This document shows, piece by piece, positions 1-64,000 of a stretch of 64,000 bases of DNA; the first letter of the stretch is position 1, and every line of letters begins with the position of its first letter. Made by a program: the position numbers and the translations under genes. Origin of the DNA: Chloropicon primus. Taxonomy: Eukaryota; Chlorophyta; Chloropicophyceae; Chloropicales; Chloropicaceae. Where the stretch lies: positions 248,001 to 312,000 of the forward strand of contig CP060767.1 of NCBI GenBank assembly GCA_023205875.1, in the 5' to 3' direction. A model generated the notes under the pieces. The model saw nothing but the letters and a program-made list of their open reading frames with translations, did not search any database and had not been told where the DNA came from.

Positions 1-525
1 TCTGTGGGCACGACGACTGTGTCCCAGAGGGAGGGTTCCGCGAACGAGTTCATCGTCATCTACAGGTACGAGGGCGAGGGGGACCACAAGCTGCACATCA
101 CGCTGGACAAGGAGCACATCGTGAGGAGCCCCTTTCCCGTCACGATCCAGTCCAACGACATCAAGGTCGAGGAGCTCAGGGTGCACAACAACGACCTGAT
201 TTGGGACTCCGACATTGCGCTGATGTGGGAGCAGAAGCACAACGTGATCAATGTGGACGCCATCCCCGCGGGGAGCGCCAAGGCCGCCGCCGGGTACTTG
301 CAGAAGGCCGGGAGGACCCAGGTCGTTTCCTTGGGGGAGAGCATCACGTTGGCCCAGATCGAGAGCGAGCAGAGGTACGGGCACTACATCACCCGCAAGA
401 AGGCGATGTCTCTCCATTCGAGGATCGCCAACTTGAACCAGTTTTACAGCCCGAGCATGCGCATCCGGAGGCCGGTGAGCCAGCAGCAAGAGAAAGAGAG
501 GAGGAGCGGCGCTGCCGGGGAGTAG
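1..525 (+). CDS. C-terminal part of a filamin-repeat-like protein (5' end outside window)
   Basis: The reading frame is open from base 1, so this is the 3' end of a longer gene; the stop is the TAG at 523-525. Residues about 17-50 have the pattern of the last strands of a filamin-type immunoglobulin repeat: FIVIYRYEGEG, then HKLHITLD, then HIVRSPFPVTI, matching the family pattern of G-x-[HY]-x-[LI]-x-[VI] followed by H-[IV]-x-x-SPF-x-V. Such repeats bind actin or act as protein-interaction modules. The remaining about 120 residues have no domain I recognise; they end in a basic, Gln/Glu/Arg-rich tail. Function cannot be given without the missing N-terminal part; a TRIM/NHL-type or actin-crosslinking architecture is possible. 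Downstream (526-663) are AT-rich ATATC repeats, probably the 3' UTR. Confidence 0.6.
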   Translation, partial: SVGTTTVSQREGSANEFIVIYRYEGEGDHKLHITLDKEHIVRSPFPVTIQSNDIKVEELRVHNNDLIWDSDIALMWEQKHNVINVDAIPAGSAKAAAGYLQKAGRTQVVSLGESITLAQIESEQRYGHYITRKKAMSLHSRIANLNQFYSPSMRIRRPVSQQQEKERRSGAAGE

Positions 526-663
526 CAGCAGCAGCAGTAGGGTGGCGGTGAGGGGTGGATGGATCATGGCAAGATTTGATCATTTTTGTAACATATATCA
601 TATATCATATATCATATAGTAGTATTTACTCAAAGACAAAGACTTGTCGTTGCTGCTGCTGTT

Positions 664-2070
664 TTACGGCCTTGATGATGATGATGATGACCCGGCGTTG
701 AGCTTTTCGAGGACGTTCTCCAAGGCTATGCCCCACTGGGTCCAGTGCGTTCCCCCCTGGCAGAACACCGCGTAGGGCTCCCTCAGCGGCCCGTCGCAGG
801 TCATCTCCCCGGTGCTGCCAGCCACGAAAGTGCCGTCCGCGAAGACGACTTGGTCGGCGTAGCCTGGCGTGTCCCCCGGCACGGGGTTGACGAACGAGTT
901 CACCGGCGACGCCTCCTGGACCGCCTTGCAGAAGGAAAGGAGCTCCTCCTCGCTCCTCAGCTTCACTGCGGTCACGAAGTCTCTTCTCTCGGCTCGCCGC
1001 GGGGGTAGGACCTCGTAACCCAGCCGGTCCATGACGTGGGCAATCAGTCTGCTCCCCTTGAGACCCTCCCCCACCGCGTGCGGGGCCATGTAAAGGCCCT
1101 GGAGCAGGAGCCTGTTTGTGTCCCCGAGGTGGGCCCCGTTGTCGCTCCCGGCGCCGGGAACCGTCAGCCTGGCCACCGCTTTGGCGACGAGGTCCCCCCT
1201 CCCCGCGACGTAACCCCCGCAGGGCGCTATGGTCCCCCCCGGGGACTTGATCAAGCTGCCCATCATCAGATCCGCGCCGATTTCGGGGCTCACCGGCTCC
1301 CTCTCCTCGACGAACTCCCCGTAGCAGTTGTCCACCAGGACGAGGCACCCCGGCGGGGCCTTCCTGCGGACGAGGTCCACGAAGTCCTTGATCTCCCCGA
1401 GGCTGTAGGTGGGCCTGAACTTGTAGCCGCAGGACCTCTGGAGGAAGCACACCGAGGGCTTCTTGGACTCCAAGCTTGCTTCTATGGCTTCCCAGTCCAA
1501 GGTGCCGTCTTCCTTCAGGCCCACCGTCTCGTACCGAACCCCCCAGTCGACCAGGGTCCCGGCGTCGCAGGACCCCTTGCCGCCGACGACCTCCTCCAGG
1601 GTGTCGTACGGCGAGCCCGAGCAGGACAGGAGGACGCTCCCCGGCCTCAGCACCCCGTAGAGGCCGCAGGCTATGGCATGGGTCCCGCTGACAATGTTCG
1701 CCCTCACGACCGCTGCCTCGCACTCCCACACTTCCCGGAAGACCTCGTCCAAGACCGACCGCCCGACGTCCCCTATGCCGTACCCGCTGCTGGTGCTCTG
1801 CACGTGGTGGGACCCCACCCTGCACATCCGAAACGCCCTCAGCACTCTCCTCTGGTGCTCCGCGGTCCGAAGGTCCTCCGCGTGAAACTCCTGCTGCAGG
1901 GAGAGCGCCACGTCCCAGACGTCCAGACTGCTGCTGCTGCTGCCACGAGGAAGAGGACCAGAAGATGCTGGTGTCGATGAAGAGGAACAAACGGTTGCAG
2001 CTAGAGCATGCTGGTGCCGGGAGGACCTTGAAGGAGGAAGCCTCGGCTTCGGCCTCAGCTTCATCTTCAT
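664..2070 (-). CDS. Methionine gamma-lyase-like PLP enzyme (aluminum-resistance protein family)
   Basis: Predicted 468-residue PLP enzyme of fold type I, in the family annotated as methionine gamma-lyase or aluminum-resistance protein, common in cyanobacteria, Firmicutes and algae. The likely Schiff-base lysine is in the signature MGSLIKSPGG (about residue 270), followed by the Gly-rich CGGYVAG. The GSPYDTLEEVVG and VDNCYGEF segments are also typical; the latter carries the cofactor-ring aspartate. I start at the ATG at 2070; the frame is open further upstream but without an ATG. The first about 60 residues are basic and Ser-rich (MKMKLRPKPRLPP), consistent with a plastid transit peptide. The reaction is expected to be C-S lysis of a sulfur amino acid, but the substrate has not been proven for most of the family. 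It is divergent from the V-ATPase gene. Confidence 0.85.
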   Translation of the reverse strand: MKMKLRPKPRLPPSRSSRHQHALAATVCSSSSTPASSGPLPRGSSSSSLDVWDVALSLQQEFHAEDLRTAEHQRRVLRAFRMCRVGSHHVQSTSSGYGIGDVGRSVLDEVFREVWECEAAVVRANIVSGTHAIACGLYGVLRPGSVLLSCSGSPYDTLEEVVGGKGSCDAGTLVDWGVRYETVGLKEDGTLDWEAIEASLESKKPSVCFLQRSCGYKFRPTYSLGEIKDFVDLVRRKAPPGCLVLVDNCYGEFVEEREPVSPEIGADLMMGSLIKSPGGTIAPCGGYVAGRGDLVAKAVARLTVPGAGSDNGAHLGDTNRLLLQGLYMAPHAVGEGLKGSRLIAHVMDRLGYEVLPPRRAERRDFVTAVKLRSEEELLSFCKAVQEASPVNSFVNPVPGDTPGYADQVVFADGTFVAGSTGEMTCDGPLREPYAVFCQGGTHWTQWGIALENVLEKLNAGSSSSSSRP

Positions 2071-2695
2071 CTCACACTCCCCTCCAATCTTCGCCAAAAA
2101 AGTCAAGCGAGGGATCGATGGAAAGATCTTGAGGTCCTCTTCATTCTCTAGCCGTCCTGTTATCCGACCAAAAGGAAGAGGAAAGTCCAGCAACAACAAA
2201 GTATGGTGTTGGGGATGAGGGGAAATAAGTTGTTCAGTTTTTCATTCAGTTGGAAACATCTTCGCCGTCACTGGACCATTTTCCTCCATTGAGATGTCAT
2301 TCGAAAGAGGACGACACAAATCTTCGAATGATTCATCGCAAACCTCCCCCTTCTCTCGTGATCGACCACCAGCGGCGTGAGAAGGCGCACCACCCACCTC
2401 CTCCTCCCTGGGCGCGAATCGAAGGAAAAAAAGTGCTTTATCTATTCATGAGTGTACCATATTGTACACTATTATGACAAACCCTAATGCGCGAGACCAA
2501 AAGGCCAAGAGGCTCTGGCGGTCGAGAGAGAGAGAGAGAGACAAGGACGAGTGTGGCGCTCGGGGGGAGGAGGCGAAGGAGGCGAGGTTTGGATCGATCG
2601 AAAGAGCGTCTCGCGAGCTTTCGATTGACCCCTCGTTCGAAGGGTTTGGCTCTAGGGTTCGTTCTCGGTGACGGAGTGAGAGAGAGGGTGTCACC
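2071..2695. promoter_or_regulatory. Divergent intergenic region between the PLP enzyme and V-ATPase subunit a genes
   Basis: 625 bases with no convincing coding region. It must hold the promoters of both flanking genes. Around 2627-2645 it carries TTGACCCCTCGTTCGAAGGG, a variant of an element also seen upstream of POT1 and the PHD gene. There is a short (GA)n tract near 2524-2542. No TATA box stands out. Confidence 0.5.
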
Positions 2696-5614
2696 ATGGG
2701 CGACCTATGGAGGAGTCAGGAGATGCAACTCGTGCAGCTCGTCATCCCAGCGGTAAGAAGGAAGAAAGAGGAGGACGGCATGCGATGAGATGCTATGAGA
2801 TGATTCATGCCACCACCGACCACGTCACGTCACGCCATGTCATCGCATGTCCTGCTAGAGAGAGACAGACAGACAGAGAGAGAGAGAGAGGAACTGCAAT
2901 CGAATGGCCTCTGTTCTGAGACACCAGCAGCAGCACCTGACAGAGAGAGAGAGAGAGAGAGGTTGGCAGGAGAAGGAGGTGTCTGACTTTCTTTTTTTTC
3001 TCGTAACGCTTTTCTTTTCTTCGTCCGTTTCGCTCTCTTCTTCATCCACCGGATGACGCACCTCCTCTCCTCTCCTCTTTCTTGTTGTTGTTGTTGTTGT
3101 TGATGATGATGATGGCTGACTCATGAACAGGAAGCTGCTCACGACACGGTGGAGAAGCTTGGGTATGTGGGGAAGATGCAGTTCAAGGACTTGAACAAGG
3201 ACAAGAGCGCGTTCCAGAGGACGTACGCGAATCAGGTGAAGCGTTGTGATGAGATGCAAAGGAAGTTGAGGTTCCTGTTGGAGGAGATGGGCAAGGCCGA
3301 GATAGCGAACGTGGAGACCAAGACCCTCGCCCTGCAGGAGGCCATCGCCAACTCGAGGAGCGGCTTCGAGAAGCAGCACGACTTGGACGAGCTTGAGGTG
3401 ACGTTGGAGGAGCTCGAGCACGACTTGTGCGACATCAGCGCCGCGATGACCAAGCTGGAGAGGTCGAAGAGTGAGCTCGTGGAGTTCCAGCTGGTGCTCG
3501 ACCAGGCTGGGAGCTTCTTCGACACGGCGAGGAGGAGCGCGAGCATAGACAGCAACCCGGCGCAGACGACGGCGGGGGACGTGTACGGCCAGATGGAGGC
3601 GCCCCTGATGGGGGGGAACTCCTTCACCAGCGACATGCAGCACGTGAGCCACGGAGCGGACACCGGGTACTCTTCCGCGCTGAACACCAGGCTCGGTTTC
3701 ATCGCGGGTCTGATCCCTCACGCAAAGATCGCGAGCTTTGAAAGGATTCTGTTCAGGGCCATGAGGGGAAACATGTTCCTGAAGCACCAGGAGGTGGGTC
3801 TCGTGATGGACCCGGCGCAGTGCGAGAAGCAGAACAAATCCGTGTTCGTGGTCTTCTTCTCTGGGGAGAGGTCGAGGGCCAAGATCTTGAAGATCTGTGA
3901 CGCCTTCTCGGCCAACCGTTACCCCCTCCCCGAGGAGCCCATGAAGCAGGCGAGCATGAGGTCCGAGGTCAACGCCAGGCTGATGGAGCTGTCCCAGACG
4001 GTCGACGCGTCGAACGACCAGAAGAGGACCTTGCTGCTCAGGATCCACCACGACTGGGACTCGTGGATGGCCCTGGTGAAGAGGGAGAAGATGATCTACC
4101 ACTCGCTGAACAAGTTCAACATCGACGTGACGTCCAAGTGCCTGGTGGCCCAGGGCTGGATCCCGACGAAGAACAGGGAGGAGGTCCTGCAGGCGCTCAA
4201 GGAAGCCTGCGTGGACAGCAACGCCCCCGTGAACACCGTGTTCCACCAGGTCTACACCAGCGAGAGCCCCCCGACCTACTTTGAGAGCTCCAAGGTCATC
4301 ACCGCGTTCCAGTCCGTGGTCGATGCTTACGGCGTGGCGAGGTACAGGGAGATGAACCCGACGGTGTTCACCATCGTGACCTTCCCCTTCCTCTTTGCCA
4401 TCATGTTCGGGGACATTGGCCACGGGCTTCTCATGCTCATGTTCGCCCTCTACATGGTGCTCTCCGAGAAGAAGATGGAGAAGAAGGCGAAGAACGACAT
4501 GGTCGAGATGGCCTTCGGGGGCAGGTACCTCATCCTGCTGATGTCCATCTTCAGCATCTACACCGGGTTCCTCTACAACGAGGTGTTCTCCATCCCGGCC
4601 ACGGTGTTCGGGCCCACCAAGTGGGTGTGGAACAACGCGACCGAGGCCTACGACATGCCGCACGGGGCCTCCCCGTACCCCTTTGGGGTGGACCCGATCT
4701 GGCACGGGACCAAGACGGAGCTCACGTACCTGAACTCGATGAAGATGAAGATGTCCATCGTCCTGGGCGTCATCCAGATGCTCCTCGGGATCACGGTGTC
4801 CCTGTGGAACTACCTGGAGAAGCCCACGGGGCCCCAGAGCGTGGAGAGGGACATGCTCAGCATCACTTGCGAGTTCATCCCGAGGTTCCTGTTCCTGACC
4901 TGCACGTTCGGCTACCTCGCCATACTCATTCTCGTCAAGTGGTTCTCGGGCTCCAAGGCGGACCTGTACCTGTTGATGATCAACATGTTCCTCTCCCCGG
5001 GGGAGAGCGACTGCGGGAAGAACTGCGAGAAGAGCGATGCCCTCTACGGCCTGGGCGGCCTGGCCGGGTTCCTCGTCTTTGTGGCCTTCTGCTGCGTGCC
5101 CTGGATGCTCTTCCCGAAGCCCTTCATCCTGAAGAAGAGGCACGCCAGGAAGCAGGGTGGCCAGGAGTACGAGATCCTGGGCGGGGACGACGGGACGACG
5201 GACGGGCTGGAAAACGGGGGCGCGGAGGGAGGGTCCGCTGAGGAGGAGTTCGACTTTGGGGAGGAGATGGTCCACAACATGATTCACACCATCGAGTTCG
5301 TCCTCGGGGCCGTCTCGAACACCGCGTCTTACCTCAGGCTGTGGGCCCTCTCGCTGGCCCACTCGCAGCTCTCGGCCGTCTTCTACGAGAAGTGCTTCGT
5401 CGCGGCCTTGGAGACGGGGAGCGCCGTGGCCATCGTCATCGGGTTTTACATCTGGGCCCTCGCGACCTTTGGGGTCCTGATGATCATGGAGAGCCTGAGC
5501 GCGTTCTTGCACGCGCTCAGGCTGCACTGGGTCGAGTACCAGAACAAGTTCTACGAGGGCGACGGGTACCAGTTCGAGCCCTTTAGCTTCGTCTTGGGGA
5601 TCAAGATGGAATGA
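2696..5614 (+). CDS. VHA-a: V-type H+-ATPase subunit a (membrane V0 sector)
   Basis: Subunit a forms the two proton half-channels of the V-ATPase V0 sector, acidifying vacuoles and endomembranes. I read two exons, 2696-2752 and 3131-5614, joining to 846 residues, the usual family length. Exon 1 encodes the conserved start MGDLWRSQEMQLVQLVIPA and ends in a GTAAGA donor; exon 2 resumes after a CAG acceptor with EAAHDTVEKLGYVGKMQF, as in family members that begin G-x-L-x-R-S-E-x-M. The N-terminal half is cytosolic with coiled coil. Membrane segments begin near FTIVTFPFLFAIMFGDIGHG. The proton-pathway arginine is in TASYLRLWALSLAHSQLS near residue 745. No second paralogue is in the window. Confidence 0.97.
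2753..3130 (+). other. Intron 1 of the V-ATPase subunit a gene
   Basis: 378 nt, GT-AG, after a 57-nt first coding exon. It contains (GA)n tracts at about 2876-2891 and 2944-2961, (TTG)n at about 3084-3101, and one CGTAACG motif at 3002-3008. The tiny first exon plus a long simple-repeat intron holding a promoter-type motif may mean regulatory sequence lies inside the intron; that part is inference. Confidence 0.85.
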
Positions 5615-5752
5615 TGAATGAATAGGAATGAAAAAAATGAAAATGAAAAAAAAATTGCTAGGAGGGGGAGGGACTTGAGTGAGTGGGTGAATGGGTGAGT
5701 GGAGAGCAACAGAAACAAAAAAACAAAAACGTTGATTGATTGGTTGATTGAT

Positions 5753-5896
5753 TTAATGATTGATTGATTTGTTAAAGGCCACGTCGGCGGGGGCTCCACC
5801 CTTCTGGGCCTTCTTCTCCGCCTTCTTCTCCTCCTTGGCCGGAGGATCCGCCTTCCGCTCAGGCTCAGGCTGTTGGCTCGCAGTCGAAGAGGTCAT
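5753..5896 (-). CDS. Possible 47-residue Lys/Glu-rich protein
   Basis: A short frame from the ATG at 5896 encodes a hydrophilic peptide rich in Lys, Glu and Ala (KEEKKAEKKAQKGGAPADVA in its centre) and ends in SINH. Third codon positions are almost all G or C in the middle part, as in the real genes here, which argues for coding. The sequence becomes AT-rich with ATTGATTG repeats exactly at the C-terminus, as expected of a 3' end. I do not recognise a family. It could instead be the last exon of a longer minus-strand gene, since the (ATCC)n tract just upstream would be a plausible 5' UTR or intron. It is convergent with the V-ATPase gene and divergent from the Fes1-like gene. Confidence 0.4.
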   Translation of the reverse strand: MTSSTASQQPEPERKADPPAKEEKKAEKKAQKGGAPADVAFNKSINH

Positions 5897-6330
5897 TCTT
5901 GCATCCATCCATCCATCCATCCATCCATCCTCTCTGTCTAGGGCAAGAAAAGTGAGCGAGTGAGGTATTTCATTGCAAAGGGCAAGAGACAATGCCTCCC
6001 TCCCTCCCTCCCTCCCTCCCTCCCCCTGTTGCCTTCCCTCCCCTCACCCACCACCATTCACCCCCTCCATCCCGCCCGCCATCAGGCCTGCATCCATCCA
6101 GACAACGCTGCGACCAAGGTGGAGGGGTGGAACGCAATCAGCGAGGGTTTTGACGACGAGGGCGGGAGAGGAAGCGCGCGGCGAGGGCACCACACGAAAG
6201 TACGTCTCGAGATCTTTCCATTGGTACCTTGGTTGACGGCATCGGCGAAGGATTGACCCGCCGTCTGAACGAGATTGCTTGATTCCTGGCGAGGGAAGTG
6301 AAGGAGTGCAGCGCAATCGAGACAGAGAGG
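5897..6330. promoter_or_regulatory. Intergenic region upstream of the Fes1-like gene, with simple repeats
   Basis: 434 bases with an (ATCC)n tract at about 5904-5930 and a (CCCT)n tract at about 5997-6022. No further gene is visible. It should contain the promoter of the downstream plus-strand gene and possibly that of the small minus-strand frame. Confidence 0.5.
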
Positions 6331-7372
6331 ATGATGAACAACGGCGGCGGCGGAGGAGGAGGTGGTCCTGACTGGAACGGTAAGTGGTGAAGAAGGAGTA
6401 GACACGTTTATGGTTCGTTCGTTCGTTCAAGAAGGGTTTCGTTTCCTCTGACACCCTCCAAACTCTGTCTCTGTCTCTGTCTCTGCCTCTTGACTCTTAG
6501 GTCTGCTCAAGTGGTCCCTGAAGCACAACGACGGGACGTCCAAGCCGAGGACGTTCACGGAGGAGGAGAGGCGTTGGTTCTACGAGGCGATGGAGTCCCA
6601 GGTGGAGGACGAGGGGGAGCGTCTGAAGCAGGACATGCTGGTGCTGGCGCAGAGCGGGGAGGGGGAGGTGCAGGGCGTGAGCGTGGAGCGCCAGGTGGAC
6701 ATCCTGGAGGACGTGGAGGACCTCGTGTCCCAGATCGACCTGGCCAAGACGTTCGTCAAGATGGAGGGCCTGGTGATCTTGCTGAGGATCGCGAGGGACA
6801 GGGGCAAGGACGACAGGCTGAGGGCGGGCGCCCTCACGGCGGCCTCGACGTGTCTGCAGCACAACCCCGAGGGCCAGGAGGACTTTCTCAGGCGGGGGGG
6901 CGTGGAGGCTGCGACGGAGATCGTGGCCGGTGGGAAGGCCGTGGGCGCCAAGGTGAGGGCCAAGGCGGTCGGCGTGATCTCGGCCGCGGTCAAGCACCAC
7001 AGGATGGGGTTCCTCCAGTTCCTGCAAACCGGTGGCGTCGGCGTCGTCGCCCAGGCGGTGGCCTTGGGGGAGGAGGAGGGGGAGGTGGTTCTGCTGAGGA
7101 AGGGGCTGAGGCTGCTCGAGTACGTGGCGAGGCAAGGACAAGGTGCGGAGGACCTCGGGAGGGTCCCGGTGAAGCGCTTGCTGGGCAGCGGGGACTTGGA
7201 GGTGAGGGAGGCGTGCTTGGGGCTGCTGGCGGTGCTGGGGAAGGGGGAGGGGGAGTGGAGGGGGGAGGTGGAGAGGATCGTGAGGGAGGGGGAGGAGGAG
7301 CTGAGGGGGGGGGAGGAGGAAAGGAGGGACGAGGTGGAGCTGGCCAAGGAAGTTTTAGGGAGGATGGGGTAG
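6331..7372 (+). CDS. Hsp70 nucleotide-exchange factor, Fes1/HspBP1 type
   Basis: Fes1/HspBP1 proteins are cytosolic armadillo-repeat factors that release ADP from Hsp70. Two exons are read: 6331-6379 and 6501-7372, joined across a 121-nt GT-AG intron, giving 306 residues. The junction rebuilds the family N-terminus, NGLLKWSLKHNDGTSK, close to the Fes1 pattern of LLKWSI-x-x-[ST]-D. The body contains the hallmark LVSQIDLAKTFVKMEGL and LRAGALTAASTCLQHNPEGQ, followed by helical ARM repeats (residues about 95-240). The C-terminus is highly Glu/Gly-rich. The N-terminus is a poly-Gly stretch after MMNN. Context gives no further hint of function. Confidence 0.9.
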
Positions 7373-7509
7373 CAGTTAGTGAGTCAGTGAGTTAGTGAGG
7401 AGGAGGAATAAAATATAAAAGACGATTGATTGAGTGTAGTAGATGGATTGATTTTTATCTCAATGACCGGCCTGCCTGGTGCCAGGTGTGTGTGTGTGTG
7501 TGCGCGCGT

Positions 7510-7582
7510 GTGAAGTTCTTGATGGGCTTGGACATCTCGGACTGCTCCTTCCTCTGGTGCTGCTTCATCTGCCTGCTGAACG
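7510..7582 (-). pseudogene. Duplicated 3' coding fragment of the neighbouring PH-domain gene
   Basis: These 73 bases repeat 7751-7823, the last coding part of the PH-domain gene, with only a few substitutions and a constant offset of 241 bases. On the minus strand the copy still reads RQMKQHQRKEQ, followed by SEMSKPIKNF in place of ADMSKSIKNF. It lies beyond the stop codon of the gene, so it is a partial tandem duplication. Because the reading frame is kept, use as an alternative last exon cannot be excluded, but I see no clear splice acceptor. Confidence 0.7.
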
Positions 7583-7728
7583 AACATACAGTGTGGGTGT
7601 GGGTGGTGGTGGAGTGGGAGGACGAATGCTTGGGGCGATGATCTCATCGGACCGGCCGGGAGGTGAAATAAACACACTGGGATTTGTTACTTTGCGGGAA
7701 AACAGTTGCTCTCGTTCTTCTTGCCGCT

Positions 7729-8463
7729 TTACTTGCCGAAGAGGCCGTCCGTGAAGTTCTTGATGGACTTGGACATATCGGCCTGCTCCTTCCTCTGGTG
7801 CTGCTTCATCTGCCTGCTGAACGTCTTGGAAGCGGTGCCCATGATGGTGTCCGTCATGCTGGTCATGGCGTTCTTCATCATTCTCATCGGACCGGCGTTG
7901 CCGGACCACTTGATGGTCTTCTCCACAGCCATCTTGAGGTACCCGGTCCACTCCTTGAGCTCCTCGTCCGTCTCGAACAGGAAGACGTGAACCTTGTCCC
8001 CGGACCTGCCCCCTGGGCCCTCTTGGAAGAACAGGCAGAGCTTCTGGCGGTCCCTATCCCCGATGGCGTACTTGGCGTTGCCCTTAATCTTGGACTTGGC
8101 CCTGAGGTTGGCCCCCCTCACGATAAGGACCTTGGGCTCGTCCCCCTCCTTGGGACCCACGCTCCCGTCCTCCTTCTGCTCGCATTCGGAGTAACTCAAG
8201 ATGTAACCGAGTTCCTCGTCCCAGTGAAGCACCACCCACCTCTCCCTGAACGCCTTGGTCACGTCCCCGCGCTTCTTCAGGAGACCCTCCATGAACAGGG
8301 TGTTGTCCACCGGCTGGTTGGAGGAGTAAGAGGAGGGGTCCTCGTCGTCCTCGTAGACCTCGTAGTCCTCGTCGTCAAGGCAGGAGGTGGAGGTGATGCC
8401 GGCGGTCTTCATCCAATCCGTCTGAGGGCGAGGGTCTGGAACGGGCTCTCCTGGGGCGTCCAT
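7729..8463 (-). CDS. PH-domain protein
   Basis: Predicted 244-residue protein starting at the ATG at 8463. Residues about 57-170 form a pleckstrin-homology domain: it opens with FMEGLLKKRGDVTKAFRERW, where the Lys/Arg residues of the beta1-beta2 loop can bind phosphoinositides, and closes with FETDEELKEWTGYLKMAVEKT, carrying the invariant Trp of the C-terminal helix. Before it lies a very acidic Asp/Glu/Tyr stretch (residues about 30-45). The C-terminal 60 residues are Met-rich and basic, ending KNFTDGLFGK, probably helical. A role in membrane or lipid recruitment is inferred from the domain alone. A partial copy of its 3' end lies downstream at 7510-7582. Confidence 0.85.
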   Translation of the reverse strand: MDAPGEPVPDPRPQTDWMKTAGITSTSCLDDEDYEVYEDDEDPSSYSSNQPVDNTLFMEGLLKKRGDVTKAFRERWVVLHWDEELGYILSYSECEQKEDGSVGPKEGDEPKVLIVRGANLRAKSKIKGNAKYAIGDRDRQKLCLFFQEGPGGRSGDKVHVFLFETDEELKEWTGYLKMAVEKTIKWSGNAGPMRMMKNAMTSMTDTIMGTASKTFSRQMKQHQRKEQADMSKSIKNFTDGLFGK

Positions 8464-8776
8464 AATAACAATATACACTAGTACTGTTTGGATTGATACT
8501 ACTCCAATGTATCGTATTGATGGTGACGAGGAAAGGAATGGAAAGGAAAGGAAAGTTGTTGTTGTCAGGGGGCTTGGTTGGTCGTGGAGGTATCTTGCTG
8601 AAGTGCGTGCGTGCGTTACATATGCTATCAGCTGCCTGCTTGTGAATGGGGCATTCATTCCTATTATGCAACAGGATTCTCAGGAGCTTGGAGCTTGGAG
8701 CTTGTGTGTGTTTGGAAGAGAGAGAGAGGGGGGGGGAGAGAGGGAGAGGGAGAGAAGGTTGTTGCTGTTGTTGTTG

Positions 8777-8819
<43 letters not shown>

Positions 8820-10017
8820 TGTGTGTGTTGTCTTACCTTGTGTTTTGTTTGTTGTGCTGCTGGTATTTTGACTGGGAACTGGGAGGTAGAGAGGTAGTAC
8901 GATGAAGTGCGATGCAAGACAAAAGATGACCAGCAGACCAGAGGCAAGGCGAGGCAATGGAGGGAGGGCTGTTGTGTGTTGGAGTAGTACACAGCAGAAG
9001 AAGAAGTCTTGGAGACTCCTGGATTCGCCTAGCCTGACGGGCTCGTCGAGATGCAATGCATCGGTGCATTGACTTGACGAGTTCCACGACCAATACCACC
9101 GATGGCGCTGCTCAAGGCAGAAGCACCGAGATCGTCATGACCGAGGTTTCTGGTGACGGAATGTTAGCGGGGGCAAGCAAAAGGTTCGTCGTAGAGATGT
9201 GTAGCGGCAAGGTTTCTGGCCAGAGCCAGGGGGGGCGTGGACTGAGACTGGACTAGAGGGACTTGGCATATAGTGGCGATCCTCCTGCTGGAGGGAGGAG
9301 GGAGGTGTTGTACCTCGTTGTTCTTGTAGCGATTGGGGCCAGACAAGGGACCCAGAGCGGGTAGCCCTCCAGGATCTGGAGCTGATCCTGGTGTCCTGAT
9401 CAACCCTGGGATATGGATTTTCACAAGTATCTCCCAGAGTGGACACAGGGAGGTACTTGGACCTCCGCGACGAGCTGGAGGAGGTGATCGACCTTCTCAA
9501 GGACCCGTACGCGTCGTCGAATCCACGTTCTCCTCGATGGCGGCCATCTCCCGCTCCCTATGAGGTCCCGCGGAGGTCGCCAGGGCCACTGTGCAAGCGT
9601 TGGTGTCCAGGCTTGTTCCGAGTGCCACCGCGCCGCACGGCTGCCCGCTGCCCTGCAATTGGGTGAAGACAGAAACACTGGCACCACAATCCTTGGGCGC
9701 CACCCACCTGGAGAACCGCGGCCGGGGTGGCGCCACCAGCCCCTTCTTCACATGACGTCCCAGTATTCGTCAGTCTCCTCTTCTTCGTCGGCAACCAGCG
9801 GCCGTAGTATTCCAGGAGGTAACTCATCGCTTTCTCTCTGGTCGCGGTCTTCTCGTCGTCGTCCTCCTCAGCCGTTACGATCAACGATCTCGTCCTCCTC
9901 AGCCGTTACGATTCATGATCTCATTGTCCTTGTATAATTAACGTATCTCACCGAACCCTTCTCTCGCGGAGCAAGAGGAGAGGCGGCTGTTGTTTCGCCG
10001 CCTCCTCGGGTTTTTGT
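8464..10017. other. 1.5-kb gene-poor region with microsatellites and one coding-like fragment
   Basis: I find no complete gene. A compound (CT)n(GT)n microsatellite spans about 8776-8828. At 9449-9520 (+) a short stretch with GC-rich third positions reads RYLDLRDELEEVIDLLKD, resembling the N-terminal helix of the splicing factor SPF30/SMNDC1, but no tudor domain follows in any frame I could read; it may be a gene fragment. Two copies of CCTCCTCAGCCGTTACGAT lie at 9863-9882 and 9892-9911, each containing the CGTTACG motif discussed in the findings. Confidence 0.4.
8776..8828. repeat. Compound (CT)n(GT)n microsatellite
   Basis: About 14 CT units run directly into about 13 GT units, between purine-rich (GA)n sequence upstream and the flanking unique DNA. 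A similar CT-to-GT compound repeat sits in the intron of the gene at the right window edge. Confidence 0.9.
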
Positions 10018-10112
10018 ATCCGTGTCGGGAATCGAACCCGAGTCTGTTCCGTTCCGTTCCGTTTTCTTCTTCAGCTTGGCAGGGAACTGTGCTACCACTA
10101 TACCACACGGAT
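10018..10112 (-). tRNA. tRNA-Gly (anticodon GCC) with an intron
   Basis: Read on the minus strand, the 7-bp acceptor stem ATCCGTG pairs with CACGGAT, followed by a D-arm (GTATAGTGGTAGCAC), an anticodon stem GTTCC, loop CTGCCA with anticodon GCC, and the T-arm TCGGG-TTCGATT-CCCGA. The 3' half of the anticodon stem, GGAAC, is displaced by an insertion of about 24 bases after position 37, the canonical nuclear tRNA intron site. Removing it leaves about 71 nt, the normal size for tRNA-Gly. The insertion itself contains two more GGAAC copies, so the exact 3' splice point is ambiguous. No CCA is encoded, as expected for a eukaryotic nuclear tRNA. Confidence 0.88.
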
Positions 10113-10802
10113 ATGTAGAAATCGCACGTTGTTCGCGATTGTGTGATGAGATTTTTTCACATTTTTTTCTATATACACTCATCATTTTACGTAATCGAAG
10201 TGTACACTCATTGTGCACCGCTGGAACGACTCGTGACAATTCGTGGCTCACAGAACACGAGTGACGAGATCAGATCTCCTACGACGACGACGACCGACGA
10301 CGACGAGGACGACGACGAAGGAGGTAAGGGACGCACGCGAGGAGGACGACGAAGAGGTACGGGTCTCCCTCTCTTCCTCTCATCCTCTTCCTCTCTCTCT
10401 CTCTCTCTCTTTTTCTCTTTCCATCGTTCAAAGGAGACCCTCTACGAAGGCAGAGAACCCTCGTCCTCCTCGTTTTCTTCTTCTTCTTCTTCTTCGTTGT
10501 TGTTGTGCGGATCACCTGACCCCCACCCTCTCTCATTCTCTCATTCAACTGGTCTACTAGGACGTTCTGGCTCCTCCGCACCAGCAACCAAAGCATTTGC
10601 ATTTGCGCAAGGTAAGAGAGAGTTCCATCCCCAAAAAAACACTTCCCTCCCTCACAAGCTGCCGAACTCCCAGCTCCTAACTCATGCACGCACACACAAC
10701 CTTCTTCTTCTTTCTTCTTCTTTCTTTTTCTTTCTTCTTCTTTCTTTTTCTTTCTTCTTTCTTCCAGCCATCCTATCCTATCATAACATCACAGCAACGA
10801 CG
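10113..10802 (+). promoter_or_regulatory. 5' region of PGR5 with a probable 5'-UTR intron
   Basis: No separate coding gene is seen. A good donor (AAG|GTAAGAG at 10611) and a pyrimidine-rich tract ending TTCTTCCAG at 10768 suggest a 158-nt intron in the 5' UTR, ending 34 bases before the PGR5 ATG. The part before it carries (GAC)n-type and (CT)n simple repeats. Confidence 0.55.
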
Positions 10803-11195
10803 ATGACGAAGATGCACCTCCTCCTCAAGTCGTCCACCACCACCACCACCATCCCAAGGCGATCCACCTTTCCCACCACCTCCACCTCCACCTCCACCAC
10901 TCGGCGGCGAGTCGCTCCGCTCAGGGCGTCCAAGTCGAACGAGCCGCGCACCTTGGCCCAGAACCTTTCGTTCGAGGACGGCGTCTTCGCCCCGGCCGTG
11001 CGCATCGCCATTGCCCTGGTTGGCCTCAAGGACCTGAACAAGCTGAGGGGAAAGGCGATCGCCCTGCACTCGCAGGTCATCAGCTCGTTCTGCAAGCAGG
11101 TCGGCGCCCCGCCCAAGACCAAGCAGGGTCTCATCCGCCTGGCCAAGAAGAACGGCCACGACCTCGGGTTCCTCGTGACGGAGAGCGCCTGGTAA
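10803..11195 (+). CDS. PGR5: PGR5, cyclic electron flow protein of the chloroplast
   Basis: PROTON GRADIENT REGULATION 5 acts on the thylakoid stroma side in ferredoxin-dependent cyclic electron flow around photosystem I. The predicted precursor has 130 residues. Residues 1-40 are Ser/Thr/Arg-rich without acidic residues, a typical plastid transit peptide. The mature part carries the family hallmark LRGKAIALHSQVI, then FCKQVGAP, then KQGLIRLAKKNGHDLGFL near the C-terminus, almost identical in pattern to land-plant PGR5. It ends six residues later in TESAW. The start is the ATG at 10803; an upstream open frame is just a simple-repeat UTR. It is direct evidence for a photosynthetic host. Confidence 0.96.
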   Translation: MTKMHLLLKSSTTTTTIPRRSTFPTTSTSTSTTRRRVAPLRASKSNEPRTLAQNLSFEDGVFAPAVRIAIALVGLKDLNKLRGKAIALHSQVISSFCKQVGAPPKTKQGLIRLAKKNGHDLGFLVTESAW

Positions 11196-11263
11196 GATAA
11201 GAACGATGGGGTTGTTCCACGAAAACCAAGGCAAAAAAAGAATTGAAAATCCATTCCATTATT

Positions 11264-11310
11264 CTTCCCATTTTTACTCTTCCCATTTTCACTCTTCCCA
11301 TTTTTACTCT
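11264..11310. repeat. 15-bp tandem repeat in the PGR5 3' flank
   Basis: About three copies of CTTCCCATTTTTACT follow each other between the convergent PGR5 and FAD oxidoreductase genes, with one base exchanged in the middle copy. Confidence 0.85.
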
Positions 11311-11318
11311 CCCTTCCA

Positions 11319-12773
11319 TCATCCCTTCAACACAACGTTGTTGATCTCTCTGGCGGCCCTTACTCCCGACCTCATCGCCCCCTCCAGCGTCGCTCCCCCC
11401 AAGTAGTCCCCGCACGCCCACACCTCCCCCTTGGCCACCTCCACCACCCCCCCACCCCCCAAGTCCATCCTCCTCCCCCCCAGTCCACCCTGCCTCGGCT
11501 GGGCGTAGGGGATCCGGTACCCCCGCAGCAGCCTCCAGGACCCGACAAAGTCCTCCCCGAACCACTCGGCGAGCTCCCCCCTCACCCTCCTCCCCAGCTC
11601 CTCGTCGCCCTCCTCCCAGTCTCCGACGAGGCTCACGCTGACCAGGGTCCTCCCCTCCGGGGCGTACGAGGGGCTCACGCACGAGGGGAAGCAGCAGTTG
11701 TTCACCACTCCCCCGTCCCCGCCGTTCAGGTACAGCATGGGCTCCCCGAACCCCCGGGGCGGGCTCCGGTCCGTCCAAAAGTACAGGCACACCGTCCCCA
11801 CGCCCCCCTCCTCCAGCGTCACCCTCGTCGCCATCTCCTCCCCCATCACCCTGATCCTCCTGGCCGCGGGGGCCTCCGTGGCCAGGACCACCCTCTTGCC
11901 CCGGAGCACGTCCCCGCCCTCGCACACCACCTCCAAGCAGCCTCCATCTCCCTCTCCCCTCCTGACCTCCGTCACCCTCCTGCCCAGGTGCACCCTCCCC
12001 TCGCCGAGCCGCCCCGCGAGCTGCCGGCTCACCTCGCCGATCCCCCCCTCCGGCAGGCAGTTTGAACCCGTCGCGAGCATCTTCATCACGAACTCGAAGA
12101 GCCTGGACGTCGTCCCGAGCTCCCTGTCGAAGAAGATCCCGCCCAGGAACGGCCTGAAGAAGGTCTTGATGATCCGGTCGCTGAACCCCACGTCCTCCAA
12201 GTGCCTCGCGATGCTGGTCTCCTCCCCCGCGAAGATGGCCTCCAGGGGCTTGAGGTACGCCTGGAGGCGGTAAAGGCCCACGAGGACCTTGTCCCGGACC
12301 GACCCAATGGGGTTCGCCAGGGAAAGCACGCCGTCCACGGGGTGCCTCAGGGGGTCCGCCACCCTGTGAAACTCCCCGCCGTACCGCACGCTCGCCCCCG
12401 CGTAAAACTCCCGCAGCTTGAGTTCCTCAAAGTCCAGCAACTCCACCGCCTTGGGATACGCCGTCAGGAAGATCTGAAACCCCCTGTCCAAGGTGTACCC
12501 ATCCACGTAGTCCGTCCTCACCCTCCCGCCCACCTCGTCCTGGGCCTCCACCAGGGCGTACTCCACCCCTTCCCTCTCCAGCTCCACCGCGCACGCCAAC
12601 CCCGAGATGCCTCCGCCCACGATCACCACGTCCGTGTCCACAGCAGCTGAACCGGATCGAGCCACAACCAACGACAACGAACGAGGCCTTTGACGCCCAC
12701 TGCCCATGCCTCCTCTCGATGCCCTCCAACCACTCCCATGCCTCGTAGGCATCCCACGCCTCGTAGGTCTCAT
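11319..12773 (-). CDS. FAD-dependent amine oxidase/phytoene-desaturase-like oxidoreductase
   Basis: Predicted 484-residue flavoprotein. After a basic, Arg-rich leader (MRPTRRGMPTRHGSG, a possible plastid transit peptide) a Rossmann dinucleotide fold begins at about residue 47 with VIVGGGISGLACAVELE and continues to VGGRVRTDYVDGYTLDRGFQ, the usual pattern of the amine oxidase and phytoene desaturase superfamily. The C-terminal FAD segment VWACGDYLGGATLEGAMRSG closes the fold. Segments such as GFQIFLTAYPKA resemble an uncharacterised land-plant chloroplast family (At3g09580-like, from memory). The substrate is unknown. The ATG at 12773 is used; the codon before it is not ATG. Confidence 0.85.
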   Translation of the reverse strand: MRPTRRGMPTRHGSGWRASRGGMGSGRQRPRSLSLVVARSGSAAVDTDVVIVGGGISGLACAVELEREGVEYALVEAQDEVGGRVRTDYVDGYTLDRGFQIFLTAYPKAVELLDFEELKLREFYAGASVRYGGEFHRVADPLRHPVDGVLSLANPIGSVRDKVLVGLYRLQAYLKPLEAIFAGEETSIARHLEDVGFSDRIIKTFFRPFLGGIFFDRELGTTSRLFEFVMKMLATGSNCLPEGGIGEVSRQLAGRLGEGRVHLGRRVTEVRRGEGDGGCLEVVCEGGDVLRGKRVVLATEAPAARRIRVMGEEMATRVTLEEGGVGTVCLYFWTDRSPPRGFGEPMLYLNGGDGGVVNNCCFPSCVSPSYAPEGRTLVSVSLVGDWEEGDEELGRRVRGELAEWFGEDFVGSWRLLRGYRIPYAQPRQGGLGGRRMDLGGGGVVEVAKGEVWACGDYLGGATLEGAMRSGVRAAREINNVVLKG

Positions 12774-13523
12774 CACCGTCGCGCGTTCGAAGGATCAGCA
12801 AGGTTGCGACCCACCAATGGAAAGATCGTGAGACGAAGACCAATCTCAGCACCCTCACTCGCTCCACTTCCCTCCGAGACGCTCGCCAGGCAAGCAACAA
12901 GTCTCACCTCTCTCCTCCTCCTCCTCCTCCTCCTCCTCCTCGCTGGATGGATGGACGGATCTGCCTCGTTCCTGGGCCGATCCCTTCGAGCGAGGGCTCT
13001 TTCGAAAGAAGAAGACGTAACGCTTCGGATTGTCTTGTCCTCCAACTCCCGCTTGCTCCCTCTTCCTCTCCTTCTCTCTCCTTCCCTCTCTCTCTCTCTC
13101 CTTCTGGCGAGCGCTGTCAGCCACAAACTGGAGGAGACAGGCGACCTGACGGAGGGACGAACTCCTGGGCGATTGACGGAGGGGGCGAGAGGTCGGAGGC
13201 GGCGGGGAGAGCGTTACGATCGGAAGCGTCACCTCCTCCTCTTTCTTTAGAGCTCTCGCTTGGCATCCGTAACGCTCTGCGGAAGATTGTGGAGGACGGG
13301 AAAGAGCTCCGAGACATCGGGCATCGATCGATCGATCGATCGAGAGAGGCGCGACAAGCGACGGGAGAGGGAGAGGAGTTCAGCAGCTAGGCTTCATCTT
13401 CATCTTCGTCTTCGTCTCCATCTCCTCCTCTTTCTTTAGAGATTGGAGGACGGGAAAGAGCTCCGAGACATCGTTCGAGTCCGATCCCAATCCAATCCAA
13501 TCCAATCCATCTCTCACGCTACT
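12774..13523. promoter_or_regulatory. Divergent promoter region with a duplicated leader
   Basis: 750 bases between the FAD oxidoreductase and the nucleoside hydrolase genes. It holds three CGTAACG/CGTTACG motifs (13016-13022, 13211-13217, 13268-13274), a block TTCGAGCGAGGGCTCTTTCG at about 12987 that recurs at about 56060-56090 in inverse orientation, a poly-CTC tract near 12918-12945, and (ATCG)n at about 13321-13342. A leader segment is duplicated: 13231-13250 and 13285-13320 recur at 13421-13440 and 13441-13474. Confidence 0.6.
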
Positions 13524-14573
13524 ATGCAGCAGCAGCGGCTTGTCTGGCTGGACTGCGATCCCGGGCACGACGATGCGATGGCCATCCTGCTTGCCGGGTA
13601 CAGTCCTGACCGCGTGAAGCTCCTGGGGGTCTCCACGGTGCACGGCAACCAAAGCGTCGACAAGGTGACCCTGAACGCCCTGGCGTGCCTCCGGGCCTAC
13701 GGCATGCTCTCCTCCCAGCAGCAGCAGCAGCAACAACAACAGCAACAACGTCATCTGGTCGTCGTCAAGGGCTCGTCCAAGCCGCTGGTCCGGCCGGCGG
13801 TCCACTGCGCGGAGATTCACGGCGAGTCCGGGCTGGACAACCGCGAGGGCCGGCCCCTCTTCCCCCTGGACGACAGGGCTGGCCTCGAGGCCCACCTGGA
13901 CCAAAGCGGAAAGTGCGTGAACGTGATGCACGACCACATCGCGTCGGCCGAGTCGAGGGTGGCCCTCGTGGCCACGGGAGCCCTGACCAACGTGGCTCTC
14001 CTGCTCCTCGTGTACCCGGAGCTCGCCGACCGGATCGACGTCGTCCTTATGGGAGGGGCCTACGGCCTCGGCAACACTGGGCCGGTGGCGGAGTTCAACA
14101 TGCAGATCGACCCGGAGGCCGCCCGCGTGGTCTTCGAGTCCGGGGCCAGCGTCACGATGGTCCCCCTGGAGGTAACGCATACCGCCCTGGCCACCGAGGA
14201 GGTCATCGCGCGGATCAGGAAGGACGGCGCGTGCGAGTTCAGGAACACCCTGTGCGAGCTCCTGTGCTTCTTCAAGGACACGTACAAGGCCTACTTTGGC
14301 TTCGAGGACCCTCCGCTCCACGATCCGTGCGCTTTGGCGTACGTCATCGACCCCGGCCTCTTTGAGACCGAGAAGATTCGGGTGGACGTGGAGACGGGGA
14401 GCTCCCTCTCGGCCGGGCAGACGATCTGCGACAGGCACAACTTGCAGAAGAAGCCCAAGAACGCCACCGTGGCCTACTCCATGCGGGTCCCCGAGTTCTG
14501 GGACATGATCCTCTCGGCGGTCGATAGGGCGGTGGAAGAGGTGGGGACGCGGCCGGCGGCCTCCAAAAGCTAA
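13524..14573 (+). CDS. Inosine/uridine-preferring nucleoside hydrolase
   Basis: Predicted 349-residue enzyme of the IUNH family, which splits purine or pyrimidine ribonucleosides to base and ribose in nucleoside salvage. The N-terminal signature WLDCDPGHDDAMAILLA (residues 8-24) provides the Asp cluster that binds Ca2+ and ribose. EIHGESGLDN (about 95) and the late HDPCALAYVIDPGLF (about 263), with the Asp-His pair, are also family features. VVLMGGAYGLGNTGPVAEFN matches the central motif with the conserved Asn. A poly-Gln run interrupts residues about 67-80, in a surface loop position. In plants the homologues (URH type) mainly use uridine; preference here is not visible. Confidence 0.93.
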   Translation: MQQQRLVWLDCDPGHDDAMAILLAGYSPDRVKLLGVSTVHGNQSVDKVTLNALACLRAYGMLSSQQQQQQQQQQQRHLVVVKGSSKPLVRPAVHCAEIHGESGLDNREGRPLFPLDDRAGLEAHLDQSGKCVNVMHDHIASAESRVALVATGALTNVALLLLVYPELADRIDVVLMGGAYGLGNTGPVAEFNMQIDPEAARVVFESGASVTMVPLEVTHTALATEEVIARIRKDGACEFRNTLCELLCFFKDTYKAYFGFEDPPLHDPCALAYVIDPGLFETEKIRVDVETGSSLSAGQTICDRHNLQKKPKNATVAYSMRVPEFWDMILSAVDRAVEEVGTRPAASKS

Positions 14574-14762
14574 CCCCACAACAATTATTTATTTATTTGG
14601 GTGCCATGAAAAGAAAAAACATCATCAAATCATGATCATCATCATCATCAATGGTGTCTTGTATTTGTATTGAACAAACCAAAACCTTCTTCTTCCTTTT
14701 CTTCTTCTCCTAAATCCTAAATCCTTTCAATCCTTTCTCCTTTCGATCCTTTCAATCCTTAA

Positions 14763-16493
14763 TCAATCTGCCCTAACCCCCTCCTCCTCCTCCTCCTCCT
14801 TTTTCCACGTCGTGTCGAACAACCGGTAGTTGGCCCAACTCCCACCACCCTCGTTCGGAAAAAAACTGAACACGCAGAGCTCCAGCCACTGCGCCTTGTC
14901 CTTGTCCTTGCCCTCCTCGTAATCGTCATAGTACCCCAAAAGCTCGTCCCGCCTCGATGCCACCTTGTCCTTGGCCTCCTTGTCCCTCCTCAGGTCGCGC
15001 GGGGTGACCCCGAAGAGGTCGCTGGCGACCGGGTCGACCAGCTGAGCGTCCAGGACCCCCGTGGAGTCCTCGATCCTGACAACGACGCTGTACGCAAAGG
15101 CCTCCGTCCCGTCCTTCTTCCTCTTCGGCCTGCAAAAGTCCTCCAACTCCTTCGGCCCGTACCCGATGATCCTGGCGAGGACGTGGTACTTGCTGGGCGT
15201 CCTGAGGCCCTCGCTGCACACGATCTCCCTGATGGTCGAGTACCTTTGGCCCGCGTGCCTCGTCCGGGTCAGGGAGTCGTGCACGGACACCCCCCGCTCC
15301 CTGACGTGAACGTGGTCGTCGTTCACCAGGCCGGGGATCCAGGTCGACACCAGGTTCCTCTCCGCCTTCTCCCGGGCGGACCTCACGAGGTCCCCGTCCT
15401 CGTCCTCCGGGGTCCAGCTGGATTCCCTGGTGTACAGGGCCTGGACCTGCCCGTCGACACGGTACGTCCTCAGCTGCCTGAACTGGACCCACGAGCCCTT
15501 GTGCTTGAGGTCGGGGTTGATGTACTTGACGGCATCCCTCAGGGTCTCCGGCACCCGGACCAGGACGATGCTCCCGTACTTGAGCTCGTCCCCCTGGCGG
15601 ACCCTTTCCGCCAGCTTGGCCACTACGGCTGGGTGGTCCTGCGCCAAAATTCTGCCGCCCACCAGGTCGAGCACCTCCGGGTGCGCGTCAATCAGCGCTC
15701 CCTTGTCCTCGTCCCTCGTCTCGTCTCTCGCCAGAACGGGCTTCACGTCCGTGCCGTCCCAGACGCCGAACGTGATCACGCCGAACGCGCCCTCGTCCCG
15801 CAGGAAGACCACCTTGCAGAGAATGTCCACCTTGTGCGACGCGTTCACCTCGTGGAGCCCCTCGAGGGTCCTCGAGTAGTCCTCGGACTTGGGTCCCGCC
15901 GCCGCCACCGCCGTCCCCCCGAGCTGCGCGCCCTGGCCGCGCAGCTCCCTTATCCTCTCCTTGTCCACCTCCACCACCTTGCTGTACGTCTTCACCGACG
16001 ATATCTTGTACGGCTTGAAGTCCTCCTCCTCCGTGAACTGCAACTGCGAGGATCCCCTGTTGCCACGAAAAAGCAGAAAGGAGAACGGGATCGCCTTTCC
16101 ATTGCTTTGGCTCATCCTTCCCACGAGTTGTGGCTTGCCGTTCCACTCCTGGACGGTCACCCTGTGCATCCTAATGATGTCTCCCTTGGACTCCGGGAGA
16201 GGCATCCTGGACTCATCCTTCGAGAAGCAAAGGAGCTCCACGCCCTCGTGGTAATCCATCTCACTCGTCGTCGCATCCGCGACTTTGAGGTTCACCACCT
16301 GGTCCGTTCCCTTGGTCGACCTCACGTTCGAACACTCCAAGATGGTACAGTAAAGGTTCGCCGTCACCGTGTTCTTGTGACCGTGAACGATGGCGTCATA
16401 AGCGTTACGAATCGTCGTGTATTCGTAACTGCCGCCGCTTCTCGTCTCCTTCGGACCCGTCGTCGTCGTGGCCGCCGCCTTGCCCATCATCAT
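14763..16493 (-). CDS. POT1: POT1-like telomere single-strand end-binding protein
   Basis: POT1 proteins cap the 3' telomeric overhang with paired OB folds. The single-exon frame encodes 576 residues. The first OB fold starts at about residue 24 with YTTIRNAYDAIVHGHKNTVT and runs through VVNLKVADATTSEMDYHEGV and DIIRMHRVTVQEWNGKPQLVG, the characteristic telobox-binding domain pattern. Residues about 215-330 have a second OB-like pattern beginning VDILCKVVFLRDEGAFGVITF. The remaining part includes a further OB-like stretch near YHVLARIIGYGPKEL, consistent with the C-terminal half of plant POT1. The C-terminus ends in a Glu run. A perfect E2F-type site lies about 250 bases upstream. Family assignment is by motif reading. 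Confidence 0.8.
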   Translation of the reverse strand: MMMGKAAATTTTGPKETRSGGSYEYTTIRNAYDAIVHGHKNTVTANLYCTILECSNVRSTKGTDQVVNLKVADATTSEMDYHEGVELLCFSKDESRMPLPESKGDIIRMHRVTVQEWNGKPQLVGRMSQSNGKAIPFSFLLFRGNRGSSQLQFTEEEDFKPYKISSVKTYSKVVEVDKERIRELRGQGAQLGGTAVAAAGPKSEDYSRTLEGLHEVNASHKVDILCKVVFLRDEGAFGVITFGVWDGTDVKPVLARDETRDEDKGALIDAHPEVLDLVGGRILAQDHPAVVAKLAERVRQGDELKYGSIVLVRVPETLRDAVKYINPDLKHKGSWVQFRQLRTYRVDGQVQALYTRESSWTPEDEDGDLVRSAREKAERNLVSTWIPGLVNDDHVHVRERGVSVHDSLTRTRHAGQRYSTIREIVCSEGLRTPSKYHVLARIIGYGPKELEDFCRPKRKKDGTEAFAYSVVVRIEDSTGVLDAQLVDPVASDLFGVTPRDLRRDKEAKDKVASRRDELLGYYDDYEEGKDKDKAQWLELCVFSFFPNEGGGSWANYRLFDTTWKKEEEEEEGVRAD

Positions 16494-17091
16494 CTCTCTG
16501 TCTATTGATGGATGATGATGATGATGCTGATGCTGATGACGTGATGATGGTGAAGCTGGTCGTTGGTGGAGTGAATGGTCTCGGAATGCTTCGACCGAGG
16601 GGTCCCACGAAAGAGGACGAGAAGAGGAAGGCGAAGGCGTCGACGGTCTCTCCCTCGGAACAAGGCGTGACCTCCGCTTTTGGCCACGAAAACCAGGCTA
16701 CTGCCGTCAAGAGCTTTTTCCGGGTTTAGGTTTTTAGGTTTTTTTCGCGGGAAAAAAATTCAGAAGATTTTTTTGTTTTTGTTTTTCTGTTTCTGCGAAT
16801 GACATTCGAAAAGCTGGAAAACGCGGCGGGCGAGGAGAGACCAGGAGGAGGAGGATCGAGCCTTCCTTTCTTTCCTTTCCTTTCGATGATGTGTGTCTCC
16901 CTCCCTCTTTCCCTCCTTCTTTCTTTTGCTTCTTCTCTTGTTTCTTCTCTCGGGTAACTCATGCCAGGAGGACGCTCGCTCGCTCTTGGAAAAAGGTTCC
17001 GGTTCCTCACTCACTCACTCAAACTTCATGCCTTTCGTTGCAGGAGGAAGGAGGAGAGCAGAATGAGAGGCCTCGCTCATTCATCCCTATT

Positions 17092-17124
<33 letters not shown>

Positions 17125-18371
17125 TGGATCATGGATGGATCACTCGGACGTTTGGGTGGGCGGCGGCTTCGTTTCACGTAGTTCACACCTAATCCTTTCG
17201 TTACAACCGTTTTCACGACAGCAAGTCCACCTCCTGCCGCGTGAGCAGTCTCCACTTTCCCTCGGGCAACCCCTCGACATCCCCAGGTTTTCCCCTCTTC
17301 TTCCCTTTTCATTTTTTGCTCTCTCTCTCTCTCTAGTCTCAGATTCAGACATGATACTCTAAAAAACCAGAACCCTTCGCCTAGAAGAAAGAAAAAGAAG
17401 AAAGAAGAAAGAAAAGAAGAAAAGAAGTTTCTTCTTGTCCTCGATCTTTCAGGATCTTTCCCTTCCCTTCCTTTCCTCTCCTCGCCCTCTCTCTCTCTCT
17501 CTCTCTCTCCTCTCTCCCTCCTCTCCCTCTCTCTCTCCTCTCCCTCTCCTTCCTTCCCAGCAATCCATGGAAACCCACGGCGGGCCACGTCCTCTCCCTT
17601 CTCTTCCCTGGGATCTTCTTCTTCTAAAATCTGCGATCATTTTTAGTCCAGAATCCTCCTCGTTCAAGTCCGGAACTTGAACTAGAGCGTTACGCCGTCG
17701 TCACCCTCGAGACCGCCGCGTCGTCGTCCTCCGCCTCGGCTGCTTTTGTCCTCCTCACCGTCCTTCGTGGCCTCTCGTCAGTCCCCTCCTTGTCCGTCGT
17801 GGCAGTCGCCAACTTTTTCGCATTTGAACTTTAAAAACTTTTCTGAAACTCGAATCTGTACAATTCCCACGCTAAGAAATTATATTCGCTAACGTTTCCG
17901 AAACTCAAATTTGGAAATTTCCAGCATCTGACTCATACCAAGATCGTTCGCTTTTTGCAAATCCGAATCTTCGAGTGTTACGATTCACGACGTTCGAGAA
18001 ACAGAAAACTCGCCCCAAGTACAACTGACGTCACAAAAGAAACAAACGGCTGTCAAAGAGTAGGTTTCGCACTTCAAGACGTCTCGAGCGTCTTGGATTT
18101 TCGTGGAACGCCTCCGGAAGGAAAGAATTCTTGTTTTCTTCGAGAGACGTTTTCGTGAACTGGCGGATCCCCCCAAAGTCTGCACTTTTTCGTCGACCTC
18201 GAGAGAAGCGCCGCGGCGACAGACGACGGAGCAAGCCCAGCAGCCACAAACCAGCGACGCCCGCCGCGCACGACTGATCACCGCTTGATCGAAGAAGACC
18301 TTGATCCGCGATACCCAGAGAATCATCGTAACCGACGCACTCGTCCGTTACCAACTCCAGACTCCAGTAGG

Positions 18372-18404
<33 letters not shown>

Positions 18405-18474
18405 GAATCGAATCTCGGTTGTGTCTCCATCCAATTTCCAAACAGGTTTTTTTTTTGACTATTACTTCGGCGTC
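16494..18474. promoter_or_regulatory. 2-kb gene-free region between divergent POT1 and GDH
   Basis: I find no supportable gene. Items seen: a CCGAGGGGTCCCACGAAAG element at about 16598-16616, an E2F-type TTTCGCGGGAAA at about 16742-16753, (GTC)n at about 17095-17124, long pyrimidine tracts at 17314-17335 and 17490-17555, CGTTACG motifs at 17688-17694 and a variant at 17976-17983, and a (CA)n run at 18372-18401. A possible acceptor CAAACAG at 18446 followed by the GDH ATG may mark a 5'-UTR intron. Confidence 0.5.
18372..18401. repeat. (CA)n microsatellite in the GDH leader
   Basis: About 15 CA units some 75 bases before the GDH start codon, in the probable 5' UTR or a 5'-UTR intron. Confidence 0.9.
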
Positions 18475-20079
18475 ATGGCGACGAAGGCATTCGGAAGTAC
18501 GAGGACGATGCAGAGCATCAGGCGTCAGCCCACGCGCCGCACGGTGAAGGCGAACGTGGCGAGCAGGAAGCCACACGACTCTTCGTCGTCGTCCTCACCA
18601 GCAGCAGCAGCATCGGATGCCACGAAGAAGACTTCGTTGTGGAGCCAGTTGGGTTACAGCAATTTGGAGAACACCATCGGAGGCAACTACGATTACTGCG
18701 ACTTGCCTCCTCCATGGGAGGTCGGGACGGAGACTGCCATCCTGGAATCGTTCGATGACATGATGGGCGTGTTCCAGAGGGATGCGCACGAGCCGGAGTT
18801 CCTTCAGGCGGTGCGCGAGGTCCTGGCCAGCGTTGGTCCATTGCTGGAGAAGGAGCCCGAGAAGATTGCTACGTTCAGGAGGATTCTGGAGCCCGAGAGG
18901 GTGATCATGTTCAGGGTCCCCTGGATTGACGACGAGGGCAAGCAGAGGGTGAACAGGGGGTTCAGGGTTCAGCTGAACTCTGCGCTTGGTCCCTACAAGG
19001 GCGGCTTGAGGTTCCACCCGAGCGTGAACCTGTCCATCCTCAAGTTCCTCGCGTTCGAGCAGGCGTTCAAGAACGCTCTGACCGGGCTTCCCCTCGGCGC
19101 CGGAAAGGGAGGAGCGGACTTCGACCCAAAGGGAAAGTCCGACAACGAGATCATGAGGTTCTGCCAGAGCTACATGACGGAGCTCTGCAGGCACATCGGG
19201 CCCAGGACGGACGTCCCCGCCGGAGACATCGGCGTCGGCGGCCGGGAGATCGGGTACATGTACGGCCAGTACAAGAGGATCGTCGGTAGGTTCGACGCCG
19301 GCGTCCTCACCGGCAAGAGCATGTCCTTCGGGGGCAGCAACATCAGGCCGGAGGCCACCGGGTACGGCTTGGTCTACTTCGTGGACCAGATGGTCACGAG
19401 GTCCGACATCGCCCCAAGCCTCAAGGGCCTGAGGTGCGCCCTTTCCGGATCCGGAAACGTCGCCCTCTTCGCCGCCGAGAAGCTCTTGCACTTCGGGGCT
19501 ATCCCCCAGACCTTCTCCGACTCCAACGGGACCCTGTACTGCGAGAAGGGGTTCACCGAGGAGGACCTCGAGATGCTCACCGAGCTCAAGAACGTGAAGA
19601 GGGGAAGGCTCAGCGAGCTCGCCGACGTCGAGGGCTTCGAGTACTTCCACGGGAGCAAGCCCTGGAGCGTCGCCAGCTTCGATGCCGCCCTCCCTTGCGC
19701 CACCCAGAACGAGGTGGACCTGGAGGACGCCGAGGCCCTGGTGAAGAGCGGCGTCATGGTCGTCGCCGAGGGGGCCAACATGCCTAGCACCCCGGAGGCG
19801 ATCGCCCACTTCGAGGAGAACAACGTCCAGTTCGGGCCAGGAAAGGCCGCGAACGCCGGAGGCGTCGCAGTGAGCGGACTGGAGATGGCCCAGAACTCGA
19901 TGGGAATCCAGTGGTCTCGCGAGGAAGTGGAGGAGAGGCTGAGGCAGATCATGGTCTCGATTTACGACAAGTGCAGCGAGGGTAGCAAGATGGTCGACGG
20001 TGGCAGCCTGCGAATGGGAGCCGACATCATGGGATTTGTGAGAGTCGCCGAGGCCATGGAGCAGCAGGGACTCGTTTAA
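18475..20079 (+). CDS. Glutamate dehydrogenase, hexameric NADP type, with organelle leader
   Basis: Catalyses reversible reductive amination of 2-oxoglutarate to glutamate. 534 residues from the ATG at 18475. The first about 55 residues are basic and Ser-rich (MATKAFGSTRTMQSIRRQPT), a likely plastid or mitochondrial targeting peptide. The catalytic part has PYKGGLRFHPSVN, then LPLGAGKGGADFDPKGKSD with the catalytic lysine, DVPAGDIGVGGREIGYMYGQ, and the dinucleotide fold around ALSGSGNVALFAAEKL. The Ser after the second beta strand (FSDSNGTLY) is typical of NADP-using hexameric enzymes. The C-terminal VAEGANMPSTPEA and PGKAANAGGVAVSGLEMAQNS are family standard. Together with the ammonium transporter at 59.8 kb it serves nitrogen assimilation, though the two are far apart. 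Confidence 0.96.
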   Translation: MATKAFGSTRTMQSIRRQPTRRTVKANVASRKPHDSSSSSSPAAAASDATKKTSLWSQLGYSNLENTIGGNYDYCDLPPPWEVGTETAILESFDDMMGVFQRDAHEPEFLQAVREVLASVGPLLEKEPEKIATFRRILEPERVIMFRVPWIDDEGKQRVNRGFRVQLNSALGPYKGGLRFHPSVNLSILKFLAFEQAFKNALTGLPLGAGKGGADFDPKGKSDNEIMRFCQSYMTELCRHIGPRTDVPAGDIGVGGREIGYMYGQYKRIVGRFDAGVLTGKSMSFGGSNIRPEATGYGLVYFVDQMVTRSDIAPSLKGLRCALSGSGNVALFAAEKLLHFGAIPQTFSDSNGTLYCEKGFTEEDLEMLTELKNVKRGRLSELADVEGFEYFHGSKPWSVASFDAALPCATQNEVDLEDAEALVKSGVMVVAEGANMPSTPEAIAHFEENNVQFGPGKAANAGGVAVSGLEMAQNSMGIQWSREEVEERLRQIMVSIYDKCSEGSKMVDGGSLRMGADIMGFVRVAEAMEQQGLV

Positions 20080-20355
20080 GTTTAAGAGAGTTCGAGACTC
20101 TGGCTGTCGCTTCACGCTCACGCATTCAAAGGCGTGCCGCGCACACACAATTCAATTGACACCACCACCACCACCACACCACCACTACTACTACTACTAC
20201 TAAGCTAAAATCACACGTGCGATATTTTGAATGGGTAGCGATTTTCCCCAGTTCCGAGTCCATCACCACCCTCGCCGCATCATTGCGCCTCCTAACAAGT
20301 AACAAAAATAATAACAATAATAAAACAAGTCACAAAACCGTCACCACCATCATCA

Positions 20356-21582
20356 TCACTCCCCCTCCCCCTCCTCCCCCTCCTCCCCTCCCCCCTCTCT
20401 GTTCGCCTCCTCCTTGCTGCTGGCTAACAGCTGCTGCCCAGCCTTTTGGAAGATCCTCAGCCTCCTGACGTTGTTGTCGCTCTCGATTCCGCTGGTCACG
20501 GTCTCGTCCGTGACAATGTGGAGGGTCACGCCGCCCATGGTCATGTCTGGCTTGACCACGACCTCCTTGACCACCGCCTTGGTGGTCTTCTCCCGAATGA
20601 GCCACTTCTGGGACACGAAGACATTCACGAGCTGAGACGCGCCGGGCACGAGCTCGTAGTACGTCCGCTCCTGGTTCGGCTTGATCTCCCAAGAGATCCT
20701 GACCGTGTGCGTTGACCTGTTCCTCACCACAAGCATCCGCTTCTTGGAATGCTGGAGCATCTTCCTCGGGTCGTCCTCTCCATGCCCGGGCGGGCTCCGG
20801 AGGAACTCGATCGTGTCGTGAATGGAAAGGTCCGTCTTGGACTCCACAGCTTTGCTGTGGATGGTGTAAAAGTTGTCCGAAAGCCTGCGAAAGTGCTTGA
20901 GCATGATCACGGACCCCGTGCCACCGCCTTCCCTCACTTCTTTGCAGTAGCTCGAGATTCCGGTGGTGGACTCCGTGCTGCAGTCTATGGCGGCCACGTC
21001 AATCTGGCCCTGCAGGTACAAGCCTGCCTTGACAAAGTGCTTCCGGAGCTCCAGCGCGGATGGTTCCCCTCCCATGTAGAACAGAATCAGAACGTCCCCG
21101 GGAGAGCTCAGGATGGTCAGCTGCAGGGACTCCTCGGTTACCTCGTGCACGCCCTGCAGAGGAAACTTTGGTTGGTACTGTGAGAGCTTCAAACCATCTG
21201 AGAAACTTTTGAAGCAGTGCGGCCCGGTGAGCGACGAGCACTCCACCACTCGCTTCGATCCTACTCCGGTGGAGGCGGCTTCCCCTTGACCAGGTGCCGC
21301 AGGTGCCTTGGCCTGGGACACGATCTTGGTGATTGGCATGCGGACGACGTCCACCCTGGACCTCTTTATCTCCCTCAAGGCACCGCTCTCGCCGGAGGGC
21401 GGCTGCTCCCTCGCTAGCACGCCGTACCTCTCGTGGTGGTTGTGAAGCCCCGGCACAAAGTACACGGTCCCTTCGACCCAAGGCAAGGAGGAAAGGAACA
21501 GGGAGACGCATGCCACCACCACGGCGAGTGTCACACTTCCCCTCCGCTGGCTTTGGCGCGCGTATCCGACTCTCCTTCTCAT
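20356..21582 (-). CDS. Secretory protein with thioredoxin-like and VHL-like domains
   Basis: 408 residues from the ATG at 21582. Residues about 15-36 (SVTLAVVVACVSLFLSSLPW) are a signal peptide or signal anchor. Residues about 150-265 look like a thioredoxin fold: DVLILFYMGGEPSALELRKH matches the beta3-alpha2 region of disulfide isomerases, but the CxxC is replaced by GEPS, so no redox activity is expected. Residues about 297-375 resemble the beta domain of the von Hippel-Lindau protein: MLVVRNRSTHTVRISWEIKP, then YYELVPGASQ, then KWLIRE. By-eye alignment keeps the Trp of the human hydroxyproline pocket but not its Ser111 and His115, and the elongin-binding helices are missing. A luminal or extracellular adaptor role is inference. 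It is convergent with GDH. Confidence 0.6.
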   Translation of the reverse strand: MRRRVGYARQSQRRGSVTLAVVVACVSLFLSSLPWVEGTVYFVPGLHNHHERYGVLAREQPPSGESGALREIKRSRVDVVRMPITKIVSQAKAPAAPGQGEAASTGVGSKRVVECSSLTGPHCFKSFSDGLKLSQYQPKFPLQGVHEVTEESLQLTILSSPGDVLILFYMGGEPSALELRKHFVKAGLYLQGQIDVAAIDCSTESTTGISSYCKEVREGGGTGSVIMLKHFRRLSDNFYTIHSKAVESKTDLSIHDTIEFLRSPPGHGEDDPRKMLQHSKKRMLVVRNRSTHTVRISWEIKPNQERTYYELVPGASQLVNVFVSQKWLIREKTTKAVVKEVVVKPDMTMGGVTLHIVTDETVTSGIESDNNVRRLRIFQKAGQQLLASSKEEANREGGGEEGEEGEGE

Positions 21583-22827
21583 CTTTCCACCTGACGCTTT
21601 TGTTGCTGTCGCTCGCTTAAAACACTGTTTGCCGCAAGCTCGTTCACTCAAAGTCGAATTACTCCGCAACAAGTCACAGACAGGCCTCTCTTGCTTGCCC
21701 AAGCACCATGGCCAAGGACCACACCACAAGTCGCAGGCTCGTAGGTGGTGCACACTTTGTCTCCCTCCCCCCTTCCTTTCCCCTCTCTCCGCTCTCTCAG
21801 TTCACGACCAAACCTCGGGCTGCTGGTGTCCTCGAGCTCACAGTCAGTAGGCAAGCTGCCTGCCACCTTTGGCAATCAGTTCCCTCACAACAAAGCTTCC
21901 CCTCTCTGTCTGTCTCCCCTCCCTCCAGTCGGGAATAGTGAGAAGGAACACACACACACACACACACAAGTCGCACAAAGCCAGCTTCACTCCAGCCAAG
22001 CGCTCAGGGTTTATCCGAAGATAAGATAATAGTATAGATAAAGATGCCAAGATGGTGATAAAGGTGGTATCTTTGGAAAGCCCTCACAATCCTCCTTCCA
22101 TGCACAAGCCTCACCCTGCAGTCTACTTCACTCCTCTCCCTCTCCACAAGCAAGAAGGAAGCCTTTGGTTCAGTCCCCTCCTCCCTGGTTTTCTACTTCA
22201 CATTTGAAGTCACAAAGTCAAATCTTCACGAGGGAACGGAGGAGACGGGGAGAGGAGAACGCGGCGGGAAAGGGAGGTCAAGGGCGGGCGGGGAGGGAAC
22301 ACAGCGAGGAAGGGGGGAAGACAGATCGAAGCTACGCCTCGAGAGGATTCCGTGGACCCCTCGGACGAAAACTTTGACGCAGGGGTTCCTCCGAAAACGT
22401 GGAGGAGAGAAGAAGACCCATCGATTGATCTTGGTCGATCGGGGGACGGGAAAGAGAGGAAGAGGACGGGAGGGGGTGATCGTAACGTCCGTATAGAGGA
22501 GTAACGGACGAATCTGCGTCTCGAGAGGATTCCGTGGACCCCTCGGACGAAAACTTTGACGCAGGGGTTCCTCCGAAAACGTGGCGGAGAGAAGAAGGCC
22601 CATCGATTGAGATCTTGGTCTCTTGAGAGAGGTTGGACCTTGTGAAGGGAGACAAGATCGGAAGCAGAGCCAGATCAGATCAGATCGGTTCTCCTTCGTC
22701 TTCATCTCCTGCCGTCGTTCCTTTCTTACCTGTGCTCCTAAAACCTCGTTCGTTCGAAGGCATCGCAGCTTGAGGTAGGATTGATCGCGCCTCCTCTATC
22801 GAGTTCCTCCTCAACCACATCATCTTC
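21583..22827. promoter_or_regulatory. Divergent promoter region of the Trx/VHL and PHD genes
   Basis: 1245 bases without a convincing gene. Contains (CA)n at about 21949-21968, a GCGGCGGGAAAGGG E2F-like site at about 22261, one CGTAACG at 22491-22497, and a 91-base direct repeat described separately. Confidence 0.5.
22338..22610. repeat. Two copies of a 91-bp direct repeat in the PHD gene 5' flank
   Basis: Copies at 22338-22428 and 22520-22610, offset 182 bases, nearly identical. Each starts CTCGAGAGGATTCCGTGGAC and contains CCCCTCGGACGAAAACTTTG. The spacer between them carries the CGTAACG motif. Confidence 0.9.
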
Positions 22828-25800
22828 ATGCGAGGAGGAGGAGGAGGAGGAGGAGGAGGAGGAAGTGGAAGGGCTGGCAAGGACAAGGACAAGGCAGAGC
22901 GTCCTCCATCAGCGTTGAAAGGTGAAGACAACGGGGCGATGATGCCATCGACATCGTTCGAGGCAAAGGTCAGGGAGAGCGACGGTTGGTTCCAACAAGT
23001 CTTCAAAGACCTCGAATCCGAGTCCGTCCAAGTACTCGGGAACAGCAAGGCACTGGCCAAGGCTTCCGATGATGGGAAGAATGCGACCGCCGCCACCGCC
23101 GCCACCACCACCAGCAGCAACGGTGCCAACGATGCGAAGGGTGACGGTGCCGGCGCGACTTTCGCGAGAGTTGTCCTCGAGAGGCAATACGCCGTGACGG
23201 CAAAGGGGGGGCGGAAAGCATTCGTCCCGGCGCCGATGACTTTTTTGGACGGCCTGGCCTCCCAGAAAGCAAAGGAGCTCAAGGGGGAGGAGAAGAAAAG
23301 GGGGGGCGGGCACAGCAGGAATTCGTCGTTGGACCTGAAGAAGCTGAAAGGCAAGTCGGTGGATGGCCTGGCCAATGCCGCGAGCGCTGCGGGGATATCC
23401 AAAGATATTCTGCAATACGCCGTCAACAGTTTGCCCCAACTCTCGGTGGCGGAGGAGGACGACAAGAGGACCGTGTTCTGGAGAATCATGGATGATCACT
23501 TCAGGAGGGTCGACAAGGCCGACTTGGGAGCGATAAAGAACTTCCTTCGGAACCCTGAGGACGACCCGGCGTTCAAGATTCCACCCGTGGGGAAGAAGTA
23601 CCGAGTTCAGTGGCAGGACGAAGAGAGGATCAAGATGCAGATGGAGAGGGCCAGCACTTCCAAAACCGGGCCCTCTCATTCCGCGGGGGGGGCTGGCTAC
23701 CAGACGCCAAGGGGAACAGCGAGCCCGGCGGTGAAGAGCAAGTCCAAGGTCAGCACGGGCTTGCCTGGCAGGACTACCCTTCCCGAGAAGAAGCTCATCC
23801 CGATCACTTCGACCTTGTGTCCCAAGCCAAAAGGGACGACCCCGGAGCAGATGAGCGAGCTTTGCGACGTCTGTTTTGACGGCGAGTCTCAGGAGGGGAA
23901 CATGATCGTGTTCTGCGACTCTTGCAACGTCGCCGTGCACCAGCAATGCTATGGGATTCCAGTCGTCCCTGAAGGGCAGTGGCTGTGCAACAAGTGTCTG
24001 GTGGTAAAGGAGAAGGGTTTGAGCGAGAAGCAAGCCCCGTCCTGCGTCCTTTGCCCTGTCAGGGACGGCGCTCTGAAGCCCGCGAACCCCAAGCACTGCA
24101 TCACTTGCACGGGGGAGCCCTCGAAGAACCAGGAGTTTGTCCACCTTTTCTGCAGCCAGTGGATGCCCGAAACGTTTATTGCGCCAGAGGATACGGGGAA
24201 GATGGAGCCAGTGCAGAATTTGAGGGGGATCAGCAAGGACAGGTTCAAGCTCGTTTGCTCCATATGCAAGCAGAGGAAGGGAGCGTGCATCCAGTGCAGC
24301 CACGGCATGTGCGCGACGGCCTTTCACCCGCTGTGCGCTAGAGCGACTGGGCTGCTTATGGAGGTCGTGGGGTACGAGAACTCCGATGACATCGACTTGA
24401 AGGTGTACTGCAGCAAGCACACCAAGAGGCCGGTCAAGAGGAGCCTCGGGATCCCCCAGACACCCAAAGCAAAGCAGGTGGAGGCCACGCCCACGCCAAA
24501 GAAGGTCGTGAAGAAGGAGGCGCAAGACATCGCGAAGCCACAGGACAAGGCCCTGTCGATCGATTTGCTTGCTGAGCTCCCTCCCGGAGTGTGCGCAGCT
24601 CTTTTGAGGCAGATGTGCACTCTCTTTGGCTTGGCATTGGCCGACGTCTCGAAAGACTCGGGCGTGGACGCCAACAGGATCTCTTCGTTCATGTACAAGA
24701 AGTCCGCCCTGACGGAGGAAGAGTCCCAAAAACTGTTGGCCTGGATTCGGAAACACGCGGCCACAATGCTTGGGGACTCCGCCAAGGTCATCGAGAAAAA
24801 GGCGTTACTGGCTTCCCCAAAGAAGGGAGGAGGAGGGAAGCCAGGAAACGCCGCGGTCGCGTCCAGGCATCAAATCAACATGCTGCGGGGCGAGCTGCCC
24901 AAATGCTTCCGGAACGAGCTGGGCGAGTACATGCACGTGTACACCAAGCTGCTCCTCAAGAGTGAGGTGGATGCCACCAGGCCACCCGCGACGCCTCCGC
25001 CGAGCACGGAGAAGGCCAGCGAGAGAAAGGCTCGCGCCAGCAGGGAGCTCTCGTACGCCCTCGCGTGCAGCCCGGAGAGCGAGACCATGGGCGAGCTTTT
25101 CGTCATGCAGCACGAGCTGGCAAAGCAGATGCTGGTGAATCGACGAAACTTGAAGTCCCTCGTGTCAAAGGTTCGGCTTGAATTGCCGGAGGAGGCCAAG
25201 CGCTTCACGGAGAGGGAAAAGGACATGGAGAAGGTGAACAAATTTCTGGAGGCCACCAAGGAGGCAAAGCGTCTTTTGAAGAGGGAGCGCCGGGCCGAGC
25301 AGCAGAAGCTGAACCTCGCGGCAGCGGAGGCCGCAGTTGCCCAGTCGACCAGGCACAGCGCCGGGAGGAACGTCGAGGACTTTTACAAGCCGGTGGAAGA
25401 TGTGCCGGCCCCGGTGCCAAACGTTTACACCAAGGATTCCTCTGGCCAGGAGGTGATTTACGACAAGTACTCCATCCAGAAGACTGACCAGGACCTCCTG
25501 TGCAGTGTCTGTGGCCAGGGCCACAGCGAGGAGCCGAACCAGATCGTGTTCTGCGAGATGTGCGACCTTGCCGTTCACCAGAGGTGCTACGGGGTCGCCC
25601 AGATCCCCGAGGGCGAGTGGCTTTGCTGGCCGTGCAAGGAATACGAGTCGGCTTGCTTGAAGAAGGGCATGCCGAAGTCTCAGATCCGGAAGCCGAGGTT
25701 CCAGGGGAGCGACTTCACCGCCGTTGACGCGGTGAAGTGCGCGTGCTGCCCCGTCAAGAGGGGGGCCTTCAAGAAGACCCGCCAGGGGGAGTGGGTCCAC

Positions 25801-26553
25801 GTCGTCTGCGCCATGTGGAACAAGGTGAGCATAGAGGACAAGAACGCGGCCGACTGCATAGGGAGCGTCAAGGACTGCGTCCAGGGCAGCCAGAGCCTCA
25901 CCTGCAGCATCTGCAACCAGAAGGGCGGGGCCATCATCAAGTGCAATTACGGCCACTGCCAGACGTTCTTCCACCCCCTGTGCGCCCGGGCGGCGGGCTT
26001 CATCATGCCCCTGAGGAGCGGGGTCGGGACTGGTGCGATGGTGAGGGCTTATTGCGGAAGGCACGGCCACCTCGTGCAGCAGCAGCCTCTGCCCCAGCAG
26101 CACCAGGTCCCGATCTCGCCCATGCTCGTCGAGCACATCGAGTGGCTGGAGACCAACCTTTCGAGGCTGAGAAAGGCCAGGCAGGAGCTCGAGAGGCTCC
26201 GGCTGATCAGCGACGTCCTGATCAAGAGGGAGAAGACCAAGACTTCCCTGCTGAGGGCGGAGCAGGAGTACATCCTCAAGTGCCTGCAGAGACCAAAGAT
26301 CGCGAAGGATTTCGAGGAAAAGATGCAGAACCCGGAATACGCTCAGAAGGTCCTCAGCCACGCCGACTACAACAGCCAGAAGCGCAAGGCCTACTACCAG
26401 GCCTACGAGAAGACAAAGTACGGGAGGCAGCACCTCCAGGCCCACCCCATGGTGGAGAGGCAGCGCGTCATGACCGTGGACCAGGCCAAGGCCACCAACG
26501 TCAAGCTCCCCGCGGGGTACCTTTACGTTCCCCTGGACTTTCCCAAGAAGTAA
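22828..26553 (+). CDS. Large chromatin protein with two PHD-ePHD modules
   Basis: 1241 residues, single exon. The first module begins at about residue 350 with a PHD finger (LCDVCFDGESQEGNMIVFCD, then CNVAVHQQCYGIPVVPEGQW) followed by a zinc knuckle and an extended PHD, closing with FHPLCARATGLLMEVVGYEN near 510. The second module starts at about 891 (LCSVCGQGHSEEPNQIVFCE) and closes with FFHPLCARAAGFIMP near 1060. Such PHD-knuckle-PHD units read the N-terminal tail of histone H3 and core DNA in BRPF, JADE and plant PHD proteins (At1g77800-like). Between the modules lie helical Lys-rich stretches and a coiled coil (about 790-855); another follows the second module. The N-terminus is a poly-Gly run. 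No SET, bromo or PWWP domain is seen. It is expected to be nuclear. Confidence 0.9.
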   Translation: MRGGGGGGGGGGSGRAGKDKDKAERPPSALKGEDNGAMMPSTSFEAKVRESDGWFQQVFKDLESESVQVLGNSKALAKASDDGKNATAATAATTTSSNGANDAKGDGAGATFARVVLERQYAVTAKGGRKAFVPAPMTFLDGLASQKAKELKGEEKKRGGGHSRNSSLDLKKLKGKSVDGLANAASAAGISKDILQYAVNSLPQLSVAEEDDKRTVFWRIMDDHFRRVDKADLGAIKNFLRNPEDDPAFKIPPVGKKYRVQWQDEERIKMQMERASTSKTGPSHSAGGAGYQTPRGTASPAVKSKSKVSTGLPGRTTLPEKKLIPITSTLCPKPKGTTPEQMSELCDVCFDGESQEGNMIVFCDSCNVAVHQQCYGIPVVPEGQWLCNKCLVVKEKGLSEKQAPSCVLCPVRDGALKPANPKHCITCTGEPSKNQEFVHLFCSQWMPETFIAPEDTGKMEPVQNLRGISKDRFKLVCSICKQRKGACIQCSHGMCATAFHPLCARATGLLMEVVGYENSDDIDLKVYCSKHTKRPVKRSLGIPQTPKAKQVEATPTPKKVVKKEAQDIAKPQDKALSIDLLAELPPGVCAALLRQMCTLFGLALADVSKDSGVDANRISSFMYKKSALTEEESQKLLAWIRKHAATMLGDSAKVIEKKALLASPKKGGGGKPGNAAVASRHQINMLRGELPKCFRNELGEYMHVYTKLLLKSEVDATRPPATPPPSTEKASERKARASRELSYALACSPESETMGELFVMQHELAKQMLVNRRNLKSLVSKVRLELPEEAKRFTEREKDMEKVNKFLEATKEAKRLLKRERRAEQQKLNLAAAEAAVAQSTRHSAGRNVEDFYKPVEDVPAPVPNVYTKDSSGQEVIYDKYSIQKTDQDLLCSVCGQGHSEEPNQIVFCEMCDLAVHQRCYGVAQIPEGEWLCWPCKEYESACLKKGMPKSQIRKPRFQGSDFTAVDAVKCACCPVKRGAFKKTRQGEWVHVVCAMWNKVSIEDKNAADCIGSVKDCVQGSQSLTCSICNQKGGAIIKCNYGHCQTFFHPLCARAAGFIMPLRSGVGTGAMVRAYCGRHGHLVQQQPLPQQHQVPISPMLVEHIEWLETNLSRLRKARQELERLRLISDVLIKREKTKTSLLRAEQEYILKCLQRPKIAKDFEEKMQNPEYAQKVLSHADYNSQKRKAYYQAYEKTKYGRQHLQAHPMVERQRVMTVDQAKATNVKLPAGYLYVPLDFPKK

Positions 26554-26956
26554 GCCGACCGAGGGGTCAAGGAAAGATTTTGGACTGCTGTGGATCTATA
26601 TAGGTTAGGAAATAAAGTGAGTGCTTGTTTTGTTGTCTGTTGGGAAAAAAAAGTTAAGGTTTTCCCCCACCACCCAGAGATTATTGTGCTGTGCTGTGCT
26701 GTGTGCGACAAGACTAGTAGAAGATCTAGGATGAATTAAAGTGTGTGGCTGAGCTGCTCCCTCGAGATTGTTGCAGCCGCCACCTTGAAAAAAACTCTTT
26801 TTTTTTTTTCTCTTTTTGCTTATTGATCTTTTTTTCCCTTTTTCTGGTTTGTCCGTTGTTGGGAAGAAAGGCCTGTCCTCTCCTTCCCCGTCATGCAAAA
26901 GCGCCGTGCGCGGCAAAAACATTCGTCCATTCCCCCGCGACCGAAAGAAGAGCGCC
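26554..26956. other. Intergenic region between convergent PHD and GATA genes
   Basis: 403 bases, AT-richer than the genes, with poly-T runs near 26800-26840. Nothing beyond probable 3' UTRs is seen. Confidence 0.5.
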
Positions 26957-27772
26957 TCAAGCCGAGACAGGAATGAGGAGGGACTTGTCCAGCTTCGGCT
27001 TCTTGTCCGCCCGGTGACCCCCCCTGATCATCTCCCCCCTCTTTCTGCTGCTCGCGGTCGCCGCCGCGCAGCTCTGCTGGCTCGGGGAACCCAAGGTGTT
27101 CGTCCTCCTGAACCGAGTTCCGCAGGCGTTGCACAGCTGAGGCTTGTTCGGCGGCCCCCTCCTCCACTGGGGGGACTCCGTCACCCCGCAGTGATCGCAG
27201 GGCCCCCCCGGCTTGTACTGGGAGCCGGCCCTCTTCGCGGGGGGGGAGGAGTTCGAGCCCCCCGACTTTTGCTTGACGTCCTGGCCCTTGCTGGGCTGCT
27301 GGTGCACCTTGGCCTTGGTGGACATGAGGTTGGAGAGGTTCTTGACGTCGTCCTCGGTCGCCACCCTCGCGCTCTTGCCATCCGGGTTCCTCTTCACCAG
27401 GGTGTACCTCAGAGAGTCGCTCTTCTTCAGGTCGGCGTGGGCCTGCCTCAGGACCTCGTCCACGTTGTCCACCTTCCCGCAGCAGCCGAACACCTGCTTC
27501 TTGTTCTGCCTCGCTTGGATCTCCATGCCCAGGGTCGAGGCGTCCCCGTGCCACTCCTCGGGGAAGAGGAACAGGTGGTCCTGCTCCGCGTCCAGGAACG
27601 CCAGGAGGTCGTCCTTCTTCTCTACCTGCTCCAGCGGGGTCACGCCCCCCAAGGACCTCCTCGGGGACGATCCCTCCTGGTGCTCACCCTCAGACCTCAG
27701 CTTCCGCCGTCCACCTCCCGACTCGTCCGAGGACGAAGACGAGTTCGACACCGAAAGCACCCTTGCTCCCAT
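26957..27772 (-). CDS. GATA-type zinc-finger protein
   Basis: 271 residues from the ATG at 27772. The C-terminal part holds one GATA finger of plant type, C-x2-C-x18-C-x2-C, reading [20 protein letters not shown] then [16 protein letters not shown], followed by a basic tail ([20 protein letters not shown]) that usually contacts DNA and gives nuclear import. The N-terminal 130 residues carry no domain I know; a segment with [20 protein letters not shown] precedes the finger. The frame stays open upstream to about 28273 without an ATG, so a spliced upstream exon is possible. Targets are unknown; nitrogen and light responses are typical roles of the family. Confidence 0.85.
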
Positions 27773-29002
27773 CGAGGGCGACGACGCTGCTGCTGCTGCT
27801 GCTGCTGGTATCTTGCTCTTGCTCTTGTTGCTGAGGTTGCTGAGGTTGCTGACGAGCAAGCGCGCGAAGGTTTGCGTTTCTGTCTCAAGCGATGAAGACT
27901 GACGACCGCCAAAAAAGAAAGAAAAAAAAACTTTCTTGTGACAAGACCCCTTCCCTTCCCAGCAGTCTTTTCGTTTGCCGAGATCCTTCGCGTTGCCTTC
28001 GAGAATGGAAACACCCCTTAGCGCACGTTCACGACACACCACCTCGTGCGTTACAGTTACCGTAACGCCTACACCGTCGATCGAACCAAGCGCGCGTCGA
28101 ACAAGAGGTGACGATGATGATGGAGAGAAGAAGAATCCAGAATATGCAACAAGGTGTGAGTGGCCATTCGAGAAAAAAAAGGCGTCACGTCGTCGTTCGT
28201 TGGACGCATTCGTCGTGCGAGGTGTCGTTGGAAAGATGTCGACAAGGCGAAGAGATTGATACACATCTCTCATCCCTTTTATCGACTTTGTTCGTCGTAA
28301 TACTCACCTTTTCTCTTCTCTGTCCTGAGCTTCGTCTCGCGCGTTATGCTTCTTTCCCCACTGGCGCCGTCAGCTGTAGATTTCGTGAGGAAAAATGAAC
28401 GATGGACAAAAGGCGGCAGGAACGAGTGTACATTGCACTCCAGTGGACACAATATTTTGGCGGGAAATCGCGACATTTGTTCGACATTTGTTCCCCCCCC
28501 TCCTCCTTTTTTTTGGCGGGAAATGACCTTGGGACCTTGGGGTTGAGGTCTCTTCTTTCTCTGGCTGTTGTTTGCTTGCTCTTGAGGGATGGAGGCGTTA
28601 GGCCGATGAGCCGATGCATCGTCGTCACGCGTTGCGTTCTGCTGCTGGAGAGAGAGGACGACGGCGGTGAACCAATAACAGGAAAGAATGTCGAAGGGAG
28701 GACGGGGAAGGAAAGAGAGGACCTTGGGGTTGAGGTCTCTTCTTTCTCTGGCTGTTGTTTGCTTGCTCTTGATGGATGGAGGCGTTAGGCCGATGCGCCG
28801 ATGCATCGTCGTCACGCGTTGCGTTCTGCTGCTGGAGAGAGAGAGAGAGAGAGAGTGCAGGACGACCGGACCGTCGTCGCCCGACGACGGTGAACCAAGA
28901 GTAATATTCTGGTTTGTGCAAAGAAGATGGTGATGATGATGATGATAACACGTACGTACTGGCAGTGCTCGCTTTCGAAATTGCCTTCCTTCCTTCCTTG
29001 GC
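27773..29002. promoter_or_regulatory. GATA 5' flank with E2F-like sites and tandem repeats
   Basis: 1230 bases with no convincing gene. It carries the clustered motif GTTACAGTTACCGTAACGCC at 28049-28068, two E2F-type sites (TTTTGGCGGGAAAT at about 28455-28468 and again at about 28511-28524) and the repeat pair at 28533-28850. Confidence 0.5.
28533..28850. repeat. Tandem repeat of about 187 bp, two copies
   Basis: Copy 1 starts at 28533 (GACCTTGGGGTTGAGGTCTC) and copy 2 at 28720, with constant offset 187. The first about 125 bases of each copy, up to GTTCTGCTGCTGGAGAGAGA, are nearly identical. Each is followed by a GACGACGG-containing stretch ending GGTGAACCAA. The second copy has a longer (GA)n tail. 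Confidence 0.85.
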
Positions 29003-29998
29003 CTACCAGTGGTTCTTGAACTTGTGGAGCCACGCCTTGCAGGTCCTCCTGAAGGGGTCGGTCGCGACGTACAAAAAGTCCTGCTGCGTGGAGGAGCCCC
29101 CGTCCTCCCCTTCGAACAGGCAGCGCCTCTCCTCCCCAACTCCCCCCTCCTCGACCCCTGCTGCCTGGAGGCACGCGGACGTGACCTGGTACACCCCCGA
29201 GGCTACCTCCGGCTTGGACGTCCTGGGGTTCCGCCACACCGTGAGGAGCTCCTTGTAGACCAGCTTGGCGACCTCCAGGTAGGGGTCGAGGGTGTCCTCG
29301 AACTGGCACAGGCTCCCCCCGATGGCGAGGTGCCTGAAGATACAGTACAGGAACTCCTCCTTGTCCTCCTCGGAGAAGACCGGGCCGTTGTCCAGCTCGT
29401 ACTCATTGTCCTCGTTCAGCAAGATCTCCCTCAGCCTGTCCTGCACGTGGAAACCCTCAAAGTAGTCGTCCATGCACTTGACGAGCTGCCCGTTCAACCT
29501 CACCACGTCCCCCACGCCCAGGAGGTGGTCGAAGAAAGCCATGGTCGTCGTGGTCGCCTTGACCGGTCGGGCGGTGAATGACACCACCTTGCAGCAAGAC
29601 GACGCCTTCAAGGACAGGAGCTCGCGCTGCACGTCCTCCGAGCTCAGAAAATCGTTCACGAACCCTTCCGCGTCCTGCTTGTGGTAGAACTTGTCGTACC
29701 TGGACAACAAGCAGACGAGGAGGCAAGGGGGCCGGAGCGGCGTCAGAAGAAGCAGGAAGGGAGGGACTCGCAAGCACCAACACCACCTCGCCGCCGTCAT
29801 CAGCAGCAAGGTTGGTTGGCGCACTCACCTGAACTTCCGATAGGTTGTCCCGCGCAGGAGGTCCCACTTGGTCAAGTTCGTCCTCACGTAGCCGTCCTTG
29901 AGGAGGCTGGGGTCGACCTTCGAGGACGACGAAGTCTGGCCGTCTTCGAGAAGTATGAACCTCCCCGGCCTATCCTCCGTCCCGTCCTTCCCATCCAT
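29003..29998 (-). CDS. CFAP300: CFAP300, cilia and flagella associated protein 300
   Basis: CFAP300 (C11orf70) is a cytoplasmic/ciliary factor for assembly and transport of axonemal dynein arms. Two exons are read: 29829-29998 and 29003-29699 joined across a 129-nt GT-AG intron, giving 288 residues (human about 267). The junction gives KFRYDKFYHKQDAEGFVNDF. Diagnostic segments are VVRLNGQLVKCMDDYFEGF, then EEFLYCIFRHLAIGGSLCQF, then DPYLEVAKLVYKELLTVWRN, and the late TDPFRRTCKAWL, all matching the order in animal CFAP300. An internal Glu/Gly-rich loop (about residues 240-265) is an insertion relative to the animal protein. Presence implies that the organism builds motile cilia at some life stage. 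Confidence 0.92.
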
Positions 29999-31071
29999 TG
30001 CCTCACCACCAAGGACCTCCCTTGGGTCAGTCGCACCACTCGCACCTCTTTTACCCCTCCCCTCCGCTTCAACCCTTCTGTTCCTTGTGCTCCCTGGACG
30101 AGGCGGCAAAAGCGTCAAGGTGTCAGTCCCTGGAACACATCACGAGACGATGCTGCCGCCTCTGCCTCCCAATAGCCAAGCAGCAACCGTCTTCCCCTCC
30201 TCAAAACGCGCCAGTCACTCCCACCTTTGGGCCTCCTGGGTGTCGAAGTCTGCCGAGGTTTCGAAAGGCTTCAAACCTCACCACAGCACCACTCCTCCCA
30301 AGTGAGGGCTTTTTGGAAAGATCACAACGCGATGCTTCCCTCCCTTTACCCCTCGATCACCGCGACCAGCTATTGCCCTTTCCCCTTACCTTTGGGCACC
30401 TTCCCCTGTCGTGCCAGTCTCCTCCCTGAGGTGTTTCCAAGCTGCTGGGTTGCTTTTCAAGCTGAGGGGTTAGAGCTCAGAGGTGAACCTAGGAGTGCGA
30501 GCACAGAGTGGACAAGAACCAGGAGGAGGACTCCCGCTTGTACCTCAGACCTTCCTGAGACCTTTTACGGACTCAAATCCTATCCAAGATTCATATCTTG
30601 GACTCGTCTTGGCCTCCAGAACAACCTTGGCTTGGCCTCAGAAGCAGTGCCCTAGAGCAGAGCACAAACACTTGGACAAGACCCGCAACAAAGGAGTGTG
30701 GGAGCACAGAGTGGACCAGAACCAGGAGGAGGGCCCTCTCTTTGCTTCCTCGGCGCTTTTCCAAGACTCACATTGCATATCTGAGGTCCACCTTTGCCTT
30801 GGACTCGAGACCAACCTGCTCTTGAGAAGCTGGCTGCTGCTTGGTCCATAGCCATCAAAGTGAGGGAGTGCCTCAGTCTGCCTTGGAGCGTTGCTAATTG
30901 ATTGATTCGCTGTCCATCAGCGCCAGAAAGCTTTCATCGGCCGTGGAGCAGCAAGGGCTTAGCTTGGCTTCTTCAGGGGCTCGGGACTCAAAAGAGAGGT
31001 GTGTGTGTGTGTGTGTGGTTGTGGTTGTGGTTGTTGTGTTTGTCTGTATTGAAGGAAGTGGAGAGTGAAGG
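29999..31071. other. 1.07-kb region without a recognised gene
   Basis: The plus strand has several overlapping open frames but codon use is not like neighbouring genes and no family is recognised. A segment of about 40 bases (GCACAGAGTGGAC, then GAACCAGGAGGAGG) occurs at 30491-30529 and again at 30692-30732. A (GT)n tract lies at about 31000-31035. It may be a noncoding transcript or decayed sequence. Confidence 0.4.
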
Positions 31072-31335
31072 ATGAAGCAAGGCAATCAGATGACTTTCAA
31101 TTACGCTGAGGCCAATACCTTCTTGAACAAGAGGTGGTCCTCCGTGATCAATGAAATGAATGATGCGAGAATACCCAAAGAGATGAAACCGACGGAGCAC
31201 ATGCGAACGGCGACGGTTGGGGGCTGGGGCAAGTCAAAGCTTCACTTGCAGCCCTCGGTCAACTTCTTGAGAGAGCTTTCGGAGGCCCTGCAAGCGAGTA
31301 GCAGACCATCGCAGGGAAAGAAGGCACAAAAGTGA
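31072..31335 (+). CDS. Hypothetical 87-residue protein
   Basis: An ATG-started frame coding for a hydrophilic protein with a mixed helix-prone sequence (FNYAEANTFLNKRWSSVINE) and a basic C-terminus. There is no signal peptide or membrane segment. It has no family I recognise. Codon use is less GC-biased than in the long genes here, which lowers confidence, but the balanced composition, including two Trp and few low-complexity runs, argues for a real protein. It is convergent with ATP12. Confidence 0.45.
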   Translation: MKQGNQMTFNYAEANTFLNKRWSSVINEMNDARIPKEMKPTEHMRTATVGGWGKSKLHLQPSVNFLRELSEALQASSRPSQGKKAQK

Positions 31336-31508
31336 GCGCGGGTTTAGTGCGGCCGGATCCGAGACGACTCCTGCGCAGCAGCTGAAGACCATTCCGTGCG
31401 TCGTCGTCTCGAGGAAGAGGATGATGATGGGAAGCAAAGGAATATCATTTTGATTCCAACTGTAATACATCCTGAGACATGAACCATAAGCGGGCGCTTG
31501 GCGTGCTT

Positions 31509-32837
31509 CTACACTCCTTTGTACAACTTCATGAACACCGCGGGCGCCGCGACCCTCACATTCTGATCCGCTCGATCGATATCGTGTCCGCCCTCCACCA
31601 TCCCCCACTCTTCGATCTGCATCTCCTCCTCGAGGCGGCTCAGGTGCACGGCTAAACAAATACGCGAGAAAGGGAGAGAGAACCATTGATCAGTCCAACG
31701 CTCGATTGCGATCACCGACGCCTTGGTGGCTTCCTGATACGACCGTACCTTCTTTGATGCTCACTTTGTCCTCCAATACAGCCCTCGCGAGAAGGAGAGA
31801 CTTCACTGCAGTGGAAAGGACGTGAAGGCACGTGAACTCCCAATCGTCTAAGCTCTTCAGGTGGTCGGCGAGCTGCTCTATGCTTTCCGGAGACTGGTCT
31901 ACCGGAATGAAAGACTCGTTCTTCACTACTTTTATTCCCAAGTCATTGTTGAACCAATCCAATACTGGTTTCCAAGCCTCTTCGTGCGCCTTGGCCAAGG
32001 GAGTACCAGGCTCATCTACCCAACACAAACCTGGATCCGAGTGCACGTACCTAAGCAGCGTCGCCACTAAGCGTTACCGTTACCGCAGAGCAAGAACCAC
32101 GCACGCACGCACGACGCCGGAGTCAGTCACCACAGAGTGCAGAGGCAAAGAGAGTAAGACCACAATGTCTGTGTCTTCATGTGTGTGACAATGCCTTACC
32201 ATTGTTGTCCCTATCCTGTGGAGTTCTGTCTGTTGCAGTTGTTGCCAACTGCATCAGAGGCATGGTGAAAGCCCTTATCGAACTCGACGACTGGTACTCC
32301 CACTCCACAGCTATTGCGTGAGCAAGCGCCGCATTCGGAAGCAAAAGAACCTTGGCCAACAAAACAGAGTGACATCCAATCGAATTCTCACACGAGTCAG
32401 GATCTCGAGCACCAAGCCTTCGGCTCATCCCATTCCATTCCATCCCATTCCGTTCCACAACCCCTTACCTTGAGTGATGGCGTCCTCAACTTCCTTCCAT
32501 CCAGCTTGACGCACCACTTTCCTTTCGCCTCCTCCGCTTCGGCCGCGGTTGCCCTCTTGTAGAAGCGAGGAGATGTGGAGCCTTGATCACTCCGACCGAC
32601 GGATGACGTCGCCAACGAAGAGATAGTCCCATCCCCACCCCCTCGGTCTCCTGTGGTCGCCATCCTTCTCCAGGGCATCGTCACCGTTTGTTCCTCTCCA
32701 CTTGTCTTCAACTGAAGAGGGAGGAGGCCATGGTTGCCCATGCTGCTCCTGCTGCTTCCGATGCCCGCGAGGGAGGAGCATCGATACCTCCACAGGAGGG
32801 AGGCAACCTCTGAGCACCTGCCTTTCATCACAGCCAT
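31509..32837 (-). CDS. ATP12: ATP12, mitochondrial F1-ATPase assembly chaperone
   Basis: ATP12 (ATPAF2) binds the F1 alpha subunit during assembly of mitochondrial ATP synthase. Four exons are read on the minus strand: 32469-32837, 32200-32350, 31749-32066 and 31509-31651, with introns of 118, 133 and 97 nt, all GT-AG, giving 326 residues. Exon 1 ends in the family start KGKWCVKLDGRKLRTPSLK, exon 2 has AIAVEWEYQ and FTMPLMQLATTATDR, exon 3 has TLLRYVHSD and PVLDWFNNDLGIKV, and exon 4 ends with the signature EEEMQIEEWGMVEGGHDIDR. The N-terminal about 90 residues are basic and Ser-rich, a mitochondrial leader; it begins with up to six Met codons, so the exact start is uncertain by five residues. 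Confidence 0.93.
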
Positions 32838-33308
32838 CATCATCATCATCATCTGCTGCTGCTGCTCTCTCGATGGAGCTGCTGATCAGAGAAGCAGAGG
32901 GTGGGTGATCAAGAGGAGGAGGGAAGGGGAGGAGGGAAGGGGAAGTGAATCCTTGGCCTTGGCCTTAGCCTCGTGTAGTGGTGTTCTCCCTGTCCTCCCT
33001 TTGTGTCTTCCCTTTGTGATGGGATCAATCAGCATTGAGCTGAGAAAGAGGAGGGAGGGAGGGGAGTCAGCCCAGCGAGCGAGTGAGTGAGTGAGTCTGC
33101 ATTCATTAGGTGATGTGATGTGATAGATTACAACTTCGAAGCTGGATTGGTTTTGGTCGTGATCGATTATTCCTTTTTCCTGCTCTGCCAGACGAAGGTT
33201 ACAATGATCCACTGAGCGATGGCATCAGATGATACTTGGCACGACGACGGGGCCTTCACCGTCACCAAGCAAGCCAAAGAGGTTGATCCCTCGGGTTGAC
33301 CAGAGCAC
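32838..33308. other. Intergenic region between ATP12 and the first receptor cyclase
   Basis: 471 bases holding the ATP12 promoter and the 3' UTR of the receptor gene. A 26-codon open frame at 33219-33299 (+) looks protein-like but has no family and a nearby upstream stop; I do not call it a gene. Confidence 0.4.
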
Positions 33309-36300
33309 TTAGGAAGGGGAGGAGCCTAATGAGTAAGGGTCACTGGAGACTTGGACGGAGAAGACCTGCCTCTTGTCCTTGACGCCCTTGAAGGAGCGCA
33401 TTCCCTTGTCATTGAGGTCGATGTCGACCCACTTGCCCTCGTTCGCGAACTCCATGCCCTTGAGGAAGCAGGACGGGTGGTCCCGGTCGTCCCCGAACCC
33501 GAGGACTTGGCTCAGGTCGGCGTAGGAGGACAAGTGAATGTCTCCCGGCTTGGTGTTCTTCGCGACGCGGGCGGACAGGTTGACCATTGGGCCAAAGTAG
33601 TCGGCCCGGCCGGTCTGGACGTGGGGGGTCACCTTGGTGGGCATGCCGTAGCAGATGCCGATCTGGACGAGGACCATGTGCCGCATCTGCAACGACATCT
33701 TGTAGAATGCATTGTGAGTGGAGAAGAATGAAAACAGCGAATCCTCGCCGTTTTCACCATCCATCTCATCAAATTTTTCGGTCGACGAGACATGCGATAT
33801 CCCGGCACTCCCCATCTTCTCCTCCTCGTCATAAAAGGAGGAAAATTCACCATTGTCACTGTCAAGGCTTCGTTCGTTCTTCCCTGAATTGTGAAAGCTT
33901 TCCTCTTCGCCTTCTTCCAACCCCAATAACGGGTCGCTCGAGTTCCAGTCCGCCCGCCTGAGAATGAGCTGCAGGTGGACGCTCCAAGCGACAGCGTCGT
34001 CCACGGTGGGGAAGGACAGGAAGAAGCACCCCGTCCCGACCTCCTGGCTCTCGTACCCGTTGTACCTCGCCAGCAAGATTCGCACGGTCTGAGAAAAGTT
34101 GTCCACGGCCTTGCTCGCGAGACCCGACTTTTGGAAGGCCTGCGCGACTCTGGGGTAGGTGAACACCAGGGCGACGTGCTCGCCGTGGGCGCCGGGAGCA
34201 TTCTGCGCACCAACGGAGAGGATGCGCTGGGACTCCAAAGGTCCAAAGACGTTAGTGCGGTCCTGCAGCACTTTGGGCAGCATCTCGATCAGCTTGACGG
34301 GCTGAGCAAAGTACCTGACGTCGTGGGCCCCCAAGTCCGTGACTTGTGTTTGACTCAAGGACAATCCCCTCTGCCACTTGCTGTCGAAGAAGGATGAGGA
34401 GAGCACAGTCTGGCCACCGCTCGCGATGTGTGCCAGCTCCAGAGCTTGCAGGATGCCCTTGTACTTGTAAGAGATCGTGTGACCCGCACTGCTTGATCTG
34501 TAGGTCTCAGAATCAAACAAGGAAAATTTCTCGATGTGGTCCACGTGGGCGGACATGGCAACGCAGGGGCCATTGAACAGCGGAGTACCTCGAGACGAGC
34601 GGTAACTTTTGTCGTAACCAAACGCTTCGTTGATGGACTTTGGCCACGGGTACTCCATGAGCGTGGTCTGCGCTGCAAGAGTGAACCTCACGGCAGATGA
34701 AGAGGTCTTGAAAGCGATCATCATCATTTGCTGCGGACTGTCCACCTCCTCCACCGTGCGGATGACGTACCCGCCAAACTGGGAGACAAGGGCCTCAAGG
34801 GTAGAGGACACAATGTCCACAGCTTGGTGGTGCTCATTCGTGAAGTACATTGTATCACTTGCTTCTTTGAGCCCAAGCTTTTCGAGGGCATCATCAAGGG
34901 CTCCAACGTTTTCCATGTCGCTGTGGTCCCTTCCTGTAATTGTGAAAGATTGACTTCTGCCCAATCCTGACCTTGCAGACTCGTTCAGAGGGTTTTGGTA
35001 GTCCGGCACGAATACTGGAGATACAAGGGCATCCGATGCGGTCAGGGCGTCTCTCTTTACATCCACCGGGGCGTTCTTGCTTGCACGCTCACGCTTTCCG
35101 ATCAATGTGATGAAGTTTTCAACAACACCAAAGAAACGAGAGGGCTCGATGATCGCGCACACAATGGCAACCTTGCCGTCCATCGAGGGAACGATGTTCA
35201 TGCCCTGTCCCTTGTCCAGCATATCAACATCTCGGAGAGCTGGGAACACGCGCTCACAAACGGAAGACCTCGCCGGAGACACTTGAAGAATACGGATGGG
35301 AAGACCTTCCTCATCAATCTGGTAGCGGCCCAGGTCCTCGAAGATGGGGTATCCTGCTGCACCCTCATCCCCGGTCGCCATCAACTGTCTCCAAGCAGCC
35401 TCGCTTACGAGAATCTGTCCTCCGTGGCCAACATCTGACAACATGCTCGTCGTCTGCCAAGGCTTGCCTCCATAAGCAACCCTCCTTGTCGTTGGATGAG
35501 ACTTTGCCATGTAAGTGCCCCCTTTCGCAAAGTGCACTGCCATCCGCACCCTTGGTCCGGACCAAACGTACTTGTTCCTGTACAACTTGGATTCGACTTT
35601 CTCGCACTCGTGCAGGTTCTGCACGGCTGGCGGCCAATCGTACTTGAGCAAGTCTTCCTGGACTTTGAAACAGAACAGCAAGGACGTGACCACGTTGGGG
35701 AACATGCACTGGAAAGCGTCTCCTTCCGTGTCCACCTCGTGGCCTCCGAGCTCGGCCAATGCGTTCCTCATGATCTCGTCATGGGCCTCTTGCAACAGGA
35801 GGTAGGCGTCCGCGTCTTGCTCGCAGAGCTTTGTGGACGACTGGATGTCGGTGAAAATGAAGATGCAATCCCTGGTGTTGTCTGAATCCAAAGTTGCGTC
35901 GTTGGTCAAACAAACAGATCCTTCCTCGGCACTAAGCTTGCCGGCCTTTGTTCCGGTGCCCTGGAGGTAGGTGTACACGGAGTTGTTCAGCTTCCTCAAC
36001 CATTCTTCCTCACGTGCACGTTCTTTCTGTCGTTTTTGGTAGCGCCATACAAAGTAGCCAGCAAGGCCAGCTATGCACAAGCACGCAAGGGTGACTCCGA
36101 CCGCAACACCGATGATGGTTTCGGTGTTTCCTTTCCGCATATTCGGGATCGGAATGACTGAGGGCGAGACCACTTGAGGGGATGGCAGGCCTGCGTTGCT
36201 GACGCCCGTGACGTGAGCACTGAATAGCGTTCCATTGGTGATTTGACTTGGAGGTATAGTGCTCTCGATCATCGTCTCGTTTCCACTCACTGCTACCTTA

Positions 36301-39300
36301 TCGATGACGTCCCTGCCCCGCAAAAGTTTGACGGCGTATTGACTGATACCGCTGTTGCTCATGAACGCATCCCACTTGACGCGGTAATGGCCAGCAACGT
36401 CCACGTCAAGCGCTACCTTGACCCCTGTCACATTGGGGGGCAGCAAATCAATTGTGGTGCCTGCGGAAGTTATGTTGTTCCCCTTGACTCCAGTCATATC
36501 ATAGGCATTCACGATGACGTAGTAAGTCTCGCCATCGACCAAGGCCATGTGTCTCTCCTCCAAATTCCAATTGTGCCGAATCATCGTGTCATTTGGGCCT
36601 ATGAACTCGACTCTGCCAATGTTCGTCATAGGGTTCACGTTGTCATCCCCTGGATTAGTTCCGATGCCGAACTCATACTTGATGGTTGCGTTGAAGTTCT
36701 TGGGAAGGTCATCTTGTAGCTCATACCTAGGAAAGGTGAAACTGAGCTGCGTGGGTTCACTCGAATACTTCTTTGCAAGAACATCGCACTGGTCAATCGT
36801 AGAGTCCTGCGTAAGGAAGACGCACATGGGCGGCACGATGTCACTGCAGGCCTCATGAAAGTCCGTGTCCTCTGCGGTGACATCCAAAGCTTCGCAAAAA
36901 TCTGGAAGAGTGCCACACACTCCACCATTGCCACTGATATCCAATCTTTCAATGGTGGTTGTATTCTGGCAGAGGTAGGGATCAATCGGCCCGCTGTAAT
37001 TGTTGTAGGACAAGGTAGCTTGCCGCACGGCCTGCTTCGACATCAGGTCCCATGGGATGAAGCCTGAGAGCTTTTGATTCTCTGAGATGTAGACATTCCA
37101 CGGCATATGCTCGATCTCTTTCGAGATATTCAGGTACTTCAGGTTTGTGTTGTACTCCACAGCAAAAATGTGGTTGAATTTTTCGTCCCTCTCGTTCACG
37201 GTCATCTCTTCGCCGTCGCTCAAGAGCCTCCGCCCGTCTTGCGTTCCACCCTCGATCTTGGACGGAAGTGGTGATCCCAAGGCTTTGATGGCAGGCAGCG
37301 ATACCGAGACGAGGTTCTCATTGCTGCCTATGACGAAAGAGCCCGCGACATGCGTCAAGCTCGTGAGCTGGTCAACACTTGTCATGCCAAGGTTGTTAAA
37401 GAGCGCAAAGGAACCATTGATGGTTGCAAGATTCTCAAGACCTCTCAAGTTCAGGAGCTTCTGGTTCAGTTGGACGTCGAGAGAGCCGCCGATCTCCATC
37501 AGGAACTCAAGTCCAGAAAGGTTCTTGAGCAGTGGATTGTACTTGAGCGTCAGACTGGTGCCGATACGAGTGAGCGAATACACGCCATCCATGCTCTTGA
37601 GGTACGCATTGTTGATTATGGTCAACTTGCCACCGATGGACTGAACGCCACCCAAGCCCTTCAAGCTTCTCAAGCCTGTCATTTTCAGCAGCACCGACTG
37701 ACCAATCCTGCTGAGATTCTCCAGACCGACCAGATTCTTGAGCCTAACATTTCCATCCAGGACCAAAGACCGACCCAAGTCTCTCAAAGACTTTAGGCTC
37801 GATATGTCTGTGAGCTCATTGTTGGCCTGGAATATGATCGAGTCGGTCACATTGAGAAGCTTCTCCGTGCCTTTCAAGCTCCTCAGAGTGGGGCAATCCA
37901 CGATGATCAAGCTGCCTTTGATCTTTGTCACATTCTCAAGAGCGGAAAGATCCTCGATTGCGGATCCGTTCATGGTCCGGCAAGCTCCGATGATAATGCT
38001 TCTGCCTAACTCCCCAGTAACCGTGCTTCTGTGCTTTGCGATGAAGCTTGTGAGGTTGGCTACTGTGGATATGGGCTCCACGAACTCGTAGCTCACTGAT
38101 GTGCCACCGCACTGCTGTATGGTTCTGTTTCCGTTCATTCTCGCGAGGTTCAAGTCAATCTGGCTCATGGTTTTTTGCTTCAACTGCAATCGCACGAACT
38201 TGTAGCTCGAATCCACTTTGAGCACAAAGGGGGGCGGCAGCTCCGAGCCGGACGCTACGTAAAGGTCCAAGCCCCTCTTGTAAGTGTCATTGTAGATAGA
38301 AACTGCGAACTGGTCCAGCGTTGGTCCATTCAGCATCGGGTTGTTGAAGTTGTGGCCACTGGAGAAGTCATTGCAAATGGCTTGGTCCCCGTTGATAGAG
38401 GTGTGAAACCTGTTGAAGTTCAAAACCAAGACAGATCTTTCCCCAATGTTGTCCATGTCGTAATCGTTGTTGGTGTTCAGCTGCCAGGAGCACGACGTGT
38501 CCTTGAACTTTTGCATTTCGATGCCAAGGCTATCAAAGATAATCTCACCATCCGTGTCAAGCTTCGTCGTGTACCCGAGCGGGCTGCAGCCGATGACGTT
38601 GTCCGAGAATCCTGAGGTCAGGTTGAGAGCTTCGCAGGACTCGCCAATGTTGTTGCCAGCCCAAAGGTCCATGAAGCTTTGCAAACGAGTCACGTCTTCG
38701 AAGTCTTCGTAATAATCCTCTACGTTCTCCCACGTGTCGTCGGGGTCATCCCAGCCCTCGTACTGAAAGTCCTCATCATCGTAAAAGTAATCCGGACTCC
38801 GAACTTCGCTGTTCACTTCTGACATGCACGAGGGCACCGCGCCGCAAAGGTTAATGTTTTGGCCCAAGTCTATCTTTGGGACCCTGGCAAGCAGATCGCA
38901 GTAGGAGTCCGGAATCTGACCGTGGAAGTCGTTGAAGGACAAGTCGACCGAGGTCAAATTGCCCTCAAGACTGTTGAGCCAATCGATCACCGTGGCGATG
39001 GGCATGTGCAAGCGCGGATTGTTCGATATCACAACGGACCCTTCCCCGATCGTCTTGATACGCTGGATCCCCTCCAGCGACTCGAAGTAAGGATTTCCAA
39101 AGATGAAGATGCCCTCATCCACCCCCGTCATCTCGGAGATGGTCGGATTGCCATCCGCCAGCTCCTGAAAGCTCGTTTTCTGCGACCCGTAGAGGGACAT
39201 CCATCCCTGGAGGACGCCGTCATCGAGCTCGACATCGTCGTCCTCTTTCTCAGGCCGCTCGCCATTTTCTCCGGGGGGAGGGGGGTACTGCCTCCATATG

Positions 39301-40322
39301 GGAAAGTAGTTCAGCTCGAGCTCAAATCCAGTGAAGTTGGCGACTTGCCCGTGGTAGGATTCCACGTCGACGTCCAGCTGAATCGCGATCGACTTGTCTC
39401 GCGTCGGTATGAAGGCGTACACGTTTTGCACGTACTCGAGGGAGCTGAAGCCGTCGTCGCCGATGTGGAGCCTGAGGAACAAGCTGTCGTCATCGACGCA
39501 CGTCTGCATGCCAGAAAAGCCTCTGAGCGTCGCGGGCGAGTTGGAGGAGAACGACTGGACGCGGACGCCAATCAAGGTGCCGTCGGGTAGGGCAGGCGGG
39601 AAGTCCATGATCCAGAGGCACGAAACTTCCGTGCCCTGTCCCCCCCTGCTGCTCTCCGCTTCCGAGTTGTAAAAGACGTCCGCCTCCATCGCTTGGATGC
39701 TCACGCCGTCCGGCGAGCAAATCAGTCCCGAGAGAGACGGGTTGAACGCCGCGCCCTGGTAAGGGGCCAGCCCACTCAATTGACTCGCCCGGCTCGCCTT
39801 CTCCGCCCTGGTCAGGTCAGGGGGAGGGCTGTCCCACAGCCTGCTCTGCAACAGCCGCTCCCAATTGATGTCCTCCCTCAAGCCACCCAGCTGGCTCGCC
39901 GCGTTGTTGATATCAGAGGGAGCGCCTGGTATGGGCTCCTGCGCGGTGCCCAAGGCGTTGTCGCTCTCATCATCACCCCCCGTCCAACCAAACACGTCGT
40001 CGTCGTCGTCGTCGTCGTCCTTGGCGGTCCCTCCCGTCACCGTCGGAAACGCCAGGCGGCCCTGCAACTGCGACGGCCTCGAGTCTGTTCCCATCCGCGG
40101 CCCCGGCGGCTCCGTCGGCGTCGGAAGCAGCGTCGCCGGCGTCCTCTCCCTCGAGGGCCGTGAAGAAGACCCTGACCTTCGTGATGCCGGAGGCTGGCCG
40201 TGCCCCAGCGACGAGAGCAAAAAACAAGCGAAAGCGAGAACGACGACGAACTTGTGGAAGGACACTCCGAGGAACCTCGAGAGTGACCTCCCCGGACACC
40301 GCCCTCCCTCGCGCACCGCCAT
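33309..40322 (-). CDS. Giant receptor with CUB/LRR ectodomain and three cyclase-like domains (copy A)
   Basis: 2337 residues, single exon. A signal peptide (FVVVLAFACFLLSSL, about 25-39) is followed by: a CUB-like domain (about 200-340), LRRs of plant type (LTSVDLSFNDFHGQIPDSYC, about 455), a second CUB-like domain (about 578-715), about 270 residues of receptor-L-like repeats (LENVTKIKGSLIIVDCPTL), more LRRs, a fibronectin-III-like part, and one membrane span (IIGVAVGVTLACLCIAGLAG, about 1399-1422). The cytoplasmic part has three class III nucleotidyl-cyclase-like domains. Domain 1 (from about 1485) keeps both metal aspartates (FIFTDIQSST and TEGDAF) but has YGGKPWQTTSML where Asn and Arg are expected. 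Domain 2 (about 1730-2000) is degenerate. Domain 3 (about 2050-2270) lacks the aspartates but has ADYFGPMVNLSARV with Asn and Arg and the adenine-type Asp. cAMP synthesis is inferred. Confidence 0.85.
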   Translation of the reverse strand: MAVREGGRCPGRSLSRFLGVSFHKFVVVLAFACFLLSSLGHGQPPASRRSGSSSRPSRERTPATLLPTPTEPPGPRMGTDSRPSQLQGRLAFPTVTGGTAKDDDDDDDDVFGWTGGDDESDNALGTAQEPIPGAPSDINNAASQLGGLREDINWERLLQSRLWDSPPPDLTRAEKASRASQLSGLAPYQGAAFNPSLSGLICSPDGVSIQAMEADVFYNSEAESSRGGQGTEVSCLWIMDFPPALPDGTLIGVRVQSFSSNSPATLRGFSGMQTCVDDDSLFLRLHIGDDGFSSLEYVQNVYAFIPTRDKSIAIQLDVDVESYHGQVANFTGFELELNYFPIWRQYPPPPGENGERPEKEDDDVELDDGVLQGWMSLYGSQKTSFQELADGNPTISEMTGVDEGIFIFGNPYFESLEGIQRIKTIGEGSVVISNNPRLHMPIATVIDWLNSLEGNLTSVDLSFNDFHGQIPDSYCDLLARVPKIDLGQNINLCGAVPSCMSEVNSEVRSPDYFYDDEDFQYEGWDDPDDTWENVEDYYEDFEDVTRLQSFMDLWAGNNIGESCEALNLTSGFSDNVIGCSPLGYTTKLDTDGEIIFDSLGIEMQKFKDTSCSWQLNTNNDYDMDNIGERSVLVLNFNRFHTSINGDQAICNDFSSGHNFNNPMLNGPTLDQFAVSIYNDTYKRGLDLYVASGSELPPPFVLKVDSSYKFVRLQLKQKTMSQIDLNLARMNGNRTIQQCGGTSVSYEFVEPISTVANLTSFIAKHRSTVTGELGRSIIIGACRTMNGSAIEDLSALENVTKIKGSLIIVDCPTLRSLKGTEKLLNVTDSIIFQANNELTDISSLKSLRDLGRSLVLDGNVRLKNLVGLENLSRIGQSVLLKMTGLRSLKGLGGVQSIGGKLTIINNAYLKSMDGVYSLTRIGTSLTLKYNPLLKNLSGLEFLMEIGGSLDVQLNQKLLNLRGLENLATINGSFALFNNLGMTSVDQLTSLTHVAGSFVIGSNENLVSVSLPAIKALGSPLPSKIEGGTQDGRRLLSDGEEMTVNERDEKFNHIFAVEYNTNLKYLNISKEIEHMPWNVYISENQKLSGFIPWDLMSKQAVRQATLSYNNYSGPIDPYLCQNTTTIERLDISGNGGVCGTLPDFCEALDVTAEDTDFHEACSDIVPPMCVFLTQDSTIDQCDVLAKKYSSEPTQLSFTFPRYELQDDLPKNFNATIKYEFGIGTNPGDDNVNPMTNIGRVEFIGPNDTMIRHNWNLEERHMALVDGETYYVIVNAYDMTGVKGNNITSAGTTIDLLPPNVTGVKVALDVDVAGHYRVKWDAFMSNSGISQYAVKLLRGRDVIDKVAVSGNETMIESTIPPSQITNGTLFSAHVTGVSNAGLPSPQVVSPSVIPIPNMRKGNTETIIGVAVGVTLACLCIAGLAGYFVWRYQKRQKERAREEEWLRKLNNSVYTYLQGTGTKAGKLSAEEGSVCLTNDATLDSDNTRDCIFIFTDIQSSTKLCEQDADAYLLLQEAHDEIMRNALAELGGHEVDTEGDAFQCMFPNVVTSLLFCFKVQEDLLKYDWPPAVQNLHECEKVESKLYRNKYVWSGPRVRMAVHFAKGGTYMAKSHPTTRRVAYGGKPWQTTSMLSDVGHGGQILVSEAAWRQLMATGDEGAAGYPIFEDLGRYQIDEEGLPIRILQVSPARSSVCERVFPALRDVDMLDKGQGMNIVPSMDGKVAIVCAIIEPSRFFGVVENFITLIGKRERASKNAPVDVKRDALTASDALVSPVFVPDYQNPLNESARSGLGRSQSFTITGRDHSDMENVGALDDALEKLGLKEASDTMYFTNEHHQAVDIVSSTLEALVSQFGGYVIRTVEEVDSPQQMMMIAFKTSSSAVRFTLAAQTTLMEYPWPKSINEAFGYDKSYRSSRGTPLFNGPCVAMSAHVDHIEKFSLFDSETYRSSSAGHTISYKYKGILQALELAHIASGGQTVLSSSFFDSKWQRGLSLSQTQVTDLGAHDVRYFAQPVKLIEMLPKVLQDRTNVFGPLESQRILSVGAQNAPGAHGEHVALVFTYPRVAQAFQKSGLASKAVDNFSQTVRILLARYNGYESQEVGTGCFFLSFPTVDDAVAWSVHLQLILRRADWNSSDPLLGLEEGEEESFHNSGKNERSLDSDNGEFSSFYDEEEKMGSAGISHVSSTEKFDEMDGENGEDSLFSFFSTHNAFYKMSLQMRHMVLVQIGICYGMPTKVTPHVQTGRADYFGPMVNLSARVAKNTKPGDIHLSSYADLSQVLGFGDDRDHPSCFLKGMEFANEGKWVDIDLNDKGMRSFKGVKDKRQVFSVQVSSDPYSLGSSPS

Positions 40323-40761
40323 GCCTGCCTTGCGCCTTGCCTTGTCGTAACGCTCGCGAGGACGTTAAACTCCTCTCCTCTTAGAGCTGAGGAATTTTTT
40401 TGGAGACGGAAGATCACTTCCCCGTCCTTCCAGGAGCGTCACGGAGGAGTCCAGGAGATTGGTGCTGGTGAGGAGGAGGAGGGTGATTGGCAGGTAGTTT
40501 AAGATGGCATCCGCGTCTTCCCTTCCCCTTCCTCTTTCGAAAGGTCCCTCACTTGGAATGACTTGTGATGATGATGACGCAGGGAGGAGGCCGATGGTTT
40601 ACTACCGCTAATGTTTTACTTTACACACATCACAAGGATGTTCACATCTGATCTGACACATGGTTACGCCTCCTCCTTCTCCTCCTCCAAACACACACAC
40701 ACACACACACACACTCTCTCTCTCTCTCTCGATCTCTCTCTCGATATCGCACCTCGCAGAC
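40323..40761. promoter_or_regulatory. Promoter region of receptor copy A
   Basis: 439 bases. A CGTAACG motif lies at 40346-40352, 24 bases from the start codon. A compound (CA)n(CT)n microsatellite spans 40690-40745. No gene is seen. Confidence 0.55.
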
Positions 40762-42636
40762 TCACGATGCGTCGCAGAAGGAGGGGCACTGCTCGTTCTC
40801 GCTGTAGTCCTCCAGTCCCAGGGCCCGCCGCGCTTCCTTCCAAAGCTCGTGCGTCTTCATCCTGTACCGCCGGGCCAGGGTGCTCTTGTCTCGCGTCACC
40901 AGGACGTTCAGGTGGTGCGGAATGCCCAGCTCCCTCGTCAGCAAGTAGTGGATGTCGGTGTACGCGCCGTAGAGCGGGTGCTCGGGCCAATACGGGTGAT
41001 CCCGACCCACCCGGTCGGGCTTGGGTTCCCTCAGCCTCCAGTTGCTCGCGATCGAGTACGAGTACTCCTGATCCGTCTGGTAGGGCGCGTACAGCTCCGT
41101 CGTCACCGGCCCGCTCTGGACCCCCGTGCTCTCGTACGCCAGCAGGAGGGCCCCGTGCTGCGTCAGGGTCTCCAGGTCCGAAGGGGGGATCCTCTCGTCC
41201 AAGCCGTTCAGAGTCACCACCGTGTAATTGTCCCCCTTCCGGAAGGACCACTCCCGGTCGCAGTGAAGCTCGCCGGCCCTGTCGTACCACCCGTCCCTCC
41301 AGTTCTGCCGCCACGCCTCGGGGTGCGAGGGGGACGAGTCCGTGCCCCTCACGTGCTCCAGCACCCTCTCCGACTCGCTGTCCATGAGCCAGCACCGGAG
41401 GGACTCCATGCCCGCCTCGCTCGCCAGGACCCGGTCCACCAGGGCCTGGACGGGGTCCTCGGCCTCCGGGGTCCACACCAAGTCGTTCTCTCCCGTGCGC
41501 TGCTCCCCCTCGCTGTCGTCGACCTGGCGGAGGAGGTCCGTGGTGAGCCCCAGCTGCTCCGGGCTCGCCGCGAACACCCAAGCCGCCTGGCAGAACTTGC
41601 GATGGGCGTGGAACCAAGGCTGCTGGTCCCTCTGGGACACCAGGACCTTCCCGTCGACCATCCACTTTGTGGTGGACCACAGGAAGCTCGGCCTCCTCGT
41701 CACCAGGGTCGTCGCGAAGGGGTGGCCCCGAGCCTTCTCGGTCTCCGAGGAGGGCATGTGGGCCACTTGGATCGACACGGGCTTGGTGGCGTCCTCCCTG
41801 GCGCTCCACTTGAGGGCGATCTCCTGGTAGAACACCATCGGGGGCGCGGGGTACTCCCGGATGTCGTTCAGCATGAAGTTCAGGGAGAAGAAGGACCCGT
41901 CGGTGGCGTTGAAGGGCAGCCCGTGCCCCTCGGGGAAGCTCCGGAGGTAGCACGACGTCCCCCCGAGGTCCTCGCTGCAGGTGGTGTCCCCGTGCGTCTC
42001 GAGCGAGTGCATCACGCCATTGTACTCGATGTGCACGTGGTGCGAGTACAGCGGCGGGTGCCCCAGCACTCGACCCGCCTCGTCCACCGGCGCGGCCAAC
42101 TTGCCTGTGATGAACTTGGCCCTCCTCGGCGCCGGAAGCGGGTGAACCCAAACCTGGTGCCAGTCGCTCCCTCCCATGCCGACGAAGGGACCGAACCGGT
42201 AGATCTGCCACCCCGTGCCGCCCGCCTCCCGGCCCTCCCCGTCATCCACCACCTCGCAGGTCCTCATGCTCACGTACCTCTCCTCCTTGGGGTAATCGTT
42301 GTGATTGGGAACGAAGGACTTGTCCCCGAAGAGGTAGGTGTTGAAGATGCCCTCCCTCGCCATGTCGATGGACTCCCACCCTCCAGCCTCGTCGCACTGC
42401 CTCGTCCTCTTCCTCACGTAGTCCGACATCTTGCCCCTCCTGTAGTCCCCGAGCGACAGCAACGCCTCGTCGTCGTCGTGGACCATCACACTTCGACGGC
42501 GCGCAGGCAACGAGGAAGCCGCGGCGGAGTCATGGCGGGTGGTTGGCCTCCGTCCCGCCAGGAACAAGTCCGCGGCAAGGACAAGGACAACGAGCAACCC
42601 GCAAGCAACGAGGGTGACGCGAGGAGGAGGCGCCAT
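40762..42636 (-). CDS. Membrane-anchored or secreted protein of unknown family, paralogue 1
   Basis: 624 residues. A hydrophobic segment at about 8-24 (TLVACGLLVVLVLAADLFLA) acts as signal anchor or signal peptide. The rest is an ectodomain with blocks shared by the three paralogues: MSDYVRKRTRQCDEAGGW, GWQIYRFGPFVG, YSHHVH, HGDTTCSEDLGGTSCYLR followed by PEGHGLPFN, MVFYQEIALKW, WFHAHR and GDNYTVVTLNGL. The spaced His pairs (HH, then HxH after the C-rich block and a beta-rich stretch) recall peptidylglycine/dopamine-beta type copper monooxygenases, but the third His of the first copper site is not found, so this is only a hypothesis. Part of the gene (41127-41727) is identical to paralogue 2. 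Confidence 0.7.
   Translation of the reverse strand: MAPPPRVTLVACGLLVVLVLAADLFLAGRRPTTRHDSAAASSLPARRRSVMVHDDDEALLSLGDYRRGKMSDYVRKRTRQCDEAGGWESIDMAREGIFNTYLFGDKSFVPNHNDYPKEERYVSMRTCEVVDDGEGREAGGTGWQIYRFGPFVGMGGSDWHQVWVHPLPAPRRAKFITGKLAAPVDEAGRVLGHPPLYSHHVHIEYNGVMHSLETHGDTTCSEDLGGTSCYLRSFPEGHGLPFNATDGSFFSLNFMLNDIREYPAPPMVFYQEIALKWSAREDATKPVSIQVAHMPSSETEKARGHPFATTLVTRRPSFLWSTTKWMVDGKVLVSQRDQQPWFHAHRKFCQAAWVFAASPEQLGLTTDLLRQVDDSEGEQRTGENDLVWTPEAEDPVQALVDRVLASEAGMESLRCWLMDSESERVLEHVRGTDSSPSHPEAWRQNWRDGWYDRAGELHCDREWSFRKGDNYTVVTLNGLDERIPPSDLETLTQHGALLLAYESTGVQSGPVTTELYAPYQTDQEYSYSIASNWRLREPKPDRVGRDHPYWPEHPLYGAYTDIHYLLTRELGIPHHLNVLVTRDKSTLARRYRMKTHELWKEARRALGLEDYSENEQCPSFCDAS
41127..41727. repeat. 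600-bp tract identical to 43164-43764
   Basis: By line-by-line reading this stretch matches 43164-43764 with constant offset 2037 and I find no difference, whereas sequence on both sides is clearly diverged in both DNA and protein. It lies wholly inside the coding regions of paralogues 1 and 2. Confidence 0.9.
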
Positions 42637-42858
42637 CGTCTCAGGTTTTCACTGCTGTGGTGGTTGGTTGCCCGCGGACGTTACGATTGCGGATCCACGG
42701 AGACGTTACGAGAAAAAAAATATTGAGATTGAGATCGAGGGGGCTGGAGGGACTTCGACGTCAAAAGGGTGATGGATGGACGGTGATGGATTCTACCTAC
42801 AGCAACAACAGCAAAGGAGTCCAAGGCTCCAGCTTGGTTTAGTTCGGCAAAGTAAAAT

Positions 42859-44661
42859 TTAGGCGGCCTCCGCTTGGATGGCTTGGACAGCCTGGTTGTA
42901 CACCTCGTGCTTCTTTGTGCCGTAGATGAGCCTCTCCTGGTCGTGGCCGGCGAGGATTTGGCCGACGAGGGGGAGCCCCAGCTCCTCCTTGAAGAGCCTG
43001 TTGAACTTTTCCTCGCGGGTGGTGGGGGGAAGGAGCTCGTAAGGGACCCCCCGGTACGTCTTTGGGGTCCAATTCGAAGCGAGGACGTACATCACGTGCA
43101 GGTCTGTGCTGTAGGGGGCGAAGACCTCCCAACTCGGCCCGTGCTCGCCCACGGCCTCGTCCGTGCTCTCGTACGCCAGCAGGAGGGCCCCGTGCTGCGT
43201 CAGGGTCTCCAGGTCCGAAGGGGGGATCCTCTCGTCCAAGCCGTTCAGAGTCACCACCGTGTAATTGTCCCCCTTCCGGAAGGACCACTCCCGGTCGCAG
43301 TGAAGCTCGCCGGCCCTGTCGTACCACCCGTCCCTCCAGTTCTGCCGCCACGCCTCGGGGTGCGAGGGGGACGAGTCCGTGCCCCTCACGTGCTCCAGCA
43401 CCCTCTCCGACTCGCTGTCCATGAGCCAGCACCGGAGGGACTCCATGCCCGCCTCGCTCGCCAGGACCCGGTCCACCAGGGCCTGGACGGGGTCCTCGGC
43501 CTCCGGGGTCCACACCAAGTCGTTCTCTCCCGTGCGCTGCTCCCCCTCGCTGTCGTCGACCTGGCGGAGGAGGTCCGTGGTGAGCCCCAGCTGCTCCGGG
43601 CTCGCCGCGAACACCCAAGCCGCCTGGCAGAACTTGCGATGGGCGTGGAACCAAGGCTGCTGGTCCCTCTGGGACACCAGGACCTTCCCGTCGACCATCC
43701 ACTTTGTGGTGGACCACAGGAAGCTCGGCCTCCTCGTCACCAGGGTCGTCGCGAAGGGGTGGCCGCCTCCCGGGTGCATGTGCTGCACGGCGCAGGACAC
43801 CGGCCGGGTCCGCCCCTCGCGGTCCCCGGCGCTCCACTTGAGGGCGATCTCCTGGTAGAACACCATCGGGGGCGCGGGGTACTCCCGGATGTCGTTCAGG
43901 TGAAACGTCAGGGCAAAGTGGTCGCCCGAGGAGGCGTTGAAGGGCAGCCCGTGACCCTCCGGGTAGGTCCTAAGATAGCACGACGTCCCCCCGAGGTCCT
44001 CGCTGCAGGTGGTGTCCCCGTGACTCTCCAAGCAGTGGTTCACGCCGTTGTACGCGATGTGCACGTGGTGGGAATACACGGGAGGGTGCCCCAGCACTCG
44101 ACCCGTCTCGTCCACCGGGGCAGATACCTTGCCGGTGATGAACTTGGCCCTCCTCGGCACCGGAAGGGGCCTCACCCAAACCTGGTGCCAGTCCGTGCCA
44201 CCGACGCCGACGAAGGGACCGAACCGGTAGATCTGCCACCCCGTGCCGCCCTCCTCCCGGCCCTCCCCGTCGTCCACCACCTCGCAGGCCCTGATGCTCA
44301 AGTACCTCTCCTCCTTGGGATCGAGGACTTTGGTTGGCTTGACAAACCTGTCCCCGAACAGGTAGGTGGACAGGACGCCTTCCCTCGCAGCATCCACGCT
44401 TCGCCACCCTCCAGCCTCGTCGCACTGCGCCGTCCTCTTCCTCACGTAGTCCGACATCTTGCCCCTCCGGTGCGCTCCCACCCCTCGCCCGTTATAACGT
44501 ACCGCGGACTCCTCCAGCGACCTCTTCGTAACGCTCGAGCTCTTCCTTGCTGGCGAAGAAGCCAAGTTGGTCCGAGAAAAGAAGAAGGCGAAGGCGACGA
44601 GAAGTATCGCCAGCACCAGGGCGGAGCCTCCTCCCCCCCGCCGAGAAGAACTCGACGCCAT
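42859..44661 (-). CDS. Membrane-anchored or secreted protein of unknown family, paralogue 2
   Basis: 600 residues from the ATG at 44661; the frame is open further upstream but without another plausible ATG near the hydrophobic segment. Residues about 13-29 (SALVLAILLVAFAFFFS) form a signal anchor. All family blocks of paralogue 1 are present: MSDYVRKRTAQCDEAGGW, GWQIYRFGPFVGVGGTDWHQ, YSHHVH, the HGDTTCSE block, MVFYQEIALKW and WFHAHR. It differs at the C-terminus (ELGLPLVGQILAGHDQERLI). The 3' half shares the 600-base identical tract with paralogue 1. It is separated by 222 bases from paralogue 1. Function unknown; see paralogue 1 for the copper-enzyme hypothesis. Confidence 0.7.
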   Translation of the reverse strand: MASSSSRRGGGGSALVLAILLVAFAFFFSRTNLASSPARKSSSVTKRSLEESAVRYNGRGVGAHRRGKMSDYVRKRTAQCDEAGGWRSVDAAREGVLSTYLFGDRFVKPTKVLDPKEERYLSIRACEVVDDGEGREEGGTGWQIYRFGPFVGVGGTDWHQVWVRPLPVPRRAKFITGKVSAPVDETGRVLGHPPVYSHHVHIAYNGVNHCLESHGDTTCSEDLGGTSCYLRTYPEGHGLPFNASSGDHFALTFHLNDIREYPAPPMVFYQEIALKWSAGDREGRTRPVSCAVQHMHPGGGHPFATTLVTRRPSFLWSTTKWMVDGKVLVSQRDQQPWFHAHRKFCQAAWVFAASPEQLGLTTDLLRQVDDSEGEQRTGENDLVWTPEAEDPVQALVDRVLASEAGMESLRCWLMDSESERVLEHVRGTDSSPSHPEAWRQNWRDGWYDRAGELHCDREWSFRKGDNYTVVTLNGLDERIPPSDLETLTQHGALLLAYESTDEAVGEHGPSWEVFAPYSTDLHVMYVLASNWTPKTYRGVPYELLPPTTREEKFNRLFKEELGLPLVGQILAGHDQERLIYGTKKHEVYNQAVQAIQAEAA

Positions 44662-45166
44662 CCTCGCTTTCCTCTCTCTCTCCAAAAAAAACCAGCGCCC
44701 CAGCCGCGGGTCTACCTGTGGACCACAGCACTTTTTTGGGCTACCCGCGCTCCAAGATGGATGGATGGATGAAGTTTTGGTTGGAGCATGCTTTGACACG
44801 ATATGGGGATGGGGATGGGGATTGGGAGGCAGAGAGAGGGTGGAGGGGGGTGGCACTGCAAGATTCACTGTCTCCTGCTCTTTCGATGGATCCCCTCATT
44901 CACTTGGCCTCTCTGCCTCTCCAGTCTGGGCAATCGAGAACTTTCGTGGTCCACATCGTGAGCGAGCTTTGGCACGATGGGAGGCAGAGAGGGGGCACTG
45001 TCTCCTGCTCTTTCGGTGGATCTTCTCACTCACTTGGTCTCTTTCACCTTGGACTCCTGTCTGTCGCGACACCGGATCGATCAAGGCCTCCTGGTGGTTG
45101 TGGTAGTTGTACACATACATAACATGATCTCGTCGTCGTTTCATTTACTCTTGTTGCTGCTGCTCT
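44662..45166. other. Intergenic region with imperfect direct repeats
   Basis: 505 bases. The sequence CACTGTCTCCTGCTCTTTCG occurs at about 44865-44884 and again at about 44997-45016, each followed by a similar GTGGATC..CTCACTTGG stretch, offset about 132 bases. No gene is seen. Confidence 0.5.
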
Positions 45167-47251
45167 CTACGCCTGCTCGGAGCCGTCGCGGAGGTCAAGC
45201 TGCTTTCGGGCCTCGTCGTAGTACCTGTGCTTGAAGGACTTGGCCATCCGGTCGCGCATGACGTCCTTGGGCGTGGACGCGAAGCTCACGTTGCTGAAGT
45301 ACCCGCCGTACTGCTCTTGCAGAGGGACGCCGTCGGCGAGCCATTTGACCGTCCCGTTGTCCTCCACGGACTTTAGGTAATCCGACTGCACGTTGTACTG
45401 CAGGTGCTCGCCGCTCGTGAAGGTCCCAAAGGCCTCAAAGTTCGGGCCCTTCCTCGGCCCGGTCGTCTCGTACACGAGCCAGAACCCCTGGTGCTGGAAG
45501 GTCGCGATGCTCTGGTTCCTCATCTCGTCGTGGACCCCGTTGAGGGTCACGATGGTGTAACTGTCCCCCTTCTTGAATTCCCAAGGCTTGCAGTGCACCT
45601 CGCCGGCCCTGTCGTACAAGTTCCCCTTCCAGTTCTGCTGCCACGCCTCCGGAAATTGGGAGGAGGAGTTCGTGGCGTCCACCCTCTCGAGAATCTTCTC
45701 CGCGTCGCTGGACCTGAGGTAGCACCTCAGGGATTCCAGCCCAGCTGTGCTGTTTCCCACCCTGGCCCTCAGGGCCTCCACCACGTCCTCGGCACCGTCC
45801 ACCGTCCAGACATAGTCGTAGTCAGACGGCTTGAGGTTGTTGACCTGGTCGTCCACCTTGAACAGGAGGTCAGAGGTCAGGCCGAGGTCCTCCGGGCTCG
45901 CCGCGAAGGCCCACATCGCCTTGAAGTAGGGCCGGTGGGCGTGGAACCAAGGCAGCTGGTCCTCGGGGGAGATGACCACTTTGCCATCGACGAGCCACTT
46001 GCCGGTGTTCCAAGTGTAGCTCGGCCTCTGGGCCACCATCCTGGTCGCGAAGGGGGAGCTCGACGAGGGCTTGGCGTGAAGCATCCCGGTCGAGATGGGC
46101 CTCAGGTCCTCGTCCGAGCTCCACTTGATGGCAATCTCCTGGAAGAACACCATCGGGGGCGCAGGGTAATCTCTCTTGTCAATCTGCAGAAAGTCCAGCG
46201 ACAGGTAATCCTCGCTCGCGTCGGATGTGTTGTACGGCATCCCGAGCCCTTCCGGGTAAGTGTGGAGGTAGCATGCCTTGCCCCCGTTCTCCTCGCTGCA
46301 CACGGTGTCCCCGTGGCTCTCCAGAACGTGCTCGAGCCCATTCACCTTGGTGTGCACGTGGTGGCTATAGATGGGCGGATACCCCAGGAACTCGCCGGTC
46401 ATCGACACCGGGCCGCAGAGCTTGCCGGTCAGGAACTTGGCCTTGCTGGACATGTTGGGCAGGGGGTGGACGTACGTCTGGTGCCAATCATAGCCCCCTG
46501 TCCCCACGTAGGGCCCCAAGCGGTAGATCTGCCAGCCGCTCTCCCCTCCCGCTTCCTCCGTGCCGCACGTCATCATCGACAGGTGCCTCTCCTCGTGAGC
46601 GTAACTCGCGCTGTGGTTGCCGTACAAGTAGCTGTTCAGCAAGTTCTCCCTCGCCATGTCGATCGAGACCCACCCCCCGGCTTCATCGCACTGCTCCCTC
46701 CTCAGGGCCACGTACCCGTCGAGCTTCCGGCGTCGGTAGTCCCCCAGGCTTTCCCTCTCAGCAGCAGCAGCAGCAGGAGGAGGAGGAGATTCAGCGGAGG
46801 AGGGAGGATCCACCACCTCCACCACCTCCTCCGTCACCTCCACCACCTCCTCCGTCTCCTCCACCCTCGGCAGCAGCACCTCGAGCTCGGTGTCGTGGTG
46901 CACCTCGTCCAGGAGGGCCTTGCTCCTCGTAGTCGTCGTCGCCGTCGTCGTCGTCGCGTGGCGATGGATAAGCTGCTTCTCCATGGCGGCGGCGTCAAGG
47001 CTCGCGTGACGGTGGTGAAGGGCCTCCGAGGTCTCGCCCTGGCCAGACCACCTGGCGACGCCAAGGGAGCCCAGCAGGACAAGGCCCAGGAGGAACGCCA
47101 TGGACAGCACACCGGGGAATCGCGACTTCCTGCGAAGTCGAGGGCCGAACCTCGCGGAGGAGGACGACGACGAGGAGCCTGACGGAGACCTGGACAGCAA
47201 CGGACTCCCGTGGTCCTTCCAACTGGACGACGCCAACGAAGTGGGCGGCAT
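45167..47251 (-). CDS. Membrane-anchored or secreted protein of unknown family, paralogue 3
   Basis: 694 residues, the longest of the three. Here the membrane segment is internal (about 50-67, GVLSMAFLLGLVLLGSLGVA), after a Ser/Arg-rich cytoplasmic head, so a type II membrane topology is likely. A Val/Glu-rich linker (about 135-155) precedes the ectodomain, which has GGWVSIDMARENLLNSYLYG, GWQIYRLGPYVGTGGYDWHQ, YSHHVH, HGDTVCSEENGGKACYLHTY, MVFFQEIAIKW and WFHAHR. It is more diverged from paralogues 1 and 2 than they are from each other and shares no identical tract. Several N-x-S/T sites suggest glycosylation. Confidence 0.7.
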   Translation of the reverse strand: MPPTSLASSSWKDHGSPLLSRSPSGSSSSSSSARFGPRLRRKSRFPGVLSMAFLLGLVLLGSLGVARWSGQGETSEALHHRHASLDAAAMEKQLIHRHATTTTATTTTRSKALLDEVHHDTELEVLLPRVEETEEVVEVTEEVVEVVDPPSSAESPPPPAAAAAERESLGDYRRRKLDGYVALRREQCDEAGGWVSIDMARENLLNSYLYGNHSASYAHEERHLSMMTCGTEEAGGESGWQIYRLGPYVGTGGYDWHQTYVHPLPNMSSKAKFLTGKLCGPVSMTGEFLGYPPIYSHHVHTKVNGLEHVLESHGDTVCSEENGGKACYLHTYPEGLGMPYNTSDASEDYLSLDFLQIDKRDYPAPPMVFFQEIAIKWSSDEDLRPISTGMLHAKPSSSSPFATRMVAQRPSYTWNTGKWLVDGKVVISPEDQLPWFHAHRPYFKAMWAFAASPEDLGLTSDLLFKVDDQVNNLKPSDYDYVWTVDGAEDVVEALRARVGNSTAGLESLRCYLRSSDAEKILERVDATNSSSQFPEAWQQNWKGNLYDRAGEVHCKPWEFKKGDSYTIVTLNGVHDEMRNQSIATFQHQGFWLVYETTGPRKGPNFEAFGTFTSGEHLQYNVQSDYLKSVEDNGTVKWLADGVPLQEQYGGYFSNVSFASTPKDVMRDRMAKSFKHRYYDEARKQLDLRDGSEQA

Positions 47252-47469
47252 GGTGCTCGAGCGCTTTGAGGAGCCAAGCCTCTATGAGGGGCGTTACGCC
47301 TTGCGCCTCGGAATAACGCCTTTCATCGAACGATTCGGGTTCCGTGGAGCAGATATCGTGCATTAAAAAGTATTTCATTCGAAGAGAGGCTTGAAGCTAA
47401 CAAAAATCTGTGCTGTGGTCGTCGAGAGACAGCGAAATCGATGGGGTCTCCATCCCAAGGCCAGGTAAA

Positions 47470-50400
47470 CTATTTACCGCCACCGCCGACCTCGCTCACC
47501 TCCCCCGGGGCTTGGACGGAGAAGACCTGCCTCTTGTCCTTGACGCCCTTGAAGGAGCGCATTCCCTTGTCATTGAGGTCGATGTCGACCCACTTGCCCT
47601 CGTTCGCGAACTCCATGCCCTTGAGGAAGCAGGACGGGTGGTCCCGGTCGTCCCCGAACCCGAGGACTTGGCTCAGGTCGGCGTAGGAGGACAAGTGAAT
47701 GTCTCCCGGCTTGGTGTTCTTCGCGACGCGGGCGGACAGGTTGACCATTGGGCCAAAGTAGTCGGCCCGGCCGGTCTGGACGTGGGGGGTCACCTTGGTG
47801 GGCATGCCGTAGCAGATGCCGATCTGGACGAGGACCATGTGCCGCATCTGCACGGACGAGCTGCGGGGAACCGTGCCGGAGAAATCCATGCTGCTCTGGC
47901 TGTCGAAGAGGCCGTCCAGGCTGTTGTGCTCGGGCGAGGACCAGGTCTCGCTGCTGCCCTGGCCCTGCGAGGAGGAGGAGGAGAAGGACGCCGTTCGCAG
48001 GTACTCCTCCATTTCCCTGTCGATGCTCTTGGGCCTGGGCCTCCTCACCTTGCTCAGGAAGCCCTCCTTCGCCTCCATCACGCTGTCGCTCGAGTTCCAG
48101 TCCGCCCGCCTGAGAATGAGCTGCAGGTGGACGCTCCAAGCGACGGCGTCGTCCACGGTGGGGAAGGACAGGAAGAAGCACCCCGTCCCGACCTCCTGGC
48201 TCTCGTACCCGTTGTACCTCGCCAGCAAGATTCGCACGGTCTGAGAAAAGTTGTCCACGGCCTTGCTCGCGAGACCCGACTTTTGGAAGGCCTGCGCGAC
48301 TCTGGGGTAGGTGAACACCAGGGCGACGTGCTCGCCGTGGGCGCCGGGAGCATTCTGCGCACCAACGGAGAGGATGCGCTGGGACTCCAAAGGTCCAAAG
48401 ACGTTAGTGCGGTCCTGCAGCACTTTGGGCAGCATCTCGATCAGCTTGACGGGCTGAGCAAAGTACCTGACGTCGTGGGCCCCCAAGTCCGTGACTTGTG
48501 TTTGACTCAAGGACAATCCCCTCTGCCACTTGCTGTCGAAGAAGGATGAGGAGAGCACAGTCTGGCCACCGCTCGCGATGCGTGCCAGCTCCAGAGCTTG
48601 CAGGATGCCCTTGTACTTGTAAGAGATCGTGTGACCTGAACCGTTTGATCTGTAGGTCTCAGAATCAAACAAGGAAAATTTCTCGATGTGGTCCACGTGG
48701 GCGGACATGGCAACGCAGGGGCCATTGAAGAGAGGGATGCCATCTCTCGAGTAGGGCGGCCCCGCTCTTCCAAACGCTTCGTTGATGGACTTTGGCCACG
48801 GGTACTCCATGAGCGTGGTCTGCGCTGCAAGAGTGAACCTCACGGCAGATGAAGAGGTCTTGAAAGCGATCATCATCATTTGCTGCGGACTGTCCACCTC
48901 CTCCACCGTGCGGATGACGTACCCGCCAAACTGGGAGACAAGGGCCTCAAGGGTAGAGGACACAATGTCCACAGCTTGGTGGTGCTCATTCGTGAAGTAC
49001 ATCGTGGCGTTGGCGTTTTCGTGCCCAGGCCGGTCCGAAGAGCTTCCCAATAGCCTCTTCCTCGACAAGGTCTTCTCCAGCTTGCTCGAAATGCTTCTGT
49101 CGAGCTTCTTCTTGGATACGATAATCGGATTCTTGTACTCTGGGACGAATTCTGGAGATCCCAGCTCGCCCGATGGCTCGGCACTCCTCTTCCCACCCAC
49201 GGAGGCCGTCTTGCTTGCACGCTCACGCTTTCCGATCAATGTGATGAAGTTTTCAACAACACCAAAGAAACGAGAGGGCTCGATGATCGCGCACACAATG
49301 GCAACCTTGCCGTCCATCGAGGGAACGATGTTCATGCCCTGTCCCTCGTCCACCATATCAACATCTCGGAGAGCTGGGAACACGCGCTCACAAACGGAAG
49401 ACCTCGCCGGAGACACTTGAAGAATGCGGATGGGAAGACCCTCTTCGCCAACTTCATAGCTGCCCAGGTCCTCGAAGATGGGGTATCCTGCTGCACCCTC
49501 ATCCCCGGTCGCCATCAACTGTCTCCAAGCAGCCTCGCTTACGAGAATCTGTCCTCCGTGGCCAACATCTGACAACATGCTCGTCGTCTGCCAAGGCTTG
49601 CCTCCATAAGCAACCCTCCTTGTCGTTGGATGAGACTTTGCCATGTAAGTGCCCCCTTTCGCAAAGTGCACTGCCATCCGCACCCTTGGTCCGGACCAAA
49701 CGTACTTGTTCCTGTACAACTTGGATTCGACTTTCTCGCACTCGTGCAGGTTCTGCACGGCTGGCGGCCAATCGTACTTGAGCAAGTCTTCCTGGACTTT
49801 GAAACAGAACAGCAAGGACGTGACCACGTTGGGGAACATGCACTGGAAAGCGTCTCCTTCCGTGTCCACCTCGTGGCCTCCGAGCTCGGCCAATGCGTTC
49901 CTCATGATCTCGTCATGGGCCTCTTGCAACAGGAGGTAGGCGTCCGCGTCTTGCTCGCAGAGCTTTGTGGACGACTGGATGTCGGTGAAAATGAAGATGC
50001 GGTCTTTGCTGTTGTCGGCGTCGAACGTGTAGGAGTCCGAGAGGCTGATGGATCCTTCCTCGGCACTAAGCTTGCCGGCCTTTGTTCCGGTACCCTGGAG
50101 GTAGGTGTACACGGAGTTGTTCAGCTTCCTCAGCCACCGTTCCTCCTTTGTTTTCGCATTTTGTCTCTTGATGTACCTTGCGACAAAGAAAGCAACGATT
50201 CCTGCTGTCAACAGACAGCCCAAAGTCACCCCCACACCGACACCAATGATGACTTGACTATTCATAATTCCCGAGTCTGGCATAGGCACTACTGCAGGGG
50301 ACCTGACCTTTGACGACGGCAAGCCTGCCATGCTGATCCCAACGACCTCCGCACTGAATAGCGTTCCATTGGTCACATCGTTTGGATCCAACAGACCTTG

Positions 50401-53400
50401 CACAGATCTCTGATCCCCTGCAACAGAAGTCACATTGTAGAGCTTGTCGTTGCGAAGCAGTGTCACAGTGTAGTCCTTCACACCACTCAAGCTCTGAAAA
50501 CCGTGCCACGAGATACTGTAAGGGCCATGAATGTCCACATCAAGCAAAACCCGGGCTTCGGTCACGTTCGGTGGCATCAAGTCAATCATCGTCCCCTGAG
50601 ATGTGCGTATTTCCGCCGTAGCTCCTGTGAGGTCGTACGCCTTCATGATCACATAGTACGTCTGCCCATCGACTAGAGATATGTGTCTGTCTTCCACATT
50701 CCACGTATAGCTTACCATGGTGCCGTTCCGCGCCGTGAATTGAACGTCTCGAATGCTCGTCATTGGGTTGACGTTCGCATCGTGCGGCGACGTTCCGATG
50801 CCAAACTCGTATTGAACGCTTGCGTTAAAGCTCTCTGGCAGCTCGTCTTGCAGTTCATACTTGGGGAACATGAAATTGAGCTCCATGGGGTGGCTCGAAA
50901 ACCTAGTGGAGGTCACAGCACATCTCATCTCTGCCGAACTTGCCGACTCCAAGTCGCTGAATATGCAAGTAGGGGCAGAAACGTCTTTGCACGGCTTCTT
51001 CAGGTTCGTGTATAACGCCACGATATGCATGTGGCAGTCATCAGGAACAGAGCCACAGACATCCTCGTTGCCACTTAAGTACACCGTCTCCAACGCGGCA
51101 TCGCTTCTGCAGAGATACGGATCAATCGGTCCCTTGTAGTTGTTGTACACCAAATTCGCCATTCGCACAGCCTTCTTGTTCAGGAGATCCCATGGGATGA
51201 AGCCCGAGAGATATTGGTTGTTTCCAACATAGAAATTCCATGGCAGGCGCTCTATCTCTTCAGAAATGTTGAGCTTCGTCAGGTTCGTGTTGTACTCCAC
51301 AGCAAAAATGCGATTTGAGCTTTCGCTGCTGTTCTCCTCCCCACCGTCGTGCCGCAAGAGTCTCCTCCGATCTTGCCTCGAGTACACAAGTCCTGATGCA
51401 GTCGGTGACCCTATGCCTTTGATGGCAGGCAGCGATACCGAGACGAGGTTCTCATTGCTGCCTATGACGAAAGAACCCGCGACATTCGTCAAGTTTGTGA
51501 GTTGGTCAACACTTTTCAAGGCCGGGTTATTGAAAAGCGCAAACGTCCCTTCCATGGTTGCAAGATTCTCAAGACCTGTCAAGTTCAGGAGCTTCTGGTT
51601 CAGTTGGATGTCGACAGAGCCGCCGATCTCCATCAGGAACTCAAGTCCAGAAAGGCTCTTGAGCCATGGATTGTACTTCACCGACAAGGTAGCGCCAATG
51701 CGGTTCAGGGACAGCATGCCCTTCATGCTCAAGAGGTACGAATTGCTGACTAAAGACATCGCGCCACCGATGGACCGAAGACCACCCAAGCCCCGCAAAC
51801 TCCTCAAGCCTGTTCTCGAAAGCACCAGGGACTCACCGATACGTTGCAAGCTTGCAAGACCGGCCAAACTTCGAAGTTTTCTGTTCCCATCCAAAACAAA
51901 AGATCCACCCAAGTGTTTCAGAGCAGCTAAGCTCCTTATGCTTCTCAGGCCACTGTTGGTTTGGAGTATGATCGAGTCGGTCACATTGAGAAGCTTCTCC
52001 GTGCCTTTCAAGCTCCTCAGAGTGGGGCAATCCACGATGATCAAGCTGCCTTTGATCTTTGTCACATTCTCAAGAGCGGAAAGATCCTCGATTGCGGATC
52101 CGTTCATGGTCCGGCAAGCTCCGATGATAATGCTTCTGCCTAACTCCCCAGTAACCGTGCTTCCGTGCTTTGCGATGAAGCTTGTGAGGTTGGCTACTGT
52201 GGATATGGGCTCCACGAACTCGTAGCTCACTGATGTGCCACCGCACTGCTGTATGGTTCTGTTCCTCGACGGAGCGAGATCCACTATATTCTTCACAGTC
52301 GCTGTCTTCACGAGGTTGAGCTTGACGCTCTTGTAGCTCGGATCCACATTGAGCACAAAGGGGGGCGGCAGCTCCGAGCCTGAAGCCCTGAAAACATCCA
52401 AGCCCCTCTTGTAAGTGTCATTGAAAACAGACACTGTAAACTCATTTATCGTAGGCCCGTTCAAAATCGGGTTGTAAAAGTTGTGACCACTGGAGAAGTC
52501 ATTGCAAATGCCTTGGTCCCCGTTGATAGAGGTGTAGAACTTGTTGAAGTCCAAAACCAAGACAGAGGTACTGTTGGACGCTTCAAACACTTTGGTTTCC
52601 CAGGCACACGAAGTCCCTTTGAACTGCTGCATTTCGATTCCCAGGCTGTCGAACACAATCTCCCCTTGATTGTCAAGCTCGGCCGCATACCCGAGAGGAC
52701 TGCAACTTGTTCGGTGATCGGCCACAGTAAGGGATTGCGGATTGGCTCGGAACGCCACAAGACCACTGGGGAGGTCATCCGGGAACATTGGCTGTTGTCC
52801 ACCACCATCATTGACGCATGATGACCCAAGACTTGTTCCGGCCCAAAGGTGAACAAAACTTTGCAATTGGGCCGCATCGTTCAAGCTCTCGTCGCTTTTC
52901 ACGAAGCTTTCATTCTCAAGGATGGCCGATTTCACTCCTGACACGCACGAGGGCACCGTGCCGCAAACATTAATGTTATGGCTCATGTCCAGCTTTGAGA
53001 CCCTCGCAAGCAGATCGCAGTAGGAGTCCGGAATTTGGCCATAAAAATCGTTGAAGGACAAGTCGACCGAGGTCAAATTGCCCTCAAGACTGTTGAGCCA
53101 ATCGATCACCGTGGCGATGGGCATGTGCAAGCGCTGATTGTTCGATATCACAACGGACCCTTCCCCGATCGTCTTGATACGCTGGATCCCCTCCAGCGAC
53201 TCGAGGTTGAGGTTGTTGATCACAAAAATGCCTCCTTCCACCCCCGTCATCTCGGAGATGATCGGATTGCCATCCGCCATCTCCTGGAAGGTCATTTCCT
53301 GCGACCCGTAGAGCGTCATCCATCCCGGGAGGACGCCGTCATCGAGCTCGATATCTTCTTCACGCGTGGCATTGCTGGTCGACTGCAACAACTCCCTTCG

Positions 53401-55554
53401 CGGCCCCCTCTTTTCCCTTAGAGAGGGCCTTTGCTGCAGGGGAAAGTATGTCAGGTCTAGCTCAAACCCGGACACGTCTGCCGTTCCCTCTTCCGACTTG
53501 TCAAAAGCGACATCAAGCTGAATCGCGATCGATCTGTCTTGCGTCGGAATGAAAGTGAACGTGTCCTCAATGTTCTCCAACGAGCTGAAACCGCTGCCAC
53601 CAATGTGGCACTTCAGGAACATGTTGCTGTCATCCTCCACACAAGTTTGGGTGCCCGTGAACGCCGTCAGTGTCGCGGGCGAGTTTGACCGGAAGGACTG
53701 GATCTTGATCCCAATCAGCGTCCCTTCAGGAACGGTGTCAGGAAAGTTGAGGAGCCAGAGACACGAAAGCTCGGATCCCACACTCGGCCCTATGACGTCG
53801 CTGTCGTAGAAGATATACCCTTGAGCAGACTGTATGCTGACCCCATCGGGGCTGCACATGAAACCCGCAAGGGATGGGTCAGTGGCAGCTCTGGCTTGGA
53901 GTGCCGCCAGACCATTGAGCTTCCTGGATCGGACCGTCTTCTCCTCCTTGGTCAAGGTAGGGGGAGGCTTGTCCCAAGACGGCATTTCCAGCAAGTTCTG
54001 GTCAAACGCAATGTCCTCCCCAAAGAGGTCCGCAGTGGGGTCGTAGGAGAAAATCTCGGGGGAGGACCCGAGCACCGGCTCCGACTCGTCTTCAAGATCA
54101 AAGCGCTCTGGCCTCACTCTCTCTTGAAACCTGAAAGTCTCGGCAGAGCCCCTGGAGATCGTCGACTCGTCGTCATCATAGTAGAACTCATCATAGAAGT
54201 CGTAGTAATAGTACGAGTCCTCGTCGTAGTAATCCCAATCTCCTACTGCAACCCCTTCCTGCCCCCTGACCTTCACGATGTAATCGACCACGTCGTCGTA
54301 CTCGAACACACCAAATCGGGCGTCGGGTAGGTTCTCTTCCAGGTAGTCCGCTACGGCGCCCCCATCCCCCACGCCCCGGCCCACATCATCCGGCTCGTTG
54401 TAATCGTCGTCGTCCGGGGGTTCATCGTCGCTGTCGTCATCGGGGTCATAATCCTCATCAGCCATGAAGTCCTCCGGCCCACGGTCGTCCTCCAGGATAA
54501 CACCCACGACGGTGTCCTTTTCAATCTCCCCGGACGTCACCAGTTCCTTCAGTCCGGGAAACGTCTCCACGACCTTCACCTCGCCTGTCTCGGGATTGCC
54601 GATAGCGACTCCAACCACGCCCAGGCCTCCTCCTCCCTCCTCCTCGTCCTCGTTTTCGTCTTCGTCATCATCGTCGTCTTCGTCATCATCATCCTCGTCC
54701 TCGTCCTCGTCCTCGTCGTCGCCGTCGCCCTCGTTCCCCTTCAGCATCTGTCCGATTTCTTTTGCCACGGGTTTCAGGTCTCCCGCGGTGCTGACCACGA
54801 CAATTTTTTCGTTGTCTCTGGGGGGTCTCGTCGCAGGCGAGTCCGAGTCAGAATCTTCGCCAGGGAGGTCTGCCATGGAGTCCTCCGACCCACGCGTGGG
54901 AACGATGGGACCAGAATTGACGTTGTCGTCGTCATTGTCTTTGTCGAAAGGAAGTGTCATCCCGTCCCCAGTCATGTCAACTCCTGGGTCCGCGTCGGCG
55001 ACGTCGACATCGGGGACTGCGTCGTCATCAGCTTCGTCAGCTTCGTCAGCTTCGTCAGCTTCGTCAGCTTCGTCAGTCTGCGGCCTCTCACTCACGTCAT
55101 CTTCCTCGGCATAGAAGTACCTGTTCCTGGCTGTTCCTGGGAGCATGTCCGGCGGCCGCATGCCGGGGGGCAGCATGTTGGAGATCATATCCGCGAGGGG
55201 ATCTCTCAACTCCGGCAGCATATCGGGCAAGGCAGGGCTGTGCGTGACCCTGCCTTCTTCCTTTTTCTCCCTCCGCCGCTCTTGCTTGGCGTCAACCCCA
55301 TCTTTGTACACTTCCACCTTCCTCTGCTTGACTTCCTCCTTCCTCTGCTTGACTTCCTCCTTGACCTCTTGTTGCCTCTGCTTGACTTCCTCCTTGACCT
55401 TTTGTTGGCTCATCGCGGCGACCGCCTCTTTCTTCGCGTTCTGCCCCATGAGAAGCATCTTCTTCTTGTCGTCCTGAGCGGCGAGGAGAGGCGCCATGAG
55501 CAAGGCGAGGCATGCCACGGCGAGCACAAGCCGTCTCCACGAGAACGAAGCCAT
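47470..55554 (-). CDS. Giant receptor with CUB/LRR ectodomain and three cyclase-like domains (copy B)
   Basis: About 2694 residues from the ATG at 55554, giving a clean signal peptide (RRLVLAVACLALLMAPLLAA). Compared with copy A it has an extra N-terminal region of about 550 residues: Lys/Glu/Gln repeats (KQRKEEVKQRKVEV) followed by long Asp/Glu runs and Tyr-rich acidic stretches. Then come the same CUB-like, LRR, CUB-like, receptor-L-like, LRR and fibronectin-like parts, one membrane span (VIIGVGVGVTLGCLLTAGIV, about 1765-1788) and three cyclase-like domains. Domain 1 has FIFTDIQSST (about 1855) and TEGDAF; domain 3 has ADYFGPMVNLSARV (about 2600). The split of catalytic residues is the same as in copy A. 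Long DNA tracts are nearly identical with copy A. Confidence 0.85.
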   Translation of the reverse strand: MASFSWRRLVLAVACLALLMAPLLAAQDDKKKMLLMGQNAKKEAVAAMSQQKVKEEVKQRQQEVKEEVKQRKEEVKQRKVEVYKDGVDAKQERRREKKEEGRVTHSPALPDMLPELRDPLADMISNMLPPGMRPPDMLPGTARNRYFYAEEDDVSERPQTDEADEADEADEADEADDDAVPDVDVADADPGVDMTGDGMTLPFDKDNDDDNVNSGPIVPTRGSEDSMADLPGEDSDSDSPATRPPRDNEKIVVVSTAGDLKPVAKEIGQMLKGNEGDGDDEDEDEDEDDDDEDDDDDEDENEDEEEGGGGLGVVGVAIGNPETGEVKVVETFPGLKELVTSGEIEKDTVVGVILEDDRGPEDFMADEDYDPDDDSDDEPPDDDDYNEPDDVGRGVGDGGAVADYLEENLPDARFGVFEYDDVVDYIVKVRGQEGVAVGDWDYYDEDSYYYYDFYDEFYYDDDESTISRGSAETFRFQERVRPERFDLEDESEPVLGSSPEIFSYDPTADLFGEDIAFDQNLLEMPSWDKPPPTLTKEEKTVRSRKLNGLAALQARAATDPSLAGFMCSPDGVSIQSAQGYIFYDSDVIGPSVGSELSCLWLLNFPDTVPEGTLIGIKIQSFRSNSPATLTAFTGTQTCVEDDSNMFLKCHIGGSGFSSLENIEDTFTFIPTQDRSIAIQLDVAFDKSEEGTADVSGFELDLTYFPLQQRPSLREKRGPRRELLQSTSNATREEDIELDDGVLPGWMTLYGSQEMTFQEMADGNPIISEMTGVEGGIFVINNLNLESLEGIQRIKTIGEGSVVISNNQRLHMPIATVIDWLNSLEGNLTSVDLSFNDFYGQIPDSYCDLLARVSKLDMSHNINVCGTVPSCVSGVKSAILENESFVKSDESLNDAAQLQSFVHLWAGTSLGSSCVNDGGGQQPMFPDDLPSGLVAFRANPQSLTVADHRTSCSPLGYAAELDNQGEIVFDSLGIEMQQFKGTSCAWETKVFEASNSTSVLVLDFNKFYTSINGDQGICNDFSSGHNFYNPILNGPTINEFTVSVFNDTYKRGLDVFRASGSELPPPFVLNVDPSYKSVKLNLVKTATVKNIVDLAPSRNRTIQQCGGTSVSYEFVEPISTVANLTSFIAKHGSTVTGELGRSIIIGACRTMNGSAIEDLSALENVTKIKGSLIIVDCPTLRSLKGTEKLLNVTDSIILQTNSGLRSIRSLAALKHLGGSFVLDGNRKLRSLAGLASLQRIGESLVLSRTGLRSLRGLGGLRSIGGAMSLVSNSYLLSMKGMLSLNRIGATLSVKYNPWLKSLSGLEFLMEIGGSVDIQLNQKLLNLTGLENLATMEGTFALFNNPALKSVDQLTNLTNVAGSFVIGSNENLVSVSLPAIKGIGSPTASGLVYSRQDRRRLLRHDGGEENSSESSNRIFAVEYNTNLTKLNISEEIERLPWNFYVGNNQYLSGFIPWDLLNKKAVRMANLVYNNYKGPIDPYLCRSDAALETVYLSGNEDVCGSVPDDCHMHIVALYTNLKKPCKDVSAPTCIFSDLESASSAEMRCAVTSTRFSSHPMELNFMFPKYELQDELPESFNASVQYEFGIGTSPHDANVNPMTSIRDVQFTARNGTMVSYTWNVEDRHISLVDGQTYYVIMKAYDLTGATAEIRTSQGTMIDLMPPNVTEARVLLDVDIHGPYSISWHGFQSLSGVKDYTVTLLRNDKLYNVTSVAGDQRSVQGLLDPNDVTNGTLFSAEVVGISMAGLPSSKVRSPAVVPMPDSGIMNSQVIIGVGVGVTLGCLLTAGIVAFFVARYIKRQNAKTKEERWLRKLNNSVYTYLQGTGTKAGKLSAEEGSISLSDSYTFDADNSKDRIFIFTDIQSSTKLCEQDADAYLLLQEAHDEIMRNALAELGGHEVDTEGDAFQCMFPNVVTSLLFCFKVQEDLLKYDWPPAVQNLHECEKVESKLYRNKYVWSGPRVRMAVHFAKGGTYMAKSHPTTRRVAYGGKPWQTTSMLSDVGHGGQILVSEAAWRQLMATGDEGAAGYPIFEDLGSYEVGEEGLPIRILQVSPARSSVCERVFPALRDVDMVDEGQGMNIVPSMDGKVAIVCAIIEPSRFFGVVENFITLIGKRERASKTASVGGKRSAEPSGELGSPEFVPEYKNPIIVSKKKLDRSISSKLEKTLSRKRLLGSSSDRPGHENANATMYFTNEHHQAVDIVSSTLEALVSQFGGYVIRTVEEVDSPQQMMMIAFKTSSSAVRFTLAAQTTLMEYPWPKSINEAFGRAGPPYSRDGIPLFNGPCVAMSAHVDHIEKFSLFDSETYRSNGSGHTISYKYKGILQALELARIASGGQTVLSSSFFDSKWQRGLSLSQTQVTDLGAHDVRYFAQPVKLIEMLPKVLQDRTNVFGPLESQRILSVGAQNAPGAHGEHVALVFTYPRVAQAFQKSGLASKAVDNFSQTVRILLARYNGYESQEVGTGCFFLSFPTVDDAVAWSVHLQLILRRADWNSSDSVMEAKEGFLSKVRRPRPKSIDREMEEYLRTASFSSSSSQGQGSSETWSSPEHNSLDGLFDSQSSMDFSGTVPRSSSVQMRHMVLVQIGICYGMPTKVTPHVQTGRADYFGPMVNLSARVAKNTKPGDIHLSSYADLSQVLGFGDDRDHPSCFLKGMEFANEGKWVDIDLNDKGMRSFKGVKDKRQVFSVQAPGEVSEVGGGGK

Positions 55555-56118
55555 CCTCCTCCCTCCTCTCTCACTCAACAACAACAACAAGAACAACGAA
55601 GAAGAAGAAAAAGAAAGGGCGATGCAACGTCACCGACTCTGCCTCCGCGCCTCCTCCGCCTCGTGTCGGTTACAAAAAACCCTATCGCGTAACGTCCGGG
55701 CACTACCCCTTCCTTCAGAAAGAAAACGATCCCGAGAGGTCAATCCCCACGTCCTGGCGTCGTCACCAGAGCGCCTTTTCTTTCAAGGGAGGGCTCGATT
55801 GGAAGCTCGCGACACGGAGCACACGATTCTCGACCCTCCCCTCGCTCCCGGACTCGTTCCCGTCGCTCCGAGTCCCACAACCGCTCACCTCGTACGCGCT
55901 CCCTTCACCACAGTGAAAGAGCCTCCGTGGAAATTGCGGAGATGGAATGAGGAATTGGCGCCAATCCTTTTGCGATCGGTAACGTAACGGCTGAGAGGAC
56001 GAGGGCGAACATTAGGGTGGAGGAAAGGGCGACAGGCGGAAGCGTCACCTCTTCGGCTTTCGAAACAGCCCTCGCTCGAAAGAAACGACTCCGTGGCGAG
56101 AACTTGAGGAGCCGCATG
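55555..56118. promoter_or_regulatory. Promoter region of receptor copy B
   Basis: 564 bases. CGTAACG motifs lie at 55688-55694 and 55983-55989. At 56038-56092 a block including GGAAGCGTCACCTC and the inverse of TTCGAGCGAGGGCT matches the promoter at 12.99-13.25 kb. No gene is seen. Confidence 0.55.
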
Positions 56119-56769
56119 TTGCTCAAGCAGATGCCTTGCTTCACTCCTCACTGGTTCCAGTGGGTGTTTCAGTCGTTCCACAGGGTTGAGGGAGCAGCGG
56201 AATATAAGTTGGGGAGAGAACTCTCCAATTCTTTGTACGACGCTGACCTGCTGCACCTCGCCGCTTTCCAGGGCAGCAAGAAGGTGGTGGTTGGGGAGCC
56301 AAGGAGTCCCTTTGGATATCAAGCGCAAGTATCGTGGAGTGGTAGCAGCTGCAGGTGCTGCTGCCGGAGGTCACATTGATGTGCTGGAATGGTTGAGGAG
56401 CGAGGGTTGCGAGTTCGATAAAGCGACTTGTTCTGCTGCAGCTCAAGGAGGTCACCTTGATTTTCTGAAGTGGCTTCGAAGCCAGAACCCTCCTTGTCCT
56501 TGGAAAGTGTGGACTTGTGAAATGGCAGCTTACAGAGGTCACCTTGATGTCCTGAAGTGGGTTTGAAGTCAGGACCCGCCTTGCCCTTGGGACACGTTGA
56601 CTTGTTCTGCTGCAGCTGAAGGAGCTCACCTTGATGTCCTGCAGTGGGCCCGAAGTCAGGACCCGCCTTGCCTTTGGAAACCAAAGCATTGCATAGAATT
56701 AGCAGAGAACGAGGGGCACCACCACGTCGTCGATTGGGTGGAGGAAAACCCAGGACCGGAGGAGGACTA
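56119..56769 (+). pseudogene. Broken ankyrin-repeat gene
   Basis: Translations in different frames give successive ankyrin-like units: DADLLHLAAFQGSKKVV, then GGHIDVLEWLRSEGCEFDKA, GGHLDFLKWLRSQNPPCPW, RGHLDVLKWV, GAHLDVLQWARSQDPPCLW and a last unit GHHHVVDWVEE. The frame changes between the first and second units near 56290-56320, and after HLDVLKWV a TGA stands where the repeat expects a CGA-type arginine (WLRSQDPP). Beyond that the repeats continue, with another frame change near 56620. So it is a decayed member of a host ankyrin family with at least two disruptions. More degenerate pieces continue to about 56950. Confidence 0.75.
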
Positions 56770-57293
56770 GCTCTACGCAGCAGGATCAGGCTATGAGTCC
56801 GATGAAGACGACTCCTGGAACGAGCGAGTGCTTCATCCTAAAACCTTAAATCTACCAGTTCGATGTAAGCACTTGTTCTGAGGCAGCTGAACAAGGTCAC
56901 CTCTCGAGTGGGGCTTCGAAAGCAGGATCAGCACTCGCTCGCTCTTCATCCTATCTCCTGCACGATCGGTACGTGAATGCGGATCATGAATCCACAAGAA
57001 CAAGCCTAAGATCTTCCCACCTCCTCTGTCAAGTCCCTTCAATCTAGATCCATCTCGTCTCCAAGATCAAGTCACTTTGGGATGGGGAGGAGGGGAGCTC
57101 AAAGTGTTGGTGCGTCGTGACGGAACTCGAGAGCTTCATTGAAGGAGACAAAGCAACCAGACGATTCCTTAAGTTGAGATCTTTCTGTGGATACCTCACT
57201 CGACGGTTTTTTGTTCCATTCGCGTTTGCCTCACGCTTTCATCCATCCATCATCGAGTGAGAAGGCAACACCAACACCAACATCAACATCCTC
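56770..57293. other. Region between the ankyrin pseudogene and the sphingosine kinase gene
   Basis: 524 bases. The first part (to about 56950) has further ankyrin-like remnants, for example CTTGTTCTGAGGCAGCTGAA. The rest presumably holds the promoter of the kinase gene; no CGTAACG motif was found here. Confidence 0.4.
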
Positions 57294-58889
57294 ATGTCTT
57301 CTCCGGGAGGGAGCTCGTTCGAGGTGTCGAGGAAGGGAGGAGTGAGCGGATGTCTCGATGTGGATGTCGAGCAAGGAAGGTGCATCTGGAGACCGCACGG
57401 TTCCGAGGACGAGGCCTTTCTCGGGTCCTCCTCCACGACATCCTCAGCACGAGGATGCTTTGGTTGCTTCACTTGGGAGGGAGCCTTGAGTCTTCCCACA
57501 TCGATTGATGGAGCGGACCTCGTGGGGGCGTTGGCGTGTTCGAGCGAGGGGACCACGAAGCACCCGAGCTTCCGGATCCTGTACACGACGGAGGTCCTGG
57601 CGGGGAGGGGGAGAACGCGCAGGAGGCTGCTGAGGACGGAGCCCTTCGTGTGCGGGAGCACCGGGCAGCTGGAGGAGTGCCTCAGGCAAGTAAGGAGGGT
57701 GGCCGGGCACTCCGAGGGGAGGAAGAGGATCATGGTCCTGGTGAATCCGGTCTCGGGCAAGGGGAAAGGCTTGAAGATTCTGAGGAAGACCATCGTGCCC
57801 ATGCTGGAGGCCAGCGGCATTCCCTTCGACGTGAAGTGCACCGAGAAGGCAGGGGACGGGAAGGCGCTCGGGAGGGGGATAGACCTGGAGGCTTACGACA
57901 CCCTCGTGGTCTCCGGAGGCGATGGAACCCTCCACGAGGTGATGCAAGGCCTCTTCGGCAGGGAGGAAGCCTCCGAGAAGGCGGGGAAGGTGGCCCTGGC
58001 CGTGCTCCCCACGGGGTCGGGCAACGGGTTCGCCGCTTCCATCGACGTGGTGGACGCGGTCACGGGGCTCTGGTTCGTTCTGAAGAACAAGAGGTCCCCC
58101 ATGGACGTCGTCTCCGTGCTGCAGGAGGCCGGGACCAGGGGAATCCACCGGGAGTTCATGTGCCTTTCGACCACCTTCGGCTTCATCGCGAACTTGGACC
58201 TGGACACGGAGTACCTGCGGTGCCTCGGCCAGGCCAGGTTCACCCTCGGCGCCATGTACGAGATCCTCAGAGGAAAGACGACGGAGGCTGCGGTCGCTTA
58301 CGTCCCCAAGGGGTCCGAGGCCCCGCCCTGCGACGAGGACTCGAGCCGCATCGCTTGCCTTTTCCTGGACGGCATCAAGGGGATGTTCGAGCCCTCATTC
58401 GCGCTGGACGACCTCCCCCCGCCCTGGAAAAAGATGGAGAGGGAGGACTTCCAGTTCTTCGTCCTGGCCAATGTGCCATGCTTGAGCATGGGCGACAGGG
58501 TTGCCCCGACGGTGAGCGCCTCCTCCGGCTCGCTGGCCCTGGTCTCCACGCACAAGAGCTCAAGGCTGGAGAACATAGGTGGGTTTGGGGAAAAATACAG
58601 ACACAACGCACACACGCACGCACTATTGACTGACGTTGGCATCTCATTCCTCCTCCTCCTGATTTTCTTTCCCTTCTTCCCTCTGCTGCTAGACTTGTTC
58701 GAGGCGGTGGACAATGGCACAACCCACGAGTCCCCCACCGCGTCGTACAAGGAAGTGGTCGCCTTCGCCATCGACCCCAAGGGCGGCAAGCTCCAGTTTT
58801 CCCTGGACGGGGAAAGGATTCCAGTGTCCAGGGTTTACGGGGAGTTGCACAAGGGCCTCGGAACTTTCATCAACAACTATAACAGCTAA
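57294..58889 (+). CDS. Sphingosine kinase-like lipid kinase
   Basis: Member of the diacylglycerol/sphingosine/ceramide kinase superfamily, phosphorylating a long-chain base or related lipid. Two exons, 57294-58578 and 58693-58889, give 493 residues. After about 140 N-terminal residues of unclear fold, the catalytic domain begins with RIMVLVNPVSGKGKG (about 147), continues with TLVVSGGDGTLHEVMQGLFG, the GGDG nucleotide motif, then VLPTGSGNGFAASI, and STTFGFIANLDLDTEYLR, characteristic of sphingosine kinases. The spliced junction reads RLENIDLFEAVDNGT, and the C-terminus has the typical LDGERIPVSRVYGELH. The intron is 114 nt, a multiple of three with no stop, so its retention would keep the frame; see findings. 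Confidence 0.92.
   Translation: MSSPGGSSFEVSRKGGVSGCLDVDVEQGRCIWRPHGSEDEAFLGSSSTTSSARGCFGCFTWEGALSLPTSIDGADLVGALACSSEGTTKHPSFRILYTTEVLAGRGRTRRRLLRTEPFVCGSTGQLEECLRQVRRVAGHSEGRKRIMVLVNPVSGKGKGLKILRKTIVPMLEASGIPFDVKCTEKAGDGKALGRGIDLEAYDTLVVSGGDGTLHEVMQGLFGREEASEKAGKVALAVLPTGSGNGFAASIDVVDAVTGLWFVLKNKRSPMDVVSVLQEAGTRGIHREFMCLSTTFGFIANLDLDTEYLRCLGQARFTLGAMYEILRGKTTEAAVAYVPKGSEAPPCDEDSSRIACLFLDGIKGMFEPSFALDDLPPPWKKMEREDFQFFVLANVPCLSMGDRVAPTVSASSGSLALVSTHKSSRLENIGGFGEKYRHNAHTHALLTDVGISFLLLLIFFPFFPLLLDLFEAVDNGTTHESPTASYKEVVAFAIDPKGGKLQFSLDGERIPVSRVYGELHKGLGTFINNYNS
58579..58692 (+). other. Stop-free, frame-preserving intron in the sphingosine kinase gene
   Basis: GT-AG intron of 114 nt (donor ATAG|GTGGGT, acceptor CTGCTAG). 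Read in frame it would add 38 residues including about 17 consecutive hydrophobic ones. Splicing is favoured because removal restores a continuous kinase core and the sequence has an intron-like pyrimidine tract. Confidence 0.75.
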
Positions 58890-59824
58890 CGCATGGCATG
58901 CATGCATATTATCTTCACAGCTAGTTTTTTTTTGCCGCGGACTGTGTCGAGGAGGAGCTGTGACTCCATTTTCTTCAAGCAAGCAACTGCACTGGCGCTG
59001 GCGCTCACCACACAATCATCCGTTATCCAGAATGACGATGTTTCACATAGCATTACGAAGACCCAAGCAAACACCACACATCATCCGATCCTATCCAAGT
59101 TATCCCCAGAATGGAAGAAGAGAAGACAATGTCCCACTAATTCCAAAATCATAGCCGCCAAAATATAAAACGAGGATACAAAACGAATGGCTCCTGGCTC
59201 CTCTTGTGCTCTCCTCCGAAACAAAAACGCGATCGGCATCAAGTTTTGGGACATCACGTTTTCATTGAGCGTCGCGTTCGAAGCGGCGAAGGCCCAAGGC
59301 ACGAGGCTCCCTTTGAGATTACCGTGCTGCTGGAGCCAACTCCCCTCCCCTTCGCCTCCCCAGGGCTTGCCAGCGAAATCAGGACCACATGTTCCAAAAA
59401 GTTTTCGAGAGACGTCACACATTTTGGTCCCACAATGTGGTCCCACGTAGAAAACGCATGTAGCATCCGGTCCCTGTTTTTCGGAGGCGTGATGTCTCCC
59501 GTGGAATATGTACGAGCGGCATCCAGTTGTCCGCTCGTCGTTCAAGTCACGTGCTGCGCTGCGATTAGCGACTGCTTTCCCTCACTCGCGTGCTTTGCTC
59601 CTCTGCTTTTGCTTTGCTCGTTTCATTGAGGGCAATCCATCGCCGAGGCAAAGCTTCAGGACTCGGCAACGCACACCTTGCCGCCATCCTACTTGCGTGG
59701 TCGCGAGCTTGGCACCACTGCATCGCTACGACCAAGTGGTGGTTTTCTCATCTTGGCCATCGGCTGCTTTGATTGGGTTCTCAAAGCTTGGCTCAAGCTT
59801 TTTTTTTGATACGCTTTTGTCCTC
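58890..59824. promoter_or_regulatory. Ammonium transporter 5' flank
   Basis: 935 bases without a convincing gene. A 9-bp inverted repeat, GGACCACAT near 59381 and ATGTGGTCC near 59436, and a direct repeat TGGTCCCAC (about 59424 and 59438) might be binding sites. Nothing else recognised. Confidence 0.4.
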
Positions 59825-61381
59825 ATGTCCCTTAGCACCACGAGGGTGGGCAAGAGGTGTGCCATCCAGGGGCTCACAAGCTTGGGCGCCACCAGCAGGA
59901 AAGTTTCCTCGATCCGGGTGAACCGTCTGAGGCTGAGGACCAAAGCTTCCCCTTCCCCTTCCCCTGTCCCCGTAGCTGCTGCTGATTCTGTTGCTCCTGC
60001 TGCTGCTGATGTTGCCGTGGAAGCATCGGGCGTGCCCAACACCATCGCCACAGTTGCAGCTGTGGACCCCATGGCTGCTGCGAACATCCAGGTGGCCATG
60101 GACACGGCTTGGGTTCTGTTCTGCGGGTTCCTCGTGATAGGGATGAATGCTGGGTTTGCTTGCCTGGAGGCTGGGTTCTGCAGGGCTAAGAACTGCGTGA
60201 ACATCTTGGCCAAGAACTTGGTGGTGTTCCCCATCGCTGTGGCGACGTACTACGTGTTTGGGTTTGGATTCATGTTCGGCGACGGCAATCCGTTCGTTGG
60301 GTTGAACGGCTTCGCTCTGAGCGGTGCCGCGGACAATGCCGTCCAGTCCGTCGTGGAGGGGGTCAAGTACACCGGCGTGTTCTCTTCCATGTCGGATACT
60401 GCCATCCCGATTGCGGCCAAGCTCTTCTTCCAGGGAGCATTCGCCGGTACCACGGCGAGCATCGTCTCCGGCGCGGTCGCCGAGAGGATCAAGTTTGGAT
60501 CTTTCCTTCTGTTCTCTTTCCTCCTCATCGCCACGATTTACGGAGTCACGGGGCACTGGATTTGGGGCGGGGGTTGGCTCGCCAGCATGGGGTTCGAGGA
60601 CTTTGCGGGTTGCACCGCGGTCCACTCCCTCGGAGGCTGGGCCGCTCTCACCGGCGCCAAAATTCTTGGACCAAGGATCGGAAAGTACGGAGCTGATGCC
60701 AAGCCAATGCCTGCTCACAGTCTCCCCCTCGGAACAATTGGGTGCTTCATCCTTTGGATCGGTTGGTTCGGATTCAACCCTGGCTCGACGCTCGCGGTCG
60801 ATGCCCCGGCCATCTCGCACATCGCCATGACCACCAACTTGGGCGCCTGCGCTGGTGCCTTGGGAGCCACGGTCACCGAACTCATTCAGAAGAAGGGCCA
60901 CGACCTTGATCTTGGAATGATCATCAACGGACTCCTTGCGGGTCTCGTCGGGGTCACCGCTTCCTGCCCATTCATCTCCAACACGAGCTCCATGATCGTC
61001 GGTCTCGTCGCGGGGCTGCTGATCGGACCCATCTCCCAGTTCGTGGACGAGAAGCTCAAGGTGGACGACCCCGTCGGAGCCATTGGAGTTCACTTGGGTG
61101 GTGGAATCATCGGCACCCTCGCCGTCGGGCTCTTCTCGGAGGGACCCGGTGCCTTGTACGCCGACGGACCAGCCAGAGGGTTGCTCTTGGGCGGCGGAGC
61201 TTCTCAGCTCATGACCCAGTGCATTGGCATCGTGGCCGTCGGAGCGACCGCCTTGGTGGTCACCACGATCCTGTGGCTGCTCGTCAAGCAGATGTGCGGC
61301 CTCCGCGTCACCGTGGAGGAGGAGACCAAGGGGCTCGACACCAGCGAGCACGGACAGGTCGCCTACGTCGCTGCCATGTAA
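59825..61381 (+). CDS. Ammonium transporter, AMT1 type, with plastid-like leader
   Basis: Amt/Mep/Rh family channel for NH4+/NH3. 518 residues. The first about 80 residues are basic and Ser/Ala/Pro-rich (MSLSTTRVGKRCAIQGLTSL), unlike plasma-membrane Amt proteins, and look like a chloroplast transit peptide. Transmembrane segment 1 starts at about 97 (TAWVLFCGFLVIGMNAGFAC) followed by LEAGFCRAKNCVNILAKNLV, the AMT1 pattern. Segments with YGVTGHWIWGGGWLASMGFE, FAGCTAVHSLGGWAALTGA and GAIGVHLGGGIIGTLAVGLF contain the twin His of the pore and the Asp-region signature. The C-terminus is short and lacks the phosphorylated Thr motif of land-plant AMT1. Import of ammonium to the plastid, site of GS/GOGAT, is inferred. 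Confidence 0.93.
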   Translation: MSLSTTRVGKRCAIQGLTSLGATSRKVSSIRVNRLRLRTKASPSPSPVPVAAADSVAPAAADVAVEASGVPNTIATVAAVDPMAAANIQVAMDTAWVLFCGFLVIGMNAGFACLEAGFCRAKNCVNILAKNLVVFPIAVATYYVFGFGFMFGDGNPFVGLNGFALSGAADNAVQSVVEGVKYTGVFSSMSDTAIPIAAKLFFQGAFAGTTASIVSGAVAERIKFGSFLLFSFLLIATIYGVTGHWIWGGGWLASMGFEDFAGCTAVHSLGGWAALTGAKILGPRIGKYGADAKPMPAHSLPLGTIGCFILWIGWFGFNPGSTLAVDAPAISHIAMTTNLGACAGALGATVTELIQKKGHDLDLGMIINGLLAGLVGVTASCPFISNTSSMIVGLVAGLLIGPISQFVDEKLKVDDPVGAIGVHLGGGIIGTLAVGLFSEGPGALYADGPARGLLLGGGASQLMTQCIGIVAVGATALVVTTILWLLVKQMCGLRVTVEEETKGLDTSEHGQVAYVAAM

Positions 61382-61608
61382 GCCGCGATCAGCGGGCTTG
61401 TTGCCCGAAGGAGACGGGGTCACTCTTTGAGAAGAATCAACTTAGTAATTACAATAAAAAAACACAAAAGATGTCGTCGCTAAAGTTTTAGTATAGATAG
61501 AGGAACCAGCGCCGAACCCCACCCCGAAGTGTGTTCCCTCACAAGCCCATCATCCCGTGGTCCCAAGCTGTCGTCGTGAGGACGACGGAAGCGGCGGGTG
61601 CGCGCGCG

Positions 61609-62234
61609 TCAGTCCTTCTTCTGTGCGAAGGCGTTCGCCGCGGCCTCTTTGGCGTCCCTTGGGGATATGAACGTGAAGCCCGAGCTGCTCTTTTGCTGGC
61701 TCCCGCCTCCTCCGGGGATCTGCTTCTGCAGGTAGGCGGCGATGTCCGCGGAACGAGACTGGATGTACGTCGACAGCCTGAAGAGAGGGAGGGAGAGAAA
61801 GCAAAGTCAGCACGGAGGGCGACACAAGAGCACACACACACGCACACACACCGCAACACTTACTGCTTGAAGTAACGAGAAGTGAAGTCCTGCGCTCTGT
61901 TCTTGACTTCTTCCATCTTGCTGTCGATGTACGGCTCGTGGTGGGCCAGCCACGGTTGCAGGGTCGACTCGTACACGTACGTCGCTCCGTTGACCCTGGG
62001 GTGCCACAGGAACACCACAAGCGCCAACTTGGCCTCGTAATACAGCGGAACCCAAAACAAGAACTGGTCCGTCAAGTTCTGTGCGAACGTCGCCAGACCG
62101 ATGATCGTCCAATACCTGCACCACATCTTCAGCTGCTCAGGCTTTCCTATCTCCACAGCCTTGAAGCAAGCGTACGCGGGGTACACGTACCCCAGGACGA
62201 GGATAAGCACGGACGACACGTGTGAACCAAGCAT
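61609..62234 (-). CDS. HVA22/TB2/DP1 (REEP) family ER-shaping protein
   Basis: REEP/HVA22 proteins insert hairpins into ER tubules and curve the membrane. Two exons, 61864-62234 and 61609-61777, join across an 86-nt GT-AG intron to 179 residues. Hairpin 1 is SVLILVLGYVYPAYACFKAV; the family hallmark YPAY and the W-C-x-Y-W pattern (KMWCRYWTIIGL) are present, then FWVPLYYEAKLALVVFLWHP, which matches the P-x-Y-x-E-x-K-x-x-x-x-x-W-L-x-x-P core. The C-terminal exon encodes an amphipathic-helix type segment (YIQSRSADIAAYLQKQ) and ends in KKD. The ATG at 62234 fits the usual short N-terminus. Confidence 0.92.
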
Positions 62235-63087
62235 GGCGATGCCAATGACGATGCTGGTGCTGATGCTGGTCCCCTTCGTCCTCCTCTCTGGTTTGGCGGT
62301 CACTCGACTGGGCCACCTGGTCACTCGAAGGACACAAGAGACAAGAACCCAAGCAAGCCTTCGTGCGTTGAATCGAAAGCGGACCGAAACACGACGTCGT
62401 CGGTTACACGATCAGATACTTCGTAACGTCCACACGCACACGAACACGCACGCACGCACGCTCTCTCTCTCTCTCTCTCTCGTCCGTTCCTCTGTCCACG
62501 ACGCGATGCCCAAACGAAAAAAGAGAGTTGGCGATTTCAGTCGTCCGCAACATGCTGATCCGAGGGCCATTCGTCGCGATGAAGGATTCTTTTGAAAGAG
62601 GAAGAGGCGGACGTTACGATTCTTTCGCTCACCTTCCACCAACAAAACGTCGAAAGATGTACAAAAGAAACAAAAGAGATGCTCACCTCTCTCCGCTGTT
62701 CGCGTCGCGCGCTCCGCGTTCCTCGTCTGTCGCTCCTTCGTTTACACTCATCTAGGAATGAGTGTAATGGAGTTTCAGTTTTTTTTGAAAGTTTTCCCAG
62801 AGTCAAAGGTAGGCACGCTTGGGGCTTTGGAGGTGAAGGTAAGGGTCTTGGGCGATGCATTTGACCCCGAGGTCGTGAGGTGAAAGGATTGAGAGGCGTG
62901 TTGGACGAAAGAACTTGTCGTGAGGTTTCCAAAGAGCCTTTGGTCGAAGAATTTGGTCCAGAACTGAGAGACTGAGACCCTTTCACCTTGTCCTTGGTGT
63001 ACCTTGGTTTGGGGGCCTGTGTGTGGTCCAAGGTGGTCCAAGGTGTAGTCTTTGGAGGGTTAAGCGTCGGCTGAAGGGAGGGGGAGG
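62235..63087. promoter_or_regulatory. Divergent promoter region of the REEP gene and the right-edge gene
   Basis: 853 bases. CGTAACG at 62422-62428 and CGTTACG at 62612-62618; a (CT)n tract at about 62461-62481. The stretch 62780-63060 has no gene-like codon use on either strand. Confidence 0.5.
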
Positions 63088-63428
63088 ATGTCCATGGAGG
63101 CCGAGTACGAGAGGACCAGGGACAAGGCCCGGGCATACCTCTCAGCCATCGAAGAGCTCACACTATTTCGAGAACAAGTGTCTCAAAGCACAGAGGAGGG
63201 AAAGGAGGGACTGGAGAATGCTTTGGAGGTAAGTGAGCCCAGCCATTCACCACCGTCACTACGATCACCGTCTATGCGTCCTTCTCTCTCCTCATTCAGC
63301 ACAAAGTGAGTGTGTGAGTTTGAGTGAGGGCTCCTCTTCTCTCGGGAAGGAGGGGGACGAGACCTTGGTATTATGATTCCAACCATCCAAGCAGCAGGTG
63401 CTGCTGCTGCACCTCCTCCACCACCATC

Positions 63429-63481
<53 letters not shown>

Positions 63482-64000
63482 TGTCTGTGTGTGTGTGTGT
63501 GTTTGTGATGGAGAAGGTCGCTGTCACTGCTAGTAGCAAGTATGGGAAGAGCTTCACAGACTCACCACATGACTTTCGTTTCCTCCACCACCAACTCCTT
63601 CCTCGGGCAGGTTGCCATAGAACGCCTGAATGGCAAGTTCCACGACGTGGCCGGGGAGCTGGCTCACCGGATGAAAGAGATCGGGACTCATGGAGACTCG
63701 ATGAACCGGCGGTTGAAGCAGCAGGCTGACTTGTACTTCAGCTCCCGGGGTCCCTCCCAGGCTCTCAAGGCCGAGATAGAGGGGGAGTACTTGGAGTCCA
63801 AGCAAAGGAAGCCGAACGAGGAGCCCGAGAACGCGAGAATGGTTGGCAAGGGGCCCGACATGATGAGCGCGAGGCACAAGAACCCAGAACCCAAGAAGGT
63901 GTTGAAAAAGACCAGGGAGGACCTTGAGGAGAAGTTCGTGAACGATTTCAGCAAGCTTTCCATGTCCGAGCTGGACAAGGGCGTGATGAATATGCTGATC
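63088..64000 (+). CDS. Unrecognised helical protein, 3' end outside window
   Basis: Exon 1 is 63088-63228 and exon 2 starts at 63611 after a 382-nt intron (donor GAG|GTAAGT, acceptor GGGCAG), running off the window end. The visible 177 residues are strongly helical and charged, with coiled-coil character at the start (YERTRDKARAYLSAIEELTL, then VSQSTEEGKEGLENALEVAI). Exon 2 contains HRMKEIGTHGDSMNRRLKQQ and FVNDFSKLSMSELDKGVMNM. No domain family is recognised; it could be a trafficking, cytoskeletal or nuclear coiled-coil protein. Joining is in phase 0 and restores an uninterrupted helix. Confidence 0.7.
63431..63505. repeat. Compound (CT)n(GT)n microsatellite in an intron
   Basis: About 17 CT units followed by about 18 GT units with one interruption, inside the intron 63229-63610 of the right-edge gene. 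The same CT-to-GT order as at 8776-8828. Confidence 0.9.

Follow-up and report, generated by a model that had tools for sequence, protein, structure and literature searches.

Two large receptors of the green alga Chloropicon primus with a predicted adenylyl cyclase site split between the first and third of three tandem cyclase domains

We found that two large genes in the window, that is, the whole stretch of 64,000 nucleotides of Chloropicon primus DNA analysed here, encode receptor-like proteins with three tandem cyclase-type domains, of which the first and the third carry complementary halves of one active site. Judging from the sequences, we consider it probable (about 0.68) that they are receptor adenylyl cyclases with one composite site formed by domains 1 and 3, and that domain 2 is a pseudo-cyclase acting as scaffold or regulator. 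Each protein would be a single-pass receptor with a signal-peptide-like start, a receptor-L/LRR-like ectodomain, one membrane helix, and three cyclase-type domains on the cytoplasmic tail. Domain 1 would give the two metal-binding Asp residues, and domain 3 the transition-state Asn and Arg together with the adenine-specifying Asp and a Gln or Lys. The two domains would form one complete class III adenylyl cyclase site with a dead mirror site, as in the mammalian C1:C2 pair. Domain 2 would complete no site of its own, and binding of an external ligand would bring domain 1 into register with domain 3, so that cAMP rises. We infer the topology, the pairing of domains 1 and 3 (in cis or in trans), ATP as the substrate, activity, ligand gating, and the role of domain 2. 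Since related proteins of green algae keep the same arrangement, the three-domain split receptor is probably a real, little-described kind of receptor enzyme.

Both genes lie on the minus strand, as do all their features given below, and are open without interruption over 2351 amino acids at 33309-40364 (receptor A) and 2719 amino acids at 47470-55629 (receptor B). From the first Met (residue 15 of the frame in A, residue 26 in B) to the stop, the coding regions span 33309..40322 and 47470..55554, respectively. Signal-peptide-like and membrane stretches were assigned by hydropathy alone. Receptor A has one signal-peptide-like N-terminus at 40215..40322 (peak 2.16, residue 32) and a single transmembrane helix at about residues 1417-1439 (36048..36116; 2.52 from residue 1417). 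In receptor B, the signal-peptide-like stretch lies at 55480..55554 (2.37 from residue 34) and the single helix, at about residues 1795-1820, at 50170..50247 (2.29 from residue 1799), with an additional weak peak upstream of the first Met. This is in line with the single-pass receptor proposed in an earlier, sequence-only reading of the window. The public model P0003, 'adenylate cyclase [Chloropicon primus]', is 100% identical to receptor A over residues 1440-2351, not throughout; it begins at residue 91 of the frame and is therefore without the signal-peptide-like stretch that follows Met15. Between the two receptors, the minus-strand open reading frames 40762-42648 and 42859-44895 appear by eye to be tandem duplicates with long shared DNA stretches; neither had a Pfam match at E up to 0.01.

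Recep_L_domain (PF01030) was the ectodomain label above the Pfam cut-off in both receptors. The best of three stretches in receptor A lies at 37284..37493 (whole-protein E 3.7e-9), and the best of five in receptor B at 51406..51627 (whole-protein E 8.5e-10); LRR models scored under their own cut-offs in both. The ectodomain had been read as CUB/LRR, of which the LRR-like part stands in the form of receptor-L, while the CUB part found no support in the sequence: CUB had no Pfam match in the window receptors at E up to 10, residues 190-360 of receptor A had no PDB sequence match, and residues 570-770 gave only an unrelated one (E 0.62). Fibronectin domains were discarded as well, because fn3 was found below threshold in the relatives P0010 and P0051 only (23.8 and 17.6 bits; Pfam cut-off 25), and the Pfam matches listed for receptors A and B do not include it. 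In its juxtamembrane part, receptor A aligns weakly with the corresponding part of P0045, P0051, P0013, and P0010 (blastp against 13 sequences; E 2e-8 to 4e-7).

The metal half of the predicted site lies in domain 1, at 35274..35873 in receptor A and 49408..50007 in receptor B. Its motifs FTDIQSST (A, 35832-35855; B, 49966-49989) and DTEGDAF (35712-35732; 49846-49866) hold the two Asp residues, and PWQTTSM (35442-35462; 49576-49596) stands at the Asn/Arg position. Domain 2, at 34272..35177 and 48424..49311, was delimited with profiles of the family itself; it is degenerate and has neither the metal Asp residues nor Asn and Arg. The transition-state and base half is found in domain 3, at 33333..34184 and 47509..48336, with GRADYFG (33591-33611; 47752-47772) and VNLSAR (33567-33584; 47728-47745); FTYPRV (34146-34163; 48298-48315) is without Asp, and receptor A has YESQEVGTG at 34029-34055. 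Every motif named in the sequence-only reading occurs once in each protein, so that its description of domain 1 (Asp residues in FTDIQSST and TEGDAF, QTTSM in place of Asn and Arg) and of domain 3 (FTYPRV without Asp, Asn and Arg in VNLSAR, Asp in ADYFG) holds.

Each domain was compared on its own with the Pfam profile Guanylate_cyc (PF00211; cut-off, 21.9 bits). Matches to domain 1 were obtained in both receptors (32.1 bits in A). Domain 3 scored just below the cut-off in A (21.6 bits) and just above it in B (22.5 bits), and in both cases the match is confined to the second half of the profile; neither receptor had a match for domain 2. Searches of PDB sequences gave a comparable picture: domain 1 matched the receptor-type adenylate cyclase GRESAG4.1 (E 5.5e-9) and domain 3, weakly, GRESAG4.3 (E 0.0032), while domain 2 had no match above chance. 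Domain 2 of receptor A was matched by our domain 1 and domain 3 profiles (iE 4.9e-16, in a database of 30 sequences, and 1.5e-10, respectively). Domains 1 and 3 match the class III nucleotidyl cyclase profile, with domain 3 at the Pfam cut-off, and, in the predicted models described below, its fold. Together with the residue counts below, the profiles agree with three cyclase-like domains of which the middle one is degenerate; a general class III profile recognised domain 1, reached domain 3 only at its cut-off, and did not find domain 2.

The sequence-only reading described the split in both receptors, and its motifs are indeed in both. However, a codon alignment ruled out the two genes as independent evidence. 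In it, stretches that are 100% identical in DNA occur in every cyclase domain (receptor A residues 1541-1640, 1847-1896, 1997-2096, and 2253-2302) and in the ectodomain (787-836), as against 38-75% in the linkers, the membrane region, and much of the ectodomain, with linkers as low as 38% and 52%. The near-identical cyclase cores, including the identical domain 1 core, are probably due to gene conversion, and because of them the split in the two receptors counts once.

We therefore turn to the relatives. Further family members are found in the C. primus genome (C1, C20, and C4; 34, 36, and 40% identity over the best domain 1 stretches), among close public relatives (P0004-P0008 and P0017-P0020), and among distant relatives and metagenome proteins. 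The distant relatives include Nannochloris P0010 and Micractinium tetrahymenae P0051, both Trebouxiophyceae, as opposed to the Chloropicophyceae studied here. Domain profiles, which were built from 17 of the same 30 proteins (the nine fuller proteins P0044-P0052 lie outside those 17), placed the domains in the order 1-2-3 in 29 of the 30; the exception, P0053, has domain 1 only. Residues were counted in an alignment of 28 members that have all three domains (median pairwise identity, 29%; 25 members below 80% identity). Dropped before this count were P0053, P0052 (missed by the start pattern), P0018 and P0019 (both end within the domain 3 motif), the fragments P0021-P0026, the window's own P0003, P0009, in which several cyclase-like domains are degenerate, P0015, which has two domains, P0016 and P0030, in each of which a single domain carries the full set, and P0031-P0043, which are other cyclase types and eight of which served as outside rows in the tree. 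One list of public proteins comprised 120 of 334 entries; only the 12 with PF00211 were considered, the others having LRR, fn3, or other domains. By eye, P0009, a metagenome protein of 2570 amino acids, carries its degenerate cyclase-like domains in one long run.

All 28 members showed the split, two domains of the same chain carrying complementary sets of active-site residues. Domain 1 has both metal Asp residues in 28/28, a count that for the first Asp is partly by construction, since the start pattern demanded it. P0052, which that pattern missed, has the first Asp and fits the split by eye, and the incomplete metagenome protein P0019 has Glu in its place. The canonical Arg is present in none of the domain 1 sequences, Asn in two, and the adenine Asp is absent from all 28. 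In domain 3, Asn and Arg are both present in 28/28 and the adenine-specifying Asp in 27/28 (paralogue C4 has Arg), and Asp never occupies the metal positions (0/28). The Lys position of domain 3 holds Lys in 14 members, Gln in 13, including the Chloropicon receptors, Asp in one, and Glu in none. Domain 2 never has Asn or Arg at the respective positions (n=28). All five of the fragments P0021-P0026 that reach domain 3 have GRADYF..VNLxAR. Column entropies in the 25 non-redundant members showed the Asp pair of domain 1 and the Asn and Arg of domain 3 to be invariant; the complementary positions mostly vary like ordinary columns, so that the split goes beyond chance, although a residue other than Asp is fairly well conserved at the second metal position of domain 3 (rank 65 of 207). 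Other green algae (Trebouxiophyceae) and metagenome proteins thus share the domain order and the split, and the likeness of the two halves to mammalian C1 and C2 extends to all 28 members.

The pairing of domain 1 with domain 3 is the sole one that unites the two Asp residues, Asn, Arg, and the adenine Asp, because the combinations 1:1, 1:2, 2:3, and 3:3 each miss a half. Two AlphaFold models (24 and 29 sequences; pTM 0.70 and 0.62) support a predicted cyclase fold for domains 1 and 3. We searched both models with Foldseek and VIA-align, whose output does not name the aligned domains; on these terms, neither model gave a match to a C1:C2-like pair, and no two-domain adenylyl cyclase was among the 50 VIA-align matches listed. 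For soluble two-domain cyclase chains (sAC 8co7, AC9 9u3p, 7pdd, 6yii, and others), the alignments of 572-678 columns had an rmsd of 24-26 Å and a target TM of 0.26-0.30, and at this length they cannot include the whole of domain 1 together with the whole of domain 3. The alignments to full-length AC5 and AC9 are longer (937-1098 columns) and could extend to domain 3, yet these chains fail to fit as well, with an rmsd of 34-42 Å and a target TM of 0.15-0.19. Structure prediction thus spoke for the two folds and yielded no C1:C2-like match.

These models bear on a version of the composite site in which the partners, domain 1 and domain 3, belong to different chains of a receptor dimer and domain 2 pairs with its copy in the other chain; we regard this version as a tentative possibility. 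Class III domains act as dimers, so that an odd number per chain leaves one without a partner, and single-span receptors usually signal as dimers. A dimer of chains with three domains each would leave every domain paired, and the single-chain models are without a C1:C2-like pair. However, the long low-confidence linkers (residues 322-395 and 705-783 of the first model) permit pairing in cis too, and models of a monomer say little on dimers. A wider form of this arrangement appears unlikely to us as a whole: an ancient green-algal family of LRR-type receptor adenylyl cyclases with an odd number of cyclase domains, working as chain dimers in which two sites of domains 1 and 3 flank a switch between the ligand-free and the active state made of the two domains 2, and providing the main or only source of cAMP in C. 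primus. If this wider reading is true, green algae would possess a plant-like LRR receptor wired straight to a second messenger instead of a kinase.

The degeneracy of domain 2 and the half degeneracy of each of its neighbours could also mean that the tail binds nucleotide or partner proteins and has no catalysis, and the Gln of the Chloropicon receptors in place of Lys and the loss of the adenine Asp in C4 point the same way. We consider this improbable, since an invariant Asp pair and an invariant Asn and Arg in separate domains are hard to explain without catalysis at a median identity of 29%, and decay would not leave exactly complementary halves intact.

A composite site acting on GTP or another substrate instead of ATP seems more doubtful still. 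It would be compatible with the Gln found at the Lys position in 13 of the 28 members, and a complement of 30 guanylyl cyclases, which may include the receptors, has been given for C. primus by Lemieux et al. (PMC6731263); a term search of the main text gave neither 'receptor' nor 'cAMP'. To compare the receptors with the other cyclases of the genome (17.58 Mb, 20 contigs), we searched it with PF00211, ignoring introns and scoring the best candidates. This gave 49 matches, 6 in the three-domain receptor family and 43 others that were merged to 39 places. Glu at the first base-specifying position is a sign of guanylyl cyclases; by eye, it is present in 37 of these 39 places, and Lys and Asp are absent from both base-specifying positions throughout. 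The receptors differ in having the domain 3 Asp in nearly all members and no Glu at the Lys position, and these residues support a predicted adenylyl rather than guanylyl specificity. Receptors A and B and the three paralogues were the only adenylyl-type class III candidates in this intron-blind search of best-scoring places. The genome has 7 phosphodiesterase (PF00233) and 97 cNMP-binding (PF00027) matches, so that possible downstream parts for cAMP exist.

The same survey showed that division of labour between paired cyclases is a habit of this genome, which makes the split of the receptors more credible and less unique. All 17 lone cyclase places have the full set of two Asp, Asn, and Arg. 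By eye, 10 of the 11 neighbouring pairs are split, one partner being without at least the first Asp and the other without Asn and Arg (C5, three in C7, C9, C11, C12, two in C15, and C18; loci L032, L034, L042-L047, and L050); several are near copies, leaving about six or seven distinct pairs, and one C7 pair consists of two full domains. In C9, C11, C12, C5, and C18, the PF00211 search placed neighbours in one open frame. The split pairs are nearly all of the guanylyl type, and their order varies by gene; like the Toxoplasma guanylyl cyclase, they often have Glu instead of Asp in the first metal motif.

Regarding domain 1, Arg or Lys stands one residue before the canonical Arg position (N+3) in 21/28 members and Gln at the Asn position in 15/28, so that the domain is not plainly dead in its Asn/Arg half; the displaced residue may have a part in shaping the dead site, or it may point to use of domain 1 by itself. 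That domain 1 works as a homodimer with this displaced Arg and Gln, domain 3 being regulatory only, is nevertheless very unlikely, as the window receptors have Ser at N+3, 13/28 members have Glu at the canonical Arg position, and the adenine Asp is missing from every domain 1 and kept in 27/28 members in domain 3, which has Asn and Arg in all.

We compared the proposed composite site with known systems. In the mammalian C1:C2 pair, one domain holds the metal Asp pair and another Asn, Arg, and the adenine Asp; the receptors resemble the membrane enzymes ADCY1-9 in this respect. Unlike these, they have a large ectodomain and a single helix followed by one tail with all three domains, the middle one a pseudo-domain, and hydropathy showed one helix besides the signal-peptide-like stretch and no two blocks of six helices. 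The mammalian interface is described as one active and one degenerate site (PMC6592433), and the membrane enzymes as having two cyclase domains and two six-helix membrane clusters (PMC12414865). Tandem domains with complementary halves are also found in Toxoplasma TgATPaseP-GC, for which a change of Asp to Glu is given in GC1 and, in GC2, Leu in place of Asn and Met in place of Arg (PMC6592433); it differs from the receptors in that it has two domains arranged the other way round, a P-type ATPase part, many membrane spans, and, as proposed, guanylyl specificity. Among the matches listed, trypanosome GRESAG4.1 and GRESAG4.3 are closest to domain 1 by sequence and structure. Trypanosome receptor-type adenylate cyclases are single-span receptors with an extracellular part whose one cyclase domain has the full residue set and forms a homodimer. 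The algal receptors, in contrast, have three domains and a split set.

Fungal LRR adenylate cyclases of the Cyr1 type likewise combine LRR with a class III adenylyl cyclase, and the fungal-type P0016 is similar in motif style (GGYEVKTEGDAF, MDYFGPMVN). They differ in having LRR, PP2C, and one cyclase domain and no predicted membrane helix; the Pfam matches listed for receptors A and B include no PP2C, with E values up to 10 taken into account. The transcriptome protein P0030 has three tandem cyclase-like domains, as the receptors do, but the full set (FTDIQSST, VKTIGDSF, GRADYFGPTVNKAAR) stands in its first domain alone, with no split. According to a survey of 101 eukaryotes, LRR and cyclase occur in one gene only in fungi (PMC2939053). 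We found no description of a three-domain cyclase receptor in the open-licence literature, as covered by phrases, titles, and abstract starts among the matches listed. The claim of a design outside all described families is thus too broad for the split itself, which is known from mammalian enzymes, TgATPaseP-GC, and most neighbouring pairs of this genome; the three-domain array on a single-pass receptor seems undescribed.

If the composite site is real, the receptors would link recognition outside the cell directly to cAMP in green algae, where, to our knowledge, little is known of the source and use of this messenger. The C1:C2 type of split solution found in animals would then have arisen in a second context as well, here with a pseudo-cyclase domain retained between the two halves. 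The receptors also provide a testable case of how an odd number of dimerising domains assembles.

Finally, a maximum-likelihood tree of 15 family members (C20 among those left out) and 11 outside rows placed domain 1 on one branch (98/97), domain 3 on another (98/100), and domain 2 on a third, save for the very long C4 row; the closest grouping is that of domain 1 with domain 2 (96/92). The single branches of domains 1 and 3 fit one old origin of the array, and the three cyclase domains probably arose once, by duplication, as far as the sequences tell. Myrmecia bisecta P0015 is an LRR protein with two cyclase-like domains, of which the second has GRADYFGPLVNRCAR and the first is without the second metal Asp; it may be a reduced relative of the three-domain receptors. 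In the paralogue C20 (L021:5613-8741), an AhpC-TSA peroxiredoxin-like domain (E 3.6e-16) lies between cyclase domains 1 and 3 in the same frame, which may reflect a fusion or an unspliced frame.
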